Positions 1-64,000 of a stretch of 64,000 nt of DNA are shown piece by piece (within the stretch, counting starts at the first letter, position 1; each line of letters starts with the position of its first letter). A program made the position numbers and the translations under genes. The DNA is from Azoarcus sp. CIB (GTDB taxonomy: Bacteria > Pseudomonadota > Gammaproteobacteria > Burkholderiales > Rhodocyclaceae). The DNA is taken from positions 2,728,001 to 2,792,000 of the forward strand of contig NZ_CP011072.1 in assembly GCF_001190925.1 (NCBI RefSeq), in the 5' to 3' direction. The notes beneath the pieces are model-generated. The model searched no databases. It saw only the letters and a program-made list of their open reading frames with translations, and was not told where the DNA came from.

Positions 1-521
1 TTGTAGCGAAGCTGCTGATTCCACATCACCTCGTAGCCGGTCTTGGGAATCGGGAACGGCAGACCACCCCGACATGCATCCTCGACGGAGAGCCCGTTCT
101 TGGCGGTATTGCACGTCGTCGCATTGCGCACCGTGTTGTTCAGGATCTTGGCGGGATAAGACGCCGTACGGTGCGACGGATAGATATCCATATAGAAGCT
201 CGGGTACTTCTTCAAGAGCTCCTTCTGCCCTTCCGACAGCTTGTCTGCGTGCTGCTGATAGTTCTTGCCGTCAATCCGGAGCAAGGGCTTCTCGTCCTTG
301 AACGGATCGGCCCAGAAACCGCTGTCGGGCTTGAAGTCGGCCGGAGCCTTGGTCAGCCCCCCGGTGTATTCCGGGATCGTCCCTTCCTTGTTGCCCGCCT
401 GGATCGCGCCGTACTTGGTTAGCGTCGCACCGAGCTGTTTCGCGTCTTCTGCTGTAACCGCCGCCATCGCTTGGCTCGAGAGGACCGCCGCGGCGGCCCA
501 TACGAAATTGCGCATCTTCAT
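1..521 (-). CDS. DUF1329 family exported protein, partial (C-terminus outside window)
   Basis: Reading leftward from an ATG at 521, the frame is open to the window edge and encodes about 173 residues. It begins with a hydrophobic signal peptide (MKMRNFVWAAAAVLSSQAMA, cleavage likely after the final AMA). The segment after it, including the PEYTGGL motif and a GLPFPIPKTGYE stretch, is typical of DUF1329 proteins, which are about 450 residues long in full. An AGGAG ribosome site lies just upstream. It follows the DUF1302 gene by 26 bases, and the two families are commonly found side by side in hydrocarbon and steroid degraders. The role is unproven; an outer-membrane or periplasmic part in uptake of a hydrophobic substrate is an inference. 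Confidence 0.85.
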   Translation of the reverse strand, partial: MKMRNFVWAAAAVLSSQAMAAVTAEDAKQLGATLTKYGAIQAGNKEGTIPEYTGGLTKAPADFKPDSGFWADPFKDEKPLLRIDGKNYQQHADKLSEGQKELLKKYPSFYMDIYPSHRTASYPAKILNNTVRNATTCNTAKNGLSVEDACRGGLPFPIPKTGYEVMWNQQLRY

Positions 522-547
522 GTCTCTCGTCTCCTGTTTGCGGCCTG

Positions 548-2248
548 TCAGAAAGCCGTCTTGAACGTGAAGGACAGCCAGCCACGGTCGATCACACCAA
601 CCGAGGAGTTGCTGTGGGCCGCACCGCCGGTAATTCGTTCCTCACCGCGAACGACGCCCTTGCGCACTGGCAGGGTGCGGTCGGAGTAGTTGAGGGCGAA
701 TTCGTACTTGGACGCATAGGTCCAGGTAGTACCGATCGACCAACGCAGCTCACCCTCTGTGCCGCCACCTGAAGAGGGTGCGTTTCCGGAAAGCCCGTAG
801 TTGATGCTGACCGGCACCGCCAGGTCCCATGACGGAAAGATGTTGAGATATTGCGGCGAGAACCTGAAGGCGAGCTGCAGGGCATCGACGGTCGAACAGC
901 CGTCGCGCTTGGTGCCGGTCCCCGGGCGTCCGATTGCCGAATTGACGCAACTTGCCGCACCGACCTTGCGATACAGCTGCTCGTTCTCGGTCACGCGATC
1001 GAGTCGGTTGTATGCGATCTCGGCGATCAATGTCCCGGTATCCCACATCGGCGTCTGCGGTAACAGATAAACGCCATTCACCACCGCATGCCAGGTGTCG
1101 CCGCGCGCGCCCGAGTCGAGCGTATGCGACGCCGGCGTATTCAAAGGCCCGTTCTTGCGGTACGACAACTCGGTACCCACGCTTACGCCACCGATCACAC
1201 GCGAGAAGCTCACACTGTATTGCTCGATATCCTCGGGATACAGGAAGCGTGCCTTGCGGGGCAATACGGCGGGACCGAGGCGAACGAAGTCCGAGAGCTG
1301 CACACCGAGTTCCGGCGCGTAGTCGTCGAACTTGCGGTAGTAGGCACCGAAGGTCGACTCGATCGCCTCGGCATTCCAGCGCGCACCGACGCCCCAATTG
1401 CCGCGCTTGCTCGGTTCCTTCGCGTCGATGATCGAGGCCTTGAGCTGGCCGATCCCGAAGGAAAGGTTATCGGACGACGGCGCGGTGTCAGCACCCATCA
1501 GGTAAGTGCCGGCGTGCGGTACGCGGGTCGGTTCCCAGTCGTAGAAATACTGCCCGACGACGGTCACGCTGTCCGTGAGCTGGGCACTTGCATGCACCTG
1601 CCCGATCGGGAGGAAAACTTCCTTGGTCTCGATGCCGGGGTTGGTTACGGCCTTCACGCCGTCGACCGGGGACTGTCCGTAAGAGATTGCATGCGCACCG
1701 ATCAGCAGGCCTTCACCCCACACGTTGGTCTGGCGACCGACCTTCAGGTTGAGCGGCACCTTGCCGAGATCGAGGTTGGTCCAGACGAAGGCGTCGAGGA
1801 TTTCGCCCGAGGGACCATTCACGTAGCGCTTGACCGTGCCGTTGTACTTGTCATTGCGATAGGCGGTGGCAGTGCCGGTCGGCGCAGTCACCGAATGATC
1901 GTCGTAGGCATGGTCGTACCACGCCGCACCGGTCACACGAGCGCCGAATTTGCCGCGATAGCTCACGTCGAATTCGGAGAGCAGGTCGAGACGGTTGGTC
2001 ACGATGTCGCCTCGATCGAACTTGCTGTCGCCCTCGTCGTAGACCGGATTGCGCATCAGCTTCTTGTCCTGATCCTCGACGCGCACGCCCGCCGTATATC
2101 GGATCGTGTTATCCCAACGCATCTTGACGTCCGGGTTGCCGGTTTCGACCTCGAACGCCGACGCCCCCCCCACCCATGCAAGTGCAAGCGCGGCAGTGAC
2201 GCCTCGCAGCGCGAACCGGGTACGGACAGACCTGCTGCCATTATTCAT
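548..2248 (-). CDS. DUF1302 family outer-membrane beta-barrel protein
   Basis: The 566-residue product has a signal peptide ending in an ASA site near residue 31. The mature part is rich in alternating aromatic and polar residues and ends in a phenylalanine (SFTFKTAF), the usual end of an outer-membrane barrel. The start at 2248 is chosen because AGAGGAGA precedes it; an in-frame ATG at 2305 has no such site and would add 19 residues before the signal peptide. DUF1302 proteins are about this length. The gene heads a two-gene unit with the DUF1329 gene. A role as a porin or anchor for hydrophobic substrates is inferred from genomic associations in related degraders. Confidence 0.88.
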   Translation of the reverse strand: MNNGSRSVRTRFALRGVTAALALAWVGGASAFEVETGNPDVKMRWDNTIRYTAGVRVEDQDKKLMRNPVYDEGDSKFDRGDIVTNRLDLLSEFDVSYRGKFGARVTGAAWYDHAYDDHSVTAPTGTATAYRNDKYNGTVKRYVNGPSGEILDAFVWTNLDLGKVPLNLKVGRQTNVWGEGLLIGAHAISYGQSPVDGVKAVTNPGIETKEVFLPIGQVHASAQLTDSVTVVGQYFYDWEPTRVPHAGTYLMGADTAPSSDNLSFGIGQLKASIIDAKEPSKRGNWGVGARWNAEAIESTFGAYYRKFDDYAPELGVQLSDFVRLGPAVLPRKARFLYPEDIEQYSVSFSRVIGGVSVGTELSYRKNGPLNTPASHTLDSGARGDTWHAVVNGVYLLPQTPMWDTGTLIAEIAYNRLDRVTENEQLYRKVGAASCVNSAIGRPGTGTKRDGCSTVDALQLAFRFSPQYLNIFPSWDLAVPVSINYGLSGNAPSSGGGTEGELRWSIGTTWTYASKYEFALNYSDRTLPVRKGVVRGEERITGGAAHSNSSVGVIDRGWLSFTFKTAF

Positions 2249-2520
2249 GAATTTGTCTCCTCTGGTTATATCGATGACCGTGACGCCCTGACCTTGTCTT
2301 TTCACGCCTCATTGGTGGGCGAATCCGGCCTGTTTTCAGATCGATCGCTGTGTCCCGGTACGGCGGGTTTTCACACAACTGAATTGTAGCGGGTAATTTC
2401 TTATAATTCTACAGTCGGATTTAACTTCTATGATTAGAATTCAAGCCCGCACAACCCGCCTGCTCATTAATTCAATTGCCATAGTAAAAACACACACCGA
2501 TCCGGGTCGGCACCGACGAA
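2249..2520 (-). promoter_or_regulatory. AT-rich intergenic region with probable DUF1302 promoter
   Basis: This 272-base gap separates the end of the SDR operon from the DUF1302 gene. Its AT-rich core (about 2385-2455) holds repeated AATTCTA/TAGAATT words, which also occur in the IclR upstream region as AGAATTTAATTCT (19818-19830). This could be a shared operator, but the match is short and arrangement differs. No gene is visible in the gap. Confidence 0.35.
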
Positions 2521-3372
2521 TCAGACTGTCGCCGAGCCCTCATTGCGCCGCTTCACGGCTTCGGTGAAATCGCGCTTGAGTGTCGGGTAGTACGCGATCT
2601 GGCCCTGCAGCCCGCCGGCGATATCGATCGAGGCCGCGCTGATGAAGCTGGCGTAGTCGCTGGCGAGGAACAGCGCCATGCCTGCCACGTCTTCGGGCTT
2701 GCCGAAACGCCCGATCGGCACCACCTTGAGGACCATCTCGTTGAACTCCTCACGGGAGACTCCGGGGCCGACCTCCCTGAAATGGCGCTCCCACTGGCCG
2801 GTGTCGATCCAACCCATGTTCAGCGAGTTGACGAGGATGTTTTCCTTGGCGAGCGACATCCCGAGGGACTTGGAGAGCGCGAGGCAGGACGCACGATTGA
2901 TGACCGACGGGATGCCGTCGGGCGTCGGGATCGCACCGGCCAGCGCGTTGATCTCGATGATGCGACCCCAGCGCTGCCGGCGCATGTACGGCACCACCGC
3001 CTGCACGAAGCGGAAGTGCCCCATCTGGAGAATGTTGGCGTGCTCGAGAATCGCCTCGGGGGTGAGCGTGTCCAGATTCCCCCCCCGCCCCTGGCCGGCA
3101 TTGTTAACGAGGACATCGACCCCGCCCCAGCTCTCGGCGACCTCATCCACGAAGGCCTTCACACCCGGCGTGTCGGTCACGTCCACCGCGCGCGCGATAA
3201 CCGCCTGGGCCTGCTGCGCAAGCTCCCTGCCCGTCTCTTCGACCGCTTCGGGAGTGCGTGCGCAGATCGCAACGCGCGCCCCTTCGGCGGCGAAGGCGCG
3301 GGCGATCGCACGCCCGATGCCCCGTGAGGCGCCGGTTACGATTACGCGCCGGTCGCTAAGGTCGATGTTCAT
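2521..3372 (-). CDS. SDR-family oxidoreductase with degenerate catalytic site
   Basis: The 283-residue protein has the Rossmann cofactor motif TGASRGIG (residues 13-20) and the NNAG motif, so it belongs to the short-chain dehydrogenase/reductase superfamily. Where classical members carry Ser, then YxxxK, it reads EINALAG and, later, PSVINRASCLALSKS. On alignment the serine is alanine and the tyrosine and lysine are serine and arginine. It may be an SDR subfamily with other chemistry, or a non-catalytic one. The start at 3372 follows AGGAGAG; upstream codons in the frame overlap the thiolase gene. It is the last gene of the operon beginning at 7462. Confidence 0.85.
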   Translation of the reverse strand: MNIDLSDRRVIVTGASRGIGRAIARAFAAEGARVAICARTPEAVEETGRELAQQAQAVIARAVDVTDTPGVKAFVDEVAESWGGVDVLVNNAGQGRGGNLDTLTPEAILEHANILQMGHFRFVQAVVPYMRRQRWGRIIEINALAGAIPTPDGIPSVINRASCLALSKSLGMSLAKENILVNSLNMGWIDTGQWERHFREVGPGVSREEFNEMVLKVVPIGRFGKPEDVAGMALFLASDYASFISAASIDIAGGLQGQIAYYPTLKRDFTEAVKRRNEGSATV

Positions 3373-3409
3373 GTCGTCTCTCCTGTCGTTTGCCTGCCGC
3401 GGCGCCCGC

Positions 3410-4582
3410 TTACATGCGCTCGATGATCGTCGCGGTGCCCATGCCGCCCGCGCAGCAGATCGCCTGCAAGCCGTAGCGCGCGTCACGTCGTTCCAGTTCG
3501 TGCAGCAGCGAGGTCATGATGCGCGAGCCGCTTCCGCCGAGCGGATGCCCGAGGGCGATCGCTCCGCCATTGACGTTGAGCCGCTCGTGCGACACACCGA
3601 GCTCCTTCATCCACACCATCGGCACCGGCGCGAACGCCTCGTTGATCTCGAACAGATCGATGTCCTCGACATTCAGCCCGGCCTGGGCGAGCACCTTCCG
3701 GGTTGCGGCAATCGGCCCGGTCAGCATCAGCGTCGGGTCGGAGCCGACCGTGGTGAAAGCGCGGATGCGTGCCCGGGGCTTTACGCCGAGCCGGTCGACC
3801 GCCTCTGCGGACATCAGCAGCAGCAGCGCTGCACCGTCGGAGATCTGCGACGAATTTCCGGCGGTCATCTTGCCGTTGTCGCGAAAACTGGTCTTCAACG
3901 TGGCAAGCTTCTCGGCACTGGTGCCGGGGCGAATCGTTTCGTCCGCGGCGAAGACTTCCGGTGCGGGCTCGACGTAGTCTCGGTCCTTGAGCGCGGCGAC
4001 AGGCACCGGCTCGATCTCCTTGCGGAAATATCCCGCTTCGGCCGCGGCTGCGGCGCGGCGGTGACTCTCCACCGCGAAGGCGTCGAGCTGGGCGCGAGTC
4101 AATTCCCATTTGTCCGCGACCCGCTCGGCCGCCTCGCCCTGGCTGGTCAGCTCATAGCGCTCGGAAGCCAGCCAGCCGAAGGGCTCGCCGTAGATTTCGC
4201 GGTTGCCGCCCATGCGCACGCGGCTCATGTTCTCGGCACCGCCCGCCACGACGACCTGCGCCGATCCGGCGGCGATCAGTCCTGCGGCGACGTGTACCGC
4301 GGCCTCGCCGGAGCCGCACTTGCGGTCGATCGTGAGGCCGGGAATCGCATCCGGCCAGCCGGCCCCCAGCAGGGAGGTGCGCGCGATGTTCGCGGATTGT
4401 TCGCCGACCTGGGTGACGCAGCCGAAGATGACGTCATCCACCTCGGCCGCCGAGATGCCCGCGCGCTCGACCACGGCGTTGAGGACGTGGGCGCCGAGGT
4501 GATCCGCGCGTACGCCGGCCAGACTCCCCCGGTACTTGCCGACCGGCGTGCGGACGGCCTCGACTATGAAGACGTCGCTCAT
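3410..4582 (-). CDS. Thiolase (acetyl-CoA acetyltransferase family)
   Basis: The 390-residue length and three active-site blocks fit degradative thiolases. Cys89 in IDRKCGSG is the nucleophile, a later GGAIALGHPLGGSG supplies the active histidine, and the C-terminal CCAGGMGTA supplies the second cysteine. The expected reaction is CoA-dependent cleavage of a 3-oxoacyl-CoA in the cytoplasm. Its ATG overlaps the stop of the preceding 3-hydroxyacyl-CoA dehydrogenase gene (ATGA), so the two are probably translationally coupled and act in sequence. The physiological substrate cannot be read from the sequence. Confidence 0.92.
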   Translation of the reverse strand: MSDVFIVEAVRTPVGKYRGSLAGVRADHLGAHVLNAVVERAGISAAEVDDVIFGCVTQVGEQSANIARTSLLGAGWPDAIPGLTIDRKCGSGEAAVHVAAGLIAAGSAQVVVAGGAENMSRVRMGGNREIYGEPFGWLASERYELTSQGEAAERVADKWELTRAQLDAFAVESHRRAAAAAEAGYFRKEIEPVPVAALKDRDYVEPAPEVFAADETIRPGTSAEKLATLKTSFRDNGKMTAGNSSQISDGAALLLLMSAEAVDRLGVKPRARIRAFTTVGSDPTLMLTGPIAATRKVLAQAGLNVEDIDLFEINEAFAPVPMVWMKELGVSHERLNVNGGAIALGHPLGGSGSRIMTSLLHELERRDARYGLQAICCAGGMGTATIIERM

Positions 4583-5484
4583 AGGTTGCTCGCCTTCAGG
4601 CCCGAGCCCGGAACGCGCTGGCCAGTCTCGTCATACTTGTATACTCCGTGCCCGGTCTTGCGCCCGTAGCGGCCGGCCGCCACCATCTTGATGATCAGCG
4701 GGCAGGGACGGAACTTCTCGCCGAGCGTCGAATGGAGGTAGCGCAGCACCGACAGGCGCGTATCCCAGCCGGTCAGGTCACCCAGCTCCAGCGGCCCCAT
4801 CGGGTGGTTGAAACCCATCCGCAGCGCGGTGTCGATGTCCTCTGCGCTGGCGGTGCCTTCCTGCAGCATCCACATCGCTTCGTTCCCCAGCATCGCGGAC
4901 ATGCGGCTAGTGGTCAGGCCGGGGGACTCATTCACCAGGATCGAGGTCTTGCCGATCGCATCGCACCATTCGCGGCTGGTCGCGACGGTGGCTTCGTCGG
5001 TCGCGATACCGAGCACCAGCTCGACGAGCTTCATCTTGTGCACCGGGTTGAAGAAGTGCATGCCGATGACGCGCTCGGGACATGGCACCGACGCGGCAAT
5101 CTCGGTGACGCTGAGCGCCGATGTGTTGGTCGCGATCACCGCGTTCGCGGCCAGCACGGGAACCGCCTCGCCCAGCACCGCCTTCTTGACCGCGAGATTC
5201 TCCGAGACGGTCTCGACCAGAAGGTGAGCCCCCTCGGCAGCCTGTTTCAACACGGTATTCGTGGAAAGACGTGCCTTGGCGGCGTCCGCCACATCCACGG
5301 CGAGCTTCCCGAGCTTCACGCCACCATCCAGGATGCCGTGAATGCTCTTCTCCGCCTTGGCGAGTGCCTCGGCGCTGGTATCCACCAGTTGCGTCGCGAA
5401 ACCGCTGCTCGCGAACGCATGCGCGATTCCGGTACCCATCAGGCCGGCACCGACCACCACAACCTTGTGATTCTTGTCGAGCAT
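4579..5484 (-). CDS. 3-hydroxyacyl-CoA dehydrogenase (NAD-dependent)
   Basis: The 301-residue protein has the two-domain layout of the HbdA/PaaH-like short enzymes. An N-terminal NAD-binding motif GAGLMGTG lies at residues 12-19, a HFFNPV block in the middle, and the NHPMGPLELGDLTG segment in the C-terminal domain. It should oxidise a 3-hydroxyacyl-CoA to the 3-oxoacyl-CoA consumed by the coupled thiolase. The start at 5484 is backed by AAGGAGG; about 106 further upstream codons in frame lie over the neighbouring FAH gene and are rejected. It sits 17 bases after that gene. Confidence 0.92.
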   Translation of the reverse strand: MLDKNHKVVVVGAGLMGTGIAHAFASSGFATQLVDTSAEALAKAEKSIHGILDGGVKLGKLAVDVADAAKARLSTNTVLKQAAEGAHLLVETVSENLAVKKAVLGEAVPVLAANAVIATNTSALSVTEIAASVPCPERVIGMHFFNPVHKMKLVELVLGIATDEATVATSREWCDAIGKTSILVNESPGLTTSRMSAMLGNEAMWMLQEGTASAEDIDTALRMGFNHPMGPLELGDLTGWDTRLSVLRYLHSTLGEKFRPCPLIIKMVAAGRYGRKTGHGVYKYDETGQRVPGSGLKASNL

Positions 5485-5501
5485 TTGTCTTGCCTCCTTG
5501 C

Positions 5502-6374
5502 TCAGACGCCGGGTTTGGGCCCGACGACGTTCGTGATCGTCCCGACCCCCTCGATTCCGGCTTCGACGACGTCGCCGGGATTGAGGAATCGGCCCGTACC
5601 CTGACCCACGCCGGCCGGCGATCCGGTAAACAGGATGTCGCCGGGCGCGAAACTGGAACGCTCTTCGACGAACTTCACCAGCTGCGCGACGTTCCACGTC
5701 ATCTCGCCGGTATTGCCGTCCTGGCGCGTCTCGCCGTTCACCTTCAGGGTCAGGCGCAGCTTCGGGCTCCCCTCCGGGAACTCGTCGCGCGTCACGATCC
5801 ACGGACCCACTCCCGTGCTGCGGTCCTGGCTTTTCGCCGCGAAGAGATCCATGCCGATGCCGGCCGGACCGCTGCGCTGCAGGTCGCGCGCCGATACATC
5901 GTTGCCCACGGCATAGCCGAGAACGCTGGCGAGCGGGTCTTCCGGGTCGACCGGCACATCCCCCACGATGACGACGAGTTCGACCTCGTGATCGAGTTCG
6001 TTCGTCAGCGGCGGATAGCGGATCGGATCATTGGCACCGATCAGGGCGCCGTAGGCTTTGAGGAACGCGATCGGCTGCGGGGGAGACTTCAGGCCGAAGT
6101 CGTCGGCCAAATGCTTCGCGTAGTTCGCGCCCGCGACGACGACCCGATTGACCGGCTCGATCGGCGGCAGCAGCCCTACCGAATCGAGCGGCCGGGCGTC
6201 GCCGTCGGGCGTCAGCAGCGAATGTGCTGCTCCGCCCTGCCCCGCGGCAATCGCGCGGGTCAGCGCAGGTCCCCAATCCGCGAAGCTGCCGACGATCGGG
6301 GTGACCGTGCGGGCTTCGGCATTGACGACGGCCCAGAATGGCGCGCCGCCATCGCTGCAGCGCGCGAGCTTCAT
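5502..6374 (-). CDS. Fumarylacetoacetate hydrolase (FAH) family protein
   Basis: The 290-residue product matches the FAH fold family: a small N-terminal domain and a catalytic domain with DHEVELVVIVG (acidic metal ligands), DRSTGVGPWIVTRDE and ILFTGSPAGVG. Members hydrolyse, decarboxylate or hydrate oxo-acids such as meta-cleavage products. The ATG overlaps the stop codon of the amidohydrolase gene (ATGA), which points to coupled translation. In an operon with beta-oxidation enzymes it probably acts on a ring-fission product, but the reaction is not determined. A second FAH-family gene lies at 15280-16266. Confidence 0.88.
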   Translation of the reverse strand: MKLARCSDGGAPFWAVVNAEARTVTPIVGSFADWGPALTRAIAAGQGGAAHSLLTPDGDARPLDSVGLLPPIEPVNRVVVAGANYAKHLADDFGLKSPPQPIAFLKAYGALIGANDPIRYPPLTNELDHEVELVVIVGDVPVDPEDPLASVLGYAVGNDVSARDLQRSGPAGIGMDLFAAKSQDRSTGVGPWIVTRDEFPEGSPKLRLTLKVNGETRQDGNTGEMTWNVAQLVKFVEERSSFAPGDILFTGSPAGVGQGTGRFLNPGDVVEAGIEGVGTITNVVGPKPGV

Positions 6375-7462
6375 GCCGCCACCTCGGCCTTTGCGACGGC
6401 GCCCACTTTCGCGGGGTCGAGGTGGAGCAGTTCGCAGGCATTCTTCCAGCGGATCTTCTGCAGATCCTCCTCCGAAAGGCGCAGGCCTTCGGTGAGGTCG
6501 TGACGCACCGCATCACTGCCTCCGAAGTTCGAACCGTAGAGGATGCGGTCGGCGCCGATGACGTCGATCAGCGCCTGACGCATCGGCAGTTCGTGCAGTT
6601 CCACGTCGAACCAGAAGTTGCGCATGTACTCCAGTACAGGCTTCTTGTTGTGGTACGTGTCGAGGTTGGGGTTGGTTTGCGCCAGTCGGCCGAGCTGATA
6701 AGGCACATAGCCGCCGCCGTGCGTGATATAGACCTTGAGCTTGGGGAAGCGGTCGAACACTCCGCCGTTCACCAGGTACCAGAAGGCCTTCGTCTCGTCG
6801 TAGTTCATGCCGACGATGGCCGTGGTTTCGTAGCGGTCGGTGTTGGCCTTCTTGCCCCACGTCACCGACTGGTTATAGCCATGCACGAACATCGGCAGGT
6901 CGAGGTCGCACAGGGCCTCCCACACCGGATCCATCTCAGGCGAATCGAACTCCAGGCCGCCGAAATTCGAACCACCCGCACCCAGACCCTTTGCGCCCAG
7001 TTGCGTGCACGCGCGGCGAATTTCCTTGGCCGCCTCTTTCGGATCCTGCAGGGGCGCCTGCGCCCAGAACATCAGCCGGTCGGATGCCGCCGAGCAGTAT
7101 TCGGCGAGCACGTCGTTGACCTTGCGCGAGAACGGGATCGCGTAGTCGAGCTCCGTCCAGTACATGTAGCAATGCGAAGGCACCGAGACGACCTGGGCGT
7201 TCTGGCCGGCTGCATCCATCCCCGCCAGGCGGGTCTTGGGGTCGCGCCAGCGGCTCATGTAGTCCTGCACGTTCAGGGCATTGCCCTCGGCCTTCGCTTT
7301 GCGCAAGGCGGCTTTTCGCTCGGGCGCGCCGAGTGTGAGGATCCAGTCGCCGACGCGAAGCTTGATGTCGCCGTCGGGCTGCGATTCGAAAGCCGGCCCC
7401 CAATAGGGGTGCTGGTCGTAGTAATCCGGATGGGGGGCGTGGGCGTGAAGGTCGATGAGCAT
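6371..7462 (-). CDS. Amidohydrolase-2 family metal-dependent hydrolase/decarboxylase
   Basis: The 363-residue protein opens with DLHAHAPH, the metal-binding HxH motif (His6, His8). It has later histidines in FVHGYNQS and ITHGGGYVPYQLGR and ends with the ILYGSNFGGSD block. This is the PF04909 group containing ACMS decarboxylase, 5-carboxyvanillate decarboxylase and 4-oxalomesaconate-type enzymes. A decarboxylase or C-C/C-O hydrolase acting on an aromatic or ring-cleavage acid is likely. The start at 7462 follows GGGAG. It is the first gene of the operon running to 2521 and lies downstream of operator-like site A (7628-7646). Confidence 0.85.
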   Translation of the reverse strand: MLIDLHAHAPHPDYYDQHPYWGPAFESQPDGDIKLRVGDWILTLGAPERKAALRKAKAEGNALNVQDYMSRWRDPKTRLAGMDAAGQNAQVVSVPSHCYMYWTELDYAIPFSRKVNDVLAEYCSAASDRLMFWAQAPLQDPKEAAKEIRRACTQLGAKGLGAGGSNFGGLEFDSPEMDPVWEALCDLDLPMFVHGYNQSVTWGKKANTDRYETTAIVGMNYDETKAFWYLVNGGVFDRFPKLKVYITHGGGYVPYQLGRLAQTNPNLDTYHNKKPVLEYMRNFWFDVELHELPMRQALIDVIGADRILYGSNFGGSDAVRHDLTEGLRLSEEDLQKIRWKNACELLHLDPAKVGAVAKAEVAA

Positions 7463-7620
7463 GTGGTGTCTCCCAGTGCAGGTTGGTGGAACCTGCCGAG
7501 TGCCGCAATCGCGGACGGGAGCATCGATGCGCCGGACGGACCTCGCCTGACTATCGGGGATTTGTCTCCTGCCTGCGACACTCGACCGGTGTCTTTGCAA
7601 CGATGAGATTCATCATGCCA

Positions 7621-7653
7621 AACATAAACAGATTTTGCAAATCTGTTTATGTT
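7621..7653. promoter_or_regulatory. Site A: perfect palindrome, probable TetR operator
   Basis: Two 15-base arms (AACATAAACAGATTT and its exact reverse complement) flank a 3-base centre. The core at 7628-7646 reads ACAGAT-N7-ATCTGT. It overlaps the stop codon of the tetR gene and lies 160 bases upstream of the amidohydrolase operon. Related 19-base sites occur at 17136, 31736 and 20845, which favours an operator over a plain terminator. A T-run follows on the plus strand, so hairpin termination remains possible as an added role. Confidence 0.65.
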
Positions 7654-8348
7654 TTTTCTTTTTCGCGGCGTCGAGAGCCCGTGGAACGTGTCGGCGCAGC
7701 CACCTCGACAGCCTCATCGCCCTTGGTGGCAGGAAAACCGATCAGCGAGCGCACGAGACGCTCGATGCGCGCAGTGCCTTCGTTTACGCGCTCATTGGGG
7801 ACGAGCTGTTCGCTCAATACGTAGCGGATCAGCATTTCGCACACGAGCTCGCGATCGATGCTGATGCCGAGACGCCCATCCCACGCGTCGAACACGGCCC
7901 TGAGGACGTCCTGCAAGCGCACGCGCGCGTCGTTGAAGACGCGGCGAAAAAAGCCCATCGCATAATCGGGCGCCACCACCAGCAGACGCCGCGCCTGTCC
8001 GTGCGCCGCGTAGTGCTCCAGGTAACCGATCAGGGCACGAAATTTCTCGTCGGGGTCGTCGTAAGGGGCGGTCACTTCCTGCATCGCCCGGTGAAAACCC
8101 TCGCGTTTGTGGCGCGAAAACGCATCGAGCAGATCGTCCTGCGACGAGAAATAGCGGTAGAACGTGCCCCGCGAGACACCTGCGTCGTCGCACACGTCGA
8201 TAATGGAAATGCGCTCGGCACCTCCCTTGAGGATGATCCTTTCCGTCGATGCCAGAATTCGTGCAATGGTCGCGTCCGAGCGGCGATTGCGCCGAGCGGA
8301 CTCCATTACCGGTCCGTCTTCAGCGACTGTCTCGGCTTCGTCGTTCAT
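7647..8348 (-). CDS. TetR/AcrR family transcriptional regulator
   Basis: The 233-residue protein has a TetR-type N-terminal helix-turn-helix (IIDVCDDAGVSRGTFYRYFSSQ, about residues 48-69; the family hallmark is GTFYRYF) and a less conserved ligand-binding domain. A basic tail ends the protein. It lies 61 bases downstream of the SDR gene and is probably cotranscribed with it. The neighbouring perfect palindrome and related sites before four operons make it the best candidate for the local repressor. The inducer is unknown; a CoA thioester or aromatic acid would fit the context. Confidence 0.9.
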   Translation of the reverse strand: MNDEAETVAEDGPVMESARRNRRSDATIARILASTERIILKGGAERISIIDVCDDAGVSRGTFYRYFSSQDDLLDAFSRHKREGFHRAMQEVTAPYDDPDEKFRALIGYLEHYAAHGQARRLLVVAPDYAMGFFRRVFNDARVRLQDVLRAVFDAWDGRLGISIDRELVCEMLIRYVLSEQLVPNERVNEGTARIERLVRSLIGFPATKGDEAVEVAAPTRSTGSRRREKEKT

Positions 8349-8409
8349 GCGTGTGCCTTGGGAATGGACGGACCGCGGGGCGAACCGCAGGGCCCGTCAG
8401 AAATTCGAT

Positions 8410-9210
8410 TCAGTATTCGCGCACCGGCACATCCGCCGGACGCGAGTTGTAGCCGGGCAAGTGCAGCCCGCCATCGACATGCAGCATTTCGCCGGTGACA
8501 TAGCGGGACATGTCCGATGCAAGAAAGACCACTACGGGGCCGATGTCGAGTTCCGGATCGCCACACCGGCCGAGGGGGCGCATCGCGGCAGAGCGTTCGG
8601 CGAAACCGGGGTTCTCCGCGGCCAGCTTGTGGAAGGTCGCGCCCATCGCGGTCGGGGCGACGGCATTCACTGTGATGTTGAAGCGCCCCCATTCCGCCGC
8701 AGCACTGCGCGTGAGGCCGACGATGCCGCCCTTCGCCGTGTTGTAGTCGGCATGCAGCCACGCGCCGATCTCGACGTCGATCGAGTAGAAATTGACGATC
8801 TTCCCGCCCCCGCGCGCCCGCATGTGCGGCAGCGATGCCTGCATCGCCCACCACGACGCCTTGATCGTCGAGGTCAGCGTCTGCTCGAGCATTTCGTCCG
8901 TCTTGTCTTCGAGGCGCACGTTCGGCGTCGGCACGAAGGCGTTGTTCACGAGGATGTCCAGCCCGCCGAAATGGGCCACTGCCGCCTCGATCGCGCCCGT
9001 CACGGACGCCTTCTGCATCACGTCGGTACGCACGAACAGCGCCCGCCCGCCCAGCTCCTCGATCTCGCGCGCCACCAGGGCTCCAGTCTCTTCGTTGATC
9101 TCCGCGATCACCACGGCAGCCCCCTCGCGCGCGAAGCTGTGTGCCACGCCGCGGCCGATGCCGCCGCCGGCCCCGGTAATCAACGCAACCTTGTCCTTCA
9201 GCAAGCCCAT
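8410..9210 (-). CDS. SDR-family dehydrogenase
   Basis: The 266-residue protein has the glycine motif TGAGGGIG near the N-terminus, NNAF in the central strand, the serine of NFYSID and the catalytic YNTAK. The full classical triad is therefore present. AGGAGACGAAA precedes the ATG at 9210. It should be an NAD(P)-dependent alcohol dehydrogenase or ketoreductase; the context suggests a role in side-chain or dihydrodiol oxidation. It heads a short unit with the TetR gene and is divergent from the DUF2889 gene. Confidence 0.9.
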   Translation of the reverse strand: MGLLKDKVALITGAGGGIGRGVAHSFAREGAAVVIAEINEETGALVAREIEELGGRALFVRTDVMQKASVTGAIEAAVAHFGGLDILVNNAFVPTPNVRLEDKTDEMLEQTLTSTIKASWWAMQASLPHMRARGGGKIVNFYSIDVEIGAWLHADYNTAKGGIVGLTRSAAAEWGRFNITVNAVAPTAMGATFHKLAAENPGFAERSAAMRPLGRCGDPELDIGPVVVFLASDMSRYVTGEMLHVDGGLHLPGYNSRPADVPVREY

Positions 9211-9225
9211 TTTCGTCTCCTGTCG

Positions 9226-9260
9226 TTATTGCACACTATTTTTGTTATTGTACACTTTAA
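9226..9260. promoter_or_regulatory. Site E: direct-repeat operator/promoter candidate between divergent genes
   Basis: The short gap between the SDR gene (minus) and the DUF2889 gene (plus) carries two copies of TTATTG(C/T)ACACT, 19 bases apart. Read as a spaced site it is ACACTA-N7-TATTGT at 9233-9251, with the same 19-base span as sites A-D but weaker identity. A very similar TTGCACACTAT word lies before the small exported protein gene at about 26147. Assignment to a regulator is uncertain. Confidence 0.35.
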
Positions 9261-9295
9261 GAAGAAAGAAACACTCCCCAACGGAAGCCATTGCA

Positions 9296-10039
9296 ATGCC
9301 CTCCTTTTGCCGACGGATCCAGCTTGAAGGCCGCCAGACCAGCGATGAGGGCGAAGTCCGTGCCGTCCTCGAAGACGACTTTCACCACTTCCGCGTCGCG
9401 CTGCGTCATCGCCTCGGCCGCGTGATCGAAATCTCCGCCGAGGCTCCGCGACATCCGTTCACCGAGTGCCCGAATGCCGCCGCACCGCTGAACGCACTAC
9501 GCGGCATGCAACTGGACCCCATCGCCAGCGCAGTAACCCGCCATACCGACGCCAGCCTGCAATGCACGCATATGTTCGACCTCGCCGGCCTCGCGATCGC
9601 CGCAGCGGCGCGCGGCATCTCCCATCGCCGCTTCGACATCGAAGTTCCCCGTCATGTCGACGGCCGTTCGCACGCCCGTCTGGTCCGTGACGACGGCTTG
9701 CGGCTCGACTGGGAAGTGCAGGACCGTACGATCGTGTCCCCCTCGCCCTATGCCGGCGTCGACATGAGCCAGGGCATGGCGCGCTGGGCGCTGAGCAGTC
9801 TCGCGCCCGACGAGGCGGAAGCGGCCCTCGTGCTGCGCCGCTGTGCGCTGATCGCCCTCGGACGTCTGCGGGACATCGACAAGGACTTGCACGCCCGCCC
9901 GAGCGGCCGTTGCTTCGTGCAGCAACCCGAACGCGCGCCCCAGGCGATTCGCATCGTGGGCTCGACCTGGGACTTCACCGCACATCCGGAACGCCTTTGC
10001 CGCGACGACCAGTCCTGGCTCCACTCTTTCGCGGAGTAA
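9296..10039 (+). CDS. DUF2889 domain protein
   Basis: The 247-residue protein resembles the DUF2889 family of uncharacterised bacterial proteins, with the FTECPNAAAPLNALRG region and a CTHMFDL motif in the centre. No signal peptide or membrane segment is seen, so it is probably cytoplasmic. The ATG at 9296 is preceded by GGAAG. The frame stays open far upstream, but those codons lie over the opposite SDR gene. DUF2889 genes recur in aromatic and alicyclic degradation clusters; no biochemical role is known to me. Confidence 0.75.
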   Translation: MPSFCRRIQLEGRQTSDEGEVRAVLEDDFHHFRVALRHRLGRVIEISAEAPRHPFTECPNAAAPLNALRGMQLDPIASAVTRHTDASLQCTHMFDLAGLAIAAAARGISHRRFDIEVPRHVDGRSHARLVRDDGLRLDWEVQDRTIVSPSPYAGVDMSQGMARWALSSLAPDEAEAALVLRRCALIALGRLRDIDKDLHARPSGRCFVQQPERAPQAIRIVGSTWDFTAHPERLCRDDQSWLHSFAE

Positions 10040-10115
10040 GCACGCTGCAGATTTCGGCGCGACCGACATGCGGCGGATGCCGACATGCGATCGCGCCGAG
10101 TAGCACACCGGACGA

Positions 10116-11351
10116 TCAGGGCCGGTTGGCCGCTTCCCAGGCTTTCAGATCGAAATCGGGGGCAGCGGCGGTAGCGGGCGTCAACGCCGGGGGGCGTGCG
10201 AGGATCTTGCGTGCGAACACGTGGTCGCCGGGGCGGTTGCAGGACTCGACCGCGATCAGCTCCTCCCCGCGGAAGCACAGCACCGAGAGCTGTTGCGCGG
10301 CGGCATCGCCCAGCGTCACGTAGTTGTCAGCCCCGATCGACAGACCGGCGATCTGCAGCTTGAGATTGCCCTGGTCGGTCCAGAACCAGGGCAGCGCTGT
10401 GTAGGGTGCGGGTTTGCCCACGAGGCGGGCCGCGATGAGCTTGCCTTGGTCGACGGCGTTCTGCACGGACTCCAGGCGCGTGAGATTTTCGCCGTTTTGC
10501 ACGCACGGGAAGGCGGCGACGTCACCCAGCGCGGAGATGTGGGGGTCCGAAGTGAGGAGACTGGAGTTGACGCGAATCCCGTTATCGATGTCGAGTCCGG
10601 CCTCGAGCGCGAGCTGCACGTTGGGAATCACGCCGATGCCGAAGACGACCAACTCGGCAGGCAGACGTCGTCCATCCGATGTCGTCACGGCACTCACCTT
10701 GCCGTCCTCGCCTTCCAGCTCCGCCAGACCGGTACGGAAGTTGAACTTCACGCCCCAGCCTTCGTGTGCGGCACGGAAGAGCTCCGACATCTGCGGGGAC
10801 ACTGCCCGTGCCATCGGGCGGTCGCCGAGTTCAAGCACTTCGACCGCAGCTCCTTCGGCCGCCGCCACCGCAGCGAACTCCAGACCGATGAAGCCGGCAC
10901 CGATCACGACGACGTTCCTGGCCTGCTTCACCAGCGGCGACAGGAAATCGGCATCCGCCTTGGTCTTGATGCCGAAGATACCGCCCAGCGTCGAACCCGG
11001 CACGTTGAGCGGCCGATTGTGGGCGCCGGTCGCGAGCACCAGATGGCCGAAGTCGAGCGCACTCCCCGAGTCGAGCATGACACGACGGTTCTGCCGATCG
11101 ATCGCCGCTACCCGATCATGGACGAGCTCGATGCGCTGATCCGCGTAAAAGGTCTCCGGCCGGAAGAGCATCGCAGTGGCGTTGATCTTGCCGAGAAGGT
11201 AGGCCTTCGACAGGGGCGGTCGCTGGTAAGGCAGACCGGGCTCGTCGTTCACGAGCACGATGCGGCCCCCGAACCCTTCCTGGCGCAGCGAAATCGCCAC
11301 TTGCACGCCCCCGTGCCCCGCCCCCACGATCACCACTGAATCGAGCGACAT
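10116..11351 (-). CDS. Ferredoxin--NAD(P)+ reductase (FAD-dependent)
   Basis: The 411-residue protein has an FAD-binding GAGHGG motif at the N-terminus, the LPYQRPPLSK segment typical of dioxygenase reductases, and a second dinucleotide motif GAGFIGLEFA for NAD(P)H. It has no redox disulfide. It should pass electrons from NAD(P)H to the [2Fe-2S] ferredoxin encoded immediately upstream (36-base gap) and on to the Rieske oxygenase of the same operon. It is the last gene of the operon starting at 17064. Confidence 0.92.
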   Translation of the reverse strand: MSLDSVVIVGAGHGGVQVAISLRQEGFGGRIVLVNDEPGLPYQRPPLSKAYLLGKINATAMLFRPETFYADQRIELVHDRVAAIDRQNRRVMLDSGSALDFGHLVLATGAHNRPLNVPGSTLGGIFGIKTKADADFLSPLVKQARNVVVIGAGFIGLEFAAVAAAEGAAVEVLELGDRPMARAVSPQMSELFRAAHEGWGVKFNFRTGLAELEGEDGKVSAVTTSDGRRLPAELVVFGIGVIPNVQLALEAGLDIDNGIRVNSSLLTSDPHISALGDVAAFPCVQNGENLTRLESVQNAVDQGKLIAARLVGKPAPYTALPWFWTDQGNLKLQIAGLSIGADNYVTLGDAAAQQLSVLCFRGEELIAVESCNRPGDHVFARKILARPPALTPATAAAPDFDLKAWEAANRP

Positions 11352-11387
11352 CTTCCCGTCTCCTTATCGTTTTTCAGATCGCCGTCT

Positions 11388-11708
11388 TCAGAACTGCGCA
11401 GCCGGCAGCCGCAGCGTGAGGCCGTCCATGTCCGCTCCGACGACCAGCTGGCACGTAAGCCGACTGGTAGGCTGGCGCTCGACGACGTTCTCCAGCATGT
11501 CGTATTCGGTACCTTCGGCGGGCGCAAAACGCCCCGCCCAGGCGTCGTCGACGTAGGCATGGCAGCTGGCGCAGGCGCAGGCGCCGCCACAGTCACCGGG
11601 AATGCCGGGAACGCCGGCAAAGGTCGCGGCCTGCATGGCCGACTGGCCGACGTCGGCGTGCACTTCGTGCCGGGTGCCGTTGTGTTCGATGAAAGTGATC
11701 GTGGGCAT
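11388..11708 (-). CDS. [2Fe-2S] ferredoxin, adrenodoxin/putidaredoxin type
   Basis: The 106-residue protein has the vertebrate-type CX5CX2C...C pattern, Cys40-Cys46-Cys49 plus Cys86, within GDCGGACACASCHAYV. This differs from the Rieske-type ferredoxins used by many three-component dioxygenases. Placed between the oxygenase and reductase genes, it is the probable electron carrier to the Rieske oxygenase. The ATG at 11708 lies 27 bases after the MFS stop codon. Confidence 0.93.
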   Translation of the reverse strand: MPTITFIEHNGTRHEVHADVGQSAMQAATFAGVPGIPGDCGGACACASCHAYVDDAWAGRFAPAEGTEYDMLENVVERQPTSRLTCQLVVGADMDGLTLRLPAAQF

Positions 11709-11735
11709 TTGTTGGCTCCGATGAGAGGGATGAAA

Positions 11736-13007
11736 TCAGGCCCGCTGCACTTCGGCGTGCAGGGCAAACTGGGGACTGCGCCCGAGCGTCAGCAGCAATG
11801 ACGCGCCGAGCAGGGTGGCCACGGTGCAATAGACGAGCATGGCAAAGTAGGTACCGGTGACACTCAGCATCGCAGCAAACATCAGCGGCGCGGCTGCCGA
11901 CGCGACCGTGATGAGCCCCTGATGCACGCCGAACAACCGGCCGTAGTCCTTGAGGCCGAAGTAGCGTGCGATGAGGAAGGCCGCGATGTCGAATTCGGCG
12001 CCCGCGCCAAGTCCGACCAGCGCCGCTGCAAGACTCATGACGGCCGGATCGGTGGTTCCCGACAGGAAGATCAGACAACCCACCCCGGGCAGGGAAAGGC
12101 TCAAGGCTGCCACGCCGGGCGGCCACAGCCGGTCGAGCAGGTAGCCGACCACCAGGCGACCGCAAATCAGCGCAATGCCGAAGTAACCGAAGACAAGGGT
12201 CGCATCCGCCGCCGACAGCCCTTTGTCTCGCAACATCGGCACGGTACTGGTGACGAGGCCCACCACCGCCGACACGACCAGCGACAACGCCACGTTACAG
12301 ATCCAGAATCGCGGCAGGAGCATTCCTTCCTGGAAGCTGACGCCGCTCCGCACCAGCGGCGGACCGTCGTCTGCCTTCGTGCCGCTTACCGGACGTTCGC
12401 CAGGCAGGCGGAACCACCATAGGGTCAGCGGCAGTCCCACCAGCACATTGAGCAGCGCCAGGATTACGAAGGCGGCCCGCCAGTCCCAGTTCTCGACCCC
12501 CCAGTCCAGTAGCCTCGGTACCAGCGCGGCGGTGATACCGGTGCCCGAAAGCCCGATCGCGAGCGCCAGTCCGCGGTTGCGGTGGAACCAGAGATTGAGG
12601 AGTTGCGTCCAGGTGACCGCCAGCGCACCCATGCCGATGATCGGGAGCAGGAAAAATGCTGCGTAGAGCGACCAGATCGAGCCGCCAATCTGCGTCGTCG
12701 CCAGATAGCCGAGCGCCATCAGCAGCAGCGAAATCACTGTCACGCGCTTCATGCCGAAACGCAGGTTGAGCCAGCCGACGAGTTGCAGGCCGAGCACGGC
12801 GCCGCCGAACAGAAAGGTGATTGCTGCTTGCAGCGAACCACGGTCCCAACCGAAAGCCTGCTCGAGGGGGATCACCAGGACGCCGAAGCCATACAGCAAT
12901 GCGGCGTTGATGCTGATCGCCACCCCGATCACCGACAGAACAACGACCTGCCAGCCCTGCCTGAACTCGGTCAGATCGATCGCCGCGTGATTTCCGTTTG
13001 ATGCCAT
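11736..13007 (-). CDS. MFS transporter (oxalate/formate-antiporter-like monocarboxylate type)
   Basis: The 423-residue protein is strongly hydrophobic, with about twelve membrane segments. The SGTGITAALVP segment and the central soluble loop resemble the OFA/monocarboxylate branch of MFS_1. It is an inner-membrane carrier, probably for uptake of the aromatic or aliphatic acid handled by the surrounding enzymes. The start at 13007 follows GGAGTAGAAAA. It sits inside the dioxygenase operon, between the beta subunit and ferredoxin genes. Confidence 0.88.
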   Translation of the reverse strand: MASNGNHAAIDLTEFRQGWQVVVLSVIGVAISINAALLYGFGVLVIPLEQAFGWDRGSLQAAITFLFGGAVLGLQLVGWLNLRFGMKRVTVISLLLMALGYLATTQIGGSIWSLYAAFFLLPIIGMGALAVTWTQLLNLWFHRNRGLALAIGLSGTGITAALVPRLLDWGVENWDWRAAFVILALLNVLVGLPLTLWWFRLPGERPVSGTKADDGPPLVRSGVSFQEGMLLPRFWICNVALSLVVSAVVGLVTSTVPMLRDKGLSAADATLVFGYFGIALICGRLVVGYLLDRLWPPGVAALSLSLPGVGCLIFLSGTTDPAVMSLAAALVGLGAGAEFDIAAFLIARYFGLKDYGRLFGVHQGLITVASAAAPLMFAAMLSVTGTYFAMLVYCTVATLLGASLLLTLGRSPQFALHAEVQRA

Positions 13008-13109
13008 TTTTCTACTCCGCTCCCCGTCCTGGCTCTCGTACCAGCCTCGTGCCGAAGGACAGAACGGGCACCGTCCGATCCGTAACCGGACCGGCGGCGC
13101 CCGGGTTGC

Positions 13110-13673
13110 CTAGAGGAAGATCGCAAGGTTCGGCGTGCCCAGCACCGCCTGGTCGAGAATGACTTCGCGACGCACGAGCTTGAATCCCTCGCCATCGACG
13201 CGCAGCAGATCGTTGCGCTCGCCGCTGATGACATCCATATCGGGAAAGTCGAATCGGCTGCGTGTCAGCAGCAGATAGCTCACGACCGCGAATTCGTCGG
13301 GCCTGTCGGTAGCGAATACCTGCACGTTGCTCACCATGCGGCGGGTGCGTGACGGGGGATCCTCGGCCCACGCGCTACGTGTCTCGGTGAGCCGCATGAT
13401 GCGCCCCATGATCGAGCGGTAGTTGTCGTGGTAGTGCTGCACCGTGCGGATAACCGACTGGGCCTGCTGGGACATCGGGCGGGTCTGTCGCAGAGGCACG
13501 GTGTAGACCAGGTCGGGCGCAAGCGTCGCGCCCCACTCCTTGAGACGGATCGTGTCGAGCAGGGTCGCTTCCTGGTAGAGGAAGCCGACGATGCGGTTAT
13601 AGATTTCGGCCCCGACCGGGATCGGGTTTCCGATGACGGGGGCGTTCTCGGCAACTTGTTGTGCGGCGCTCAT
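13110..13673 (-). CDS. Aromatic-ring-hydroxylating dioxygenase, beta subunit
   Basis: The 187-residue length and layout fit the small subunit of Rieske non-haem iron oxygenases, an NTF2-like fold, with the early YNRIVGFLYQEATLLD region and a LTETRSAWAEDPPSRTRR segment corresponding to the RxxSN block. It has a structural role in an alpha3beta3 oxygenase. The gene is 39 bases downstream of the alpha-subunit gene. The sequence alone does not assign a substrate class. Confidence 0.9.
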   Translation of the reverse strand: MSAAQQVAENAPVIGNPIPVGAEIYNRIVGFLYQEATLLDTIRLKEWGATLAPDLVYTVPLRQTRPMSQQAQSVIRTVQHYHDNYRSIMGRIMRLTETRSAWAEDPPSRTRRMVSNVQVFATDRPDEFAVVSYLLLTRSRFDFPDMDVISGERNDLLRVDGEGFKLVRREVILDQAVLGTPNLAIFL

Positions 13674-13712
13674 GTGTCGCTCCTTCGAAGGTGTTGGGTC
13701 GGACCGGACGGC

Positions 13713-15107
13713 TCAGGCCTTGGCGTTCATCAGTTCGTTCCAGTACAGCCACCAGTGCCACTGGGTGTCGTCCTTGGTGAACCCTTCGTTGACGATGCCC
13801 GGCCCGGGCCAGCCGGCGGGGGCGCCGGTCTCGTACACCGCCTGGTACTTGAGGGTCGAGCGACGCCCGCGCGCGCCCTTGGCGGCGAGGGTCATGTGGG
13901 GCCAGGTATCGGAATCGTCCTGCTCGACCATGCCCGAGGTGCCGAACAACTGGATGCTCTGCATCAGCATCCTGTCCTTGAGCTCCTGCGGGGCATCCTT
14001 CTCAGCGAGCACCCAGTTCACGAACTCGAGTTGATCCGGCCCCTTCGGCACGTAGGCGTGCAGCAGCGTGAGGCCGAGCACGGAGCCGTCGGCCTGCGGG
14101 ATGTACACGAACGCGAACAGCACGTTGGGGAAAATCCCGCCCACCTGCGGCGGCATCGACACCATCACTTCGAGCTGCTCTTCGCTCAGGTGCTTCCTGA
14201 GCTGAGGCAACATTTCACGCGTCATCCCCGGCGGCGGCAGTGCTTCGAGTTTCTGCTCCACCGTCAGCTCCGCCGGATCGAGGCCGGAGAGCTTCTTGAT
14301 CTTGCGTCCGAGGTCGATGCAGCGCAGCGCATGGCCATGCGGCGAGCTCACCTCCACGCCGTACATCTCGGGCGACAGGTCCGCGCTGCCGCCGTCGCCA
14401 CTCTTGGAGTAGTTGCCGACCTCACCGAGCCAGCGGTGCAGGGTCAGCGTGTGGTAGCCGTCGGCGGCCGACTGTTCGCCCGCGGCTTTCCAGTTCGCGC
14501 GCACGATGAAACGCTGCGGCGGGCCGAGCACTTCGAGCCCCTTGTCGCTGCGCTCGAACAGGGTGTCGAAGTACCATTTCGCATCACCAAGGAATTCTTC
14601 GAACGACGGTCCCTCCAGGTCCCAGGTCGCGAAAATGATGCCGCCGTAGAGCGTCACCCGTGCCTGCGGCAGGCCCAGGTCCTCCTTCGGCATCATTTTG
14701 CCGTGCATGCACTCCTTCTCGACAGGCGCTCCGATGAACTCGCCGCTCGGCTTGAACGCCCACCCGTGGTAGATGCACTTGTGAATCTGGGTATTGCCCG
14801 CGTCGACCGTCGAGATGCGCATGCCGCGGTGGGGACACACGTTGAGCGAGACGTGTATGTTCCCGTCCTTCGCTCGGGCGACGATGACCGAGTCCGACCC
14901 CATGTCGCGCACGACGAAGTCGCCGGAGTTGGGCACTTCGGATTCGTGCCCGAGCAGCAGCCAGGTCTTGCCGAAGACGCGATCCATCTCCAACTGATAG
15001 ATCTCCGGATCCGACAGGGCCCGCATCTGGACTTCCCGCGTCGGGACGCGAACCAGATCGGACAGCGGCGTGCCGTCCGCCAACGTGTAGCTTGCCTTGG
15101 TCAACAT
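13713..15107 (-). CDS. Rieske aromatic-ring-hydroxylating dioxygenase, alpha subunit
   Basis: The 464-residue protein has the Rieske cluster motifs CPHRG and CIYHGW, spaced as C-x-H ... C-x-x-H. It also has the mononuclear iron site in ADGYHTLTLH, with two histidines; the third acidic ligand lies in the C-terminal domain. It should dihydroxylate an aromatic ring or aryl-CoA using electrons from the operon's ferredoxin and reductase. The start at 15107 is preferred because AGGAG lies six bases before it; an ATG two codons upstream would abut the ribosome site. The N-terminal variant beginning at 15215 is unlikely. Confidence 0.93.
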   Translation of the reverse strand: MLTKASYTLADGTPLSDLVRVPTREVQMRALSDPEIYQLEMDRVFGKTWLLLGHESEVPNSGDFVVRDMGSDSVIVARAKDGNIHVSLNVCPHRGMRISTVDAGNTQIHKCIYHGWAFKPSGEFIGAPVEKECMHGKMMPKEDLGLPQARVTLYGGIIFATWDLEGPSFEEFLGDAKWYFDTLFERSDKGLEVLGPPQRFIVRANWKAAGEQSAADGYHTLTLHRWLGEVGNYSKSGDGGSADLSPEMYGVEVSSPHGHALRCIDLGRKIKKLSGLDPAELTVEQKLEALPPPGMTREMLPQLRKHLSEEQLEVMVSMPPQVGGIFPNVLFAFVYIPQADGSVLGLTLLHAYVPKGPDQLEFVNWVLAEKDAPQELKDRMLMQSIQLFGTSGMVEQDDSDTWPHMTLAAKGARGRRSTLKYQAVYETGAPAGWPGPGIVNEGFTKDDTQWHWWLYWNELMNAKA

Positions 15108-15279
15108 TGTCATCTCCTGTGGAGTGAAGCCGTCCGTAAGGACGACCCTCGTTCGATGGGCCTGACGGCCACTTCTTGTGGGTTGTTCAATTGCTCGGGC
15201 ACCGGTGTTCGGCACCCTGTACGTCGGCAGCCGTTGCCCACCGGCTGACGTCCTTATTGCGAAGGCCTGCGTCTTCCCG

Positions 15280-16266
15280 TCACGGCTTCGTCACGCGCGT
15301 GCGCAACGTGCCGATCGCCTCGATCTCGAGTTCGACCACGTCACCCGGTTTGAGATAGCGCAGCTGCTCGAGTCCGCAGCCGTTGCCGACCGTGCCCGAG
15401 CCCAGCACTTCGCCCGGATAGAGCGTTTCCGAGCGGGAGATGTGCGCGATCACGTCCGCGAAGGTCCAGCGCATGTCTCGGGTAGTGCCACGCCCCCATT
15501 CCTCACCATTCACGCGCGCGATCATCTGCAGGTCGTAAGGATCGGGCACCTCGTCCGCAGTGACGAGGCAAGGCCCCATCACGTTACCGGTATCGAAGTC
15601 CTTGCTCTTCGCCGGGCCGAGCATGCCGGGCATCTCGAGGGCCTGCGCATCGCGGGCGCTCATGTCGTTGAAGATCGTGTAGCCAACGATGTAATCGCGC
15701 GCCTTGTCGCGCGGCACGTCCTTCCCCTTGCGGCCGATGTAGCACGCCAGCTCGAGTTCGAAGTCCATCGCCTTGCTGTACGCCGGCCACACGACGTCGT
15801 CGTCGGGACCGATCACCGCGAAGCGATTGCACTTGTAATAGATCGGCTGGCGATTGAAGGTCTCGATGACGCGTTCGTCGGCGCGCGTGTTCATCTGCCG
15901 CAGCGCCTCCTCGGGGTCGGGCAAGTGCGCCACGCGGGCGCGCCGCGCTGCGGCGAAGCTCTGTCGCAGGTGTAGCTCGAAACAGGAGCAGTCGCGCATC
16001 TGCGGCGGCGGCTGGATGGGGGCGCACAGTTTCACGCCCTCACGCGCGATGACCGCCGCCGACGGAGCTTTCCGCACCAGGACGCGCGCCGCTGCAAGTG
16101 CCTCCTCACCGGCCTCGACCAAACCGAGCACGCTCGCGAAGATGGGGGACCCATGGCCGTTTACGACTTCGCAAGCCGTGGCGAGGTCGACGATCGCCGA
16201 ATCCGATTCGATCAGCGCGCCGGCACGCTGAAAGCCGTGAGAGTCACGATATGTGACGAGTCGCAT
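15280..16266 (-). CDS. Fumarylacetoacetate hydrolase (FAH) family protein
   Basis: The 328-residue protein has an N-terminal FAH domain and a catalytic domain with FELELACYIGRKGKD, carrying acidic metal ligands, FNDMSARD, and a VLGSGTVGNGCGLE ending. It is closer to the fumarylacetoacetase-like group than the 290-residue paralogue at 5502. Hydrolysis of a C-C bond in a dioxo-acid formed after ring cleavage is plausible. CAGGAGACAAT precedes the ATG at 16266. It lies between the SDR and oxygenase genes of the same operon. Confidence 0.88.
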   Translation of the reverse strand: MRLVTYRDSHGFQRAGALIESDSAIVDLATACEVVNGHGSPIFASVLGLVEAGEEALAAARVLVRKAPSAAVIAREGVKLCAPIQPPPQMRDCSCFELHLRQSFAAARRARVAHLPDPEEALRQMNTRADERVIETFNRQPIYYKCNRFAVIGPDDDVVWPAYSKAMDFELELACYIGRKGKDVPRDKARDYIVGYTIFNDMSARDAQALEMPGMLGPAKSKDFDTGNVMGPCLVTADEVPDPYDLQMIARVNGEEWGRGTTRDMRWTFADVIAHISRSETLYPGEVLGSGTVGNGCGLEQLRYLKPGDVVELEIEAIGTLRTRVTKP

Positions 16267-16362
16267 CTATTGTCTCCTGTCGGGGACTCGTCCCGCTCGA
16301 TGCGGGCGAATCCTCTTTTCTTCGAGTTCTGCCCCTCCCCACGGGAGAGGCGCTGGCGGTTG

Positions 16363-17064
16363 CTACACCCGGCCGCTCACCGGCACGCAGGCTCCGGTGA
16401 CGGCTGAGGCGTCATCCGAGAGCAGGAAGGCGATTACCGCGGCGAGTTTGTCCGGCGCCACCCAGCGGCTGGCATCGGCGTCCGGCATGTCGGCGCGGTT
16501 GGTGGGGGTATCGATGATGCTCGGCAGCACCGCATTCACGGTGACGCCACGGTCCTTGAGCTCTTCGGCAAGTGATTCGGTCAACCGCGCGACGCCGGAC
16601 TTCGATGCGGCGTACGCCGCCATCCCCATTCCGGCCTTCTGCGCGGCCAAGGCGCCGACGTTCACGATGCGCCCCGCCCCACGCGCCAGCAGATGCGGCA
16701 GAGCCGCCCGGCAACTCGCTACGGCGGTACGCACGTTCATCGTGTACAAGCGATCCCAGGTCTCGAGCGCTCCGCCTTCGATCGGCTCCCACGCGAAGCC
16801 ACCGGCCACATTCACCACGCCGTCGATGCCACCAGCAGCCACACGCACGCGCGCATAGGCTGCCGCGCAGGCCGCTTCGTCGCTCAGGTCGACCTCGCCG
16901 AGCACAACCGCGACGCCTGCAGGCAGGCCGCCAGCGGGCGCCGCCGCACGGTCCACAAGCGTGACGTGCGCACCGTCTTCCACGAGGCGCTGCGCGACCG
17001 CGCGACCGAGCGCGCCGAATCCACCGGTTACGACGATACTTCTGGCTTCGAGTCGAGTACTCAT
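16363..17064 (-). CDS. SDR-family oxidoreductase
   Basis: The 233-residue protein has the glycine motif TGGFGALG, a VNVAGG motif in place of NNAG, and the catalytic YAASK. The usual serine position reads NVGALAA, so the catalytic serine is not obvious. It is a good candidate for the dihydrodiol or alcohol dehydrogenase acting after the Rieske oxygenase. The chosen start (17064) puts operator-like site B upstream; an in-frame ATG at 17148 would read through that site and is unlikely. AAGGAA lies somewhat far upstream. Confidence 0.87.
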   Translation of the reverse strand: MSTRLEARSIVVTGGFGALGRAVAQRLVEDGAHVTLVDRAAAPAGGLPAGVAVVLGEVDLSDEAACAAAYARVRVAAGGIDGVVNVAGGFAWEPIEGGALETWDRLYTMNVRTAVASCRAALPHLLARGAGRIVNVGALAAQKAGMGMAAYAASKSGVARLTESLAEELKDRGVTVNAVLPSIIDTPTNRADMPDADASRWVAPDKLAAVIAFLLSDDASAVTGACVPVSGRV

Positions 17065-17130
17065 GGGATCAGAGTTCCTTGTATGGCCTCCGCGTCGTTG
17101 CACGCTGGCAGGCAGGTTCTTGCGACAAAC

Positions 17131-17165
17131 TTTAGACAGATTTTGCACTTCTGTCTATATGTGCA
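17131..17165. promoter_or_regulatory. Site B: operator-like palindrome in divergent promoter
   Basis: The core at 17136-17154 reads ACAGAT-N7-TTCTGT. It shares an uninterrupted ACAGATTTTGCA with site A at 7628 and the same TCTGT(C/T)TAT right arm. It lies midway between the divergent starts of the SDR/dioxygenase operon (17064) and the DUF35-thiolase pair (17215), where one repressor could control both. Confidence 0.65.
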
Positions 17166-17214
17166 TGTAGAATCCCGCTTGACCGATCGTCAAATCGTCG
17201 AGAGCGCGCAGAAC

Positions 17215-17613
17215 ATGACCCGAAAACTTCCCCTCCTTACCGAGGACAACACCCCGTTCTGGCAGGGCGGCGCGCAGGGGCGCCTGCTCATACATCATTG
17301 CGCGGACTGCACGCGCCTCTTTCATCCGCCCGCCCCGATCTGCCCGCACTGCGGCAGTTTCGAGGTGGCACCCCGGGCGGTCTCGGGCAAAGGCAAGGTC
17401 CTGAGCTACACGATCAATCACCAGGCATGGCGCCCCGACCTCATCGAGCCGTATGTCGTGGCGATCGTCGAACTCGCGGAACAGGCCGGCCTGCGCTTCG
17501 TCACGAATATCGTGGGACTTCCCGCCGAGGCGGTGCATATCGACATGCCCGTCAGGGTGCGCTTCGAGCAGCACGAGGACGTGTGGCTCCCCCTCTTCGA
17601 GAAGGACGCATGA
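17215..17613 (+). CDS. DUF35 (OB-fold, zinc-ribbon) acyl-CoA-binding protein
   Basis: The 132-residue protein has an N-terminal zinc ribbon with two CxxC pairs (CADC and CPHC) and a C-terminal OB-fold of the DUF35 family. Such proteins partner SCPx-type thiolases or retro-aldolases, for example ChsH2 with Ltp2 in steroid side-chain removal and IpfE with IpfD in ibuprofen degradation. Its stop codon overlaps the start of the adjacent thiolase gene. The ATG at 17215 has only a weak ribosome site; upstream codons in this frame run across site B and were rejected. Confidence 0.9.
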   Translation: MTRKLPLLTEDNTPFWQGGAQGRLLIHHCADCTRLFHPPAPICPHCGSFEVAPRAVSGKGKVLSYTINHQAWRPDLIEPYVVAIVELAEQAGLRFVTNIVGLPAEAVHIDMPVRVRFEQHEDVWLPLFEKDA

Positions 17614-18803
17614 TGTTCGACCGAATCTTTGAGAAGGACGTCGCCATCACCGGTGTCGGCCAGTCCGCGGTGGGACGCCCGGTTGCACGATCGGGCATGC
17701 GACTCACGCTGGACGCTTGCCTCGAAGCGATCGCCGACGCGGGACTCAAGCGCGCGGACATCGACGGCGTGGCGTGTTGGCCGGGCGACAACAACAATGG
17801 CGATGCCTTCTCGCCCGTCGGCCCCAACGCGCTGATCGGCACCCTCGGCCTCCAGGTCAACTGGTACGGAGGGGGCTACGAAGGCCCCGGACCGCTCGCA
17901 GGCATCATCAACGGCGCGATGGCGATCGCATCCGGCCTGTGCCGCCACGTGCTGGTCTTCCGCACCATCACGGAGGCGAGCCGCCGCAAGGTCGACAAGA
18001 ATGCCAGCGCCCTGACGAACAAGACGATCGGACGCGACAGCAGCTTCTTCTGGCAGTGGTACACGCCATTCAATGTGCTCTCCGCGATCAACCTCATGGC
18101 GCTCTACACCCAGCGCCACTTTCACGAATACGGCACGACGCCCGAACAACTCGCCCAGATCGCCCTCACCTGTCGCACCAACGCCGCGCTGAACCCCAAG
18201 GCGATCTACCGGACGCCGCTCTCGCTCGATGACTACTTCGCCTCGCGCATGATCTCGACTCCCCTGCGCATGCTCGACTGCGACGTCCATTGCGACGCCT
18301 CGACCGCGATCATCCTTTCGCGTGCCGACGTCGCCAAGGACGGGCCGAATCCACCAATCCGCCTCGAAGCGATCGGTGCCGCCCTGCACCAGCCCTGGTC
18401 GTGGGACCAGATCGACCTCACCGCGACTGCCGCGCGCGATGTCGGCGAAATGATGTGGGCGCGCACCGATCTCAAGCCCAAGGACGTCGGCTCAGCCCAG
18501 CTCTACGATGGATTCTCGATCCTCACGATGATCTGGCTCGAAGCGCTCGGGCTATGCCCGCGCGGCGAAAGCGGCCGCTTCGTCGAAGGTGGCCACCGCA
18601 TCGCCCGCGACGGCCAGTTGCCGATCAATACCAACGGCGGCCAGCTCTCCGGTGGACGCACGCACGGTCTGGGCTACGTTCATGAAGCCTGCTCGCAGCT
18701 GTGGGGACGCGCGGGCGAACGACAGATCGCGCCCCATCACGTTTCAGTGGTTGCGGCAGGCGGTGGACCGCTGGGCGGCAGTGTGTTGCTGGTCCGTGAC
18801 TGA
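17610..18803 (+). CDS. SCPx-type thiolase / lipid-transfer aldolase-like protein
   Basis: The 397-residue protein has a thiolase fold and the C-terminal block NTNGGQLSGGRTHG with the conserved histidine. The usual nucleophilic cysteine region reads VNWYGGGYEGPGP, with no cysteine. That is the pattern of Ltp2-like retro-aldolases and non-thiolytic relatives rather than true thiolases. The ATG at 17610 overlaps the DUF35 stop codon (ATGA); a second ATG follows directly. With the DUF35 partner it probably forms a complex that splits a hydroxyacyl-CoA or removes an acyl side chain. The exact reaction is inferred. Confidence 0.88.
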   Translation: MMFDRIFEKDVAITGVGQSAVGRPVARSGMRLTLDACLEAIADAGLKRADIDGVACWPGDNNNGDAFSPVGPNALIGTLGLQVNWYGGGYEGPGPLAGIINGAMAIASGLCRHVLVFRTITEASRRKVDKNASALTNKTIGRDSSFFWQWYTPFNVLSAINLMALYTQRHFHEYGTTPEQLAQIALTCRTNAALNPKAIYRTPLSLDDYFASRMISTPLRMLDCDVHCDASTAIILSRADVAKDGPNPPIRLEAIGAALHQPWSWDQIDLTATAARDVGEMMWARTDLKPKDVGSAQLYDGFSILTMIWLEALGLCPRGESGRFVEGGHRIARDGQLPINTNGGQLSGGRTHGLGYVHEACSQLWGRAGERQIAPHHVSVVAAGGGPLGGSVLLVRD

Positions 18804-18877
18804 GCCCGGCCACGGTCGCAGGCAGATTCCTTCACAATCAGATTTACTGTCCAGTTTTCGACTATTCGGAGGGGAGC

Positions 18878-19747
18878 ATGGCGATAAGAACACTCGTGAT
18901 GGGACTGTTCGTTCTTGCGAGCACCTGGCTGCCGCCGGCAAGCGCGGCCGAAGCGGTTTCGGGTAGCCCGGTGTCAGCACCGGATTCCGCCACGCGCGCG
19001 CAGGCATTGCTGGAGAAGGCCACCGCCCGACTTCGTGCCGTCGGCGACCGGGCACTGGCGGAATTCGGCCGGCAGGGCGACTTCATCGACCGTGAGCTCT
19101 ATGTGTACGTGCTCGACATGGACGGCACCATGCTGACGAGCGGGGGCTCGTCCACGACCCTGGTCGGCCGCAAGGTTTCCGAGATGCGCGACGCCAGCGG
19201 AAAGGCTTTCTTCGCGGAGATGCTGAACAAGGCGCGTGCCGATGGCCGCGGCGAAGTGGAGTACCGCTGGGTCAACTGGACCGACAACACTGTTCAGCGC
19301 AAGCATGCGTTCTTCGAGAAGGTCGGCGAACGAGTGGTCGCGGTCGGTTACTACATCAGCCGCTCGTCCCCGGACCAGGCGCAGGCCTTCCTGGAACAGG
19401 CCGTTGCGGCGATGAAGGCCGCGCCCGCCAGCGCAATTGCCGAATTCAACCGCATCGAAGGCCGCTTCGTGCGGGACGATCTCTACGTGTTCGTAATCGA
19501 CCGGAAATCGGGACGCTTCGTCGCCCACGGCACGATGCCGCGCCTGGTCGGCTCCGACGGCCGGGACCTGTACGACCAGGCCGGCACGCCCATCGTTCGC
19601 AAGATGCTCGAGCAGACCGCGAACCGACCGCGAGGCGAACTCGACTACCTGTGGAAAAACCCGGTCACGAAAAGAACAGAGGAAAAGCACACGCTGTTCG
19701 AAGTCGTCGGCGACCACATCGTCGCGGTGGGCTACTTCAAACCCTGA
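18878..19747 (+). CDS. Exported protein with two tandem single-Cache-like domains
   Basis: The 289-residue protein has a signal peptide ending in ASAAEA near residue 25. It then has two similar halves, each with a long helix (ALLEKATARLRAVGDRALAEF; FLEQAVAAMKAAPASAIAEF) followed by a sheet region with YVYVLDMDG or YVFVIDRKSG and a final GYY/GYF strand. This is the layout of soluble Cache (sCache) ligand-binding domains, normally part of chemoreceptors or kinases. Here it stands alone with no transmitter, so it is probably a periplasmic binding protein. GGAGGGGAGC precedes the ATG. Its ligand may be the pathway substrate. Confidence 0.82.
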   Translation: MAIRTLVMGLFVLASTWLPPASAAEAVSGSPVSAPDSATRAQALLEKATARLRAVGDRALAEFGRQGDFIDRELYVYVLDMDGTMLTSGGSSTTLVGRKVSEMRDASGKAFFAEMLNKARADGRGEVEYRWVNWTDNTVQRKHAFFEKVGERVVAVGYYISRSSPDQAQAFLEQAVAAMKAAPASAIAEFNRIEGRFVRDDLYVFVIDRKSGRFVAHGTMPRLVGSDGRDLYDQAGTPIVRKMLEQTANRPRGELDYLWKNPVTKRTEEKHTLFEVVGDHIVAVGYFKP

Positions 19748-19817
19748 GGGCCATTTCCCCTTGTCCTAAGCGCGCCCGGCTGTCGCCTTTTCGTCGTCGC
19801 CGTAGTATTCTGCGGAC

Positions 19818-19858
19818 AGAATTTAATTCTAATACGCAAACACAAAACCGTTTTGCGT
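19818..19858. promoter_or_regulatory. Two inverted repeats upstream of iclR-type gene
   Basis: Two symmetric words lie in the 232-base gap before the IclR-family gene. One is AGAATTTAATTCT (19818-19830), a palindrome around one central base. The other is ACGCAAA (19834-19840) with its complement TTTGCGT (19852-19858). Such adjacent symmetric sites are typical of autoregulated promoters, but which protein binds is not known. Confidence 0.4.
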
Positions 19859-19979
19859 GCAGATTCTCCGGCTCACGGATGGACACCCTTCCTAAGGCGC
19901 CTCGCCTAGGGCGCACGCGAGGAAGACGTCTCCCGCTTGCCGACCGGGACGCCTGCACGACGGACGGAGGAGACAAGGG

Positions 19980-20768
19980 ATGGACACGACACAAGAGGAT
20001 GAAACCGAGGGCCGGTCTTCAAGCGGGGTCACCGTCAAGCCTGTCGTCAATGCGGTGCGGATCCTGCGCTTTCTGACGGAGACCGACACCCCGGAGCGCG
20101 CGGCGGACATCGCCCGGCAGTTGTCGATCAACCCCAGTACCTGCTTCAACATCCTGCGCACACTGGCCGCCGAGGACATGGTTGCTTTCGATCCCGCGTC
20201 GAAGACCTATTCGCCCGGCCTGGGGCTCGCCAAACTCGTAGGACACCTCGTAACACAAGGCCAGCGGCTCGATATCGCGCGCCCACTCCTGCAACAATTC
20301 GCCGCCCGCTTCCATGTCACGGTCACCCTGTGGCGCCAGATGGGATACGACCGCATCGTGCTGGTGAGTTCCGAGGCAAGCCCGAGCGATCTGCGCATCG
20401 ACATGGCGATCGGTCAGCGCCTGCCCATCTTCATGGGCGCCAGCGGCAGACTGTTCGCGGCGGAGGTGGATCTCGACCCGACCGCGATGCGCGCCGCATT
20501 CGACAAGATCCGCTGGGCCCGACCGCTGGAGTTCGACGAGTACTGCCAGCAGGTGCAGTTCGCCAGGGAACACCAGTGGGCGATCGATGACGGCTACTTT
20601 TCCGCCGGCATCATGGCTATCGCGGCCCCCGTGCGCGATCGCGCCGGTGCCATTGCCTTTGCCGTATCGGCGGTGATGTTCCGGGGCCAGTACATCGGGG
20701 CCGACGCGGACAAGCTCGGGGGCGAGGTGCGCAAACTCGCGGACAAGCTGTCGAACCTGTTGTTTTGA
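19980..20768 (+). CDS. IclR family transcriptional regulator
   Basis: The 262-residue protein has an N-terminal winged helix-turn-helix (RAADIARQLSINPSTCFNIL region, about residues 41-60) and a C-terminal IclR effector domain. GGAGGAGACAAGGG precedes the ATG. IclR proteins often control aromatic-acid catabolism and sense the substrate or a ring-cleavage product. It lies upstream of the ferredoxin/SDR/extradiol dioxygenase set on the same strand, which is a plausible target together with its own promoter. Confidence 0.92.
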   Translation: MDTTQEDETEGRSSSGVTVKPVVNAVRILRFLTETDTPERAADIARQLSINPSTCFNILRTLAAEDMVAFDPASKTYSPGLGLAKLVGHLVTQGQRLDIARPLLQQFAARFHVTVTLWRQMGYDRIVLVSSEASPSDLRIDMAIGQRLPIFMGASGRLFAAEVDLDPTAMRAAFDKIRWARPLEFDEYCQQVQFAREHQWAIDDGYFSAGIMAIAAPVRDRAGAIAFAVSAVMFRGQYIGADADKLGGEVRKLADKLSNLLF

Positions 20769-20837
20769 GGGTCGTCGCGAGGGCTGCCGGCGGTCATTGA
20801 ACAACCCTTTTTGCGGCCCCGCGACACGCCCCGCAAA

Positions 20838-20870
20838 AATAGTGACACTTTTTCGTTTTCTGTGCATAAT
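20838..20870. promoter_or_regulatory. Site D: operator-like site before ferredoxin gene
   Basis: The 19-base segment 20845-20863 reads ACACTT-N7-TTCTGT, matching site B at 13 of 19 positions with the same spacing. It lies about 55 bases before the ferredoxin start. It is weaker than sites A and B but placed where a promoter operator would be. Confidence 0.45.
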
Positions 20871-20915
20871 CATCTCGCAGGCCTCGATGGCCCCGAGCAG
20901 ATGAGGAGACACGCC

Positions 20916-21140
20916 ATGAGCGAACAGAACGAAAAACTTCACAAGGTTATTGTCGATCGCAGCCGCTGCTGCGGTTACGGATTGTGCGCGGCCCTGTGCC
21001 CCGACGTGTACAAGCTGGACGGCGACGGCATCGTCTATCTCGACAGCGAGTTCGTCCCCGCCGGCCAGGAAGAGGCCGCGATCGAGGGGGCTGCCGCCTG
21101 CCCCGCCGAGGCGATCCGTGTCGAAGCACCGGGCGCCTGA
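20916..21140 (+). CDS. Small ferredoxin, probable [3Fe-4S] type
   Basis: The 74-residue protein has cysteines 18 and 19, Cys24, Cys28 and a distal CPAEAI cysteine. The CX5CX3CP spacing lacks the middle cysteine of a [4Fe-4S] motif and resembles ferredoxins that serve cytochromes P450. No P450 gene is in the window, so its partner may be encoded elsewhere or it may serve another oxygenase. GAGGAGACACGCC precedes the ATG; an in-frame ATG at 20811 would run through site D and is rejected. Confidence 0.85.
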   Translation: MSEQNEKLHKVIVDRSRCCGYGLCAALCPDVYKLDGDGIVYLDSEFVPAGQEEAAIEGAAACPAEAIRVEAPGA

Positions 21141-21200
21141 GCTCTTCGCCGGACTGGTAGCGCGAAAAGCGCTGGAACCGCCCACTTCGCGGAGATCCGA

Positions 21201-21959
21201 ATGAATCGTCTTGAAGGAAAAGTAGCGCTGATCACCGGCACCGGCGGCGGTCAGGGTCGTGTCGCAGCCTTGCGCTTCGCGCGCGAGGGCGCCGTGGTGG
21301 TGGGTTGCGATACGGATGCCGCGGCCCACGCCGAAACGCGCCGGCTGGTCGAGGCCGAAGGATTCGAGTTGCACGGCTCCGCCCCGGTGGACCTCGGCGA
21401 CCACGAACAGGCCCGCACCTGGGTCGAGTCCGCGGCGGAACAGTTCGGGCGCATCGACGTTCTCTACAACAACGCATCGGCCGCGCGTTTCGGACCGGTG
21501 GCGGAATTTTCGATCGTTGACTGGCACTACACGATCCGGAACGAGATCGACCTTATCTTCTACACGACCAAATACGCGTGGAAGCACCTTGCCGTGCGCG
21601 GTGGCGTGATCATCAACATCGCCTCGACCGCCGCCTGGGGCGGCTCAAAGGTTGCAGGCATCAGCGCCCACTGCGCCGCCAAGGGTGCGGTCGTCTCCTT
21701 TACCCGCCAGCTGGCGGTCGAAGGGGCGCCGGTCGGCATACGCGCGGTCAGCATCAGTCCGGGCTTCGTGAAGACCCCCGGCACCGCGGCCTTCGTCGAG
21801 AACCCCGTCACCCGCCGGGCGCTACTCGATGGCGTGCTGCAGAATCGGCCGGGGGAACCCGAGGAAGTCGTGTCGCTGGCCCTGTACGTGGCCTCGGACG
21901 AAGCCGCCTTCATGACCGGTTCGGACCTCGTCATCGACGGGGGGCTGCTCGCAATCTGA
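21201..21959 (+). CDS. SDR-family oxidoreductase with His in place of catalytic Tyr
   Basis: The 252-residue protein has a TGTGGGQG cofactor motif and the serine of NIASTAA. The expected YxxxK reads HCAAK (in SAHCAAKGAVV): the lysine is kept, but the tyrosine codon has become a histidine CAC. Activity may be altered or the enzyme may use another acid/base. It starts 60 bases after the ferredoxin gene, preceded by GGAGATCCGA, and lies upstream of the extradiol dioxygenase gene. In sequence context it would be the candidate dihydrodiol dehydrogenase. Confidence 0.88.
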   Translation: MNRLEGKVALITGTGGGQGRVAALRFAREGAVVVGCDTDAAAHAETRRLVEAEGFELHGSAPVDLGDHEQARTWVESAAEQFGRIDVLYNNASAARFGPVAEFSIVDWHYTIRNEIDLIFYTTKYAWKHLAVRGGVIINIASTAAWGGSKVAGISAHCAAKGAVVSFTRQLAVEGAPVGIRAVSISPGFVKTPGTAAFVENPVTRRALLDGVLQNRPGEPEEVVSLALYVASDEAAFMTGSDLVIDGGLLAI

Positions 21960-22089
21960 GCACGAGCCCGAAAGTTCGTAACCCAACAGTGAGCGAACGG
22001 ACGTCGTGCCCCTGCGGCACAGTCCGAAGTCTGCGCAAAGCGCGGTGCAAATCGCGGGCGCAGGTCGCTCAAAACAGGAGGAAGACAGC

Positions 22090-23031
22090 ATGGACATCAT
22101 CGGTATCGGCTACCTGGGGTTCGAATCGGCGAACCTCGATGCCTGGCGCGAATATGGCCCGAAGGTCATGGGCTTTCAGATCGGGACATCCCCGACTGCG
22201 GATCCGGACACCCTCTACTTCAAGCTCGATGACCGTCGTCATCGGCTCGCATTCCATCCGGGCAAGATCGACCGCCTCGCTTACATCGGCTGGGAAGCCA
22301 AGGGCAAGCTGGAGTTTCACGCCGCCGTCGAGCGCTTCCGCAGCCATGGTGTCGAGGTCAGCTTCGGCGATCCGGAACTGTGCGACAAACGCGGCGTGAA
22401 GGAGCTGATCCGTTTCCGTGACCCGGTCGGATACCAGCACGAGCTGTTCTATGCCCAGAAATGGAGCCCGCGCTCCTTCGTGCCGGGCCGTCCGCACGGC
22501 GGATTCGTCTGCGGCGAACGGGGCGTGGGCCACATCGTCGTGATCACGCCCGAATACACGCCCGAACTCGAACACTTCCTCACCGGCATCATGGGCATGC
22601 ACTGGTACGGCTCGGGCGCCGGCAAGGGCAAGACGGGGTTCTTCCGCTCCAGGCTCAACGACAAGACGAGCCACGACATCGCTTACGGTTTCGGCCCGGG
22701 CAAGGCCGGCGTGCAGCACATCGGCCTCTTCGTGCGCTCGGTTCGCGACGTCGGCGAAACCTACGATCTGGTCAGAAAGAACGGGCTGCAGATGATGATG
22801 ACGCTGGGACAGCATTCGCAGGACCCGCACATGTCCTTCTATCACTTCACGCCGTCCGGCTTCGCGATCGAATGCATCACCGAACTCGAACCCTGGCACG
22901 ATGACGGCTTCGAACTCAATCCGGAGCAGCTCTCTACCTGGGGTCATGAGATCGTCGGACCCATCCTCGGCCCCAGCGTGCGCACACCGGAGGAGGTCTT
23001 CGACTCCGAGGTTCTCCACGCGAAGGGCTGA
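22090..23031 (+). CDS. Type I extradiol (meta-cleavage) dioxygenase, VOC family
   Basis: The 313-residue protein has two VOC modules as in 2,3-dihydroxybiphenyl 1,2-dioxygenase. The iron ligands are visible in the second half: His148 (GVGHIVV), His210 (GVQHIGL) and Glu261 (FAIECIT). It should open a catechol ring next to the hydroxyl groups using Fe(II) and oxygen. The start at 22090 follows AGGAGGAAGACAGC; upstream in-frame codons are intergenic. This is the only clear ring-cleavage enzyme in the window. Confidence 0.93.
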   Translation: MDIIGIGYLGFESANLDAWREYGPKVMGFQIGTSPTADPDTLYFKLDDRRHRLAFHPGKIDRLAYIGWEAKGKLEFHAAVERFRSHGVEVSFGDPELCDKRGVKELIRFRDPVGYQHELFYAQKWSPRSFVPGRPHGGFVCGERGVGHIVVITPEYTPELEHFLTGIMGMHWYGSGAGKGKTGFFRSRLNDKTSHDIAYGFGPGKAGVQHIGLFVRSVRDVGETYDLVRKNGLQMMMTLGQHSQDPHMSFYHFTPSGFAIECITELEPWHDDGFELNPEQLSTWGHEIVGPILGPSVRTPEEVFDSEVLHAKG

Positions 23032-23145
23032 GTGACCGCTAGCGCACCAGCCGAACCGGGTTCCGCACTGCGCGCGCCGGTTGCGGCGCCGGCCGCTACC
23101 GCGCACCCTATCGACATCATCTGAATGCAGCCACCGGAGCACGCG

Positions 23146-24198
23146 ATGTACAGCCATATCCTCGTTCCGACCGACGGTACCCATCTCGCCAGCCAGACGA
23201 TCTCTCAGGCCGTCCAGTTCGCCCGCAGCGTGGGGGCGCGCATCACGTTCTTCTATGCCGATCCGGATGCCGGCGCCTCTCTGACCGACGACGGTGCGCT
23301 GATCCACCTTCTCGACCCCGGCCTGTATCAGGACGACTTCGGCGGGCGCGCCCGCGAGATCCTCGCCAAGGCCGAGGTGTCGGCGCGCGCGGGCGACATC
23401 GACTGCGAGTGCGTGACCCGGCGGAGCAACCGGCCGCACGAGGCCATTCTCGCCGCCGCGAAGGAACTGGGCTGCGACCTGATCTTCATGGCATCGCACG
23501 GGCCGCGCAGCATTGGCGGCGTCATGCTCGCCTCGGAAACGCTCAAGGTGCTAGCTGGTAGCCGCATCCCGGTACTCGTGTCGTCGGTCGAAAAGAATGA
23601 CCCGAACCCGGCGATGACGAAGGTCTGCGCGATCATCAAGGACGAGCACCGCTCGATCGCGGTAGTGTCCTACGGCATGCGGATGCTCGCTGGCGGACTG
23701 CGCGACGGCAAACCTGCGGATATCGGCCTGCTCGACGGCATGCTCACCTACCTCGACGAGTTCCCGGCCAAACTGCACCATCCAAAGGAAGATGCCTACC
23801 TCTTCGCGGCACTCAGGAGGCGCACGACGTCGCTCGACCAGGTCATCGACGATCTGCAACAGGAGCATCTGGATGGCGACCGACAACTTGCTGCCCTGCG
23901 CGCGGCCGTCGCCCACTATCAGGCGTCCCCCGACCCCGACGCAGAAACGCTCGCAAGCGCCATCGACGCCTTCGCCCTCGGGCAGCTCAGGCATATCGCA
24001 CTCGAGGAGCGGGCGATCATCCCGGGCGCCTGCGACCACCTCGCGGAACAGGACTGGAAGGAGATCGTGGCGGCCTTCGGACCGAACGGCGACGCGCGCT
24101 TCAACCATCGCGAACGCGAGACCTACCGACGCCTGTATTCGCGAATTGCCAACCTGCACCAGACGCTGCCCCGCATGAGCACGCCCGGCCAGTCATGA
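23146..24198 (+). CDS. Universal stress protein - hemerythrin (HHE) fusion
   Basis: The 350-residue protein has an N-terminal universal stress (UspA) domain, beginning ILVPTDGT and running to about residue 145. A C-terminal hemerythrin-like bundle follows, with candidate iron ligands in LHHPKEDAYLF and RHIALEERAIIP. HHE proteins bind a di-iron centre and sense or handle oxygen or NO. The fusion suggests a stress protein that responds to oxygen or oxidative chemistry, fitting a gene downstream of an oxygen-dependent dioxygenase. GGAG precedes the ATG at 23146. Confidence 0.88.
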   Translation: MYSHILVPTDGTHLASQTISQAVQFARSVGARITFFYADPDAGASLTDDGALIHLLDPGLYQDDFGGRAREILAKAEVSARAGDIDCECVTRRSNRPHEAILAAAKELGCDLIFMASHGPRSIGGVMLASETLKVLAGSRIPVLVSSVEKNDPNPAMTKVCAIIKDEHRSIAVVSYGMRMLAGGLRDGKPADIGLLDGMLTYLDEFPAKLHHPKEDAYLFAALRRRTTSLDQVIDDLQQEHLDGDRQLAALRAAVAHYQASPDPDAETLASAIDAFALGQLRHIALEERAIIPGACDHLAEQDWKEIVAAFGPNGDARFNHRERETYRRLYSRIANLHQTLPRMSTPGQS

Positions 24199-24217
24199 CG
24201 CCGCCGGTGCCCCGCCC

Positions 24218-25804
24218 GTGAGTGTCGAGCGCAATGCCACGGGTGCGTGGGCACCTCTCCTCCATCGGCCGTTTCGCGCGCTGTGGATCGCGGCGATCGC
24301 GGTCAACCTGTCGATGTGGATGCAGAACATCGGCGCCGCCTGGATGATGACCGAACTGCGGCCCGATTCGCCGCTCATGGTGTCCTTGGTCCAGACGGCG
24401 ATGGCGCTGCCGGCCTTTCTGCTCGGGCTCCCGAGCGGCGTGATCGCCGATCTGGTCAACCGCAGGCGCCTCCTTCTGATCACCCAGACCTGTTCCCTCG
24501 CATGCGCCTGCCTGCTCGCAGCCACGGCCCTGGCTGGCGGCATCGGCGCCTGGCTGCTCCTCGGCCTCACCTTCGCGCTCGGGTGCAGCAACGCGTTCGG
24601 CATGGCGGCGTGGATTGCCGCCAACATCGACAGCGCGCCGAAGGGGCAGATACCGGCAGCGATCGCCCTGTCCACGGTCACGCCCAACATCGCGCGCGTC
24701 GTGGGACCGGCCGCCGCGGGGGCACTGATCGCATTCGCGGGCGTCCCGACGCTGTTCGTCGTGGTCGCGGTCGGTTTCTTGATCTCACTGGGGCTGCTGC
24801 GCGCCCTGCCCGACACGGATCTGCGGCCCGGCCTGCCGCCCGAGCGGCTGTGGAGCGGCATCCGCAGCGGCGTACGTTACATGCAGCATTCCGCGCAGCT
24901 GCGGCTCGCGCTGCGACTGGTCTTCGCTTTCGTGACCGCAGGCAGCGCGATCTGGGCATTGCTGCCACTCGTCGCCCGTGACCAGCTCGGGCTCGCTGCA
25001 GGCGGGTTCAGCCTGCTCCTCGGCAGTCTCGGCGCGGGCGCAGTTATCGCGGCATTACAGGTCACCCGACTGTATCGTCGTTTCTCCGTGCGCCGCATCG
25101 TGACCGGCGGCGGCCTGTTGTTCATGGCCGTCACGGCGCTGATTCCGGTGGTACACAATCTCTTTGTCATGAGTGCACTGCTCTTCGTCGGAGGAATGGC
25201 GTGGATGGCTGTCAATACCACCACCGGGACCGTGATCCAGACCTCCGCCGCAGCCTGGGTACGTGCTCGCGTTGCGTCGGTATACCTGCTCGTCATCATG
25301 GGGGCGATGGCAGCGGGCGGCGTATTGTGGGGCGCGATCGCCGAACGCATGGGCGTCGGGGCAAGCCTGTGGATTGCTGCCGGATCGATTGCGGCCGGGC
25401 TGATGCTGACCGGACGAGCTCGCATGCAAATGGGATCGGAGTCCGATTTCAGCGTCGCCGACACGCAGGAAACGGGGCCCGCTGCCAGCCCGGCCGACCA
25501 TGAGCAGGGACCGGTTGCGGTCGAAATCACTTACCACGTGCCGGCCGAGCGGCATGAGGAGTTCGTGCGCGCGGCCCACGAACTCGGCATCTCACGCCGA
25601 CGAAACGGGGCGATCGCCTGGCGCCTCTATAGGGATCTCGAACACACGGATTGTCTTGCCGAACGCTTCCTGGTGGACTCGTGGCTCGACTACCTGCGCC
25701 AGCGCGACCGTGTCACTCGGCAGGACCGCGACATCGAGCGCCGCCTGGAGGCCCTCACCACGGACGGGAACTCGCGCACACGCCGCTTCATTGCGGAAGC
25801 GTGA
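24218..25804 (+). CDS. MFS transporter fused to a C-terminal ABM-like domain
   Basis: The 528-residue protein begins with a GTG codon; an ATG at 24195 leads to a stop after eight codons. Residues 1-400 form an MFS transporter of the enterobactin-exporter-like (MFS_3) type. After a linker, residues about 430-520 (AVEITYHVPAERHEEFVRAA) look like an antibiotic-biosynthesis-monooxygenase-type ferredoxin fold. MFS_3-ABM fusions are known in bacterial genomes but their function is unclear. An efflux role for a toxic intermediate is plausible. The gene starts 19 bases after the USP-HHE gene. Confidence 0.85.
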   Translation: MSVERNATGAWAPLLHRPFRALWIAAIAVNLSMWMQNIGAAWMMTELRPDSPLMVSLVQTAMALPAFLLGLPSGVIADLVNRRRLLLITQTCSLACACLLAATALAGGIGAWLLLGLTFALGCSNAFGMAAWIAANIDSAPKGQIPAAIALSTVTPNIARVVGPAAAGALIAFAGVPTLFVVVAVGFLISLGLLRALPDTDLRPGLPPERLWSGIRSGVRYMQHSAQLRLALRLVFAFVTAGSAIWALLPLVARDQLGLAAGGFSLLLGSLGAGAVIAALQVTRLYRRFSVRRIVTGGGLLFMAVTALIPVVHNLFVMSALLFVGGMAWMAVNTTTGTVIQTSAAAWVRARVASVYLLVIMGAMAAGGVLWGAIAERMGVGASLWIAAGSIAAGLMLTGRARMQMGSESDFSVADTQETGPAASPADHEQGPVAVEITYHVPAERHEEFVRAAHELGISRRRNGAIAWRLYRDLEHTDCLAERFLVDSWLDYLRQRDRVTRQDRDIERRLEALTTDGNSRTRRFIAEA

Positions 25805-25878
25805 CGCCTGAAAGCGGTCGCAAGGACCTTCCGCAGCGTTCCGGCGCGGCCGGGGACGCATTGACGTCCCCTCTACAC

Positions 25879-26097
25879 TTAGCGGTGCATCAACAACATG
25901 CCGACGAACTCGTTCATCGGCATGTGCGCATAGAGATGTGACACCGCATACGCGTGACTCTCCATCGTCCCATCGCACGATGGAGCTGAAGCACACGCCT
26001 GGGTGACACCTGGGGGGTGCAGCGAAACGAAGGAACCGTCGGTAGCGGTCAGCAACGCCGCCGCGACGGCGCTGATGCCGAGTGTTCTGAGAGCCAT
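25879..26097 (-). CDS. Small exported hypothetical protein
   Basis: This 72-residue ORF begins with a hydrophobic segment (LGISAVAAALLTA) that looks like a signal peptide. A strong AGGAGGAGACATC ribosome site precedes its ATG at 26097. The mature part would be about 45-50 residues with two cysteines and several His/Met residues (ESHAYAVSHLYAHMPMN). A 9-base-pair hairpin (25960-25968 with 25977-25985) lies inside the gene. It faces the ETF terminator region and has its own upstream site F. I do not recognise the family. Confidence 0.5.
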   Translation of the reverse strand: MALRTLGISAVAAALLTATDGSFVSLHPPGVTQACASAPSCDGTMESHAYAVSHLYAHMPMNEFVGMLLMHR

Positions 26098-26146
26098 GAT
26101 GTCTCCTCCTGTCGAAGGTGCGCCTCTATCGGGCGATTTTTGTATT

Positions 26147-26170
26147 TGCACACTATATGTGCTTGTGTTC
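26147..26170. promoter_or_regulatory. Site F: operator/promoter candidate before small exported protein gene
   Basis: The segment ACACTA-N7-TTGTGT (26150-26168) is preceded by TTTGC, as at site E (9233-9251), and matches that site at 14 of 19 positions. On the minus strand TATAGT could serve as a -10 element. It lies about 50 bases before the small gene at 26097. Identity with sites A-D is low. Confidence 0.3.
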
Positions 26171-26233
26171 AAGATTAGACAATACCCTGAACGAGCGCAA
26201 GGATTTTTTGCCGTATCCCTGGCGTGGTTGAAT

Positions 26234-26264
26234 AAAAAAAACCCACCGGTTTGCGACCGATGGG
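26234..26264 (-). terminator. Rho-independent terminator of the IOR-ETF operon
   Basis: On the minus strand a nine-base stem (CCCATCGGT with ACCGGTGGG, one wobble pair) closes a five-base loop and is followed by eight T residues. It lies about 110 bases downstream of the ETF alpha stop codon. Confidence 0.8.
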
Positions 26265-26371
26265 CGAAGGGATCTTCGGCAGGGATTGCAGCGGGAGAGG
26301 AATAGCTGCCACCGAAGAATCCAACGGGAACGGGTTGGCATCACGGCCAGCGAATCGGCATGACCTGCAGA

Positions 26372-27301
26372 TCAAAGGCTCGCTGTCAGTTCGGGAACCG
26401 CGGCGAACAGATCCGCTACAAGGCCGTAGTCCGCAACCTGAAAGATCGGCGCCTCGGGGTCCTTGTTGATCGCGACGATCAGCCTGGAATCCTTCATGCC
26501 CGCCAGATGCTGGATGGCGCCGGAGATGCCGATCGCGATGTAGACCTGGGGCGCGACGATCTTGCCGGTCTGGCCGACCTGGAAGTCGTTGGGGACGAAG
26601 CCCGCGTCGACCGCGGCGCGGCTCGCTCCGAGCGCGGCGCCTAGCTTGTCCGCGAGCGGCTCGAGCAGGGTGCGGTAGTTCTCGCCGTTACCCAGCCCCC
26701 GGCCACCGGAGACGATGATCTTGGCGGCACCGAGTTCGGGGCGCTCACTCTTCGTGAGTTCGCGGCCGACGACACGGGTCAGGCCCAGGTCCTTCGCGGC
26801 GGGCACGACCTCGATCGGCGCGGAGCCGCCGAGCGGCGCGGCGTCGAACGCCGCGGTGCGCACGGTCACGACCTTCACGCGGTCGGTGCTCTTGACGGTC
26901 GCTAGCGCATTGCCGGCGTAGATCGGTCGCACGAAGGTGTCGGCCGATTCGACCGCGACAATGTCGGAGATCTGCGCGACGTCGAGCAGTGCGGCGACGC
27001 GCGGCAGCATGTTCTTCCCGGCGCTGGTTGCCGCGGCGAAGACGTGACTGTAGTCGGCGGCGAGCGCACGCACGAGCTCGGCAACGTTCTCGGCGGTCTG
27101 TGCTTCGTACTGGGCCGCGTCGCATACCAACACCTTCGCGACGGCGCTGATGGCGGCGGCGGCTTGGGCGGCGGTGGAGCAGCCGCTGCCCGCGACCAGG
27201 ACGTGGATGTCCGCTCCGACCGCCTGCGCGGCGGTCACGGCGTTGAGAGTCGCGGTCTTGATCGACTGGTTGTCGTGTTCCGCAATGACGAGGACGGCCA
27301 T
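26372..27301 (-). CDS. etfA: Electron transfer flavoprotein, alpha subunit
   Basis: The 309-residue protein has the N-terminal ETF domain and the C-terminal FAD domain with the SGGRGLG and [19 protein letters not shown] regions that define the alpha subunit. It carries electrons from acyl-CoA or similar dehydrogenases to the respiratory chain. Its ATG shares a base with the stop codon of the beta-subunit gene (TGATG), so the two are coupled. Confidence 0.95.
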
Positions 27302-28062
27302 CAGATCACCTTTGCTTCGTTCTTCAGTTTATCGACCAGCGTCGCGACATCCGGAACCAGCACGCCGGCACTGCGCCTGGACGGCTCGGCCACTTTCAGG
27401 ATCGCCAGACGCGGAGCCACATCGACTCGCAGATCCGTGGGCTTCACGGTCTCGAGCGGCTTCTTTTTCGCCTTCATGATGTTGGGCAGCGTCGCGTAGC
27501 GCGGCTCGTTGAGGCGCAAATCCGTGGTGACGACCGCGGGCAGCGTCATCTCGAGGGTTTCGAGGCCGCCGTCGATCTCGCGCGTGACCGTGGCAAGGTT
27601 CCCGTCCACTGACAGCTTCGATGCAAAGGTGGCCTGCGGCCAGCCCATCAGGGCTGCGAGCATCTGGCCGGTCTGGTTCGCGTCGTCGTCGATCGCCTGC
27701 TTGCCGCAGATCACCAGCTGCGGGGCTTCCGTGTCGCACAGGGCCTTCAGGAGTTTGGCGACGGCGAGCGGCTGCAGCTCGGCGTCGTTCAGTTCACCAC
27801 AATCGACGAGGATGCCGCGGTCGGCCCCGATTGCCATCGCCGCACGCAGGGTTTCGGAGCACACCGCCGCGCCGCAGCTCACCGCCACCACTTCGGTCGC
27901 GATGCCGGCTTCCTTCAGCCGCACAGCCTCTTCCACCGCGATCTCGTCGAAGGGGTTCATGGCCATCTTCACGTTGGCGAGGTCCATGCCCGAACCGTCC
28001 GCTTTCACGCGGGCCTTCACGTTGTAGTCAAGCACGCGCTTGACGGGTACCAGGATCTTCAT
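27301..28062 (-). CDS. etfB: Electron transfer flavoprotein, beta subunit
   Basis: The 253-residue protein starts with [16 protein letters not shown] and has the beta-subunit signature around [23 protein letters not shown]. The start at 28062 has AAGGAGACTC upstream; more distal in-frame codons overlap the oxidoreductase gene. It forms the heterodimer with the alpha subunit encoded next. The unit follows the fused oxidoreductase gene by 86 bases, so the three genes are probably one operon. Confidence 0.95.
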
Positions 28063-28148
28063 GAGTCTCCTTGTTGTCGATTGCTGGTTGATTCGCGCCG
28101 TACGACCATCAAGGGCGCGAGCGCCTCGATGTTGTTGTCCGGCGCACT

Positions 28149-31100
28149 TCAGGCTGCCCGTTCCGACCGGCCAGCCTCGAACCGGGCCTGCAGCTCTTCG
28201 CGACGCTTGGTCGCGCCGGCCATGCTGCGTTCCTTGACGTGGCCATAGCCACGAATCTGTTCCGGGACGCGCGCAAGCTCGATCGCGACATCCAGCCGGT
28301 CTCGCGACAGGCCGTCGCAGATGCGGTCGATGAAGACGAAATAGTCCTTCACCAGTTCGCGCTCCTGGCGCCGCTCCGCGCTCCTGCCAAAGGGGTCCAG
28401 GGCGGTGCCACGCAGGCCCTTGAAGCGGGAGAGCAGGCGGAAGGTACGCATCATCCACGGACCGTAGGCGCGCTTCTGGGGCAGGCCGTCAACGCCACGC
28501 TTCGCGAACAGGGGTGGCGCGAGGTGGAAGTTGAGCCGGTAATCCCGGCCGAGCTCGCCCTCGAACTGTTCGCGCAACTGGGCGAGGAATTCGGGCGCGC
28601 TGTGCAACCGCGCCACCTCGTACTCGTCCTTGTACGCCATGAGCTTCGCGAGGTTGCGCGCGACAGCCTCGGTCAGGGCGAGTCGGCCTTGTCCGACCAC
28701 CGCTCGCTCGGCCTCTCGCACCCGCGCCACGGCCTTTCGGTATCGCTCGCCATAGGCGGCATTCTGATAATCGGTGAGCAGCCTGACGCGGCGTTCGATC
28801 AGCCGGTCCAGCGACTCCGGCATAGCCAGCACCACCGCCTCACCCCGCCCCGAAGCGTCGGCCACCGGCAGTTTTCCCGCGTCGTGTGCCGCAAGCCGTC
28901 CCCACTCGAACGCCTGCCGGTTCTTTTCGACCGAGACGCCATTCAGCTCGATCGCGCGCAGCAGTGCCGCCTTGCCGACCGGAATCCAGCCTTTCTGCCA
29001 CGCGAACCCCAGCACGAGCGGATTGGCGTAGATCGTGTCGCCGAGCAGCCGCAGTGCAAGCGCGTTCGCGTCGATGAATTCACAGGCATCGCCCACACTG
29101 GCGCGGATGTCGCCCTCGGCCGCCGCCCCCGGAAACTTCCAGTCGGGATTCGACAGGAACTCCGCCGCCGGGGTCTGCGCGCTATTGACCACCGCTCGCG
29201 TGCGTCCCTGACGAACCTTGGAGAGCGCTTCGGCCGAAGCCGAGACGATCTCGTCGCAGCCGATCAGCACGTCGGCCTCGCCGGTAGCGATCCGGGTGGC
29301 GTGAATGGCCGCCGGGGTCGCCGCGATCTGCACGTGGCTCAACACCGCCCCGCCCTTCTGCGCGAGCCCGGTCATGTCGAGCACGGTGACGCCCTTTTGT
29401 TCCAGATGAGCCGCCATGCCCAACAGCGCACCGATCGTGACCACCCCGGTTCCGCCGACCCCCGTCACGACGATACCGCAGGGTTTGTCCAGCCCGGGCA
29501 GTGCGGGTTCAGGCAGCGCCTCCGCGGCAGTCACCGGCGCCGACTCGCGCGCTGCGGGCTTGCGCAATTGCGCGCCCTCGGCGGTCACGAAGCTCGGGCA
29601 AAAACCCTTCAGGCAGGAGAAATCCTTGTTGCAGCCGCTCTGATTGATCTTGCGCTTGGTGCCTAGCGGCGTTTCCAGTGGCTCCACCGACAGGCAGTTG
29701 GAGACCACGGAGCAGTCGCCACAACCCTCGCAGACTGCCGGGTTGATGAATGCGCGGCGGGCCGGATCAGGGTAATCGCCGCGCTTGCGGCGGCGGCGCT
29801 TCTCGGTGGCGCAGGTCTGATCGTAGATCAGGACCGACACCCCCGAACTCTCGCGCAGCTCGAGCTGCAACGCGTCAAGCTCATCCCGATGGTGCACCGT
29901 CACCGCATCCGGCAGACCGGCGCGCATCGCGTACTTCTCCGGCTCGTCGCTCACGATCAGGACCCGGCTAGCACCTTCGGCGCTCACCTGCTGCGCGATC
30001 TGCGGCACCGTCAGCACCCCGTCGACCGGCTGCCCCCCCGTCATCGCGACCGCGTCGTTGTAGAGGATCTTGTAAGTGAGGGTCGCCTTGGCGGCGATCG
30101 CCGCGCGGATGGCGAGCAGGCCCGAATGGAAATAGGTGCCGTCACCGAGGTTCACGAAGACGTGCTTGTCGCCCGAGAAGTGCATCTGGCCGAGCCAGCT
30201 CACGCCCTCCCCGCCCATCTGCGTGAAAGTCTCGGTGCGCCGGTCCATCCACATCGCCATGTAGTGACAACCGATGCCGGCGAGCGCGCGCGAGCCTTCC
30301 GGCACGCGGGTGGACGTGTTGTGCGGACAGCCCGAACAGAACCAGGGCTTGCGCTCGACGGTCACGCGAGGCCGCGCCGCTTCGCGCTCCTTCCCCTCGA
30401 TGACATCGATACGCGCGAACACGCGGGCGCGAAGGTCCTCGGGCAGCCCCACCCGCTCCAGTCGCGCCGCGATGGCCTTGGCGATGATCGCCGGCGACAG
30501 CTCGTAGCGCGCCGGAAGCAGCCATTGCCCACGCGGCACCGACCACTCGCCCCCCGAGTTGTCGCGCTCGTCGAACTTGCCGTAGACGCGCGGGCGGACG
30601 TCGTCGCGCCAGTTGTACAGTTCTTCCTTGAGGGCGTACTCGAGAATCTGGCGCTTCTCCTCGACCACCAGGATTTCTTCCAGTCCGGTCGCAAACGCGC
30701 GCGCATCGTGGGCGTCGAGCGGCCACACGCAGCCCACCTTGAACAGGCGGATACCGATGCGTCGGCAGGCGTCGTCGTCCAGACCCAGGTCCGCCAGCGC
30801 CTGACGCACGTCGAGATAGGCTTTGCCTGCCGCCATGATCCCGAAGCGCGCGTCGGGCGAATCGATCACGATACGGTTGAGCTTGTTCGCGCGGACGTAT
30901 TCGAGCGCCGCATACCACTTGTAATCGAGCATGCGCGCTTCCTGCGCGAGCGGCGTATCCGGCCAGCGGATATTGAGCCCGCCGTCAGGCATTGCGAAGC
31001 CATCCGGAATGACGATCTGCAGGCGGTCCGGGTCGATCTCGACCGATGCGGTCGACTCGACGACATCGGTGACGCACTTCATCGACACCCACAATCCCGA

Positions 31101-31706
31101 GTAGCGGCTCATCGCCCAGCCATGCAGGCCGAAGTCGAGATATTCCTGCACGTTCGCCGGGTACAGCACCGGAATGCCACAGGCGATCAACAGGTGCTCC
31201 GATTGATGCGCGACCGACGACGACTTCGCCGCATGGTCATCGCCGGCGAGCATCAGCACGCCGCCATGGGGCGAGGTCCCTGCGGCGTTCGCGTGCTTCA
31301 GCACGTCGGCCGAGCGGTCCACGCCCGGCCCCTTGCCGTACCACATCCCGAATACCCCGTCGCGTTGGGCGTTGGGGTAGAGATTCACCTGCTGCGTGCC
31401 CCAGACGGCGGTCGCGGCGAGGTCTTCGTTGAGGCCGGGCTGAAAGACTACGTCATGGGAGGCAAGATGCTTTTTCGCCTTCCACAGCGCCATGTCCAGC
31501 CCACCCAGCGGCGAGCCGCGATAGCCCGAAATGTAGCCGCCGGTGTTCAGCCCGGCGCGCCGGTCGCGCTCCTTCTGCAGCATGGGCAGGCGCGCCAAGG
31601 CCTGCGTACCGCTCAGGTAGATGCGTCCGGACTCCTGGGTGTACTTGTCCTCCAGCGTGACCGAAAGCAGTGCATCTCTCGCCTCGGCAGACAACGGTGA
31701 GTTCAT
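28149..31706 (-). CDS. Fused indolepyruvate-type 2-oxoacid ferredoxin oxidoreductase
   Basis: The 1185-residue protein combines all parts of a 2-oxoacid:acceptor oxidoreductase in one chain. A thiamine-diphosphate fold comes first ([14 protein letters not shown]). A second TPP region with GDGTYFHSG and [10 protein letters not shown] lies near residues 500-560. Next is a cysteine cluster (CEGCGDC and later cysteines) for iron-sulfur centres, then a gamma domain ([15 protein letters not shown]). It oxidatively decarboxylates an aryl- or alkyl-pyruvate-like acid to an acyl-CoA. The second of two adjacent ATGs (31706) is better spaced from GGAGGGG. Its operon includes the ETF genes and lies behind site C. 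Confidence 0.92.
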
Positions 31707-31729
31707 CATCCCCTCCAGACCCTCTATTT

Positions 31730-31765
31730 ATATCGACACATAGTACGAATCTGTCTATGTATCGT
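31730..31765. promoter_or_regulatory. Site C: operator-like site between divergent IOR and lysR genes
   Basis: The 19-base segment 31736-31754 reads ACACAT-N7-ATCTGT and continues CTATG, matching the core of site A at 14 of 19 positions and its right arm AATCTGT(C/T)TATGT almost fully. An overlapping outer pair ACATAG/CTATGT (31738-31760) adds symmetry. It sits in the 97-base gap between divergent genes. Confidence 0.55.
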
Positions 31766-31803
31766 AAAATCACCAATACTGAGTTCTGGTATTAGGAAAA
31801 CGG

Positions 31804-32715
31804 ATGCCGGTCGACAACAACGTCACCCTGCGCCAGCTGCGCTACTTCATCGCCGCCGCGGAGACCGGCCAGTTCTCGATGGCCGCCACACGCGCCCACG
31901 TCTCGCAATCGGCCATCACCAATGCGGTGCTGCTCCTGGAAGAATCGCTGGGCGTACGCCTGTTCGACCGCAAGCCGCACGGCGTCGGCCTCACCGCGGA
32001 GGGGCACGGCTTCTATCGACGCACGCGCGACATCCTCGACTCGCTCGAAGACGCCCTGCGCGAACCGCGCTTCCAGGCCCACCACCTGAAAGGCGCGATC
32101 CGCATCGGTGCTTCCTACACCGTGCTCGGATATTTCCTGCCCCCGCTACTCGCCCGCTTTCGCGCGAATTATCCGGACGTCGAACTGGACCTCAACGACA
32201 TGAACCGCGAAGCGATCGAAGCCGGGGTCGCGGCCGGCGACATCGAGCTGGGCGTGGTGATCCTGTCCAACGTCGTCGAGCGCGAACGCTTCGGCCACCA
32301 CGTGCTGCTGCGCTCCCGCCGCCAGCTATGGACTTCGGCCGCCCACCCGCTCCTGCAGAAAGACAACGCGGCCCTCGCCGACGTCGCTGCCTATCCCTAC
32401 ATCCAGGTCACCGTCGATGAAGGCGAACTGTCGACGCAGCGTTATTGGGCAGCCAAGGGCATTCAGCCCGACATCGCGTTTCGCACCGGTTCGGTCGAAG
32501 CGCTGCGCGGGCTCGTCGCGCACGGCTTCGGCGTCACTATCCTGTCGGACATGGTGTACCGGCCGTGGTCGCTGGAAGGCAAGAAGATCGAGGCCCGCCC
32601 CATCCTCGATGTGGTACCCGACATGGAAGTCGGGCTGATCTGGAGGCACGACGGCGCGCTGGAACGACCCGCCGACGCGTTCAGGCAGTTCCTGATACAG
32701 GCTTGCGGGAGCTGA
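31804..32715 (+). CDS. LysR family transcriptional regulator
   Basis: The 303-residue protein has the LysR N-terminal helix-turn-helix (LRQLRYFIAAAETGQFSMAA, then SQSAITNAVLLLEESLG) and a periplasmic-binding-protein-like effector domain. It is divergent from the oxidoreductase-ETF operon, the classic layout for a LysR regulator of its neighbour. The effector is unknown. Confidence 0.93.
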   Translation: MPVDNNVTLRQLRYFIAAAETGQFSMAATRAHVSQSAITNAVLLLEESLGVRLFDRKPHGVGLTAEGHGFYRRTRDILDSLEDALREPRFQAHHLKGAIRIGASYTVLGYFLPPLLARFRANYPDVELDLNDMNREAIEAGVAAGDIELGVVILSNVVERERFGHHVLLRSRRQLWTSAAHPLLQKDNAALADVAAYPYIQVTVDEGELSTQRYWAAKGIQPDIAFRTGSVEALRGLVAHGFGVTILSDMVYRPWSLEGKKIEARPILDVVPDMEVGLIWRHDGALERPADAFRQFLIQACGS

Positions 32716-33109
32716 GCGGCGCGGCGGTCACGGGCACGTCAGACGGGATGGTCTAGCGGCGAAGGTCGGACGACAAGTACTCGGCCTGGAACGGACGCTC
32801 AAGGCAAGCCGACGAACTGGCAGGAATGCGATTCACTCCTGCCATTTCCGCATGTGCTCAGTCCGTCCTCCCGGAGCCCGCTGCGACTCGCACGACTTCT
32901 ACCGATTGTCGAAACGACATAACATACACCAACTTGATTGCGGCACTTTGCGCATTGCGCCAGTCCTTGAGCCCCTCGAATACCTCGACCATCGCCGCCA
33001 CCTTGTGTGCTTCCATCGCCCGCCCAAAAAGCAAGGAAACTACACAAAACAGGCGCGAGTGAACAGGGGAGTGCGCAAGAGCATGATCGTCAACGGCTTT
33101 CTCTAGGGC
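32716..33109. other. Intergenic stretch with unrecognised ORF remnant
   Basis: No known gene is seen in these 394 bases. On the minus strand a frame open from about 33075 down to a TGA at 32858 encodes a protein-like stretch (MEAHKVAAMVEVFEGLKDW from 33016). It has no ribosome site and no family I recognise. It may be the tail of a gene broken by the IS5-like insertion next to it. Confidence 0.3.
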
Positions 33110-33852
33110 TCATGCTATGTGCGAGCTGCGGCGGCCCTGGCGGCGGCGCAGACTGACAGCGTATCCCTCCATTGCCTTGACATGTTCGGGCACAGCGCTG
33201 TCACGGGTCTTGGCTGCGACATGCGGCGGGATGTCGCGCAGCTCGACCTGTTCAAGGAAATCTGCGACGTCGTAACCGCGATCGGCGGCCACGGTAGGCG
33301 TGTATCCACCCCCGCGTTCTACACTGCGCTTGAGCATTGTGAGCGCCGCTTCTCACTCGGCCGTGCCGGTCGCCTGCGTCGTGTGCACATCGACGACCGG
33401 ACCGTTGCGGCTCTCACCGAGGGCGTGCGTGGTGGCTCAGCCAAGCCACGCCGGGTGTCTTGGTTGCCAGCAACGCCATGGGATCCGTGCGCGAAACATG
33501 GGGCTTGTTCGAGCGCTTCTTGCCCCGAAAATCGACTTCCGGGCTTCGTCCCTAATCCGGCCCCGGCGGCTCATCGAAACCATCCCGCGCAGCCATATTC
33601 TTGCCCGAGTCCCAAGCACGCAGCAGCGAGCCGTCCACGCTGAAGTGCTCGTCGGACACCAAATCGGCCCACTCCGTGAGGGCCAGGACGCCATCGAAGA
33701 AGCGCCGCATGATGTTCTCCTTGAGCAGGCGGTCTCGATTGGCGCTAAACGTCGAGTGGTCCCACATCGGTTCGTCCATGCTCAGCCCGACGAACCAGCG
33801 ATACATCATGTTGAAGTCGATGTGTTCGATCAGCGCGCGCTCCGAATCGTCG
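33110..33852 (-). pseudogene. IS5/IS1182-like transposase remnant, frameshifted
   Basis: Read on the minus strand, pieces of a DDE transposase appear in order but in different frames. [20 protein letters not shown] to GFDEPPGPD lies at about 33852-33552, [18 protein letters not shown] next, and [21 protein letters not shown] near 33280. Several indels and at least one stop separate them, and both ends are missing. It lies directly before the first CaiB-type gene, whose promoter may be partly formed by the fragment. Confidence 0.8.
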
Positions 33853-33920
33853 CATCCGCCGATGCCGCAACGGGGCGGCCGGCATACAAAGGCACATCGA
33901 CTATTTCCAATGGAGCACAC

Positions 33921-35063
33921 ATGGCTGGCCCCCTGCATGGCATTCGCGTCGTCGAGATGGCCGGACTGGGCCCCGGGCCCTTCTGTGGAATGATGCTGGC
34001 GGACATGGGCGCCGACGTCATCTGCATCGAACGCAAACCCTCGGCCGCCCAAAGCGACTTCGACAAGCTGAAGCGGACCGTGACCGACCGGGGGCGCCGT
34101 TCGGTCGCGCTGGACATGAAGAAGGAAGGCGCCGCCGGGCTGGTACTGCGCCTGGTGGAAACCGCCGACGTCCTGATCGAGGGCTTTCGTCCCGGCGTGA
34201 TGGAGCGCCTCGGCTTGGGACCCGACATCTGCCTGGCGCGCAACCCCCGCCTGGTCTATGGCCGCATGACGGGCTGGGGCCAGCAGGGGCCGCTGTCCCA
34301 CACCGCCGGGCACGACATCAACTACATCGCGATCAGCGGCGCCCTGGGCGCCATGGGTTATGCCGATCGCCCCCCGACGCCGCCCCTGCATCTGGTCGGC
34401 GACATGGGCGGCGGCGGCATGATGCTCGCGTTCGGCATCGTCTGCGCCCTGCTCGAAGCGAAAACCTCGGGCCAGGGACAGGTGATCGATGCCGCCATCT
34501 CGGACGGCACCGCCAGCCTTGCCAGCATGTATTACGGCATGCGCGCCAGGGAGCAGTGGAGCAGGCAACGGGCCGACAATCTGCTGGACGGAGGCGCGCA
34601 CTTCTACGGCTGTTACGAATGCGCCGACGGTCGCCATATCGCCATCGGCGCGATCGAGCCCCAGTTCTATCGCCTGCTGCTCGAATTGTGCCAAATCGAT
34701 GATCCGGCCTTTGCCGACCAATGGAACAAGCAAGCCTGGCCGGAATTGCGGGAAAAGCTGTGCCGGATATTCCTACGCCGCAGCCAGGATGAATGGCGCG
34801 CCCTGCTGGAGGGAACGGATGCCTGCTTCGCCCCCGTGCTCGACTTCGACCAGGCCCTGGCGCATCCGCACCACCGCGCGCGCAATACCTTCATCGACAT
34901 CGACGGCATCGCCCAGCCGGCGCCCGCCCCCCGTTTCAGCCGCACGCCCGGCAGCGCGGGCCGCCTGCCGGAAAGCGCCGGACAGCACACCCGGGAAGTT
35001 CTGGCCGAGGCGGGTTTCTCTCCCGCCGAACTGGCCGACCTTGCCGCCGCAGGGATCATCTGA
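33921..35063 (+). CDS. CaiB/BaiF family CoA transferase (alpha-methylacyl-CoA racemase-like)
   Basis: The 380-residue protein belongs to class III CoA transferases. The N-terminal [20 protein letters not shown] block and the GHDINYIA motif resemble alpha-methylacyl-CoA racemase, whose His/Asp pair does the proton transfer. Either racemisation of a 2-methylacyl-CoA or CoA transfer is possible. GGAG precedes the ATG at 33921; upstream in-frame codons belong to the dead transposase. A close paralogue is encoded at 49453. Confidence 0.88.
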
Positions 35064-35089
35064 AGCGAATTCAACGATGAGGAGGAAGC

Positions 35090-35962
35090 ATGGCTAACAA
35101 CATGGAAACAGCAACAGGAACACGCGGCCGCCTGCAGGACAAGGTCGCCGTCATCACCGGCGGCGCCAGCGGCATAGGGCGCGCTTCGGCGCTGTTCTTC
35201 CTCGACCAGGGCGCCCAGGTCGTCATCGCCGACCTCAACCCCGTCACCGCCGAGGAGACGCTGGCTTTGGCCGCGCAAAAGGGACACGCCAAATCGATTC
35301 GTTTCCTGCGTACCGACGTTTCCCGCGAGGAAGACATCGAAGCGGCGGTTGCCTTGGCCCTGGACGATTTCGGCCGGCTCGACTGTTTTTTCAGCAATGC
35401 GGGCGCGGGCGGAACCATGGCCCCTGTCACCGAAACGCCGATCGAGGATTGGGACCGAACCATTGCCCTGCTGCTGCGCTCGGTCTTCCTCGGCATCAAG
35501 CACGCCGGCAATGCCATGAAACGCCAAGGCTGCGGCGGCTCGATCATCAACACATCATCCACCGCCGGGCTGAACGCCGGCAGCGGGCCGGCCGCCTATT
35601 CCGCAGCGAAGGCAGGGGTCGTCAACCTGACTCAAAGCGCCGCCGTCGAACTCGCCCCGGCCCGCATCCGGGTCAACAACATCGCACCGGGAGGAATCTT
35701 TACGCCCCTGATCCGCGGCGCAAAAAACGAGCAGGAAATGCTCGCCTTCATGAAAGGCCGCCTGCCCTGGCCCTCGGTCGGCCTGCCCGAGGACATCGCT
35801 CATGCCGCAGTGTTCCTGGCGAGCGACGAATCGCGCTTTTGCACCGGAACGACCCTGCTCATCGACGGCGGCCTGCTGGCGTGGGGACCCGGCCTGTTCC
35901 CCTTCGGCGGCATCTACAGCGAGGACCGCAGTTTCAGCGCCGGCAACATCGGCCAGGGCTGA
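35090..35962 (+). CDS. SDR-family dehydrogenase
   Basis: The 290-residue protein has TGGASGIG, SNAGAGG, the serine of NTSSTAG and the catalytic YSAAK, so it is a complete classical SDR. An extended C-terminus follows the usual fold. AGGAGGAAGC precedes the ATG, 26 bases after the CaiB gene. It probably oxidises a hydroxyacyl-CoA or alicyclic alcohol in the same pathway. Confidence 0.9.
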   Translation: MANNMETATGTRGRLQDKVAVITGGASGIGRASALFFLDQGAQVVIADLNPVTAEETLALAAQKGHAKSIRFLRTDVSREEDIEAAVALALDDFGRLDCFFSNAGAGGTMAPVTETPIEDWDRTIALLLRSVFLGIKHAGNAMKRQGCGGSIINTSSTAGLNAGSGPAAYSAAKAGVVNLTQSAAVELAPARIRVNNIAPGGIFTPLIRGAKNEQEMLAFMKGRLPWPSVGLPEDIAHAAVFLASDESRFCTGTTLLIDGGLLAWGPGLFPFGGIYSEDRSFSAGNIGQG

Positions 35963-35991
35963 ATACCCGGCGGCGCCGGAGGGGAGGAATA

Positions 35992-38748
35992 TCAGCGGAT
36001 CCACCCCTGGCGCCGGGCCATGTTCACCGCCTGGGTCCGGTTGCCGGCGCCGAGCTTGGCGTTGATCTTGCGCAGGTGCGATCTGACCGTGCTCTCGGTG
36101 ACGAACAGTTTTTCGGCGATGGCGTTGTTCGACAGGCCGAAGGACACGAACTCCAGGATGTTCAATTCACGCGCCGAAAGCGAGGCTGCGGCATCGACCA
36201 CCTCGTCCTCGCTGCCCGCGGGTTCCAGCCTGCATCCGGCCCGCTGCAGAATCCGATCGATGAACAAAGCTAGTTCGTCGCCCTGCTCCTTGCCTTCCAC
36301 CTGCCGGGCCAGGCGCAGTTCGCGCAGCAGTTCGACGATGGGGGCGCCCTCTTCCAGGAAGGTGCGAACCAGGCCCTCGTTGCACGCCGTCTCCGTGCAT
36401 TCCTGGATCATCCGCATCGCCAGCCGAACCTGGCCGGACATGTGCAGCGCCTTGGCCAGCAGAATCTTCAGCTTCAGCACGCGGCGGTTCCGGGAATGGT
36501 TCTGGGCCGAGCGGATCTCGGCCTTGATCGCATCGATGATTTCCGCATCGCCGCCGCCATGCACGAACAGGCGGAAGCGACACAGTTCCGTGGTTTCCAG
36601 ATCGTTGGCCGGCATGATCATGCCGCGCAGGCTGGCCCACGCCGCCGGGTATTCGGCACGTTCGCATTGATTCCTGGCGTCTGCCAGGTCGCCTCTGAGC
36701 AAGGCCATCCTGGCCCTTTCCAGTTGGGCGGACGCGATCACGCGCGGCAAGTTGTTGTGCCGACCAAAGTATTCCAGTTCGCTCAGATAGTGGTAGCAGT
36801 GGTCGAGATCGCCGCGGTCGTGGGCGATGCGGGCGTAAATGACGTGGCTGATGATCAGTTGATCGGGCAGGACGTACTCCCGCACGATCGGAAGATAGAG
36901 CGCCAGCAACTGCTCCGCCTCGTCCAGCTCGTCGATGTCGTACAGGGCCTCTGCGAGATAGACCGCCGCGATCGAGCGCCCGACGCTGCGGCTGCCGAAA
37001 GCAACTTCGGCCTCGCCCAGCGCCACGCGGAAATGCGCGATGGCCTCCCGCACCCGGCCTTGTGCCAGGCTCACCAGCCCCTGCAGGCACATCGTGTATA
37101 CGATGGGGAAGGTCGTGCTCCGGCTTTCGCCCTCCGGATTCGAACGGGTCAGCAGTTCGATCGCGTCGGCATAGCGATTGGCGGCAACCCGCCACGTCGC
37201 CAGCGTCGTGGTGAGGATGGCATAGCAAAAGCTGTCCCGGTGGACAACCGCGTGGACCGCCTCCTCCGCCAGCCAGAAACCTTCCTCGTGGCGATCCAGA
37301 ATCGCCAGGATATAGGGTCTCAGGGCATCGATTTCATTGGACAAGCCCTCGCTGGCCGGGAGCACAGCCTTGTCGCCTTCAAGCGCATCCAGGCGCCGCA
37401 GCGCCTCGGCGCCTCGCCGGGTGAAGGTCAGCGCCCAGATATGGGCAAGGCGCAAACGCGGCTTGAGCCGCAGCGACTCGGTCGGCAAGGCGTCGAGCCA
37501 GCGCGCCAATAGCCGGAAGCGGCCTTCGAAAAGCAGGCTGTTGCTGCGGGACGCGATGAGCGACAGGACATATTCGGTCATCCCCGAAGCCAGCGCGTGC
37601 TCGATCGCCGGAATGGGCCGCCCTTCCGCTTCGTACCACTTGGCGGCGGTCAGGTGGAGGGCGGAAATTTCCTGGGGATAGAGCCGCTCCAGTTGGCCGC
37701 GCAGGAAAGCGCCAAAAAGACCGTGATAGCGGTAGAGGTTCCGCTCGCCGCCATCCAGGGTCGTGACGCAAACGTTGGAATGTGCCAGGCGGATCAAGAC
37801 CTGATCGCTGTCGTCACGGCCGCACACGGCGTCGCACAGGGATTTGTTGAGTTCGCCGAGAATGCTGCTCTTGAGCAGAAAACTCTGCATGTCTTCCGGT
37901 TGATTGGAAAGAACAGCCTCGGCCAGGTATTCGGCCACGGCCGAATTCGACCCCGAAAACGTGGCGATGAAGGATTCCGGGTTTTGCCGGTTTTCCAGCG
38001 CCATCGAGGCCAGCCACAGCACCGCGGGCCAGCCTTCCGTATCGCCGTAGAGCTTGGCGACGCCTTCTGCCGAGAGCTTCAAGCCTCTCTGGGTACGCAG
38101 GAAGAATTCGGTTTCCTCGCGGGAGAAGCGCAGCCACATCTGGTCCACTTCCACCAGTTGCCCTTGGGCGCGCAGGCGGCCGAGTTGCAGGTTGGGCGTC
38201 TCGCGCGACGCGATCGCCAATTGCCCGCCGGGCGGCAGGCGACTGATGATGACCCGAAGCAGGTCGTCGATGGAGCGATTGGATACCGATTCGAATTCGT
38301 CGATGAAGAGCGTGAACGGATGTTCGCAATCGGCCACGCTATCGACCAGCTTCAGCGCCAACTGATCGACCCCGGGCGTCACGCCGGTCGAAACCTGGTG
38401 CTCGTCATGGCTGCCCGCCGGCCGCAACACCTGATCGAAGACTGCGATGAGGTGGGTTAGGAAACGACGGAAATCGTCGTCGAGGGAATCCAGGGTCAGC
38501 CAAGCCACCCGCCGGCCGTCGGCCTGCAGGTGATCGAGGTATTGGCGCATCGCGGTGGTCTTGCCGAAACCGGCGGGCGCCCGGAACAGGATCAGCCGGG
38601 TATCGGCGGAGCGCGCCACCAATTCGGCGATCTTGCGTCTCGCGACCGGTCGATAGGCCGCCGATGGCGCGGCCAGTTTCGCCCGCCGGACGATGCCGGG
38701 CAATTGCACCGGCGATTCATTTGAATCGATTTCTGAATTATTTGACAT
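35992..38748 (-). CDS. MalT-type ATP-dependent LuxR family regulator
   Basis: The 918-residue protein has a Walker A motif APAGFGKTT (residues 57-65) in an N-terminal STAND-type ATPase domain and a long helical-repeat middle. A C-terminal LuxR helix-turn-helix (SARELNILEFVSFGLSNNAI, then TESTVRSHLRKINAKLG) follows. This is the MalT/AlkS architecture; such proteins are activated by an inducer plus ATP. It lies on the opposite strand between the first CaiB-SDR pair and the rest of the acyl-CoA cluster, and is the best candidate for its activator. Confidence 0.92.
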   Translation of the reverse strand: MSNNSEIDSNESPVQLPGIVRRAKLAAPSAAYRPVARRKIAELVARSADTRLILFRAPAGFGKTTAMRQYLDHLQADGRRVAWLTLDSLDDDFRRFLTHLIAVFDQVLRPAGSHDEHQVSTGVTPGVDQLALKLVDSVADCEHPFTLFIDEFESVSNRSIDDLLRVIISRLPPGGQLAIASRETPNLQLGRLRAQGQLVEVDQMWLRFSREETEFFLRTQRGLKLSAEGVAKLYGDTEGWPAVLWLASMALENRQNPESFIATFSGSNSAVAEYLAEAVLSNQPEDMQSFLLKSSILGELNKSLCDAVCGRDDSDQVLIRLAHSNVCVTTLDGGERNLYRYHGLFGAFLRGQLERLYPQEISALHLTAAKWYEAEGRPIPAIEHALASGMTEYVLSLIASRSNSLLFEGRFRLLARWLDALPTESLRLKPRLRLAHIWALTFTRRGAEALRRLDALEGDKAVLPASEGLSNEIDALRPYILAILDRHEEGFWLAEEAVHAVVHRDSFCYAILTTTLATWRVAANRYADAIELLTRSNPEGESRSTTFPIVYTMCLQGLVSLAQGRVREAIAHFRVALGEAEVAFGSRSVGRSIAAVYLAEALYDIDELDEAEQLLALYLPIVREYVLPDQLIISHVIYARIAHDRGDLDHCYHYLSELEYFGRHNNLPRVIASAQLERARMALLRGDLADARNQCERAEYPAAWASLRGMIMPANDLETTELCRFRLFVHGGGDAEIIDAIKAEIRSAQNHSRNRRVLKLKILLAKALHMSGQVRLAMRMIQECTETACNEGLVRTFLEEGAPIVELLRELRLARQVEGKEQGDELALFIDRILQRAGCRLEPAGSEDEVVDAAASLSARELNILEFVSFGLSNNAIAEKLFVTESTVRSHLRKINAKLGAGNRTQAVNMARRQGWIR

Positions 38749-38940
38749 ATTTTATCTCGTCCTCCAATTCCTTGAACTGCTGCTGTCTTGCTGTCTATCT
38801 CCTCGACTATCAGGGCTCGATGCATGATATTTATATTTAAAGTATCCGAGCCGGTGACTGATTGAGCAATCTCTTCCGAATTCCGCAGACCCGCGAATAC
38901 TGCCCTGATGCAGCCATCCAGGCGCCGGTTTCGCAAGGCA

Positions 38941-39687
38941 TCAGCTTGCCGCAGCCTGAGGAATCGTTGCCGCATAATGATGCGGAAACAGTCTGCGCAT
39001 CTCTGCTTCAATCCAATTTCTGGCAACCAAATTGATTTCGTTGGCATCCATGTCCCCGGGCGCGATGGCGGGGCCGATGCTGACGATGATTTCACCGGGC
39101 GTCTTCAGCCAGGTGTCACGCCGCCAGAATTCGCCGGCATTGTGCGCGACCGGGACCACGGGTACCTGCGCCTGTTGCGCGAGCCTGGCGCCGCCCGGCT
39201 GGTAGCGGCGCGTCGCCCCGAGCTCGACCCGCGTCCCCTCGGGAAAAACCACGACCCAGAAGCCTTCGGCAAGACGCGCCCGCCCCTGCTCGACGACCTG
39301 GGTCAGCGCGTCCTTGGCAGCGCCCCGATCGATCGCGATGCCGGAGGTCAAGGCAAGCCCCCAGCCAAAGAAGGGCACTTTCAGCAACTCACGCTTGAAT
39401 ACGAAACATAGCGGCGGAAATATCACCTGCAGCGCCATCGTTTCCCACGCCGATTGATGCTTGGACAGGATCACGGCCGGTTCGGCGGGAATGTTCTCGC
39501 GTCCGATCACCCGATAGCGGATGCCCAGCAGATGCCACGCGAACCAGATCACCAGCGGCGCCCAGCTGACGACGATGCGACGGCGCACGGAGGACGGCAA
39601 CGGAAGGGCAAGTACGCCCAGGATCGCACAGGGCGGCGTGACGATCACAAGGAACATCGCAAACAACAGGGAACGCAAGGCAAGCAT
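38941..39687 (-). CDS. 1-acyl-sn-glycerol-3-phosphate acyltransferase (PlsC family)
   Basis: The 248-residue protein starts with a membrane segment (LLFAMFLVIVTPPCAILGVL). It has the acyltransferase motifs KHQSAWE (HX4E in place of HX4D, as seen in part of the family) and FPEGTR. It transfers an acyl chain to lysophosphatidate at the inner membrane. The start at 39687 follows GAGGAGAATC; in-frame codons upstream to 39837 have no support. A phospholipid role is usual, but its place inside a catabolic cluster is unexplained. Confidence 0.88.
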   Translation of the reverse strand: MLALRSLLFAMFLVIVTPPCAILGVLALPLPSSVRRRIVVSWAPLVIWFAWHLLGIRYRVIGRENIPAEPAVILSKHQSAWETMALQVIFPPLCFVFKRELLKVPFFGWGLALTSGIAIDRGAAKDALTQVVEQGRARLAEGFWVVVFPEGTRVELGATRRYQPGGARLAQQAQVPVVPVAHNAGEFWRRDTWLKTPGEIIVSIGPAIAPGDMDANEINLVARNWIEAEMRRLFPHHYAATIPQAAAS

Positions 39688-39913
39688 GATTCTCCTCACT
39701 AGGCGGCGGAATCGGCAACGACCGTTGCAGGACCGGATGGATGGGAACTTACCGAGATGCTCCCACAAGTACCGCTGAAACAAACTGTCCGATCCGACGA
39801 TGCCCGCCCGCTTCTTTCTGCTCACACTAGGTGCCAATCAGCAATCGGGAAGCATGATTCCCGGGCAGCCTGCCCATCGATCATGGCACTCCGCAATCTT
39901 GGAAGACCTTCAG

Positions 39914-40654
39914 ATGACACAGGAACTCAATTTTTCCGGCAAGACGGTACTGGTAGTGGGGGGATCTAGCGGGATCGGCAACGCCATCGCCCAGGCGTTC
40001 CGGGCCCGAGGGGCAAGCGTCCATGTCTGGGGCACGCGGGCCGATGCCGGCGCCTATGGTGATTCCCCGGACTCGGATCTGGCCGGGCTGCACTATGCGC
40101 AGGTGGACCTGTCCTCTCCCGCCAGCATCCGGCACTACCAGCCGGCTTTCGACCGGCTCGACGTGCTGGTCCTGAGCCAGGGCATCGTGCTCTACGACCG
40201 GGCCGAATTCCAGCCCGAGAGTTTCCGAAAGGTGGTCGAAGTGAACCTGAACAGCCTGATGGACTGTTGCGATCGTTTCCACGACATGCTCCAGGCCAGC
40301 GCCGGCTCGGTCATCGTCATCAGTTCTTCGTCCGCCTTCCACTCCACCCGCGGCAACCCGGCCTACGGCGCCTCCAAGACCGGCGCCATGGGTCTGACCC
40401 GCAACCTCGCCGACGCCTGGGCACCCGAGGGCATCCGGGTCAACGGCATCGCTCCCGGCATGGTGCCCACCAAGATGACCAAGGTCACCACCGATCATCC
40501 CAAGCGCGTCGCCGCGATGTGTTCGCAGATCCCCCTGGGCCGCCTGGGCAGCACGGAGGAAGTGGCCGGCGTCGCCCTGTTCTTGGCATCGCCCCTCGCC
40601 TCGTACGTGATCGGCCAGACCATCCCGGTGGATGGCGGCCTCACGCTGCGCTGA
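39914..40654 (+). CDS. SDR-family dehydrogenase
   Basis: The 246-residue protein has GGSSGIG, the serine of ISSSSAFHS and the catalytic YGASK. The start at 39914 is where homology begins (MTQELNFSGKTVLVVGG); GGAAG lies nine bases upstream. It is followed after 13 bases by the phosphotransferase-like gene, so the two are likely cotranscribed with the downstream ADH and acyl-CoA dehydrogenase genes. Confidence 0.9.
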   Translation: MTQELNFSGKTVLVVGGSSGIGNAIAQAFRARGASVHVWGTRADAGAYGDSPDSDLAGLHYAQVDLSSPASIRHYQPAFDRLDVLVLSQGIVLYDRAEFQPESFRKVVEVNLNSLMDCCDRFHDMLQASAGSVIVISSSSAFHSTRGNPAYGASKTGAMGLTRNLADAWAPEGIRVNGIAPGMVPTKMTKVTTDHPKRVAAMCSQIPLGRLGSTEEVAGVALFLASPLASYVIGQTIPVDGGLTLR

Positions 40655-40667
40655 CCGGGAGAGCGGA

Positions 40668-41720
40668 ATGGCGCGCGAAGCTTGGCAGGAACTCGTCGAT
40701 GTCGATCGACTCGCTGCGTGGATGGACAGCCGGGGCCTGGCGCAAGGAGCGATTGCCGATGCTCGGCCCCTGACCGGCGGCACCCAGAATCTGCTGCTGC
40801 GCTTCCGGCGCGGCGACCGGCAATTCGTCCTGCGCCGTCCTCCTCAGCACCCGCGCATGGACGGCACGGCAACGATGCAGCGGGAAGCCCGGGTGCTGGG
40901 CGCCCTGGCCGGCACCCGGGTCCCCCATGCGCGCCTGATCGCCGGCTGTGACGACAAGACGATCCTCGGTGCCGGGTTTTACCTGATGGAACCAGTGGAA
41001 GGTTTCACCCCCACCGGGCCATTGCCTGCCCCCTTCGTCGAGCATGCCGGCTACCGGCAACAGATCGGGCTGGCCATGGCAGAAGCGATCGCCGAACTCG
41101 CCGCGGTCGACTACGTTGCCGTGGGCCTCGCCGATTTCGGCAAGATCGAAGGCTACCTCGAACGACAGGTGGGCCGCTGGCGGTCCCAACTCGAAGGCTA
41201 TCGCGACTATCCAGGCTGGCCCGGCCCGGCCGGCATCCCGGGGACCGAATCCGTGGGACTCTGGCTGGAAGCGAACAAGCCGGCTACTTTCCAGCCTGGC
41301 ATCGTGCATGGCGACTATCACCTGGCCAACGTCATGTTCCAGCACGAGCGTCCGGAACTGGCGGCAATCGTGGACTGGGAACTGGCCACCATCGGCGATC
41401 CGCTGATCGATCTGGGCTGGCTGATCGCCACCTGGCCCGACGCGGGCGGCGCCAGCATCGTCCCCAAGCTCGAAGCCTCGCCCTGGGACCACTTTGTCCA
41501 CGCCGACGAACTGATCGAGCGCTATGCGCAGACCAGCCGGCGAGACCTGTCCGACCTGCGCTGGTACACGGTACTCGCCTGCTACAAGCTCGGCATATTG
41601 CTCGAAGGCAGCTACGCCCGCGCCTGCGCCGGCAAGGCGCCCATGGATGTCGGCCTGTCGCTGCATGCCGCCACGCTCCGCCTGTTCGAACGCGCCCAGA
41701 ACTGGATGGAGAGCCGTTAG
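40668..41720 (+). CDS. Aminoglycoside phosphotransferase-like kinase (ACAD10/11-type APH domain)
   Basis: The 350-residue protein has the kinase-like catalytic loop VHGDYHLANVMF and the metal motif IVDWELATIGDPLIDLGW. This family is unlike true drug kinases. It is homologous to the APH domain of ACAD10/ACAD11 and to LvaA, which phosphorylate hydroxyacyl-CoAs. An ACAD11-like dehydrogenase is encoded two genes downstream. It therefore probably activates a 4-hydroxyacyl-CoA or related hydroxyl for elimination. GGGAGAGCGG precedes the ATG. Confidence 0.85.
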   Translation: MAREAWQELVDVDRLAAWMDSRGLAQGAIADARPLTGGTQNLLLRFRRGDRQFVLRRPPQHPRMDGTATMQREARVLGALAGTRVPHARLIAGCDDKTILGAGFYLMEPVEGFTPTGPLPAPFVEHAGYRQQIGLAMAEAIAELAAVDYVAVGLADFGKIEGYLERQVGRWRSQLEGYRDYPGWPGPAGIPGTESVGLWLEANKPATFQPGIVHGDYHLANVMFQHERPELAAIVDWELATIGDPLIDLGWLIATWPDAGGASIVPKLEASPWDHFVHADELIERYAQTSRRDLSDLRWYTVLACYKLGILLEGSYARACAGKAPMDVGLSLHAATLRLFERAQNWMESR

Positions 41721-41767
41721 ATGGTTGGCCGCCTGACGCCGTTTACCACCTGTGACGCGGACGATCT

Positions 41768-42811
41768 ATGAAGGCGCTCTGTTACGCGGGTCCACGAACC
41801 ATTCACTATGAAACGGTTTCGGATGCCAGGCTGGAAGACGACGACGACATCGTGGTGCGCATGGAAGCGTGCGGCATCTGCGGCAGCGATCTGCATATCT
41901 ACCACGGCCAACCGTTTCCCGGAAACGAAACCCCTTGCTTCAGCGTCGGCCACGAAGCCATCGGCGAAGTCATGGAGGCCGGCAAAGGGGTGCGCCGTTT
42001 CAGACCGGGCGACCGGGTTATGCTCTCGGCGTCGGTCGGATGCGGCGCCTGCCGGAACTGCCTCGCCGGGCACGTTCAGGCCTGTACCAGCGGACCGATG
42101 CGGATCTACGGCATCGGGCGCGGCTTGGCAGGTTGCCAGGCCGAGGCCATCCGGGTGCCGGCCGCGGACTGCAATGCAGCCCCCATGCCCGAAGGCATCA
42201 GCGTCGACCAGGCCATCATGCTGACCGACAACCTCCCCACCGCGTGGCTCGGGTGCATCAATGCCAATATCCACCCGGGCGATACGGTTGCAGTCGTCGG
42301 TCTCGGGTCGATCGGTCTGATGGCGGTGGAAAGTGCCTTTGTGTTCGGCGCCAGCCGCGTTTTCGCCATCGACCCCATCGCCGAACGACGCCAGATCGCG
42401 GCAAGCCTGGGCGCTATTCCACTGGAACCGACCACCGCGCTTGCCGAAATCCAGGAAGCCACCAGCGGCCAGATGGCGCATAGCGCCATCGAGGCCGTCG
42501 GTCTCGATGCGACGATAAAACTGGCGATTGGCCTGGTAGCAAAGTGCGGCACCGTTTCCGTGGTCGGTGCGGGTATCTCCGCCATCAGCGAATTCCCGTT
42601 CCGCGAGCTTCTGATCCGCAATCTCGACTTCCGTGCTGGCCTGTGTTCCGCACAAGAGCACTGGGAATCGCTGGTTCCTCTCATCCAGCAGGGACGGCTG
42701 CACCCTGAACGTTTCGTTACCCACGCCTTCGCCTTGAACCAGGGCGAAGAAGCCTACCGGATATTCGATGCACGCCTCGACGGTGCGTTGAAGATCGTCA
42801 TGACGCCGTAG
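41768..42811 (+). CDS. Zinc-dependent alcohol dehydrogenase (MDR family)
   Basis: The 347-residue protein has the catalytic zinc ligands Cys38 (CGICGSD) and the GHE motif (His62, Glu63). The structural-zinc cysteine cluster [15 protein letters not shown] and the NAD-binding GLGSIG are also present. It should oxidise a secondary or primary alcohol, or reduce a ketone, with NAD. It sits between the kinase and the acyl-CoA dehydrogenase and may provide or remove the hydroxyl that is phosphorylated. Confidence 0.92.
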
Positions 42812-42849
42812 GTTCGTCCTGCGGATCCCAATCACAACGAGGAGTCTCC

Positions 42850-44070
42850 ATGGAATTCGATTTCAGTCCCAAGTCAAAAGAACTGCAACAGCGCCTGTTG
42901 CGCTTTTTCGACGAACACATCCTCCCCAACGAACATCGTTTCGCGGAGGAGGTGGAAGCCAACCGGCGCGCCGGCAACGCCTGGCTACCGACCGCCATCG
43001 TCGAGGAACTCAAGGAGAAGGCGAAAGCCGCGGGCCTGTGGAACCTGTTCCTGCCGCATTCCGCTCGGGCGCCCGAAGGCCTGTCCAACCTGGACTATGC
43101 CCCGCTGTGTGAAATCATGGGCAAGGTGCACTGGGCGCCCGAGGTGTTCAACTGCTCGGCGCCGGACACCGGCAACATGGAAACCCTCGAACTCTACGGC
43201 ACCGAAGCCCAGAAGGACGCCTGGCTCGACCCCCTGCTGCGCGGCGAAATCCGCTCCAGCTTCGTGATGACCGAACCGGACGTGGCCAGTTCAGACGCTA
43301 CCAATGTGCAAACCCGGATCGAGCGCGACGGCGACCACTACGTCATCAACGGCAGCAAGTCCTGGATTTCCGGCGCCGGCGACCCGCGCACGAAGATCTA
43401 CATCGTCATGGGCAAGACCGATCCGACTGCCGCCCGGCACCTGCAGCAATCGATGATCCTGGTCCCGGCCGATACCCCCGGAATCACGGTGACCCGCCCA
43501 CTGCGCGTGCTCGGTTACGACCATGCGCCCTCCGGCCACATGGCCGTGGAACTGGTCAACGTCCGCGTGCCGATCGACAATCTGCTGCTCGGCGAAGGTC
43601 GCGGCTTCGAAATCGCCCAAGGGCGCCTGGGGCCGGGGCGCATCCATCACTGCATGCGCTGCATCGGTGTCGCCGAGCGCGCCCTGGAACTCATGGTGCG
43701 CCGAGCCAAGAACCGGGTGGCGTTCGGCCGTCCCCTTTCCGAGCAGGGTGTCTGGCGCGAGCGCATCGCCGAGGCCCGCATCATGATCGAACAGGCCCGC
43801 CTGTTGGTGTTCAAAACCGCGTACATGATGGACACCGTCGGTAACAAGCAGGCACGTGGCGAAATCGCCATGATCAAGGTGCTGGCACCCAACGTCTCCA
43901 GCCGGATCGTCGATTGGGCTATCCAGATGTACGGCGCCAGCGGCCTGTGCGACGACACGCCCCTGGCCGAAATGTACGCCCTGCAGCGCGCGATCCGTTT
44001 CACCGACGGGCCGGATGAGGTGCATCGCAACGCCATTGCCAAGCTGGAGCTCGCGCGCTACGACACATAG
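42850..44070 (+). CDS. Acyl-CoA dehydrogenase, ACAD10/ACAD11-like
   Basis: The 406-residue protein has standard FAD-binding blocks ([20 protein letters not shown]) and the ACAD11-type hallmarks [10 protein letters not shown] and [18 protein letters not shown]. The usual catalytic glutamate (in YEGT) aligns with aspartate in FTDGPD, as in that branch. In ACAD11 this domain removes phosphate from a phosphorylated hydroxyacyl-CoA. With the kinase gene nearby, the same two-step reaction is a strong hypothesis. AACGAGGAGTCTCC precedes the ATG. Confidence 0.9.
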
Positions 44071-44146
44071 AGCAGTCCAGGTCGTGCCCCGACATCCGAA
44101 ACAGTCTTGAGTCTAGCTTGGCATATGGGCACTTCTGGAGGTTCTG

Positions 44147-45025
44147 GTGACTTATCGCTTCGATACCATAACCGGCACGCTTGATCGTGGCGTCTTGTTC
44201 GCCACGATCGGCAATCCGCCCTGCAACGTAATGTCGGTACAGATGATGTCCGACCTGACCGAATTGGGCCAAAGGATCTCCGCAGATGACAGCGTTCGTG
44301 TGCTGGTGCTACAGAGCCAGGACCCGGAATTTTTCATCGCACATTTCGATACCCCCGTCGTCATTCAGAAATCCATCGAGGGGTTGCCCAAACGCGCCAG
44401 GGAGTTAAGTCCGCTGCAGGCCATGTGCGCAATGCTTAGGGACAATCCGAAACCCAGCTTGGTGAAAATTGGAGGCCGCGCTGGCGGCGGAGGCAGCGAA
44501 CTGGCGTCATCCTGTGACATGCGATTCGGCGTGCGCGGCAAAACAGTGATCAACCAGATGGAGGTGCCGCTTGGCCTTCTGCCTGGCGCCTCTGGATCGC
44601 AGAACCTGCCTCGACTCATGGGCCGCGGGCGAGCGCTTGAGGTCATTCTCGGCGGTAACGATCTCGATGCCGAAACGGCAGAACGATGGGGTTATCTCAA
44701 CCGCATCTTCGACACCGTTAACGAAATGGACAGCTTCGTCGACGCCCTTGCGTTCCGTATCGCGAAATGGCCACCCCATGCCGTGGCACTGGCAAAGGAG
44801 TCGGTGGGCAACATCGATCTTCCATGGCGGCAGGGATTGTTGGAGGAGCAGTTGCTCGCCGCGCACGCCGTACGCGATCCTGCAACGAAACGACTGCTCC
44901 GCAAATTCATGGAGCTCGGTGCGCATACCCGTGATGGCGAGGCGCGCATGGGGACACTGCTCCTCAAAGTCGCAGAGGCGCTGGCTGCCGAGTCAGGAAC
45001 GAAAAATAAGGGCGATATCCCCTGA
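44147..45025 (+). CDS. Enoyl-CoA hydratase/isomerase family protein
   Basis: The 292-residue crotonase-fold protein starts at GTG, with TGGAGG seven bases upstream. It has the oxyanion and active-site blocks GGRAGGGGSELASSCDMRFG and QMEVPLGLLPGASGSQNL. The glutamate of SELASSCD matches one catalytic residue of hydratases, but the second, in LPGAS, is not glutamate. Hydration, isomerisation or another crotonase reaction is possible. Its codon use appears slightly more AT-rich than its neighbours, which may hint at separate acquisition. Confidence 0.88.
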   Translation: MTYRFDTITGTLDRGVLFATIGNPPCNVMSVQMMSDLTELGQRISADDSVRVLVLQSQDPEFFIAHFDTPVVIQKSIEGLPKRARELSPLQAMCAMLRDNPKPSLVKIGGRAGGGGSELASSCDMRFGVRGKTVINQMEVPLGLLPGASGSQNLPRLMGRGRALEVILGGNDLDAETAERWGYLNRIFDTVNEMDSFVDALAFRIAKWPPHAVALAKESVGNIDLPWRQGLLEEQLLAAHAVRDPATKRLLRKFMELGAHTRDGEARMGTLLLKVAEALAAESGTKNKGDIP

Positions 45026-45131
45026 CCAGCAACAGGTGATTACCGCCAGACCGTATTCATCATAAGTCGTTGGAATTCCAGGCGCGGTTCTAGTACCGAG
45101 AGCAGCCAAAACACTAAATAGAGGCATTCCC

Positions 45132-46382
45132 ATGGGAATAAAAGAAGAATCTCACAGGGCATGGCTTCAGCTGGCCTTCAGTTGCCTGCTGGTGGCGACC
45201 ATGGGGACGACGACCCTGCTATCCTTCTTCACCTTGCCGGTGTCCACGGCATTGGGCGTTCCGCGGGCGGCCTTCACCCTCTATACAAGCATCATGTCCC
45301 TGATGGTCATCGTGTCCATGCCCTTCTGGGGCAGGATGCTGCCCAGGATTGGCATCAGGGCCATGGTCGCCATCTCCGGCGCGGGCGCGGGCCTTTCCTA
45401 CTTGGCAATGTCCCAATTCACCGCCCTGTGGCAATTCTATATTGCCGGCATCGTCGTCGGATTCACATTGCCAGCCTGCTCGTTCCTGCCCGCCTCGGTC
45501 ATCGTCACCAACTGGTTCGAGAAGCGCCGGGGCACGGCGATGGGCATTGCGATGGCCTTTACCGGTGTCTATGCCGCCCTCGCCAGCACCTTCCTTCCCG
45601 GCATGATCATGAAAACTGGCTGGCAGGCTGCCTATCTGTTCCTCGGGATCGTGGTACTGGTGCTGACGATTCCGATTGCACCGTTCCTGCGCGATCATCC
45701 GTCGAAGATGGGTTTGCAGCCCTATGGCGCCAGGAAGGAAACGGGCGCGCCGGGGCCGTTCGCCGCACCTTCGGGCGTATCCGCCGCCGTGGCGTACAGA
45801 TCCGGCGCATTCTGGTTGGTATGCGCCGGACTGTTCTTCGGCCACGCCTCCATCATAGGATTCATCCAGCATGCCCCGGCTCATTTGACGAGCAAGGGCA
45901 TCAGCCCGGTCGAGGCCGGGACCTTCATGAGTCTGTGCATGCTTTCCCTGATCGGCGCCAAGGTGATCCTGGGCTGGCTGAATGATCGTATCGGAACCGT
46001 CGGTTCGAATCTCGTTTGCCTGTCCTTCGGCGCCCTTGCGCTCTTCCTGTTTACCCGGATGGGCGGGCAGGCGGTCATCTCCGGCATCGGCGCGGCCTTG
46101 TTCGTTGCCTATGCCTTCGGCTACGCCTACAACAGTATCTTTCCGCCGCTGCTGATATCGAGGATGTTCGGCGCAACGAAGGACTTCGCGTCCATATACG
46201 GCGTTGCCTATGCCCTGGCCTGCGTCGGCGTCGCCGTGGGCCCGCCGCTGTTCGGGACTTCCTACGATCTGACGGGCTCCTACGACACCATGCTGCTCAT
46301 CAGCATCGGCCTGGTCGCCCTCTCCGCAGCCATGTCCATCCTGGCCATCAGAATGAGCGCCCAAATTCCCAGGGCGGCGTAG
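45132..46382 (+). CDS. MFS transporter (monocarboxylate/OFA-like)
   Basis: The 416-residue hydrophobic protein has about twelve transmembrane segments and is of the same broad MFS_1 type as the carrier at 11736. It is presumably the uptake system for the substrate of this second cluster. The ATG at 45132 has a weak AGAGG site 11 bases upstream. Confidence 0.87.
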   Translation: MGIKEESHRAWLQLAFSCLLVATMGTTTLLSFFTLPVSTALGVPRAAFTLYTSIMSLMVIVSMPFWGRMLPRIGIRAMVAISGAGAGLSYLAMSQFTALWQFYIAGIVVGFTLPACSFLPASVIVTNWFEKRRGTAMGIAMAFTGVYAALASTFLPGMIMKTGWQAAYLFLGIVVLVLTIPIAPFLRDHPSKMGLQPYGARKETGAPGPFAAPSGVSAAVAYRSGAFWLVCAGLFFGHASIIGFIQHAPAHLTSKGISPVEAGTFMSLCMLSLIGAKVILGWLNDRIGTVGSNLVCLSFGALALFLFTRMGGQAVISGIGAALFVAYAFGYAYNSIFPPLLISRMFGATKDFASIYGVAYALACVGVAVGPPLFGTSYDLTGSYDTMLLISIGLVALSAAMSILAIRMSAQIPRAA

Positions 46383-46556
46383 GTCGGACGGACAAGCGAG
46401 CATCCATTCGACAATCCGGCATGACCCCTTTTCATTGCCGATTGAAATTCTGTCGTTTCGGACGATGGCCCGCCGCCATCCGGCGGTAATGATTCAAGGG
46501 TCGAGCTTCAGGCTCGCACAACATCGATTCCGCAAGCAAGGCATTGGAGTTTCCGC

Positions 46557-47327
46557 ATGGCAGACACTAGGCAAAGGCTGGCTGACACCGTCGCGGTCGT
46601 TACTGGGTCAGCACGAGGAATCGGCCGCTCGATCGCCGAACGACTCGCCGGTGAGGGGGCCCGCGTCGCCTGCCTCGACGTCAGCCCTGCCCGCCTCGAA
46701 GCGGCAGTCGCGGAAATGCGCACCGACGGCTTGGACGTCCACCCCTACGTGGTCGATGTCGCCCGGCGCAGCGAGGTGCACGAGGTGTTCCAGCGCATCG
46801 AAGCCGATTTCGGCGGACCGGTGGCGACGCTCGTCAACAATGCCGTCTGGGCGCGCTACCAGGCGATCGACGCGATCGACGAAGAAACTCTGGAGCAGAT
46901 GCTGGCCGTGGGCCTGAAAGGCATCGTCTGGGCGACCCAGGCCGCGACCGCGCAGATGAAGCGGCGCGGCGCCGGCACGGTGATCAACCTCAGTTCCGCG
47001 GCCGCCGTAATGGGGCTCCGGGATTCCGTCGCCTACTGCGCCGTCAAGGCGGCGATAACGGGGCTGACGCGCGCCGCGGCGCTCGATCTCGGCCCCCACG
47101 GCATCCGCGTCAACGCCATCGCACCCGGCATGATCGCTACACCGGCCTCGCTGGGCAAGTTCGACCAGCCCACCCTCCAGGCACGCGAGCGCAACGTGCC
47201 CATCGGCCGCTTCGGCGAGGCCGGAGAAATCGCCGCAGTGGTGGCCTTCCTCGCCTCGGCGGACAGCAGCTACATCAACGGCGCCCTGCTCATGGCCGAT
47301 GGCGGCCTGACCATTGCGGGGACCTAA
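46557..47327 (+). CDS. SDR-family dehydrogenase
   Basis: The 256-residue protein has TGSARGIG, NNAVWA, the serine of NLSSAAA and the catalytic YCAVK, a complete classical site. It is followed after 34 bases by another SDR gene with about the same length, and the two probably act in one unit. The 174-base gap before it may hold a promoter. Confidence 0.9.
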   Translation: MADTRQRLADTVAVVTGSARGIGRSIAERLAGEGARVACLDVSPARLEAAVAEMRTDGLDVHPYVVDVARRSEVHEVFQRIEADFGGPVATLVNNAVWARYQAIDAIDEETLEQMLAVGLKGIVWATQAATAQMKRRGAGTVINLSSAAAVMGLRDSVAYCAVKAAITGLTRAAALDLGPHGIRVNAIAPGMIATPASLGKFDQPTLQARERNVPIGRFGEAGEIAAVVAFLASADSSYINGALLMADGGLTIAGT

Positions 47328-47361
47328 ATCCGGATCTTCATCGGCAAAGGAGGGCAATCCC

Positions 47362-48147
47362 GTGCAAAGGTTACAGGGCAAGCGCGCGATCATCACCGGC
47401 GCGGGCAGCGGCATCGGACGGGCCAGCGCGCTGCGCTTCGCGCAGGAAGGCGCCCAGGTGCTGGTCACGGGCCGCACCGCGGCCAAGGTCGAGGAAACCG
47501 CCGAACTGGTCCGCGCCGCCGGCGGCAGCGCCATCGCGATGGCGGCGGACGCGGCAGTCGAGAACGACGTCGAGGCCATGATCTCCCGCTGCATCGCCGA
47601 ACTCGGCGGCCTGGAGGTGTTTTTCGCCAACGCGGCGACCTGGGTCGGCAACGTCTCGCTGTTCGAGCAGACGGTCGCCCAGTGGCAGGAGGTGCTGCGG
47701 GTCAATCTCATCGGCGCCTTTCTCGCCACCAGGTACGCCGGCCGCCATATGCGGGCGCAGGGCAGCGGGTCCATCATCTTCACCTCGTCGGTCGCATCCC
47801 TGCGCGCCAATGCCGGGGATGCGGCCTATAGCGCCAGCAAGGCCGCCGTCAACTCCCTGGCGCAAGTGGCCGCCAACGAGCTGTCTGGCAGCGGCGTGCG
47901 GGTCAATGCCATTCTGCCGGGACTCATCGAGACGGAAGGCACCAGGGCGCTGTTCGACGCAGCCAAGGCACGCGGCGCCGCCTCCCGGCTCGGCCAGGTC
48001 AATTCGCTCAAGCGCCCCGGACAGCCCGGGGAAATCGCCGCCATGGCGGCATTCCTCGCCAGCGAGGATGCGTCCTACGTCAACGGCCAGGCCATCGCGG
48101 TCGATGGTGGGGTATCGAGCACCCATCCGTTCGGCCGCCTGAGTTGA
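47362..48147 (+). CDS. SDR-family dehydrogenase
   Basis: The 261-residue protein starts at GTG (47362), eight bases after AAAGGAGG; an in-frame ATG at 47314 lies inside the previous gene and lacks such a site. TGAGSGIG, FANAAT, FTSSVAS and YSASK form a complete SDR site. It is the second of a tandem SDR pair and precedes the second acyl-CoA dehydrogenase by 40 bases. Confidence 0.9.
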   Translation: MQRLQGKRAIITGAGSGIGRASALRFAQEGAQVLVTGRTAAKVEETAELVRAAGGSAIAMAADAAVENDVEAMISRCIAELGGLEVFFANAATWVGNVSLFEQTVAQWQEVLRVNLIGAFLATRYAGRHMRAQGSGSIIFTSSVASLRANAGDAAYSASKAAVNSLAQVAANELSGSGVRVNAILPGLIETEGTRALFDAAKARGAASRLGQVNSLKRPGQPGEIAAMAAFLASEDASYVNGQAIAVDGGVSSTHPFGRLS

Positions 48148-48187
48148 GGTCGTGCCACCCCCTCGAGAATAATGAAGGAGCCATCCC

Positions 48188-49456
48188 GTGGATCTGGAAC
48201 TGCCGAAAAAACTGACCGACTACCTCGCCGAGTTGGATGACTTCATCGAGCGCGAGATCAAGCCGCTGGAAAATGAAGACGACAACAACCGCTTCTTCGA
48301 CCACCGTCGCGAGAACGCGCGGACCGATTGGGAAAATGGCGGGCAGCACGCCAAGGAATGGAGGGCGTTGTTGGCCGAAGTGGTACGGCGTGCCGATGCG
48401 GCGGGCCATTACCGCTACGCCTTGCCCTCGGCCTATGGCGGCCGGGATGGAAGCAACCTGGATATGGCGGTGATCCGCGAGCACCTGAACGCCAGAGGCC
48501 TGGGCCTGCACAACGACGCCGCCACCGAGCACGCCATCGTTTCCGTGCAGGTACTCACCGCCCAATTGCTGATCGAGTTCGGCAGCGAAGCGCAGAAACG
48601 GAAATACCTGCCATCGCTCCTTGACGGTTCCGCGGCGATGGCCATGGCGATCACCGAGCCCTGTCACGGGTCGGACGCCACCCACATGGCAACCATCGCC
48701 CGGCGCGAAGGCGAGCACTGGATCATCAATGGCATCAAGACCTGGAACTCGGGCGCCAATTGGGCGGACAGCAATATGGTGTTCGCCCGCACCAGCGGCA
48801 AGGCCGGTGATGCGCACGGCATCACCGCCTTCCTGGTGCCGCTCAAGCCCCAGCCACCACAGGGGCATGTGGTGGAGGAACTGTTGTGGACCTTCGTCAT
48901 GCCCACCGACCACGCCACCGTCAGCCTCACCGAGGTCAGGGTTCACAACGACGACATCGTCGGACGCGAAGGCGAGGGTCTGGCGATCGCGCAGCGCTTC
49001 TTCAACGAAAACCGCATCCGCCAGGCTGCAGCGAGCCTCGGCGCGGCGCAATACTGCGTCGACCAGTCGGTCGATTACGCCAAACAGCGGGCGCCCTTCG
49101 GCAAGCCGCTGGCGACCAACCAGGGCATCCAGTTTCCCCTGGTCGAATTGCAGACCCAGTGCGAAATGGTCCGTGCCCTGCTGTACAAGACCGCCTGGCT
49201 GATGGACAAGTACGGTGCGGCATCGCAAAGCGACAAGGTTTCGATGCTCAACTTCTGGGCCAACCGACTGTGTTGCGAGGCGGCCGACCGGGCCATGCAG
49301 GTCCACGGCGGCCTGGGCTATTCCCGGCACAAGCCCTTCGAACACATCTACCGCCACCATCGCCGCTACCGCATCACCGAAGGCACCGAGGAAATCCAGA
49401 TGCGCCGTGTTGCCGGCTATATGTTCGGCTTCATGAAGTTGGGGAGCGAAGCATGA
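48188..49456 (+). CDS. Acyl-CoA dehydrogenase
   Basis: The 422-residue protein starts at GTG behind AAGGAG. It has ITEPCHGSDATHMA for FAD/substrate binding and the canonical catalytic glutamate in YRITEGTEEIQ. Electrons should go to an ETF such as that encoded at 26372-28062. It is translationally coupled (ATGA) to the CaiB-type gene. Unlike the paralogue at 42850 it keeps the classical catalytic residue, so ordinary alpha,beta-dehydrogenation is likely. Confidence 0.92.
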   Translation: MDLELPKKLTDYLAELDDFIEREIKPLENEDDNNRFFDHRRENARTDWENGGQHAKEWRALLAEVVRRADAAGHYRYALPSAYGGRDGSNLDMAVIREHLNARGLGLHNDAATEHAIVSVQVLTAQLLIEFGSEAQKRKYLPSLLDGSAAMAMAITEPCHGSDATHMATIARREGEHWIINGIKTWNSGANWADSNMVFARTSGKAGDAHGITAFLVPLKPQPPQGHVVEELLWTFVMPTDHATVSLTEVRVHNDDIVGREGEGLAIAQRFFNENRIRQAAASLGAAQYCVDQSVDYAKQRAPFGKPLATNQGIQFPLVELQTQCEMVRALLYKTAWLMDKYGAASQSDKVSMLNFWANRLCCEAADRAMQVHGGLGYSRHKPFEHIYRHHRRYRITEGTEEIQMRRVAGYMFGFMKLGSEA

Positions 49457-50607
49457 GCGGGCCACTGGCAGGGGTGAAGGTCGTCGAGATCGTTGGCCTG
49501 GGGGCAGCGCCATTCTGCGCCATGATGCTGGCCGACATGGGTGCGGAAGTGATCCGCATCGACCGGCCGGGCGGTGGCGAGATCATGAAGTTGGTCGAAC
49601 CGCGTTTCGACGTCATGGCCCGCGGGCGACGCTCGGTGGCTATCGACCTGAAGAAGCCGGGGGCCGCCGAAGCCGTGCTCGACCTGGTGGCGCAAGCCGA
49701 TATTCTGCTGGAAGGCTTCCGTCCCGGTGTGATGGAGCGCATGGGGCTGGGCCCGGATATCTGCCTCGCGCGCAACCCCAGACTGGTCTACGGGCGCATG
49801 ACCGGCTGGGGCCAGGACGGCCCGCTGGCGCAAGCCGCCGGCCACGACATCAATTACATCGCCCTGAGCGGCGTGCTGCACGCCATCGGCAAGCCGGACG
49901 AACCGCCCTTGCCGCCGATGAACCTTATCGGCGACTTTGGTGGCGGCGGCATGCTGCTGGCCTTCGGCATCCTCTGTGCCCTGCATGAAGCGGGAAAATC
50001 CGGCCACGGCCAGGTGGTCGACGCGGCCATGGCCGAAGGTTCGGCGCTGCTCGCCGCGATGAACTGGGGCTTCAAGGCCGCCGGGCTGTGGCGCAACGAG
50101 CGCGGCAGCAACGTCAATGACGGCGGCGCCCACTATTACAGCGCCTACGCTTGCGCCGACGGCCGCTGCATCTCGATCGCCGCTGCCGAACCGCAGTTCT
50201 ACACCCTGCTGCGCCAGAAGCTGGGGCTGGACGACCCCGTGTTCGACGCGCAGAACGACCATCGACGCTGGCCGGAACTCAAGGCTCGGCTCGCCGGAAT
50301 CTTCAAGACCAGGACGCGTGCTGAATGGTGCGCCCTGCTGGAAGGAAGCGATGTCTGCTTCGCCCCGGTACTTGACTGGAACGAAGCGCCGGAACATCCG
50401 CACAACCGCGCACGCGGCATGTTCATTGACATCAACGGCGTCACCCAGCCGGCGCCGGCGCCGCGCTTCAGCCGCACTCAGCCACCCGCGCCCCGGCCCC
50501 CTTCCGCACCCGGCGCCGATACCGCAACTGCCTTGCGCGACTGGGGCTTCGATCCCGGCCGGATCGACGCGCTGTGCGCCAGCGGGGTGCTGCCGCCGCA
50601 CACCTGA
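49453..50607 (+). CDS. CaiB/BaiF family CoA transferase (alpha-methylacyl-CoA racemase-like)
   Basis: The 384-residue protein is closely similar to that encoded at 33921, sharing PFC(G/A)MMLADMGA(D/E)VI, [20 protein letters not shown], and GHDINYIA. Racemisation of a 2-methyl-branched acyl-CoA or CoA transfer is expected. The ATG overlaps the stop codon of the acyl-CoA dehydrogenase gene. Two such genes in one cluster suggest either two branched intermediates or a duplicated module. Confidence 0.9.
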   Translation: MSGPLAGVKVVEIVGLGAAPFCAMMLADMGAEVIRIDRPGGGEIMKLVEPRFDVMARGRRSVAIDLKKPGAAEAVLDLVAQADILLEGFRPGVMERMGLGPDICLARNPRLVYGRMTGWGQDGPLAQAAGHDINYIALSGVLHAIGKPDEPPLPPMNLIGDFGGGGMLLAFGILCALHEAGKSGHGQVVDAAMAEGSALLAAMNWGFKAAGLWRNERGSNVNDGGAHYYSAYACADGRCISIAAAEPQFYTLLRQKLGLDDPVFDAQNDHRRWPELKARLAGIFKTRTRAEWCALLEGSDVCFAPVLDWNEAPEHPHNRARGMFIDINGVTQPAPAPRFSRTQPPAPRPPSAPGADTATALRDWGFDPGRIDALCASGVLPPHT

Positions 50608-50644
50608 ACCCGAACAGCCATCTCCCCCGACAACAGGAAGCCCC

Positions 50645-51709
50645 ATGACCATGTTCATCGACAAGGGCCGGGAAGCGGCACAGGACTGGGACGCCGTTGC
50701 CCACTATCTCGCAGGACAAGGCATGACCCTCGACCGTGAGCGGGAGATCCGCCAGTTCGCCTCCGGCATCGCCAATCTGAACTACCTCGTCTCGCTCGAC
50801 GGCAAGCCGGCGGTGTTCCGCCGTCCGCCCGACAACGACGCGCCCCCCGGCGCCTACGACTTCGCCCGCCAGTACAAGATTCTCTCCCGGCTGGGCAAAT
50901 GCCTGCCGACCACGCCGCGGGGGCTAGCGTATTGCGACGACACCCGAGTGATCGGCGTGCCCTTTCTGATCAGCGAATTCCGCAAAGGCATCGCCATCGG
51001 CCGCGAATTGCCGGAGCAACTCGCCGCGGTGGACCACATTGGCGGCAGGCTCAGTGCGCTGATCGTCGCCGCCCTGGCGCAGCTGCACCGAATTTCCCCC
51101 GTCGAGGCCGGGCTCGCCGACTTGGGCAAGGCCGAAGGCTTCATCGCCCGGCAGATCCACGGCTGGCACAAACGCGCCTCACGGGTCATGTCGGGCGAGC
51201 CGATGCGCAAGGTCGACCTGCTCCGCGACTGGCTGGCCGCCCATCAGCCGGCCGAACGGCCAGGAACCTTGGTACACCTGGATTTCAAGCTGGACAACGT
51301 GCTGGTCGACCCGGAGACCCTGACCGTGCAAGGCATCGTCGACTGGGAGATGGCGACCATCGGCGACCCCTGCTACGACGTGATGCTGATGCTCAGCCTC
51401 TGGGGCGAACCGGCGGACGGGCCGGTCTATGCGCAGCAGTGGTGCATGCCCTGCACCGCCTCCGGCTGGTGGACCCGGCGCCAGACGCTGGAGGTCTATC
51501 AACGGCAAACCGGCATTCATCTCTCCGAGGCGGACGTGAAGTTCTACTGGCTGCTCGCGATGTTCCGCAACGTCGGCGCACTAGCCCAGTTGATCGCCCT
51601 CTACCAGCGGGAGGCCATGCCCAATGCCAGCACCATCGATATGCCCGCTGTTCTCGCCTCCACCCTCGACCATGCCCTTGCCCTGACCGCCAGGCCGCTC
51701 GACTGGTAG
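50645..51709 (+). CDS. Aminoglycoside phosphotransferase-like kinase
   Basis: The 354-residue protein has the catalytic loop VHLDFKLDNVLVD (HxDxxxxN) and the metal motif IVDWEMATIGDPCYDVML. It is a second, diverged copy of the kinase type at 40668. It follows the CaiB gene and the ACAD gene, so each half of the cluster has its own kinase-dehydrogenase-CaiB set. Phosphorylation of a hydroxyacyl-CoA is inferred from the family. AGGAAG precedes the first of two nearby ATGs. Confidence 0.85.
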   Translation: MTMFIDKGREAAQDWDAVAHYLAGQGMTLDREREIRQFASGIANLNYLVSLDGKPAVFRRPPDNDAPPGAYDFARQYKILSRLGKCLPTTPRGLAYCDDTRVIGVPFLISEFRKGIAIGRELPEQLAAVDHIGGRLSALIVAALAQLHRISPVEAGLADLGKAEGFIARQIHGWHKRASRVMSGEPMRKVDLLRDWLAAHQPAERPGTLVHLDFKLDNVLVDPETLTVQGIVDWEMATIGDPCYDVMLMLSLWGEPADGPVYAQQWCMPCTASGWWTRRQTLEVYQRQTGIHLSEADVKFYWLLAMFRNVGALAQLIALYQREAMPNASTIDMPAVLASTLDHALALTARPLDW

Positions 51710-51778
51710 CGGGCATACCGCCCGACACCAGGCAGCCCCGGCACCGACGACACGACCCGATGACGTAGAAATACTGGA

Positions 51779-52477
51779 ATGAAAAAGAACGCCTCCCTCT
51801 CCGTGCTGGAAACACTTTCGTTCGACGAAGTTCTCTTCAGGCGGAGGTCGGTACGCGGCTACCTTGCCGACGAAGTGCCCGCTGACGTCCTTCGGGACGT
51901 CTTCGGGCTTGCTCAGCGGGCACCGTCCAACTGCAACGTGCAGCCGTGGATCGTGCACGTCGTGTCGGGCGATGCGCGGCACGACCTGCGGGACAAACTG
52001 CTCGCGGCCGCGCGCTGCCCCGAAAAGATGAATCCGGACTGGCCCGTCGATATCAGGTTCAAAGGCGTTTTCCGCGAACGTCAGTTCGATGCCGCAGCCC
52101 AGCTCTACGGCGCCTTGGGCGTGGAAAGGCAAGACATGGCGGGCCGCAACGACGCCTATCTGCGCAATTTCGCCTTCTTTGACGCACCGCACGTGGCCTT
52201 CATCTTCATGCCGCTGCCGTTCGACGTCCGCCAGGCATCGGATTGCGGCATGTACGCCCAGACGCTCATGCTGGCAATGGTCTCGCGCGGGATCGATTCC
52301 TGCGCGCAGGGTGCCCTGACCCTGCATCCCGACGTGGTGCGCGAACACCTCGGCATCCCGTCGGCGCATCGGCTGCTGCTGGGCATTTCCTTTGGCTACG
52401 AAGACCCCGGCGCGAAGGCCAATGCCGCCCGCGTGGGCCGGGGCGCGCTGTCCCAGGCCGTCCAGTTTCACCGGTGA
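51779..52477 (+). CDS. Nitroreductase family flavoprotein
   Basis: The 232-residue protein has the FMN-binding RRRSVRGY segment near residue 20 and AQRAPSNCNVQPW near residue 45, typical of the nitroreductase/BluB fold. Possible roles are reduction of a nitro group, quinone or enone; the cluster context favours a small unsaturated or oxidised intermediate. It is the last intact gene of the second cluster before the mobile-element region. Confidence 0.88.
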   Translation: MKKNASLSVLETLSFDEVLFRRRSVRGYLADEVPADVLRDVFGLAQRAPSNCNVQPWIVHVVSGDARHDLRDKLLAAARCPEKMNPDWPVDIRFKGVFRERQFDAAAQLYGALGVERQDMAGRNDAYLRNFAFFDAPHVAFIFMPLPFDVRQASDCGMYAQTLMLAMVSRGIDSCAQGALTLHPDVVREHLGIPSAHRLLLGISFGYEDPGAKANAARVGRGALSQAVQFHR

Positions 52478-52810
52478 CTTGCCGGGCTCCATAGCATGGC
52501 GCTGGACCATTGATTCCTTATGAACGAACACTCGCGAGGGGACCCTCTCGACATACGACAAGAAAAATAGAGAGCATCATCTGCCCGGCTGCCTGTATTT
52601 GGCGCTGACCCTGCGCTGGCCTTGGCCAAAAGCACGGCAAGTCGCCAGGACGACATCCAGGACATGCGAACGCTGACCAGCTCGGTGACGGCGAACGTGC
52701 TGATCTATTACAACATCAACGGCACTCCCTACGACATCAGCAATGGCGAAGCCTACAGAAACGACATGGCGCATCTGCAATGGCTGGCCAGGCAGTTGGC
52801 CACGGCGGCA
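52478..52810 (+). other. Gene-poor stretch with a possible broken gene
   Basis: A frame open from about 52571 encodes a protein-like segment (TLTSSVTANVLIYYNINGTP, then GEAYRNDMAHLQWLARQLA). It continues plausibly in another frame (GHGGIIEQVQNLNAAIAEA) after about 52795, where the IS66 orfA remnant begins. It has no clear start and I do not recognise the family. It may be a gene cut by the insertion. Confidence 0.3.
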
Positions 52811-53083
52811 TCATCGAGCAGGTGCAGAATCTGAATGCCGCCATCGCCGAAGCGCCTTCTCTTGATCGGCGATCTCGGCGCCAACTTCGACTTCCTGCGC
52901 GTCACGGTGGTCCTTGACCCAGCGGCGCAAGAGGTTGGCGTTCAGTCCATTGGCCAGCGCCACTGCCGCAATCGAGATGCCCGGCTGCAGGCACGCTGCA
53001 ATGACTTGCTGTTTGAATTCTTCCGCGTGCCGACGACGACCCTGGCGCTTGGGCGCCCACCAATTTAGCGTACATGTGTCCAC
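52811..53083 (-). pseudogene. IS66-family accessory orfA (tnpA) remnant
   Basis: The frame encodes a helix-turn-helix segment (RRRHAEEFKQQVIAACLQPG, then IAAVALANGLNANLLRRW), the N-terminal part of the IS66 OrfA protein. The C-terminal half and the tnpB/tnpC genes of this element are missing. A separate complete IS66 element lies at 56435-59491, and its OrfA is clearly different in sequence. Confidence 0.75.
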
Positions 53084-53439
53084 CTAAGTTACGTGGACAC
53101 GATCCTCGCCGCCTCAGCGGCTCTCAGCAATGTGGTCGGGTTGGACGCTTACGGACGAGCCCGGTCCCTGAGCGCCGTTCGGGCCGCACAGAAAATATCT
53201 TTTTTGGGTTGATCCCGGTTTGACACCTTACTGGGCGACCGAGCGCCTGAGCGCCCGTTGCAACGCTGCCAAGACGGCAGCCGAGGTGCGATGGCGGCGT
53301 TTTGCGGCGTTTTTGTGCCGCCGTCGGGCAAGGCGGTGCTTCGGCTTGCGGGCACCGATTTCCCTGAACCGCTGACGGGGTGGTTCGCTTACACGGTCAG
53401 CGTGCCCCCGGCGCGACACTTGGCACGGGGTTCGCCCCC
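53084..53439. other. Mosaic of insertion-sequence ends, no gene
   Basis: No credible gene is present. The stretch holds an inverted repeat GTGTCCAC/GTGGACAC (53076-53083 and 53093-53100). It also has two IS66-like terminal sequences reading outward on the right (GGACGCTTAC at 53143-53152 and GGTTCGCTTAC at 53382-53392). These look like ends of two further, mostly deleted elements. Confidence 0.45.
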
Positions 53440-54839
53440 CAATCCTCTCAACTTAGCGCTTCGTCATGAAATTCAGATGCTGCTTCCCGGCGCTTGATTC
53501 CGATGCGATAATGCCCACGTAACCAATTGTTTAATTTAGGCTTTTCCATGACGGCCTAAATATGCTGATATCGTATGTGGGCTGACCAACTCCCTGAATT
53601 CTCAGGACCTTCTGGAGGCCAACCGACTCGCGCCCCAGTTCTTCACCCGCTGCCGCGCGCTGCCTTTCGCCACCGTGCTCGCGTTCCTGCTCTGTGGCGT
53701 ACGCGGTGCCGTGCAGGCCGAGCTCGACAGCTTTTTCGCCTTGCTCGCTGCGAAGCGCACCCGACTGCTGCGCGTGGTCACCGCACAAGCCTTCTCCAAG
53801 GCGCGTCACCAGATTCGCGCCGATGTCTTCGAGCGCGTCAATCACGCGCTGCTCGCGCTCGTAGGCGAAGAGATCGGCTTCGCCCGCTGGTGCGGCCTGC
53901 GCCTGGTCGCCGCCGACGCCTCGCACGTACGCCTCACGCTGTTCGATCCCTAGCGCCGCGTGCGCTACATCAAGGAGGCCGTGGCCTTCGGCCTGTTCCT
54001 GCCCGGCCTCGAACTGTTCGAGCACTTCACCCTCTACGAGCCGGTGTGCGACGAGCGCCAGATGCTTGTCGAGCATCTCGATGCGCTGGCCGCGGGCGAT
54101 CTGCTGCTGCTCGATCGCGGCTACTCGAGCGCGTGGCTGGTGGCGCTGCTCATCGACCGCGACATCCCGTTCTGCATGCGCTGCGACGTCGAGGACAACG
54201 GCTTCGGGGCGGTGCGCCGCTTCATGCGGTCCGGCCAGCGCGAGGCGTTCGTCACCTTGCCTGCGCCCAGCGCGCGCGACGCGGCCGACTACGAGTGTCC
54301 GCGCACCGCGCCGCGCGTGCGCCTGGTCCGCCAGGTCACGCCGCAGGGCAAGGTGCGCGTGCTGATGACTTCGCTCTTCGACACCGAGCGCTTTCCCCCC
54401 GAGGCCTTCGCCCAGCTCTACCATCAGTCAGCGCTGGCGTATCGAGGAGGCATTCAAACGTCTCAAGCATCGCCTCCACCTCGAGCACACCAGCGGTTTG
54501 TCCTGGCTTGCCGCCCGGCAGGACTTCGGCGCCAAGGCTGTGTGCGACAACCTCGCCGCACTGGCCGCATGGTGCGCCGCCGAGCGCCACCTGGAGCCCG
54601 ACACCGCCTGGCGCATCAACCGCACCCTGGCCTTCAACGTCCTGCGCCGCATCCTGCCGCGCGCACTCGTCACCGCCACCCTGGGCGCCCGCATCGTCGC
54701 CGAGGTGCTCGCCCAGATCGCACTCAACGTCCGGAAATTCGTTCCCGAACGCCATCGACCTCGAGCCCCGCGCGACAAGCCGCACAAGTTCCATGCTTAC
54801 AAACCCGCGGTATGATCAATGCCTAAGTTGAGAGGATTG
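53440..54839 (+). mobile_element. IS4-family insertion sequence, inactive
   Basis: The element of about 1400 bases is bounded by a perfect 17-base inverted repeat, CAATCCTCTCAACTTAG at 53440-53456 and its complement at 54823-54839. The transposase inside is interrupted by a stop and a frameshift. No matching target duplication is seen at the flanks, so it has rearranged or its neighbours were replaced after insertion. Confidence 0.8.
53642..54815 (+). pseudogene. IS4-family transposase, stop codon and frameshift
   Basis: Three segments form one transposase in order. The first (FLLCGVRGAVQAELDSFF to LTLFDP) ends at a TAG at 53951. The same frame continues with RVRYIKEAVAFGLFLPGLEL and LLLLDRGYSSAWLVALL. 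A one-base shift near 54428 leads to RWRIEEAFKRLKHRLHLEH and on to the basic C-terminus at 54815. The DDE-type YREK-like region lies in the last segment. The protein cannot be made intact. Confidence 0.85.
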
Positions 54840-55278
54840 CCGCCGTAACGGGTCTCCCGCGCTGCACGGTCTATCCTCCACAACATGCCACCCCTGATAC
54901 CCCGGGAGTCAATGCCCGCTACTTCCGTTCTTCCAGCGCTCATCCAACGGCCTTCCCCTTCAGACCACAGGGTCGGCTCCTCCATTCGTGTTACGAGGCT
55001 ACGTCTAGGTTCACTTGCGTTGCGGCCTGCTGCTTTGCCCTTGGGAAACTTACGACCTCCGATTACTCGGACGCCGCTTCCCGGTGCTAGAAAGGCGTAC
55101 GGACAACTCCTTTCACGGGACTTTAACCCGCTGGATATACCGCCGATCACAGCGAACGGCCTGTCCACAATCGAGCCACCTCAGCACCGCCGGCGGCAAC
55201 GCGGCCGACGACTTCATGCTCCGGGAAGTAGGGACAGGGTGCGTGTTTGAGAGCAAGGGACATATGGATTTGGCCTCC
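54840..55278 (-). ncRNA. Possible group II intron fragment (structured RNA), tentative
   Basis: No convincing gene occurs in these 439 bases, although frames stay open on both strands. Read on the minus strand, the sequence has features reminiscent of group II intron domain I: GTTAAAGTCCCGTGAAAGG, GGTCGTAAGTTTCCCAAGG, and CGCAAGTGAACCTAGACGT, with many short paired segments. The IS4 element abuts it and may have cut it. No reverse transcriptase gene remains. This is a pattern impression, not a modelled match. Confidence 0.3.
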
Positions 55279-55800
55279 TTATGCCTTTGCCAAAGGCGGG
55301 TTCGATCTAGGTGGGCGACTGGGCGCCTCCGGCGATGTCGGATACTTGTGACCGGCTAGGATGCATACCAGAGACCTTACCGAGTTGCGCAGCTCCACGA
55401 CGGCTGCCTCATCGAGCCCTAATTGACGAGAGAGTGTTTCCGGGACGGTCTTCGCGACATCGCGCAAATCATGTCCATGGGGCGTCAGCGCGACGAGCAC
55501 CCGCCGCTCGTCCTCGGGATCGCGACGTCGACTGATGAACCCGCCTTGCTCCATGCGCTTGAGCAATGGTGTCAAGGTGCCATTCTCCAGATGCAGGCAC
55601 TCACCAAGGTCGCCAACGCTGACCGGCGATCGTTCCCACAGCACCAACATGACCAGATACTGCGAATAGGTTAGGCCAAGCGGTTCCAACACAGGTCGAT
55701 AGACTCGCGTCAACAAGTTGGTTGCAGCATAAAGCGGGAAACAAAGCTGACGATCCAGTCGCAGCGGGTTGTCTTCTGGTGTGGGCCGTGCGGATTTCAT
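55279..55800 (-). CDS. ohrR: OhrR-type MarR family organic-hydroperoxide regulator
   Basis: The 173-residue protein has the MarR winged helix (SVGDLGECLHLENGTLTPLL, then RDPEDERRV wing) and the redox cysteine Cys20 in LDRQLCFPLYA, the hallmark of OhrR. Organic peroxides oxidise this cysteine and release the repressor from DNA. The start at 55800 puts the palindrome at 55834-55850 in the promoter; more distal in-frame codons would cross it. Its expected target, ohr, is at 60335-60760, separated by an IS66 element and other genes. Confidence 0.9.
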   Translation of the reverse strand: MKSARPTPEDNPLRLDRQLCFPLYAATNLLTRVYRPVLEPLGLTYSQYLVMLVLWERSPVSVGDLGECLHLENGTLTPLLKRMEQGGFISRRRDPEDERRVLVALTPHGHDLRDVAKTVPETLSRQLGLDEAAVVELRNSVRSLVCILAGHKYPTSPEAPSRPPRSNPPLAKA

Positions 55801-55833
55801 GATTGAGTGCGAGACCTTAGCTGAAAAGTACCC

Positions 55834-55850
55834 TAGCGATTTTATCGCTA
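55834..55850. promoter_or_regulatory. OhrR operator upstream of ohrR
   Basis: The palindrome TAGCGAT-TTT-ATCGCTA lies 34 bases before the ohrR start. The same site, with TAT in the centre, is found before ohr at 60800-60820, so it is very probably the OhrR-binding site and implies autoregulation. Confidence 0.8.
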
Positions 55851-55979
55851 ACCAATTGAAGTGTAATGACAAAGCTCCGCCTGCGGAAGGTCTGCACGGG
55901 TCATTTCTCGCTGTGATACCCCTGCGAATACGTTTGTATGAAGGCACTGACCGATATAGCCGCTCAAGCACACCAGTGA

Positions 55980-56366
55980 TCAGATGGGTTTACTGACCAT
56001 GGCATAGGCGGAAAGCACGAGGGCTGCAATCTGAATCAATAGTGCGACTCTTCGCTTCCTGGCCTCATGTGCTGCGTCGAAAGTTTTTTTCGAAATGTTG
56101 GCAGCGATGCCGTGAACCACAAATGCCGCCAGCCCAATATAAGGAAATAGCATGGCGTGCCATGGCCCTACGGCTGTCACCGCCAAGCCGGTCAATCCTG
56201 CCAGCCCGGAAACTATTCGGTGAGCGATGTACGTCACCTTCGCTTGGCCGCCCAAGCCGCCAGAGGTTCTACGACTCCCATTCCAGGCCAGAACTGTCCA
56301 GACACCTGTCAGGAATATCGACAAGGCAGCGGTCAAAAGATGGCTATGCTTTAAGGCTAGATACAT
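55980..56366 (-). CDS. SirB-like small integral membrane protein
   Basis: The 128-residue protein has four hydrophobic segments (about residues 8-26, 45-66, 70-88, 107-124) and a basic loop (HEARKRRVAL). This is the size and layout of the SirB family of inner-membrane proteins, whose biochemical role is unknown. It lies upstream of ohrR on the same strand. The IS66 insertion lies 68 bases before its start and may have separated it from its native promoter. Confidence 0.65.
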   Translation of the reverse strand: MYLALKHSHLLTAALSIFLTGVWTVLAWNGSRRTSGGLGGQAKVTYIAHRIVSGLAGLTGLAVTAVGPWHAMLFPYIGLAAFVVHGIAANISKKTFDAAHEARKRRVALLIQIAALVLSAYAMVSKPI

Positions 56367-56464
56367 ATGGGTCCCCTATGGTCAACAGCATCCTTCTTCG
56401 ATAAGACAATTCGATTCGGCAACGCACGTGTAGCGTAAGCGTCCGCCCGAGACCGTCTTGACGC

Positions 56465-57049
56465 TCAGACCTTGATTTTGTGGAGGCGCAGATCGACCGC
56501 CGCGATGTCGAAGGCGGCCGGATCGAACGGTGCGCCGTACCATTCGAGCATGTCGTGGTGTTCAGGATGGTCCGGATCGGCCATTGCCGCGACGAAGTCG
56601 GCGTAGCCGGGTGCGCCGCCGACATCCTCAGGCGGGGTGGCGTTGGCGCCGCCAAGGCAGAGCGCCGTATCGAAGAGCGAGTCGGGTGGTAGGCGGCGTT
56701 CGACCTTGATGCGATGCTCCCAGTCGTCACCGAAGTCGTAGACGTAGCGGAAGGATTTGGCGCCGCCGAGCGCGGTCGCGAGCCGCACGCGTTGTTCGTT
56801 GCGAACGGGCTCGAAGTCGTAATCGGGATCGGGGACGCCATAGCGCTCGCCGGTGATCTCGAACTCGTGCAGATGGCAGTCGTGCCAGCCCATCACGGCC
56901 TGGATGACCTGATGCAGCTTCGGCAGCGTGATGGTTTCCGGGACCGCCACCCGACGCCAGATGGCCGGCTTGATCCTGGCTAGCTCGATCCGCAGTTGCA
57001 GCAGATGCGGCGCGGGTCGCGCCTTGGGAAGTCGTACAACAGTGCCCAT
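56465..57049 (-). CDS. Plasmid pRiA4b ORF-3-like protein, IS66 passenger
   Basis: The 194-residue protein has the family blocks LLQLRIELARIKPAIWRR, GWHDCHLHEFEI and YVYDFGDDWEHRI of PF07929. It lies inside the IS66 terminal repeats, two bases after the tnpC stop codon, so it moves with the element. The family is often found near or in mobile elements; no function is established to my knowledge. Confidence 0.88.
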   Translation of the reverse strand: MGTVVRLPKARPAPHLLQLRIELARIKPAIWRRVAVPETITLPKLHQVIQAVMGWHDCHLHEFEITGERYGVPDPDYDFEPVRNEQRVRLATALGGAKSFRYVYDFGDDWEHRIKVERRLPPDSLFDTALCLGGANATPPEDVGGAPGYADFVAAMADPDHPEHHDMLEWYGAPFDPAAFDIAAVDLRLHKIKV

Positions 57050-57051
57050 GG

Positions 57052-58581
57052 TCAGGCGGCCTTGCGCAGGGGGTCGGATTGGTCGCGGCCCAGATTCCAG
57101 GGCAGCAAGTCTTCGATCCGGTTGATCGGATGCTCGGCGATGCGTGCCAGCACGTCGCGTAGATACGCTTCCGGGTCGAGATCGTTGAGTTTGGCGGTGC
57201 CGATCAGGCTGTAGAGGGTCGCCGCGCGATTGCCTCCGGCATCCGAACCGCCGAAGAGGAAATTCTTTCTTCCCAAGGCCACCGCGCGCAGGGCGCGTTC
57301 GGCGGCATTGTTGTCGATTTCGATGCGACCGTCGTCTGCGTAGCGGACGAGCGCCTGCCAGTGGTTCAGGCCGTACTGGATCGCCTCGCTGATGCCGGAC
57401 TTGCGCGACACGCGCCGGCTCTGCGCTTCCAACCAAGCCCGCAAATCCTCCAGTAATGGACGCGCCTGGGCCTGCCGCACCACGCGGCGGATCGGCGGGA
57501 GTTCGCCGCGGACGCTCGCTTCGATCGCGTAGAGTTGACCGATCCGCGCGAGCGCCTCGGCAGCGATCGGCGAAGCCTGTGCCCGGTGCACATCGAAGAA
57601 CTTGCGTCTCAGATGGGCCCAGCAAGCGGCTTCCTGCACCTGCCCAGTCGCATAAATCGCATTGAAACCCGCATAGGCGTCGGCCTGCAGGATGCCGCAG
57701 AAGGCGCGAAGATGGCGCTGCGGGTGCTCGCCCTTGCGATTGGGCGAGTACGCGAACCACACCGCCGGAGGGTCATTGCTACCCGCCGGGCGATCGTCGC
57801 GTACGTAAGTCCATAACCGGGCAGTCTTGGTCCGTCCTTCGCCGGGCGCGAGCACCGGCAGCGGGGTGTCGTCGGCATGGACCTTGTCGGCGGCGAGCAC
57901 GTAGCGGCGCAGCGCCTCGACCAAGGGCGCGAGCAGTTGTGCCGATTGCCCGACCCAGTCGGCGAGCGTCGAGCGGTCGAGCTCGATGCCCGAGCGAGCA
58001 TAGATGGCGCTCTGCCGATACAACGGCAGGTGGTCACAGAACTTGCCCACCAGCACATGCGCGAGCAAGGCCGGCCCGGGCAGTCCGCGTTCGATCGGCC
58101 GCGCGGGTGCAGTCGCCTGCACGATGCACTCGCAACGCGAGCAGGCGAGCTTCGGGCGCACGTGCCGGATGACCTTGAAGTGGGCCGGCACGTACTCGAG
58201 CATCTCCGAGACGTCCTCGCCGAGCTTCACGAAGGTGCTGCCGCAGTCGGGGCAGTCGCCTTCGGCGGGCGCATGCTCGACCGTCTCACGCGGCAGGTGA
58301 TCGGGCAAGGGTTTGCGGGCGGGGCGTTTCGGTGACGACGCTGTGCCGGCGGTCGTGTCCGGCGAGACGTCTGCAGCGGCTTCGCGCCGGGCAGTCTCGA
58401 TGCCCTCAAGGGCGAGTTCGAGCTGGGCGAGCGTGCCGTCTAATTGTTCCGAGCGGCGACCGAACTGCATCCGGCGCAGCTTGGCAATGATGAAGTTCAG
58501 GCGCGCGATCTCGGCCTGCTGGGCCGTCACCAGGGCCTTGAGCACAGCCTGGTCATCGGGAAGGGGCGTCGTCGCGTGCAT
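57052..58581 (-). CDS. tnpC: IS66-family transposase TnpC
   Basis: The 509-residue protein has the N-terminal leucine-rich region ([20 protein letters not shown]), the zinc-finger-like CPDCGS and CSRCECI motifs, and the DDE core ([14 protein letters not shown]; the [19 protein letters not shown] block at the C-terminal end). It is full length and appears intact. Confidence 0.95.
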
Positions 58582-58644
58582 GACGTGAGTCTACGCGATG
58601 CCGTGGCGTGTGAACAGCCTCCGGGGGGCGGCATGCTCCGATCT

Positions 58645-58992
58645 TCAGGCCGCGCAGTCGGGCTGCCAGGTCCGCTCGGGCCGACGCCAGTCGATGCCTT
58701 CGAGCAGCATCGACAGCTGCGCTGCGGTCAGATGCACCGCCCCCGCGGTCGCCTGCGGCCAGATGAAGCGCCCCCGTTCGAGGCGCTTCGCGAACAGGCA
58801 CAGCCCGTCGCCGCTCCACCACAGCAGTTTCACGAGATCGCCCCGCCGCCCGCGGAAGATGAAGACGTGCCCGGAGAACGGGTTCTCAGTGAGCGCCCCT
58901 TGCACGATCGCCGCCAGACCGTCCATGCCGCGACGCATGTCGGTCACGCCGGCCACAAGCCAGATGCGCGTGCCTGCCGGCAAGCCAATCAT
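58645..58992 (-). CDS. tnpB: IS66 Orf2 accessory protein TnpB
   Basis: The 115-residue protein matches IS66 Orf2, with IWLVAGVTDMRRGMDGLA, GHVFIFRGRRGDLVKLLWW and the C-terminal GIDWRRPERTW. It is needed with TnpA and TnpC for transposition. Its ATG overlaps the stop of tnpA. Confidence 0.95.
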   Translation of the reverse strand: MIGLPAGTRIWLVAGVTDMRRGMDGLAAIVQGALTENPFSGHVFIFRGRRGDLVKLLWWSGDGLCLFAKRLERGRFIWPQATAGAVHLTAAQLSMLLEGIDWRRPERTWQPDCAA

Positions 58993-59441
58993 GCCCGCTC
59001 GGCCAGACAGTCGAGGACCGTACGCAGTGCGTCGCGACTGACCTCGCCGAGCACCCGCACGGTCGCGCCGCCGATAACGATCTCGAGCGCGGCTGCCGGC
59101 TTGACGCTCTTCGACGCCAACTGCAGGCCGACTGTCGGCGACACGGTCATCACCGGCAGCAGTTTCGGCGCTTCACCCACACGCGGCCGAGGGGCCGCGT
59201 GATGCGCCGGGCCCGGCTCGCCGAACCACCCGGCACGGTAGTGACGACGCCATTTGAACAGCAGGTTCGCGTTGATGCCGTGTTCGAGGGCGAGCTTAGC
59301 CACCGAGACCCCCGGCTCGCAGGCGAGCGCGGCAAGGTGGCGTTTGAAGTCGATCGGGTAGTTCGGCCGCCCCTTGCGGGTCACCCGGGTGATGCTATTC
59401 GTGGCCAAAGTGGTCCCCACCAGAAATTTGGTGGGCACCAC
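58989..59441 (-). CDS. tnpA: IS66 Orf1 accessory protein TnpA
   Basis: The 150-residue protein has the helix-turn-helix (FKRHLAALACEPGVSVAKLA, then INANLLFKWRRHY) and a C-terminal tail with LEIVIGGATVRVLG, as in IS66 Orf1. The first ATG is used; a later start after residue 10 cannot be ruled out. The gene overlaps tnpB by four bases. Confidence 0.9.
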   Translation of the reverse strand: MVPTKFLVGTTLATNSITRVTRKGRPNYPIDFKRHLAALACEPGVSVAKLALEHGINANLLFKWRRHYRAGWFGEPGPAHHAAPRPRVGEAPKLLPVMTVSPTVGLQLASKSVKPAAALEIVIGGATVRVLGEVSRDALRTVLDCLAERA

Positions 59442-59550
59442 TCTGGGCGATCCCTGTCACCAACGAAAGACGGTGATGGGCGGACGCTTACCGTGTAGCG
59501 CTTACCGAATCGACTGATCGCGTTCGATCATGAATGTATTCAATGTGCAC

Positions 59551-60181
59551 CTATTTGGGGCCTTCGACTCCGGCAGTCGATATTTTCTTCAATACTTCGC
59601 CAAGATCCTGAAGTGCCTTTTTGTCGGTTTCGTTCAGTTGATTGGGTGGAGAACACCGGGGATCGCTGAGCTGGAGTGCCCTAATCATCGCTTCTGTCAG
59701 GGGGATAGTCTGGCAGCCGTGGTTTTTTCGCAAACGAGATCCCATTGCGGTTTGGCTCGCACGTGGCACGCAAAACAATTTCCACCAAAGCGGTTGACCA
59801 CATCCGTATAGCCACGTTTTCGGATCTTTGTGCCATTGGCATCAACGTCTAGTTCAAAAAATTCCCAGTCGTGTGTCTGTGGGTTTGTGCCCTTTGGCTG
59901 CTTAACCATGGCTTCGCCCGGAATTAACTGAACCACCGAACCCGGCGGATATTTGCCACCTTTATTGGATTTGGCGACAGCAACGGTTTCGCTCAGTGTC
60001 CCGGGCAGACTGGCGACGTAAAATCCACGCACCGGTGTCAGTTTTGTGATGCACTGGAAAGAGCTGTCGCCTACAGGGATGGATTCATTCTTGGACTTGT
60101 CGGCAAATGCGGGGACGACCAGTACAGTTGAAAGGCAAGACCCAATAGACCCAATAAGAGCTCTCTTTGATTGAACATCAT
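59551..60181 (-). pseudogene. Exported haem-binding (cytochrome P460-like) protein gene, frameshifted
   Basis: A signal peptide (SIGSCLSTVLVVPAFA) and a domain with FYVASLPGTLSETVAV, HDWEFFELDVDANG and the haem motif CFACH are read in one frame. After a run of six A residues at about 59725-59730 the protein continues in another frame (HGCQTIPLTEAMIRALQLSD to the stop at 59551). One extra A would join them. The only start with a good ribosome site, ATGATG at 60181 behind AAAGGAAATT, is also out of frame, and an AGAGAG repeat near 60160 could account for that. Decay or sequencing error is possible. Confidence 0.7.
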
Positions 60182-60334
60182 AATTTCCTTTGCAGAGAGA
60201 GGTAAGCAATGGCGCCATTCACCTCGATCTTGGCGAACAGCATCCGAAAGCCGCAGGGGCGATGCGCATGCGTCGACGCCATCGACGACCCAGCACCAGC
60301 AGTTCGTTAGGCCTCTGGCACTACTGTTCTGTTA

Positions 60335-60760
60335 TCAGCGTGTATGCACTGACAGCACAACGTCGATATTTCCCTTCGTCGCGTTCGAGTACGGGCAGAT
60401 CTTGTGCGCCTCGGCGACGATTTCCTCGGCATTGGCCTGGTCGACGCCAGCGATGGTCACATCCAGCGCGACGGTCAGGCCGAAGCCGCCACTACCGTTC
60501 GGGGCCATGCCCACAGTGGCGACTACCTCAATGTCGTTGTCCCGGACCTTCGTCTCTTTGTTGCGCGTGCCGTGGATGACGGCATTGCCGAAGCAGGCCG
60601 CGTAACCCGCCGCGAACAGTTGCTCGGGATTCGTCGCACCGCCTTTGCCCCCAAGCCCAGAAGGCAAGGCTAGTTGCAGGTTCAGCAGACCATCGTCGCT
60701 GAGCACAGTGCCGTTGCGGCCTCCGACGGCGGTGACCTTGGTGGAATACAGCACACTCAT
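60335..60760 (-). CDS. ohr: Organic hydroperoxide resistance protein Ohr (OsmC family)
   Basis: The 141-residue protein has the two active cysteines of Ohr, Cys56 (YAACFGNAV) and Cys122 (KICPYSNAT). It reduces organic peroxides in the cytoplasm using lipoylated proteins. The start at 60760 follows GGAGAGAAC. The palindromic OhrR site lies 40 bases upstream. Peroxide defence fits a habitat of hydrocarbon oxidation. Confidence 0.95.
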   Translation of the reverse strand: MSVLYSTKVTAVGGRNGTVLSDDGLLNLQLALPSGLGGKGGATNPEQLFAAGYAACFGNAVIHGTRNKETKVRDNDIEVVATVGMAPNGSGGFGLTVALDVTIAGVDQANAEEIVAEAHKICPYSNATKGNIDVVLSVHTR

Positions 60761-60799
60761 AATGTTCTCTCCTAAAAGTTGGTTAAGTCCAGAATGTAC

Positions 60800-60820
60800 G
60801 CTAGCGATTATATCGCTAGC
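60800..60820. promoter_or_regulatory. OhrR operator upstream of ohr
   Basis: The palindrome GCTAGCGAT-TAT-ATCGCTAGC lies 40 bases before the ohr start and matches the site before ohrR (55834-55850) in both arms. Confidence 0.85.
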
Positions 60821-60851
60821 TAACATAAATGCAATGGCAAGGCTTAGCCAT

Positions 60852-62277
60852 TCAGATCGACATCCCCCGTTGACGGCCAACCTCCCACGACACCCCGCTA
60901 CCGCGCACCGTCGCGGCGATCTGCTGACCCAACCGCTGCTCGATTACCGGCTTCCACGGTACTAGGCTGAACCCCATGCCGTCATCAAGCATCGCGTAGC
61001 GCCCGCTGGCAAACATCATGCTGCGCCGGTAGATACCGCTCACGCGCTGCCCCTCGGACACCGGCCGATGCTCAAGGCCAGTTTCCGCCGCGATGTCCTG
61101 CCTAACCTTTACCAGCTCGCGCCCGCGTAGCGTGGCCAATAGATTGCGCGCCAGAATCACGCGGTGGCCGCGCCGCTCGGCTAGCCCTTGCTCGGTCAGA
61201 AAATCGGCGCGCTGTTGCAGTGCGTCCTTGGCCTCGCTGCCAAAGCCCAGGTCGCCCAGCCCCTTGCCGCCGCCGATCAACTGCTGATCCAGCCAGGTCG
61301 CGCCGATTACGCGGGTCTGCCGCTCGATGGGCAGGTGCGATTTCAGCTCCACTGCGACGCCGCCGCTCAGGCGCTGGACGTCGTATTGGCGGCCTCGCTC
61401 GGCCAGGTCGCTGGGCACACGCCAGACGCCCTCGGCGATGCGCTCCACGATGTCGGCGCGACGCAGGGCCTCCAGCCGGCGCACGTGCGCCGCCACCACC
61501 TCGCGCGGGTCACGGTCGGGCGTGGCCTGGCCTTGGGCGAGCGCAAGGTGATGGTCGGTGCGATAGATGCCGTCGGCAGCCAGCGCGGCGATGTTCCGGT
61601 CGGCAGCGCGCAGGTCGGCCGAGCCTTTCAGCTCCACCACAGCGCCGGTCGGGTATTGCTCCAGTTCCGATCGCGGCGGTAGCGCAACGTAGTGCGCCTT
61701 GCCATCGGTCCCGTCGATGACCAGATAGCCTTTGTCATGCAGCTCGTCGGCCACGCCCTTGCCGACCACTCGGCCGACGATGGCGCGGCCTTCCTCGCCG
61801 GGCTGGAACACGACCATCTCGCGCTGTTTGCCGCTCATGGAACGTTGCATGGTGCGGATGATGTCGCCGCGCTCGCCCATGGCCCGCAGGGTCGGCTCGG
61901 CCTCGGCAAGGATGGCCCAGACACCGGGCTGCTGCTCGGTCGCCAAGCCCATGCGCCGCAAACGCTGCAGACGGCCGATCAGCATCTGCCGCTGGCGTTG
62001 CAGCCGGGGTGAGGCCAGCGTCTCCGGCAGGACCAGGCCGTCCACTGCTTCGCGCTGCAAGGTGCGTTCCAATCCCGTCCACCGCTCCTGATCGACTTCG
62101 CGTTGCATGGCGCGCTGGATCTCCAACTCGGTGCGCGGCCCCAGCCATTCAGTTGCCAGTTCGGCGGCTCGGCGGCGCATCCCCTCGGCGATGTAGTCGC
62201 GGGAGATGATGAGGTCTTTGCCGGTGTCGTCCTTGCCGCGCAGGACGACGTGCGTGTGTGTGGAGCTGTCCCCGTTT
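60852..62277 (-). pseudogene. 5'-truncated relaxase (DUF3363 type) from a conjugative element
   Basis: The frame is open from about 62277 and starts within a relaxase core (SSTHTHVVLRGKDDTGKDLI, then SRDYIAEGMRRRAAELA). It continues through the DUF3363 C-terminal region to 60852. The N-terminal part with the catalytic tyrosine is missing; the sequence changes abruptly near 62280 to the tail of the VOC gene. Relaxases of this type belong to integrative conjugative elements such as the Tn4371 group. An internal ATG at 62180 could still give 442 residues, but without the nicking site. Confidence 0.8.
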
Positions 62278-62288
62278 GATGGACGCCA

Positions 62289-63287
62289 TCAAGGGCACTG
62301 CGGACGCGCTTTCCAGTTGCCGAAAGGGTTGAAAATGAAGTCGTCGATATTGCTTGCAAAGGCTTCGGTCAATTCCATATGGAAGCCGAGCCTTGGCATC
62401 AGATCAACGATCCGCTGCGGAGCGAGATGTTCCGGCAGGTTCTCGCGACCGACCAGTTTGCCGAAATCGAGGGAGAAACTGCGCAGATCCTGCACATCCT
62501 GTCGCGCCAGCGCCGCCACGGTCGCGGGCATGTCGCGCACCAGCCAGGTGATGTTGTGAATGGCGCGGCCTCGGCGCGCCAGCAATTGCGCCCAGGGGGA
62601 GTCCTCTGTCTTCGGGCGGCAGTATTGAAGAACCACATTGCCCAGATTCACATGGACGATATCGAGGGAACCCAGGCTACTGAGAAATTGAGCGAAGCTG
62701 CTCTCGACCTTCCCGGAGCCGAACAACCGCTGCAACAGCGCGCAGGGATCGTCCAGATCATCGACGGCGAGTTCGACATGCAAAAGGGGGGACAAATTAC
62801 CGAACAGCGCATCGCCCGGCGGCTCATCGTCGCCCGCAACCTTCGAACTGCCGCTGGCGCCCTCGATCAGCTCGATGTTGAAGCCGAGACGCTCCATCGT
62901 CGCAAACACACAGACCGGCGCCTCGACTGGACCTGTGGCGGCCTGCAACACAATGTCCGAGCGTTCGAGGATGGCGATGCCCTCCTGCGCAAGTTCAGTC
63001 ACCGCGGACGCCAGGTCCTCGACGAAAAACGCCAAGCCATCAACCTGCGGCCCCTGATCCTTGAGTTGCCGATGAAGTCGTGTGCCCGCCGGCCCCGGCT
63101 GGATGAACTGCAGCCGGACGTCACCGAGCCCCGCATGCAATATCCGCGTCGCACTCTCCTGTTGCAAAGATGAAGATACCCGTTTCAACACCGGGGCGTC
63201 GAAAACATCGCCGAGCAAGCGCACCGCGGCATCGGCGTCATCCACAATGGCTCTGATATGGCTCAGGGCCGAGAGTCGTACCGACAT
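62289..63287 (-). CDS. Two-domain VOC (glyoxalase-fold) protein
   Basis: The 332-residue protein has two VOC modules (ALSHIRAIVDDADAAVRLLG at the start, LLHVELAVDDLDDPCALLQR near residue 170). Candidate metal ligands are the histidines of LSHIR and LLHVE and the glutamates of IELIEG and MELTE. Family members include epimerases, dioxygenases and isomerases; no specific role can be given. It is 39 bases after the enoyl-CoA hydratase gene and likely in one operon with it. Confidence 0.8.
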   Translation of the reverse strand: MSVRLSALSHIRAIVDDADAAVRLLGDVFDAPVLKRVSSSLQQESATRILHAGLGDVRLQFIQPGPAGTRLHRQLKDQGPQVDGLAFFVEDLASAVTELAQEGIAILERSDIVLQAATGPVEAPVCVFATMERLGFNIELIEGASGSSKVAGDDEPPGDALFGNLSPLLHVELAVDDLDDPCALLQRLFGSGKVESSFAQFLSSLGSLDIVHVNLGNVVLQYCRPKTEDSPWAQLLARRGRAIHNITWLVRDMPATVAALARQDVQDLRSFSLDFGKLVGRENLPEHLAPQRIVDLMPRLGFHMELTEAFASNIDDFIFNPFGNWKARPQCP

Positions 63288-63326
63288 GTACCCTCCTTTT
63301 TCAATCCAGGCCAGCCCGGTGTTCGC

Positions 63327-64000
63327 CTACCCTGTCGTAGCGTAACGGGGCTGGCGTTTTTCGATGAACGCCATCATGGCTTCGCGGAAATCCTCGCCAT
63401 GGGCGCACAGGGTCTGGTTGCGGTCTTCCATGGCGATCACCGCTTCCAGGCTCTGGCCGTCGATGGCGTGGCCCAGCGCCTCCTTGGTCAGGCGCAGACC
63501 GAGCGGCGAAGCCCTCAACATGTCTTCTATCAGGGCATTGGCTTCCCCATCGAGTTGTTCCGACTCGACCACACGGCTAACCAGCCCCAGTTCGTAAGCG
63601 CGCTGCGCATCGATGAAGCGCCCGGTCAGCATGTATTCTGCGGCAACCGAGCTGCCCACCATGCGCGGCAGGAAATAGCTGAGCCCCATGTCGCAGGCGC
63701 TGAAGCCGATGCGGATAAACGCAGCGTTCATGCGCAGGCTGGGTGTGGCGATACGCACATCCGTCGCCAGGGCCAGGGCGAATCCACCGCCGCAAGCTGG
63801 CCCGTTGAGCAGGCCGATGATCGGTTGCGGGCAGCGGCGCATGGCGATGGCGATGTCGCGGTAGCGGCGGGTCGCCGCCAAGCCCTCCGACACCGAAAGG
63901 GTGCCGGCCTGCTCGCCATGCTCGGTCAGATCGAGCCCGGCACAGAAGGCCCGGCCCGCGCCACGCATGACCACGACGCGAATATCCTCGCGGGTGTACA
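63327..64000 (-). CDS. Enoyl-CoA hydratase/isomerase family protein, partial (N-terminus outside window)
   Basis: The visible 220 or so residues hold the crotonase core: RGAGRAFCAGLDL, LNGPACGGGFALALATDVRI and FIRIGFSACDMGLSYFLPRM. The usual catalytic glutamate positions read GGGFALA and SACDMGLS, so an isomerase or other crotonase activity is as likely as hydration. The gene runs off the window edge at its 5' end. Confidence 0.88.
   Translation of the reverse strand, partial: YTREDIRVVVMRGAGRAFCAGLDLTEHGEQAGTLSVSEGLAATRRYRDIAIAMRRCPQPIIGLLNGPACGGGFALALATDVRIATPSLRMNAAFIRIGFSACDMGLSYFLPRMVGSSVAAEYMLTGRFIDAQRAYELGLVSRVVESEQLDGEANALIEDMLRASPLGLRLTKEALGHAIDGQSLEAVIAMEDRNQTLCAHGEDFREAMMAFIEKRQPRYATTG

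Follow-up and report, generated by a model that had tools for sequence, protein, structure and literature searches.

A candidate TetR operator at the promoters of a dit-type (resin-acid) degradation region in Azoarcus sp. CIB

Gene content and pathway identity

The window analysed here is a stretch of 64,000 nt from Azoarcus sp. CIB (NZ_CP011072.1, 2,728,001–2,792,000 of the forward strand), and it carries catabolic genes grouped below into presumed operons. On the minus strand, an amidohydrolase gene (6371–7462, with the ATG at 7462 read from the sequence and a TTG at 7600 given in the ORF list) leads an operon that continues with a FAH-type hydrolase (FAH1), a 3-hydroxyacyl-CoA dehydrogenase, a thiolase and SDR1 (2521–6374). 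A TetR-family repressor gene (7647–8348, minus strand) follows, and SDR2 (8410–9210, minus strand) lies 61 bp before it. Further right, an operon for SDR3, FAH2, the Rieske alpha and beta subunits, an MFS transporter and a ferredoxin reductase (10116–17064, minus strand) diverges from one for a ChsH2-like DUF35 protein and an LTP/SCPx-type thiolase (17215–18803, plus strand). These are followed by a DitR-like IclR-family regulator gene (19980–20768, plus strand) and by an operon for ferredoxin (20916–21140), SDR4, an extradiol dioxygenase, a USP/hemerythrin protein and an MFS transporter (20916–25804, plus strand). A 72-aa ORF with a signal-peptide-like N-terminus and no Pfam match (25879–26097, minus strand), an operon for a fused IOR-type oxidoreductase and ETF subunits (26372–31709, minus strand) and a divergent LysR-family regulator gene (31804–32715, plus strand) complete the set.

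By tblastn, the window operons are syntenic with the dit locus of Pseudomonas abietaniphila ATCC 700689, and the single pathway supposed in the original prediction can thus be named as abietane diterpenoid (dit, resin-acid) degradation. The two loci share, in local order, the IclR regulator, LTP-thiolase, DUF35, SDR3, FAH2, Rieske alpha (77% identity) and Rieske beta, as well as SDR2, TetR, amidohydrolase, FAH1, 3-hydroxyacyl-CoA dehydrogenase and thiolase. Orthologues of ditA1/A2/A3, ditC, ditF, ditG, ditH and ditR occur in conserved order, the ditA3 ferredoxin being read in the window only. Gene roles follow those given for the dit cluster in PMC12628601, in which ditR is described as an IclR-type regulator of dit clusters. 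Unlike the P. abietaniphila arrangement, the pathway here occupies two clusters separated by about 100 kb, both of which carry a TetR gene of their own, and the IOR-ETF-lysR genes join the operator set described below; the window Rieske genes apparently form one operon read from a single site, whereas the Pseudomonas Rieske alpha gene has a site of its own.

To our knowledge, the IclR-type DitR is the only known regulator of bacterial resin-acid breakdown, and no dit-cluster TetR operator was found by title or abstract among the literature matches listed. The window TetR, which we take to be DitK, is the candidate reader of the sites. It matches Pfam TetR_N, an N-terminal helix-turn-helix domain, at 40.0 bits (cut-off 24), and its AlphaFold model is all-helical with a TetR fold; the 50 structural matches listed for that model are all of TetR type by title or known kinship, and many TetRs tie, so that this search gave no hint of the ligand. 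A TetR_N search of the genome returned 15 matches, only one of them inside the window, in agreement with the original prediction. A close paralogue, TetR2 (genome positions 2855739–2856335), lies 120 kb away in the second dit-like cluster, where the same operator occurs, and a different TetR, TetR3, is encoded at genome positions 2853192–2853908.

Six sites with one palindromic pattern

The sites follow a palindromic consensus, about 27 bp long, in which the core ACA-N13-TGT is extended by flanks like those in TTRAACA...TGTTYAA. Nineteen-base spans with ACA...TGT ends had been proposed before four operons, and these coordinates and ends are correct for A (7628–7646), B (17136–17154), C (31736–31754) and D (20845–20863). 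All four are real, but the window holds six such promoter regions, as two stronger sites, E and F, had been overlooked and were recovered with matrices from other genera. Site A (27-bp form 7624–7650) ranks top in every matrix and sits in a perfect 33-bp palindrome (7621–7653) whose 15-bp arms flank a centre of 3 bp. The site touches tetR, as had been noted, by overlapping its stop codon, and is therefore placed where tetR ends, 5' of the amidohydrolase operon and outside tetR's own promoter. Site B (17132–17158), found by matrix and by its A-like core, lies between the divergent SDR3-FAH2-Rieske and DUF35-thiolase operons and has 17 of 19 bases in common with A, ACAGATTTTGCA included, while C (31732–31758), found by matrix between the IOR-ETF operon and lysR, matches A at the 14 of 19 bases originally counted. 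Site D (20841–20867), 5' of the ferredoxin gene and over the promoter-like sequence GTGACA-17-CATAAT, was recognized by matrix and orthologues; it is identical to A at 12 of 19 bases, self-palindromic at only 6 of 19 and by sequence alone unconvincing, yet it is retained at its position in other genera despite this weak palindrome. Of the new sites, E (9229–9255, by matrix) lies about 20 bp 5' of SDR2, on the same strand as the next gene, tetR, and F (26146–26172, by matrix and comparison) lies 5' of the 72-aa ORF.

Only A and B match A with at most three mismatches in the entire 5.26 Mb genome, and 100 shuffles of the window gave no A-like match. A comparison matrix was built from 77 gammaproteobacterial sites and contains no window sequence, although its four Pseudomonas seeds were chosen using a first matrix in which A was included; with it, A–F are the six top 27-mers of the window (ranks 1–6, 29.8–14.0 bits). 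The seventh-ranked 27-mer scores 11.1 bits and overlaps E, and the first-order Markov expectation at the score of D (≥14 bits) is 0.03 per 64 kb. Weak extra matches at 9248 (overlapping E), 18828, 38722–38823 and 2411 scored at most 11.2 bits and were not accepted. Across 80 named loci around TetR, 213 positions reached at least 15 bits, compared with three in Markov sequence, corresponding to 208 non-overlapping positions and 152 distinct sequences; the training of matrix and model partly overlaps the loci used for these counts, with control genes treated alike. In the same loci, half-sites separated by a gap of 9 gave 213 positions scoring at least 18, while the other gaps from 3 to 16 gave 0 to 19, the matrix having been trained at gap 9.

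A model (R1) was then made of 60 rows, that is 30 distinct sites in both orientations, hand-picked from the best 60 of the 152. Site A scores 18.3 bits with this model, and at E≤10 the genome contains four matching places, all four inside the two dit-type clusters, rather than the many unrelated genes that would have spoken against a regulon. Among the six window sites, only A passes this genome-wide threshold; with the window searched alone, the scores are 9.9 (B), 8.9 (E), 7.9 (D), 7.3 (C) and 6.6 bits (F), with E-values of 0.14–1.7. Since each of these five falls below the genome-wide threshold, B, C, D, E and F rest on conservation and comparative evidence. Five further sites, three strong and two weak, lie in the second cluster, 105–121 kb to the right of A.

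Conservation and co-occurrence with TetR

Sites at the orthologous position of A occur in genomes G067 and G190 and in Massilia, Acidovorax, Pseudomonas and Paraburkholderia. Site D has near-identical orthologues in G190, G232 and G287 and related ones in G067 and L070, and the arrangement of F with its ORF recurs in seven more genomes, of which three belong to the genus of the window. Family genomes with the window-type TetR contain model matches in eight of eight cases, as against none of the 17 related genomes without this TetR that were scanned at E≤5 among 288 sampled. In nine named genomes, 54 of the 55 distinct places listed are on the TetR-bearing contig, within 87 kb; in six of these nine, and in G190, G212 and G008, 150 first-look candidates were scored, and site counts there are lower bounds. 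One model match (G303:C2:1329768) is far from any recognized dit gene.

Position relative to genes was counted in distinct 300-bp upstream regions, taken back from the point where the protein match begins. A site precedes the operon-leading genes for amidohydrolase (48/48), SDR2 (50/52), SDR3 (40/42) and IOR (5/5), and none was found before the operon-internal genes FAH1 (0/45), FAH2 (0/42), thiolase1 (0/45) and RieskeB (0/44). Ligase (24/50) and amidohydrolase2 (28/40), also leading genes, have a site in part of their regions, and FADox, chosen as a control gene, has a site in 5 of 14 regions. Low values were obtained for SDR4 (1/11), DUF35 (0/1) and CaiB3 (0/3); for SDR4 this is because the ferredoxin gene intervenes and places D outside the searched 300 bp.

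Proposed control and alternative readings

From these sequence comparisons, we consider it very probable that a TetR-family repressor controlling abietane-diterpenoid (dit-type) degradation genes uses these sites as its operators. The occurrence of a site near nearly every presumed resin-acid gene group, beside a like repressor in many bacteria, suggests that one repressor family switches the pathway, and such a regulon would be of the TetR catabolic type, a kind already known. The operator overlies the promoter, with the -35 hexamer on the left half-site and the -10 where the right half-site ends. In the clearest cases, TTGACA-17-TATGTT at the second tetR and the sequence given above for D, 17 bp lie between the two hexamers; E and F fit the -10 poorly. 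A TetR dimer bound over such a promoter would block RNA polymerase. Palindromic sites lie near the repressor's own gene, with E before SDR2-tetR and A over the tetR stop codon, and they are kept beside orthologous tetR genes; as E precedes SDR2 and then tetR on the same strand, autoregulation of tetR through E is likely. The inducer would be a pathway intermediate, most likely a ring-cleavage product or the diterpenoid as its CoA thioester, and release of the repressor would activate the six window promoter regions and the second cluster jointly. Binding by the window TetR and repression as the sign of control are what we infer from this layout, and TetR proteins can also act as activators, which counts against taking repression for granted.

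The original prediction placed all operons under one repressor. The part concerning one operator tied to TetR, and hence an operator-defined regulon, is strongly supported by conservation, TetR presence and absence (co-occurrence), position and spacing, but a single repressor is not established here because two paralogous TetRs share the same recognition helix. TetR2 is 57% identical to the window TetR, with an identical RGTFYRYF stretch, and its gene carries its own operator copy upstream, so the operator is presumably common to both. TetR3 co-occurs in 16 of the 18 genomes examined and for that reason may be a binder of some sites. It is therefore possible, if less likely, that labour is divided, with TetR2 or TetR3 reading some or all of the window sites and the window TetR only A and E. 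However, seven of the nine named genomes have a single window-type TetR (E≤1e-20) and yet at least 5–10 model sites each, and in G302 and G212, which are without a TetR3 match, the sites are still there.

The IclR regulator could be imagined to bind the sites, or at least D, in place of TetR: its gene adjoins D, dit clusters have an IclR-type ditR as cited above, and D is almost identical across genera over its full length, beyond the need of a loose palindrome. We regard this as improbable, since G306, G307, G308 and G212 have TetR and the operators without an IclR match at E≤1e-20, and the IclR gene itself has an upstream site in 0 of 11 regions. On this pattern of presence and absence, IclR is rejected as the general binder; as a co-regulator at D it is kept in play, where an IclR box and the TetR operator may lie together. 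Very unlikely, too, is the reading of A as an intrinsic terminator or bidirectional hairpin of tetR, with its likeness to B–D incidental. Site A would form a 15-bp hairpin (-14.7 kcal/mol on either strand) that overlaps the tetR stop codon and is trailed on the plus strand by a stretch rich in T, and its G190 orthologue folds too (-10.4 and -9.4), but the T run is absent after A on the minus strand, in which tetR is read, and the core of A recurs before other operons. A terminator as the main function of A is rejected because, G190 excepted, most orthologous sites fold weakly (-6.0 and -6.5 in G067; 0 to -6.8 in Massilia, Acidovorax, Pseudomonas and Paraburkholderia, over shorter stretches). 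Least credible of all is a mere recurrence of AT-rich sigma-70 -35/-10 sequence before operons, for which one could cite the AT-rich conserved positions and the overlap with -35/-10-like hexamers at several sites, and which is rejected in view of the 17 scanned genomes that lack this TetR and give no model match, a palindromic motif with spacing fixed at a single value and the 778 AT-rich 27-mers of the window, of which only A–F reach 12 bits and the other 772 do not.

The proposed TetR operator resembles that of CymR, the TetR-type repressor of the p-cumate pathway in Pseudomonas putida F1, likewise a catabolic-pathway repressor. The CuO half-site AAACAGA...TCTGTTT, as given in PMC12868391, is also present in A, but the ACA...TGT span is 18 bases in CuO and 19 at the window sites, and in the 80 loci a gap of 8 gave 0 positions scoring at least 18, against the 213 at gap 9. 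TetR repressors of the FadR/KstR type act on acyl-CoA and steroid catabolism, pathways that differ from dit. A broader proposal, to which we give even odds, is that one operator code, common to Beta- and Gammaproteobacteria, acts as master switch for resin-acid degradation, that in Aromatoleum-type genomes a single set of operators is read by two paralogous repressors with a shared recognition helix, which thereby cross-regulate two distant clusters, perhaps via two intermediates, and that a previously unrecognized small exported peptide (after F) belongs to the regulon. With the conserved operator, the entire regulon could readily be tested in P. abietaniphila, the model organism, and biosensors could draw on a candidate promoter/repressor pair responsive to resin acids, the build of which resembles the widely used cumate switch. 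The operator also flags probable pathway genes, namely IOR-ETF, the 72-aa exported-looking ORF and second Rieske copies in Zoogloea-group genomes.

Operator copies in the window and the genes behind them

The original prediction tied at least four promoters to one TetR repressor through 19-base sites with ACA...TGT ends, and sites A (7628-7646), B (17136-17154), C (31736-31754) and D (20845-20863) lie exactly where it placed them, all with their ends 19 bases apart. Identity to A is 17/19 bases for B, 14/19 for C and 12/19 for D. Site A sits at the centre of a 33-bp palindrome (7621-7653; 15-bp arms, 3-bp centre). It overlaps the stop codon of tetR (7647-8348, minus strand) and is located upstream of the amidohydrolase gene, whose start codon, ATG, was placed at 7462 by reading the sequence. 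Across the 5,257,030 bases of the genome, A and B are the sole matches to A with at most three mismatches. A first matrix, built from A and three sites beside related tetR genes of other genomes, ranked A, B, C and D as the window's top four, in that order. A second, started from the first, used 152 non-redundant sites from genera other than the window's for training and gave a top six of A (30.2 bits), E (22.9), B (22.2), F (20.2), C (16.8) and D (14.9). The third matrix (77 sites from 29 gammaproteobacterial loci, with the window sequence absent and four Pseudomonas seed sites located using the first matrix) placed A-F at ranks 1-6, from 29.8 to 14.0 bits; the next score, 11.1 bits, overlapped E. 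With this matrix, 64 kb of first-order Markov sequence yields 0.03 hits at 14 bits, and among the window's 778 AT-rich 27-mers at least 12 bits was reached in A-F alone. Because the same six sites top both later matrices while these controls stay low, the predicted set in the window is six, with E (9229-9255) and F (26146-26172) new; all four sites first proposed were recovered.

With operon limits inferred from strand and spacing, A stands ahead of amidohydrolase-FAH1-3-hydroxyacyl-CoA dehydrogenase-thiolase-SDR1, B between SDR3 (followed by FAH2-Rieske alpha-Rieske beta-MFS-reductase) and DUF35-thiolase, C between the IOR-ETF operon and lysR, and D ahead of ferredoxin-SDR4-extradiol-USP-MFS. 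E probably serves tetR autoregulation, since SDR2 starts about 20 bp after it and tetR comes 61 bp after SDR2. F precedes a 72-aa ORF (25879-26097, minus strand) whose product has cysteines, histidines and a start resembling a signal peptide, and an orthologous site followed by a comparable ORF of 69-72 aa occurs in seven other genomes, three of the same genus; the two short ORFs of this kind that were tested, the window's included, had no Pfam match. The DUF35-thiolase operon and iclR flank the gene of a Cache sensor domain protein (18878-19747), which keeps this position in G067 and in the g37 (Zoogloea-group) loci. Mobile-element DNA next to the cluster is suggested by an IS66 transposase and a DUF3363 protein encoded at the window's right end (57052-62180).

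The placement of sites was compared among 96 loci minus 11 of the window's genus, counting identical upstream regions once and scoring a site of at least 16 bits within 300 bp before a gene; many of these loci had also served to train the matrix, but position was ignored in training and control genes were treated alike. Sites preceded amidohydrolase in 48/48 distinct upstream regions, SDR2 in 50/52, SDR3 in 40/42, IOR in 5/5, LTP-thiolase in 31/38, Rieske alpha in 35/46, P450a in 35/45, P450b in 32/45, amidohydrolase2 in 28/40 and ligase in 24/50. They were rare before ACADb (1/28), SDR1 (1/10), MFS1 (1/14) and SDR4 (1/11), with FADox at 5/14. None was found upstream of FAH1 (0/45), FAH2 (0/42), thiolase1 (0/45), Rieske beta (0/44), 3-hydroxyacyl-CoA dehydrogenase (0/18), ferredoxin reductase (0/14), extradiol (0/8), IclR (0/11), ETFa (0/4), ACADa (0/23), DUF35 (0/1) or CaiB3 (0/3).

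Distribution of the operator across genomes

The surroundings of related TetRs were scored in 80 named loci, the best among 189 confirmed matches; at least 15 bits was reached at 213 positions versus 3 in Markov sequence, and at least 20 bits at 128 versus 0. There is some redundancy among these loci: the 15-bit set contains 208 places that do not overlap and 152 distinct sequences (143 without the window's genus). A half-site gap of nine, the 19-base span, gave 213 positions of at least 18 bits versus 0 to 19 for other gaps from 3 to 16, with a half-site matrix itself trained at spacing nine. The genome scan that the original prediction had proposed was run with R1, a sequence model of the operator trained on both orientations of 30 sites outside the window's genus. 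At E<=10 it returned four places (A, 2840461, 2850072 and 2856502), all within a 121-kb stretch. A is the sole window site to pass this genome-wide threshold; within the window the other five range from 9.9 bits (B) through E, D and C to 6.6 bits (F), and each therefore rests on its conservation and place.

The presence of the operator was compared in 25 genomes of the family, comprising eight others with the TetR and 17 of 288 without it (20 such genomes were listed, and G002, G004 and G012 left out). R1 matches at E<=5 were obtained in 8/8 TetR-bearing versus 0/17 TetR-less genomes. In nine genomes behind named loci, some of which had contributed training sites, 54 of 55 distinct places lay on the TetR-bearing contig, at most 87 kb from the TetR. 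The sole exception, in Burkholderia sp. OK233 (G303:C2:1329768; L127:3769-3795), is a strong palindrome resembling the operator, near a LysR-like gene and distant from the dit (abietane diterpenoid degradation) cluster. Matches on contigs without a detected TetR came from the Zoogloea group (G190:C271, G232:C50 and G287:C31; loci L124, L125 and L126), where a second Rieske alpha/beta pair (68% and 53-54%) and an amidohydrolase stand behind a strong operator copy. Because each match precedes such a second Rieske-amidohydrolase group, these look like pathway genes too.

Candidate binders and likely mode of repression

The IclR protein was ruled out as the general binder, as four genomes (G306, G307, G308 and G212) carry the TetR and sites with no IclR match. 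A third TetR was found in 16/18 genomes, and sites are still present in both genomes that lack it. A paralogue 57% identical to the window TetR (genome 2855739-2856335), sharing its SRGTFYRYF stretch, belongs to a second cluster with P450s, CoA transferase, amidohydrolase and acyl-CoA dehydrogenases. This cluster has five sites (2840461-2856527; 30.6, 26.5, 24.1, 14.5 and 13.7 bits), and the best score in the 48 kb between it and the window end was just 5.2 bits. The site upstream of the paralogue overlaps TTGACA-17-TATGTT before a CoA ligase gene. Because 7/9 named genomes, Pseudomonas included, carry one window-type TetR, a single TetR could serve the whole site set there.

Promoter-like hexamers lie under the operator at D (GTGACA-17-CATAAT) and B (TAGACA-17-TATATG); the fit is weaker at A (TAAACA-17-TATGTT), and the -10 is poor at E and F. 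Since the operators cover such hexamers, repression would likely act by promoter occlusion. The inducer would be a pathway intermediate, probably a CoA thioester or a ring-cleavage product; the model of the window TetR resembles FadR-type acyl-CoA-binding TetRs, though no more closely than many other TetRs. In three Burkholderiales loci (L062, L075 at 9920-11944, and L080; the hosts are Pseudoduganella rivuli and two MAGs, one of the Burkholderiaceae and one of the Oxalobacteraceae), a single open reading frame of about 675 aa encodes the dit-cluster TetR. The product from L075, the one translated, has three full tandem TetR modules with a GTFYRYF helix in each.

Relation to the dit cluster

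Published work places a resin-acid degradation dit cluster in Pseudomonas abietaniphila (PMC10710418, PMC13063091). Among the roles given for dit genes are DitR as an IclR-type regulator, DitA3 as a ferredoxin and DitF as a sterol-carrier-like protein (PMC12628601). Publications on these operator sites were absent from the top-ranked literature matches, which covered few subscription papers. By tblastn, the window proteins match the P. abietaniphila ATCC 700689 locus (L099) in gene set and local order, with 77% identity for both Rieske alpha and amidohydrolase. We take ATCC 700689 to be strain BKME-9, and the TetR of the dit cluster is presumably DitK. Named Aromatoleum and Thauera records contain a TetR with 95-99% identity to the window's. 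Whereas the Aromatoleum-type genome holds two clusters, homologues of genes from both lie together within about 50 kb of the ATCC 700689 genome (G297).
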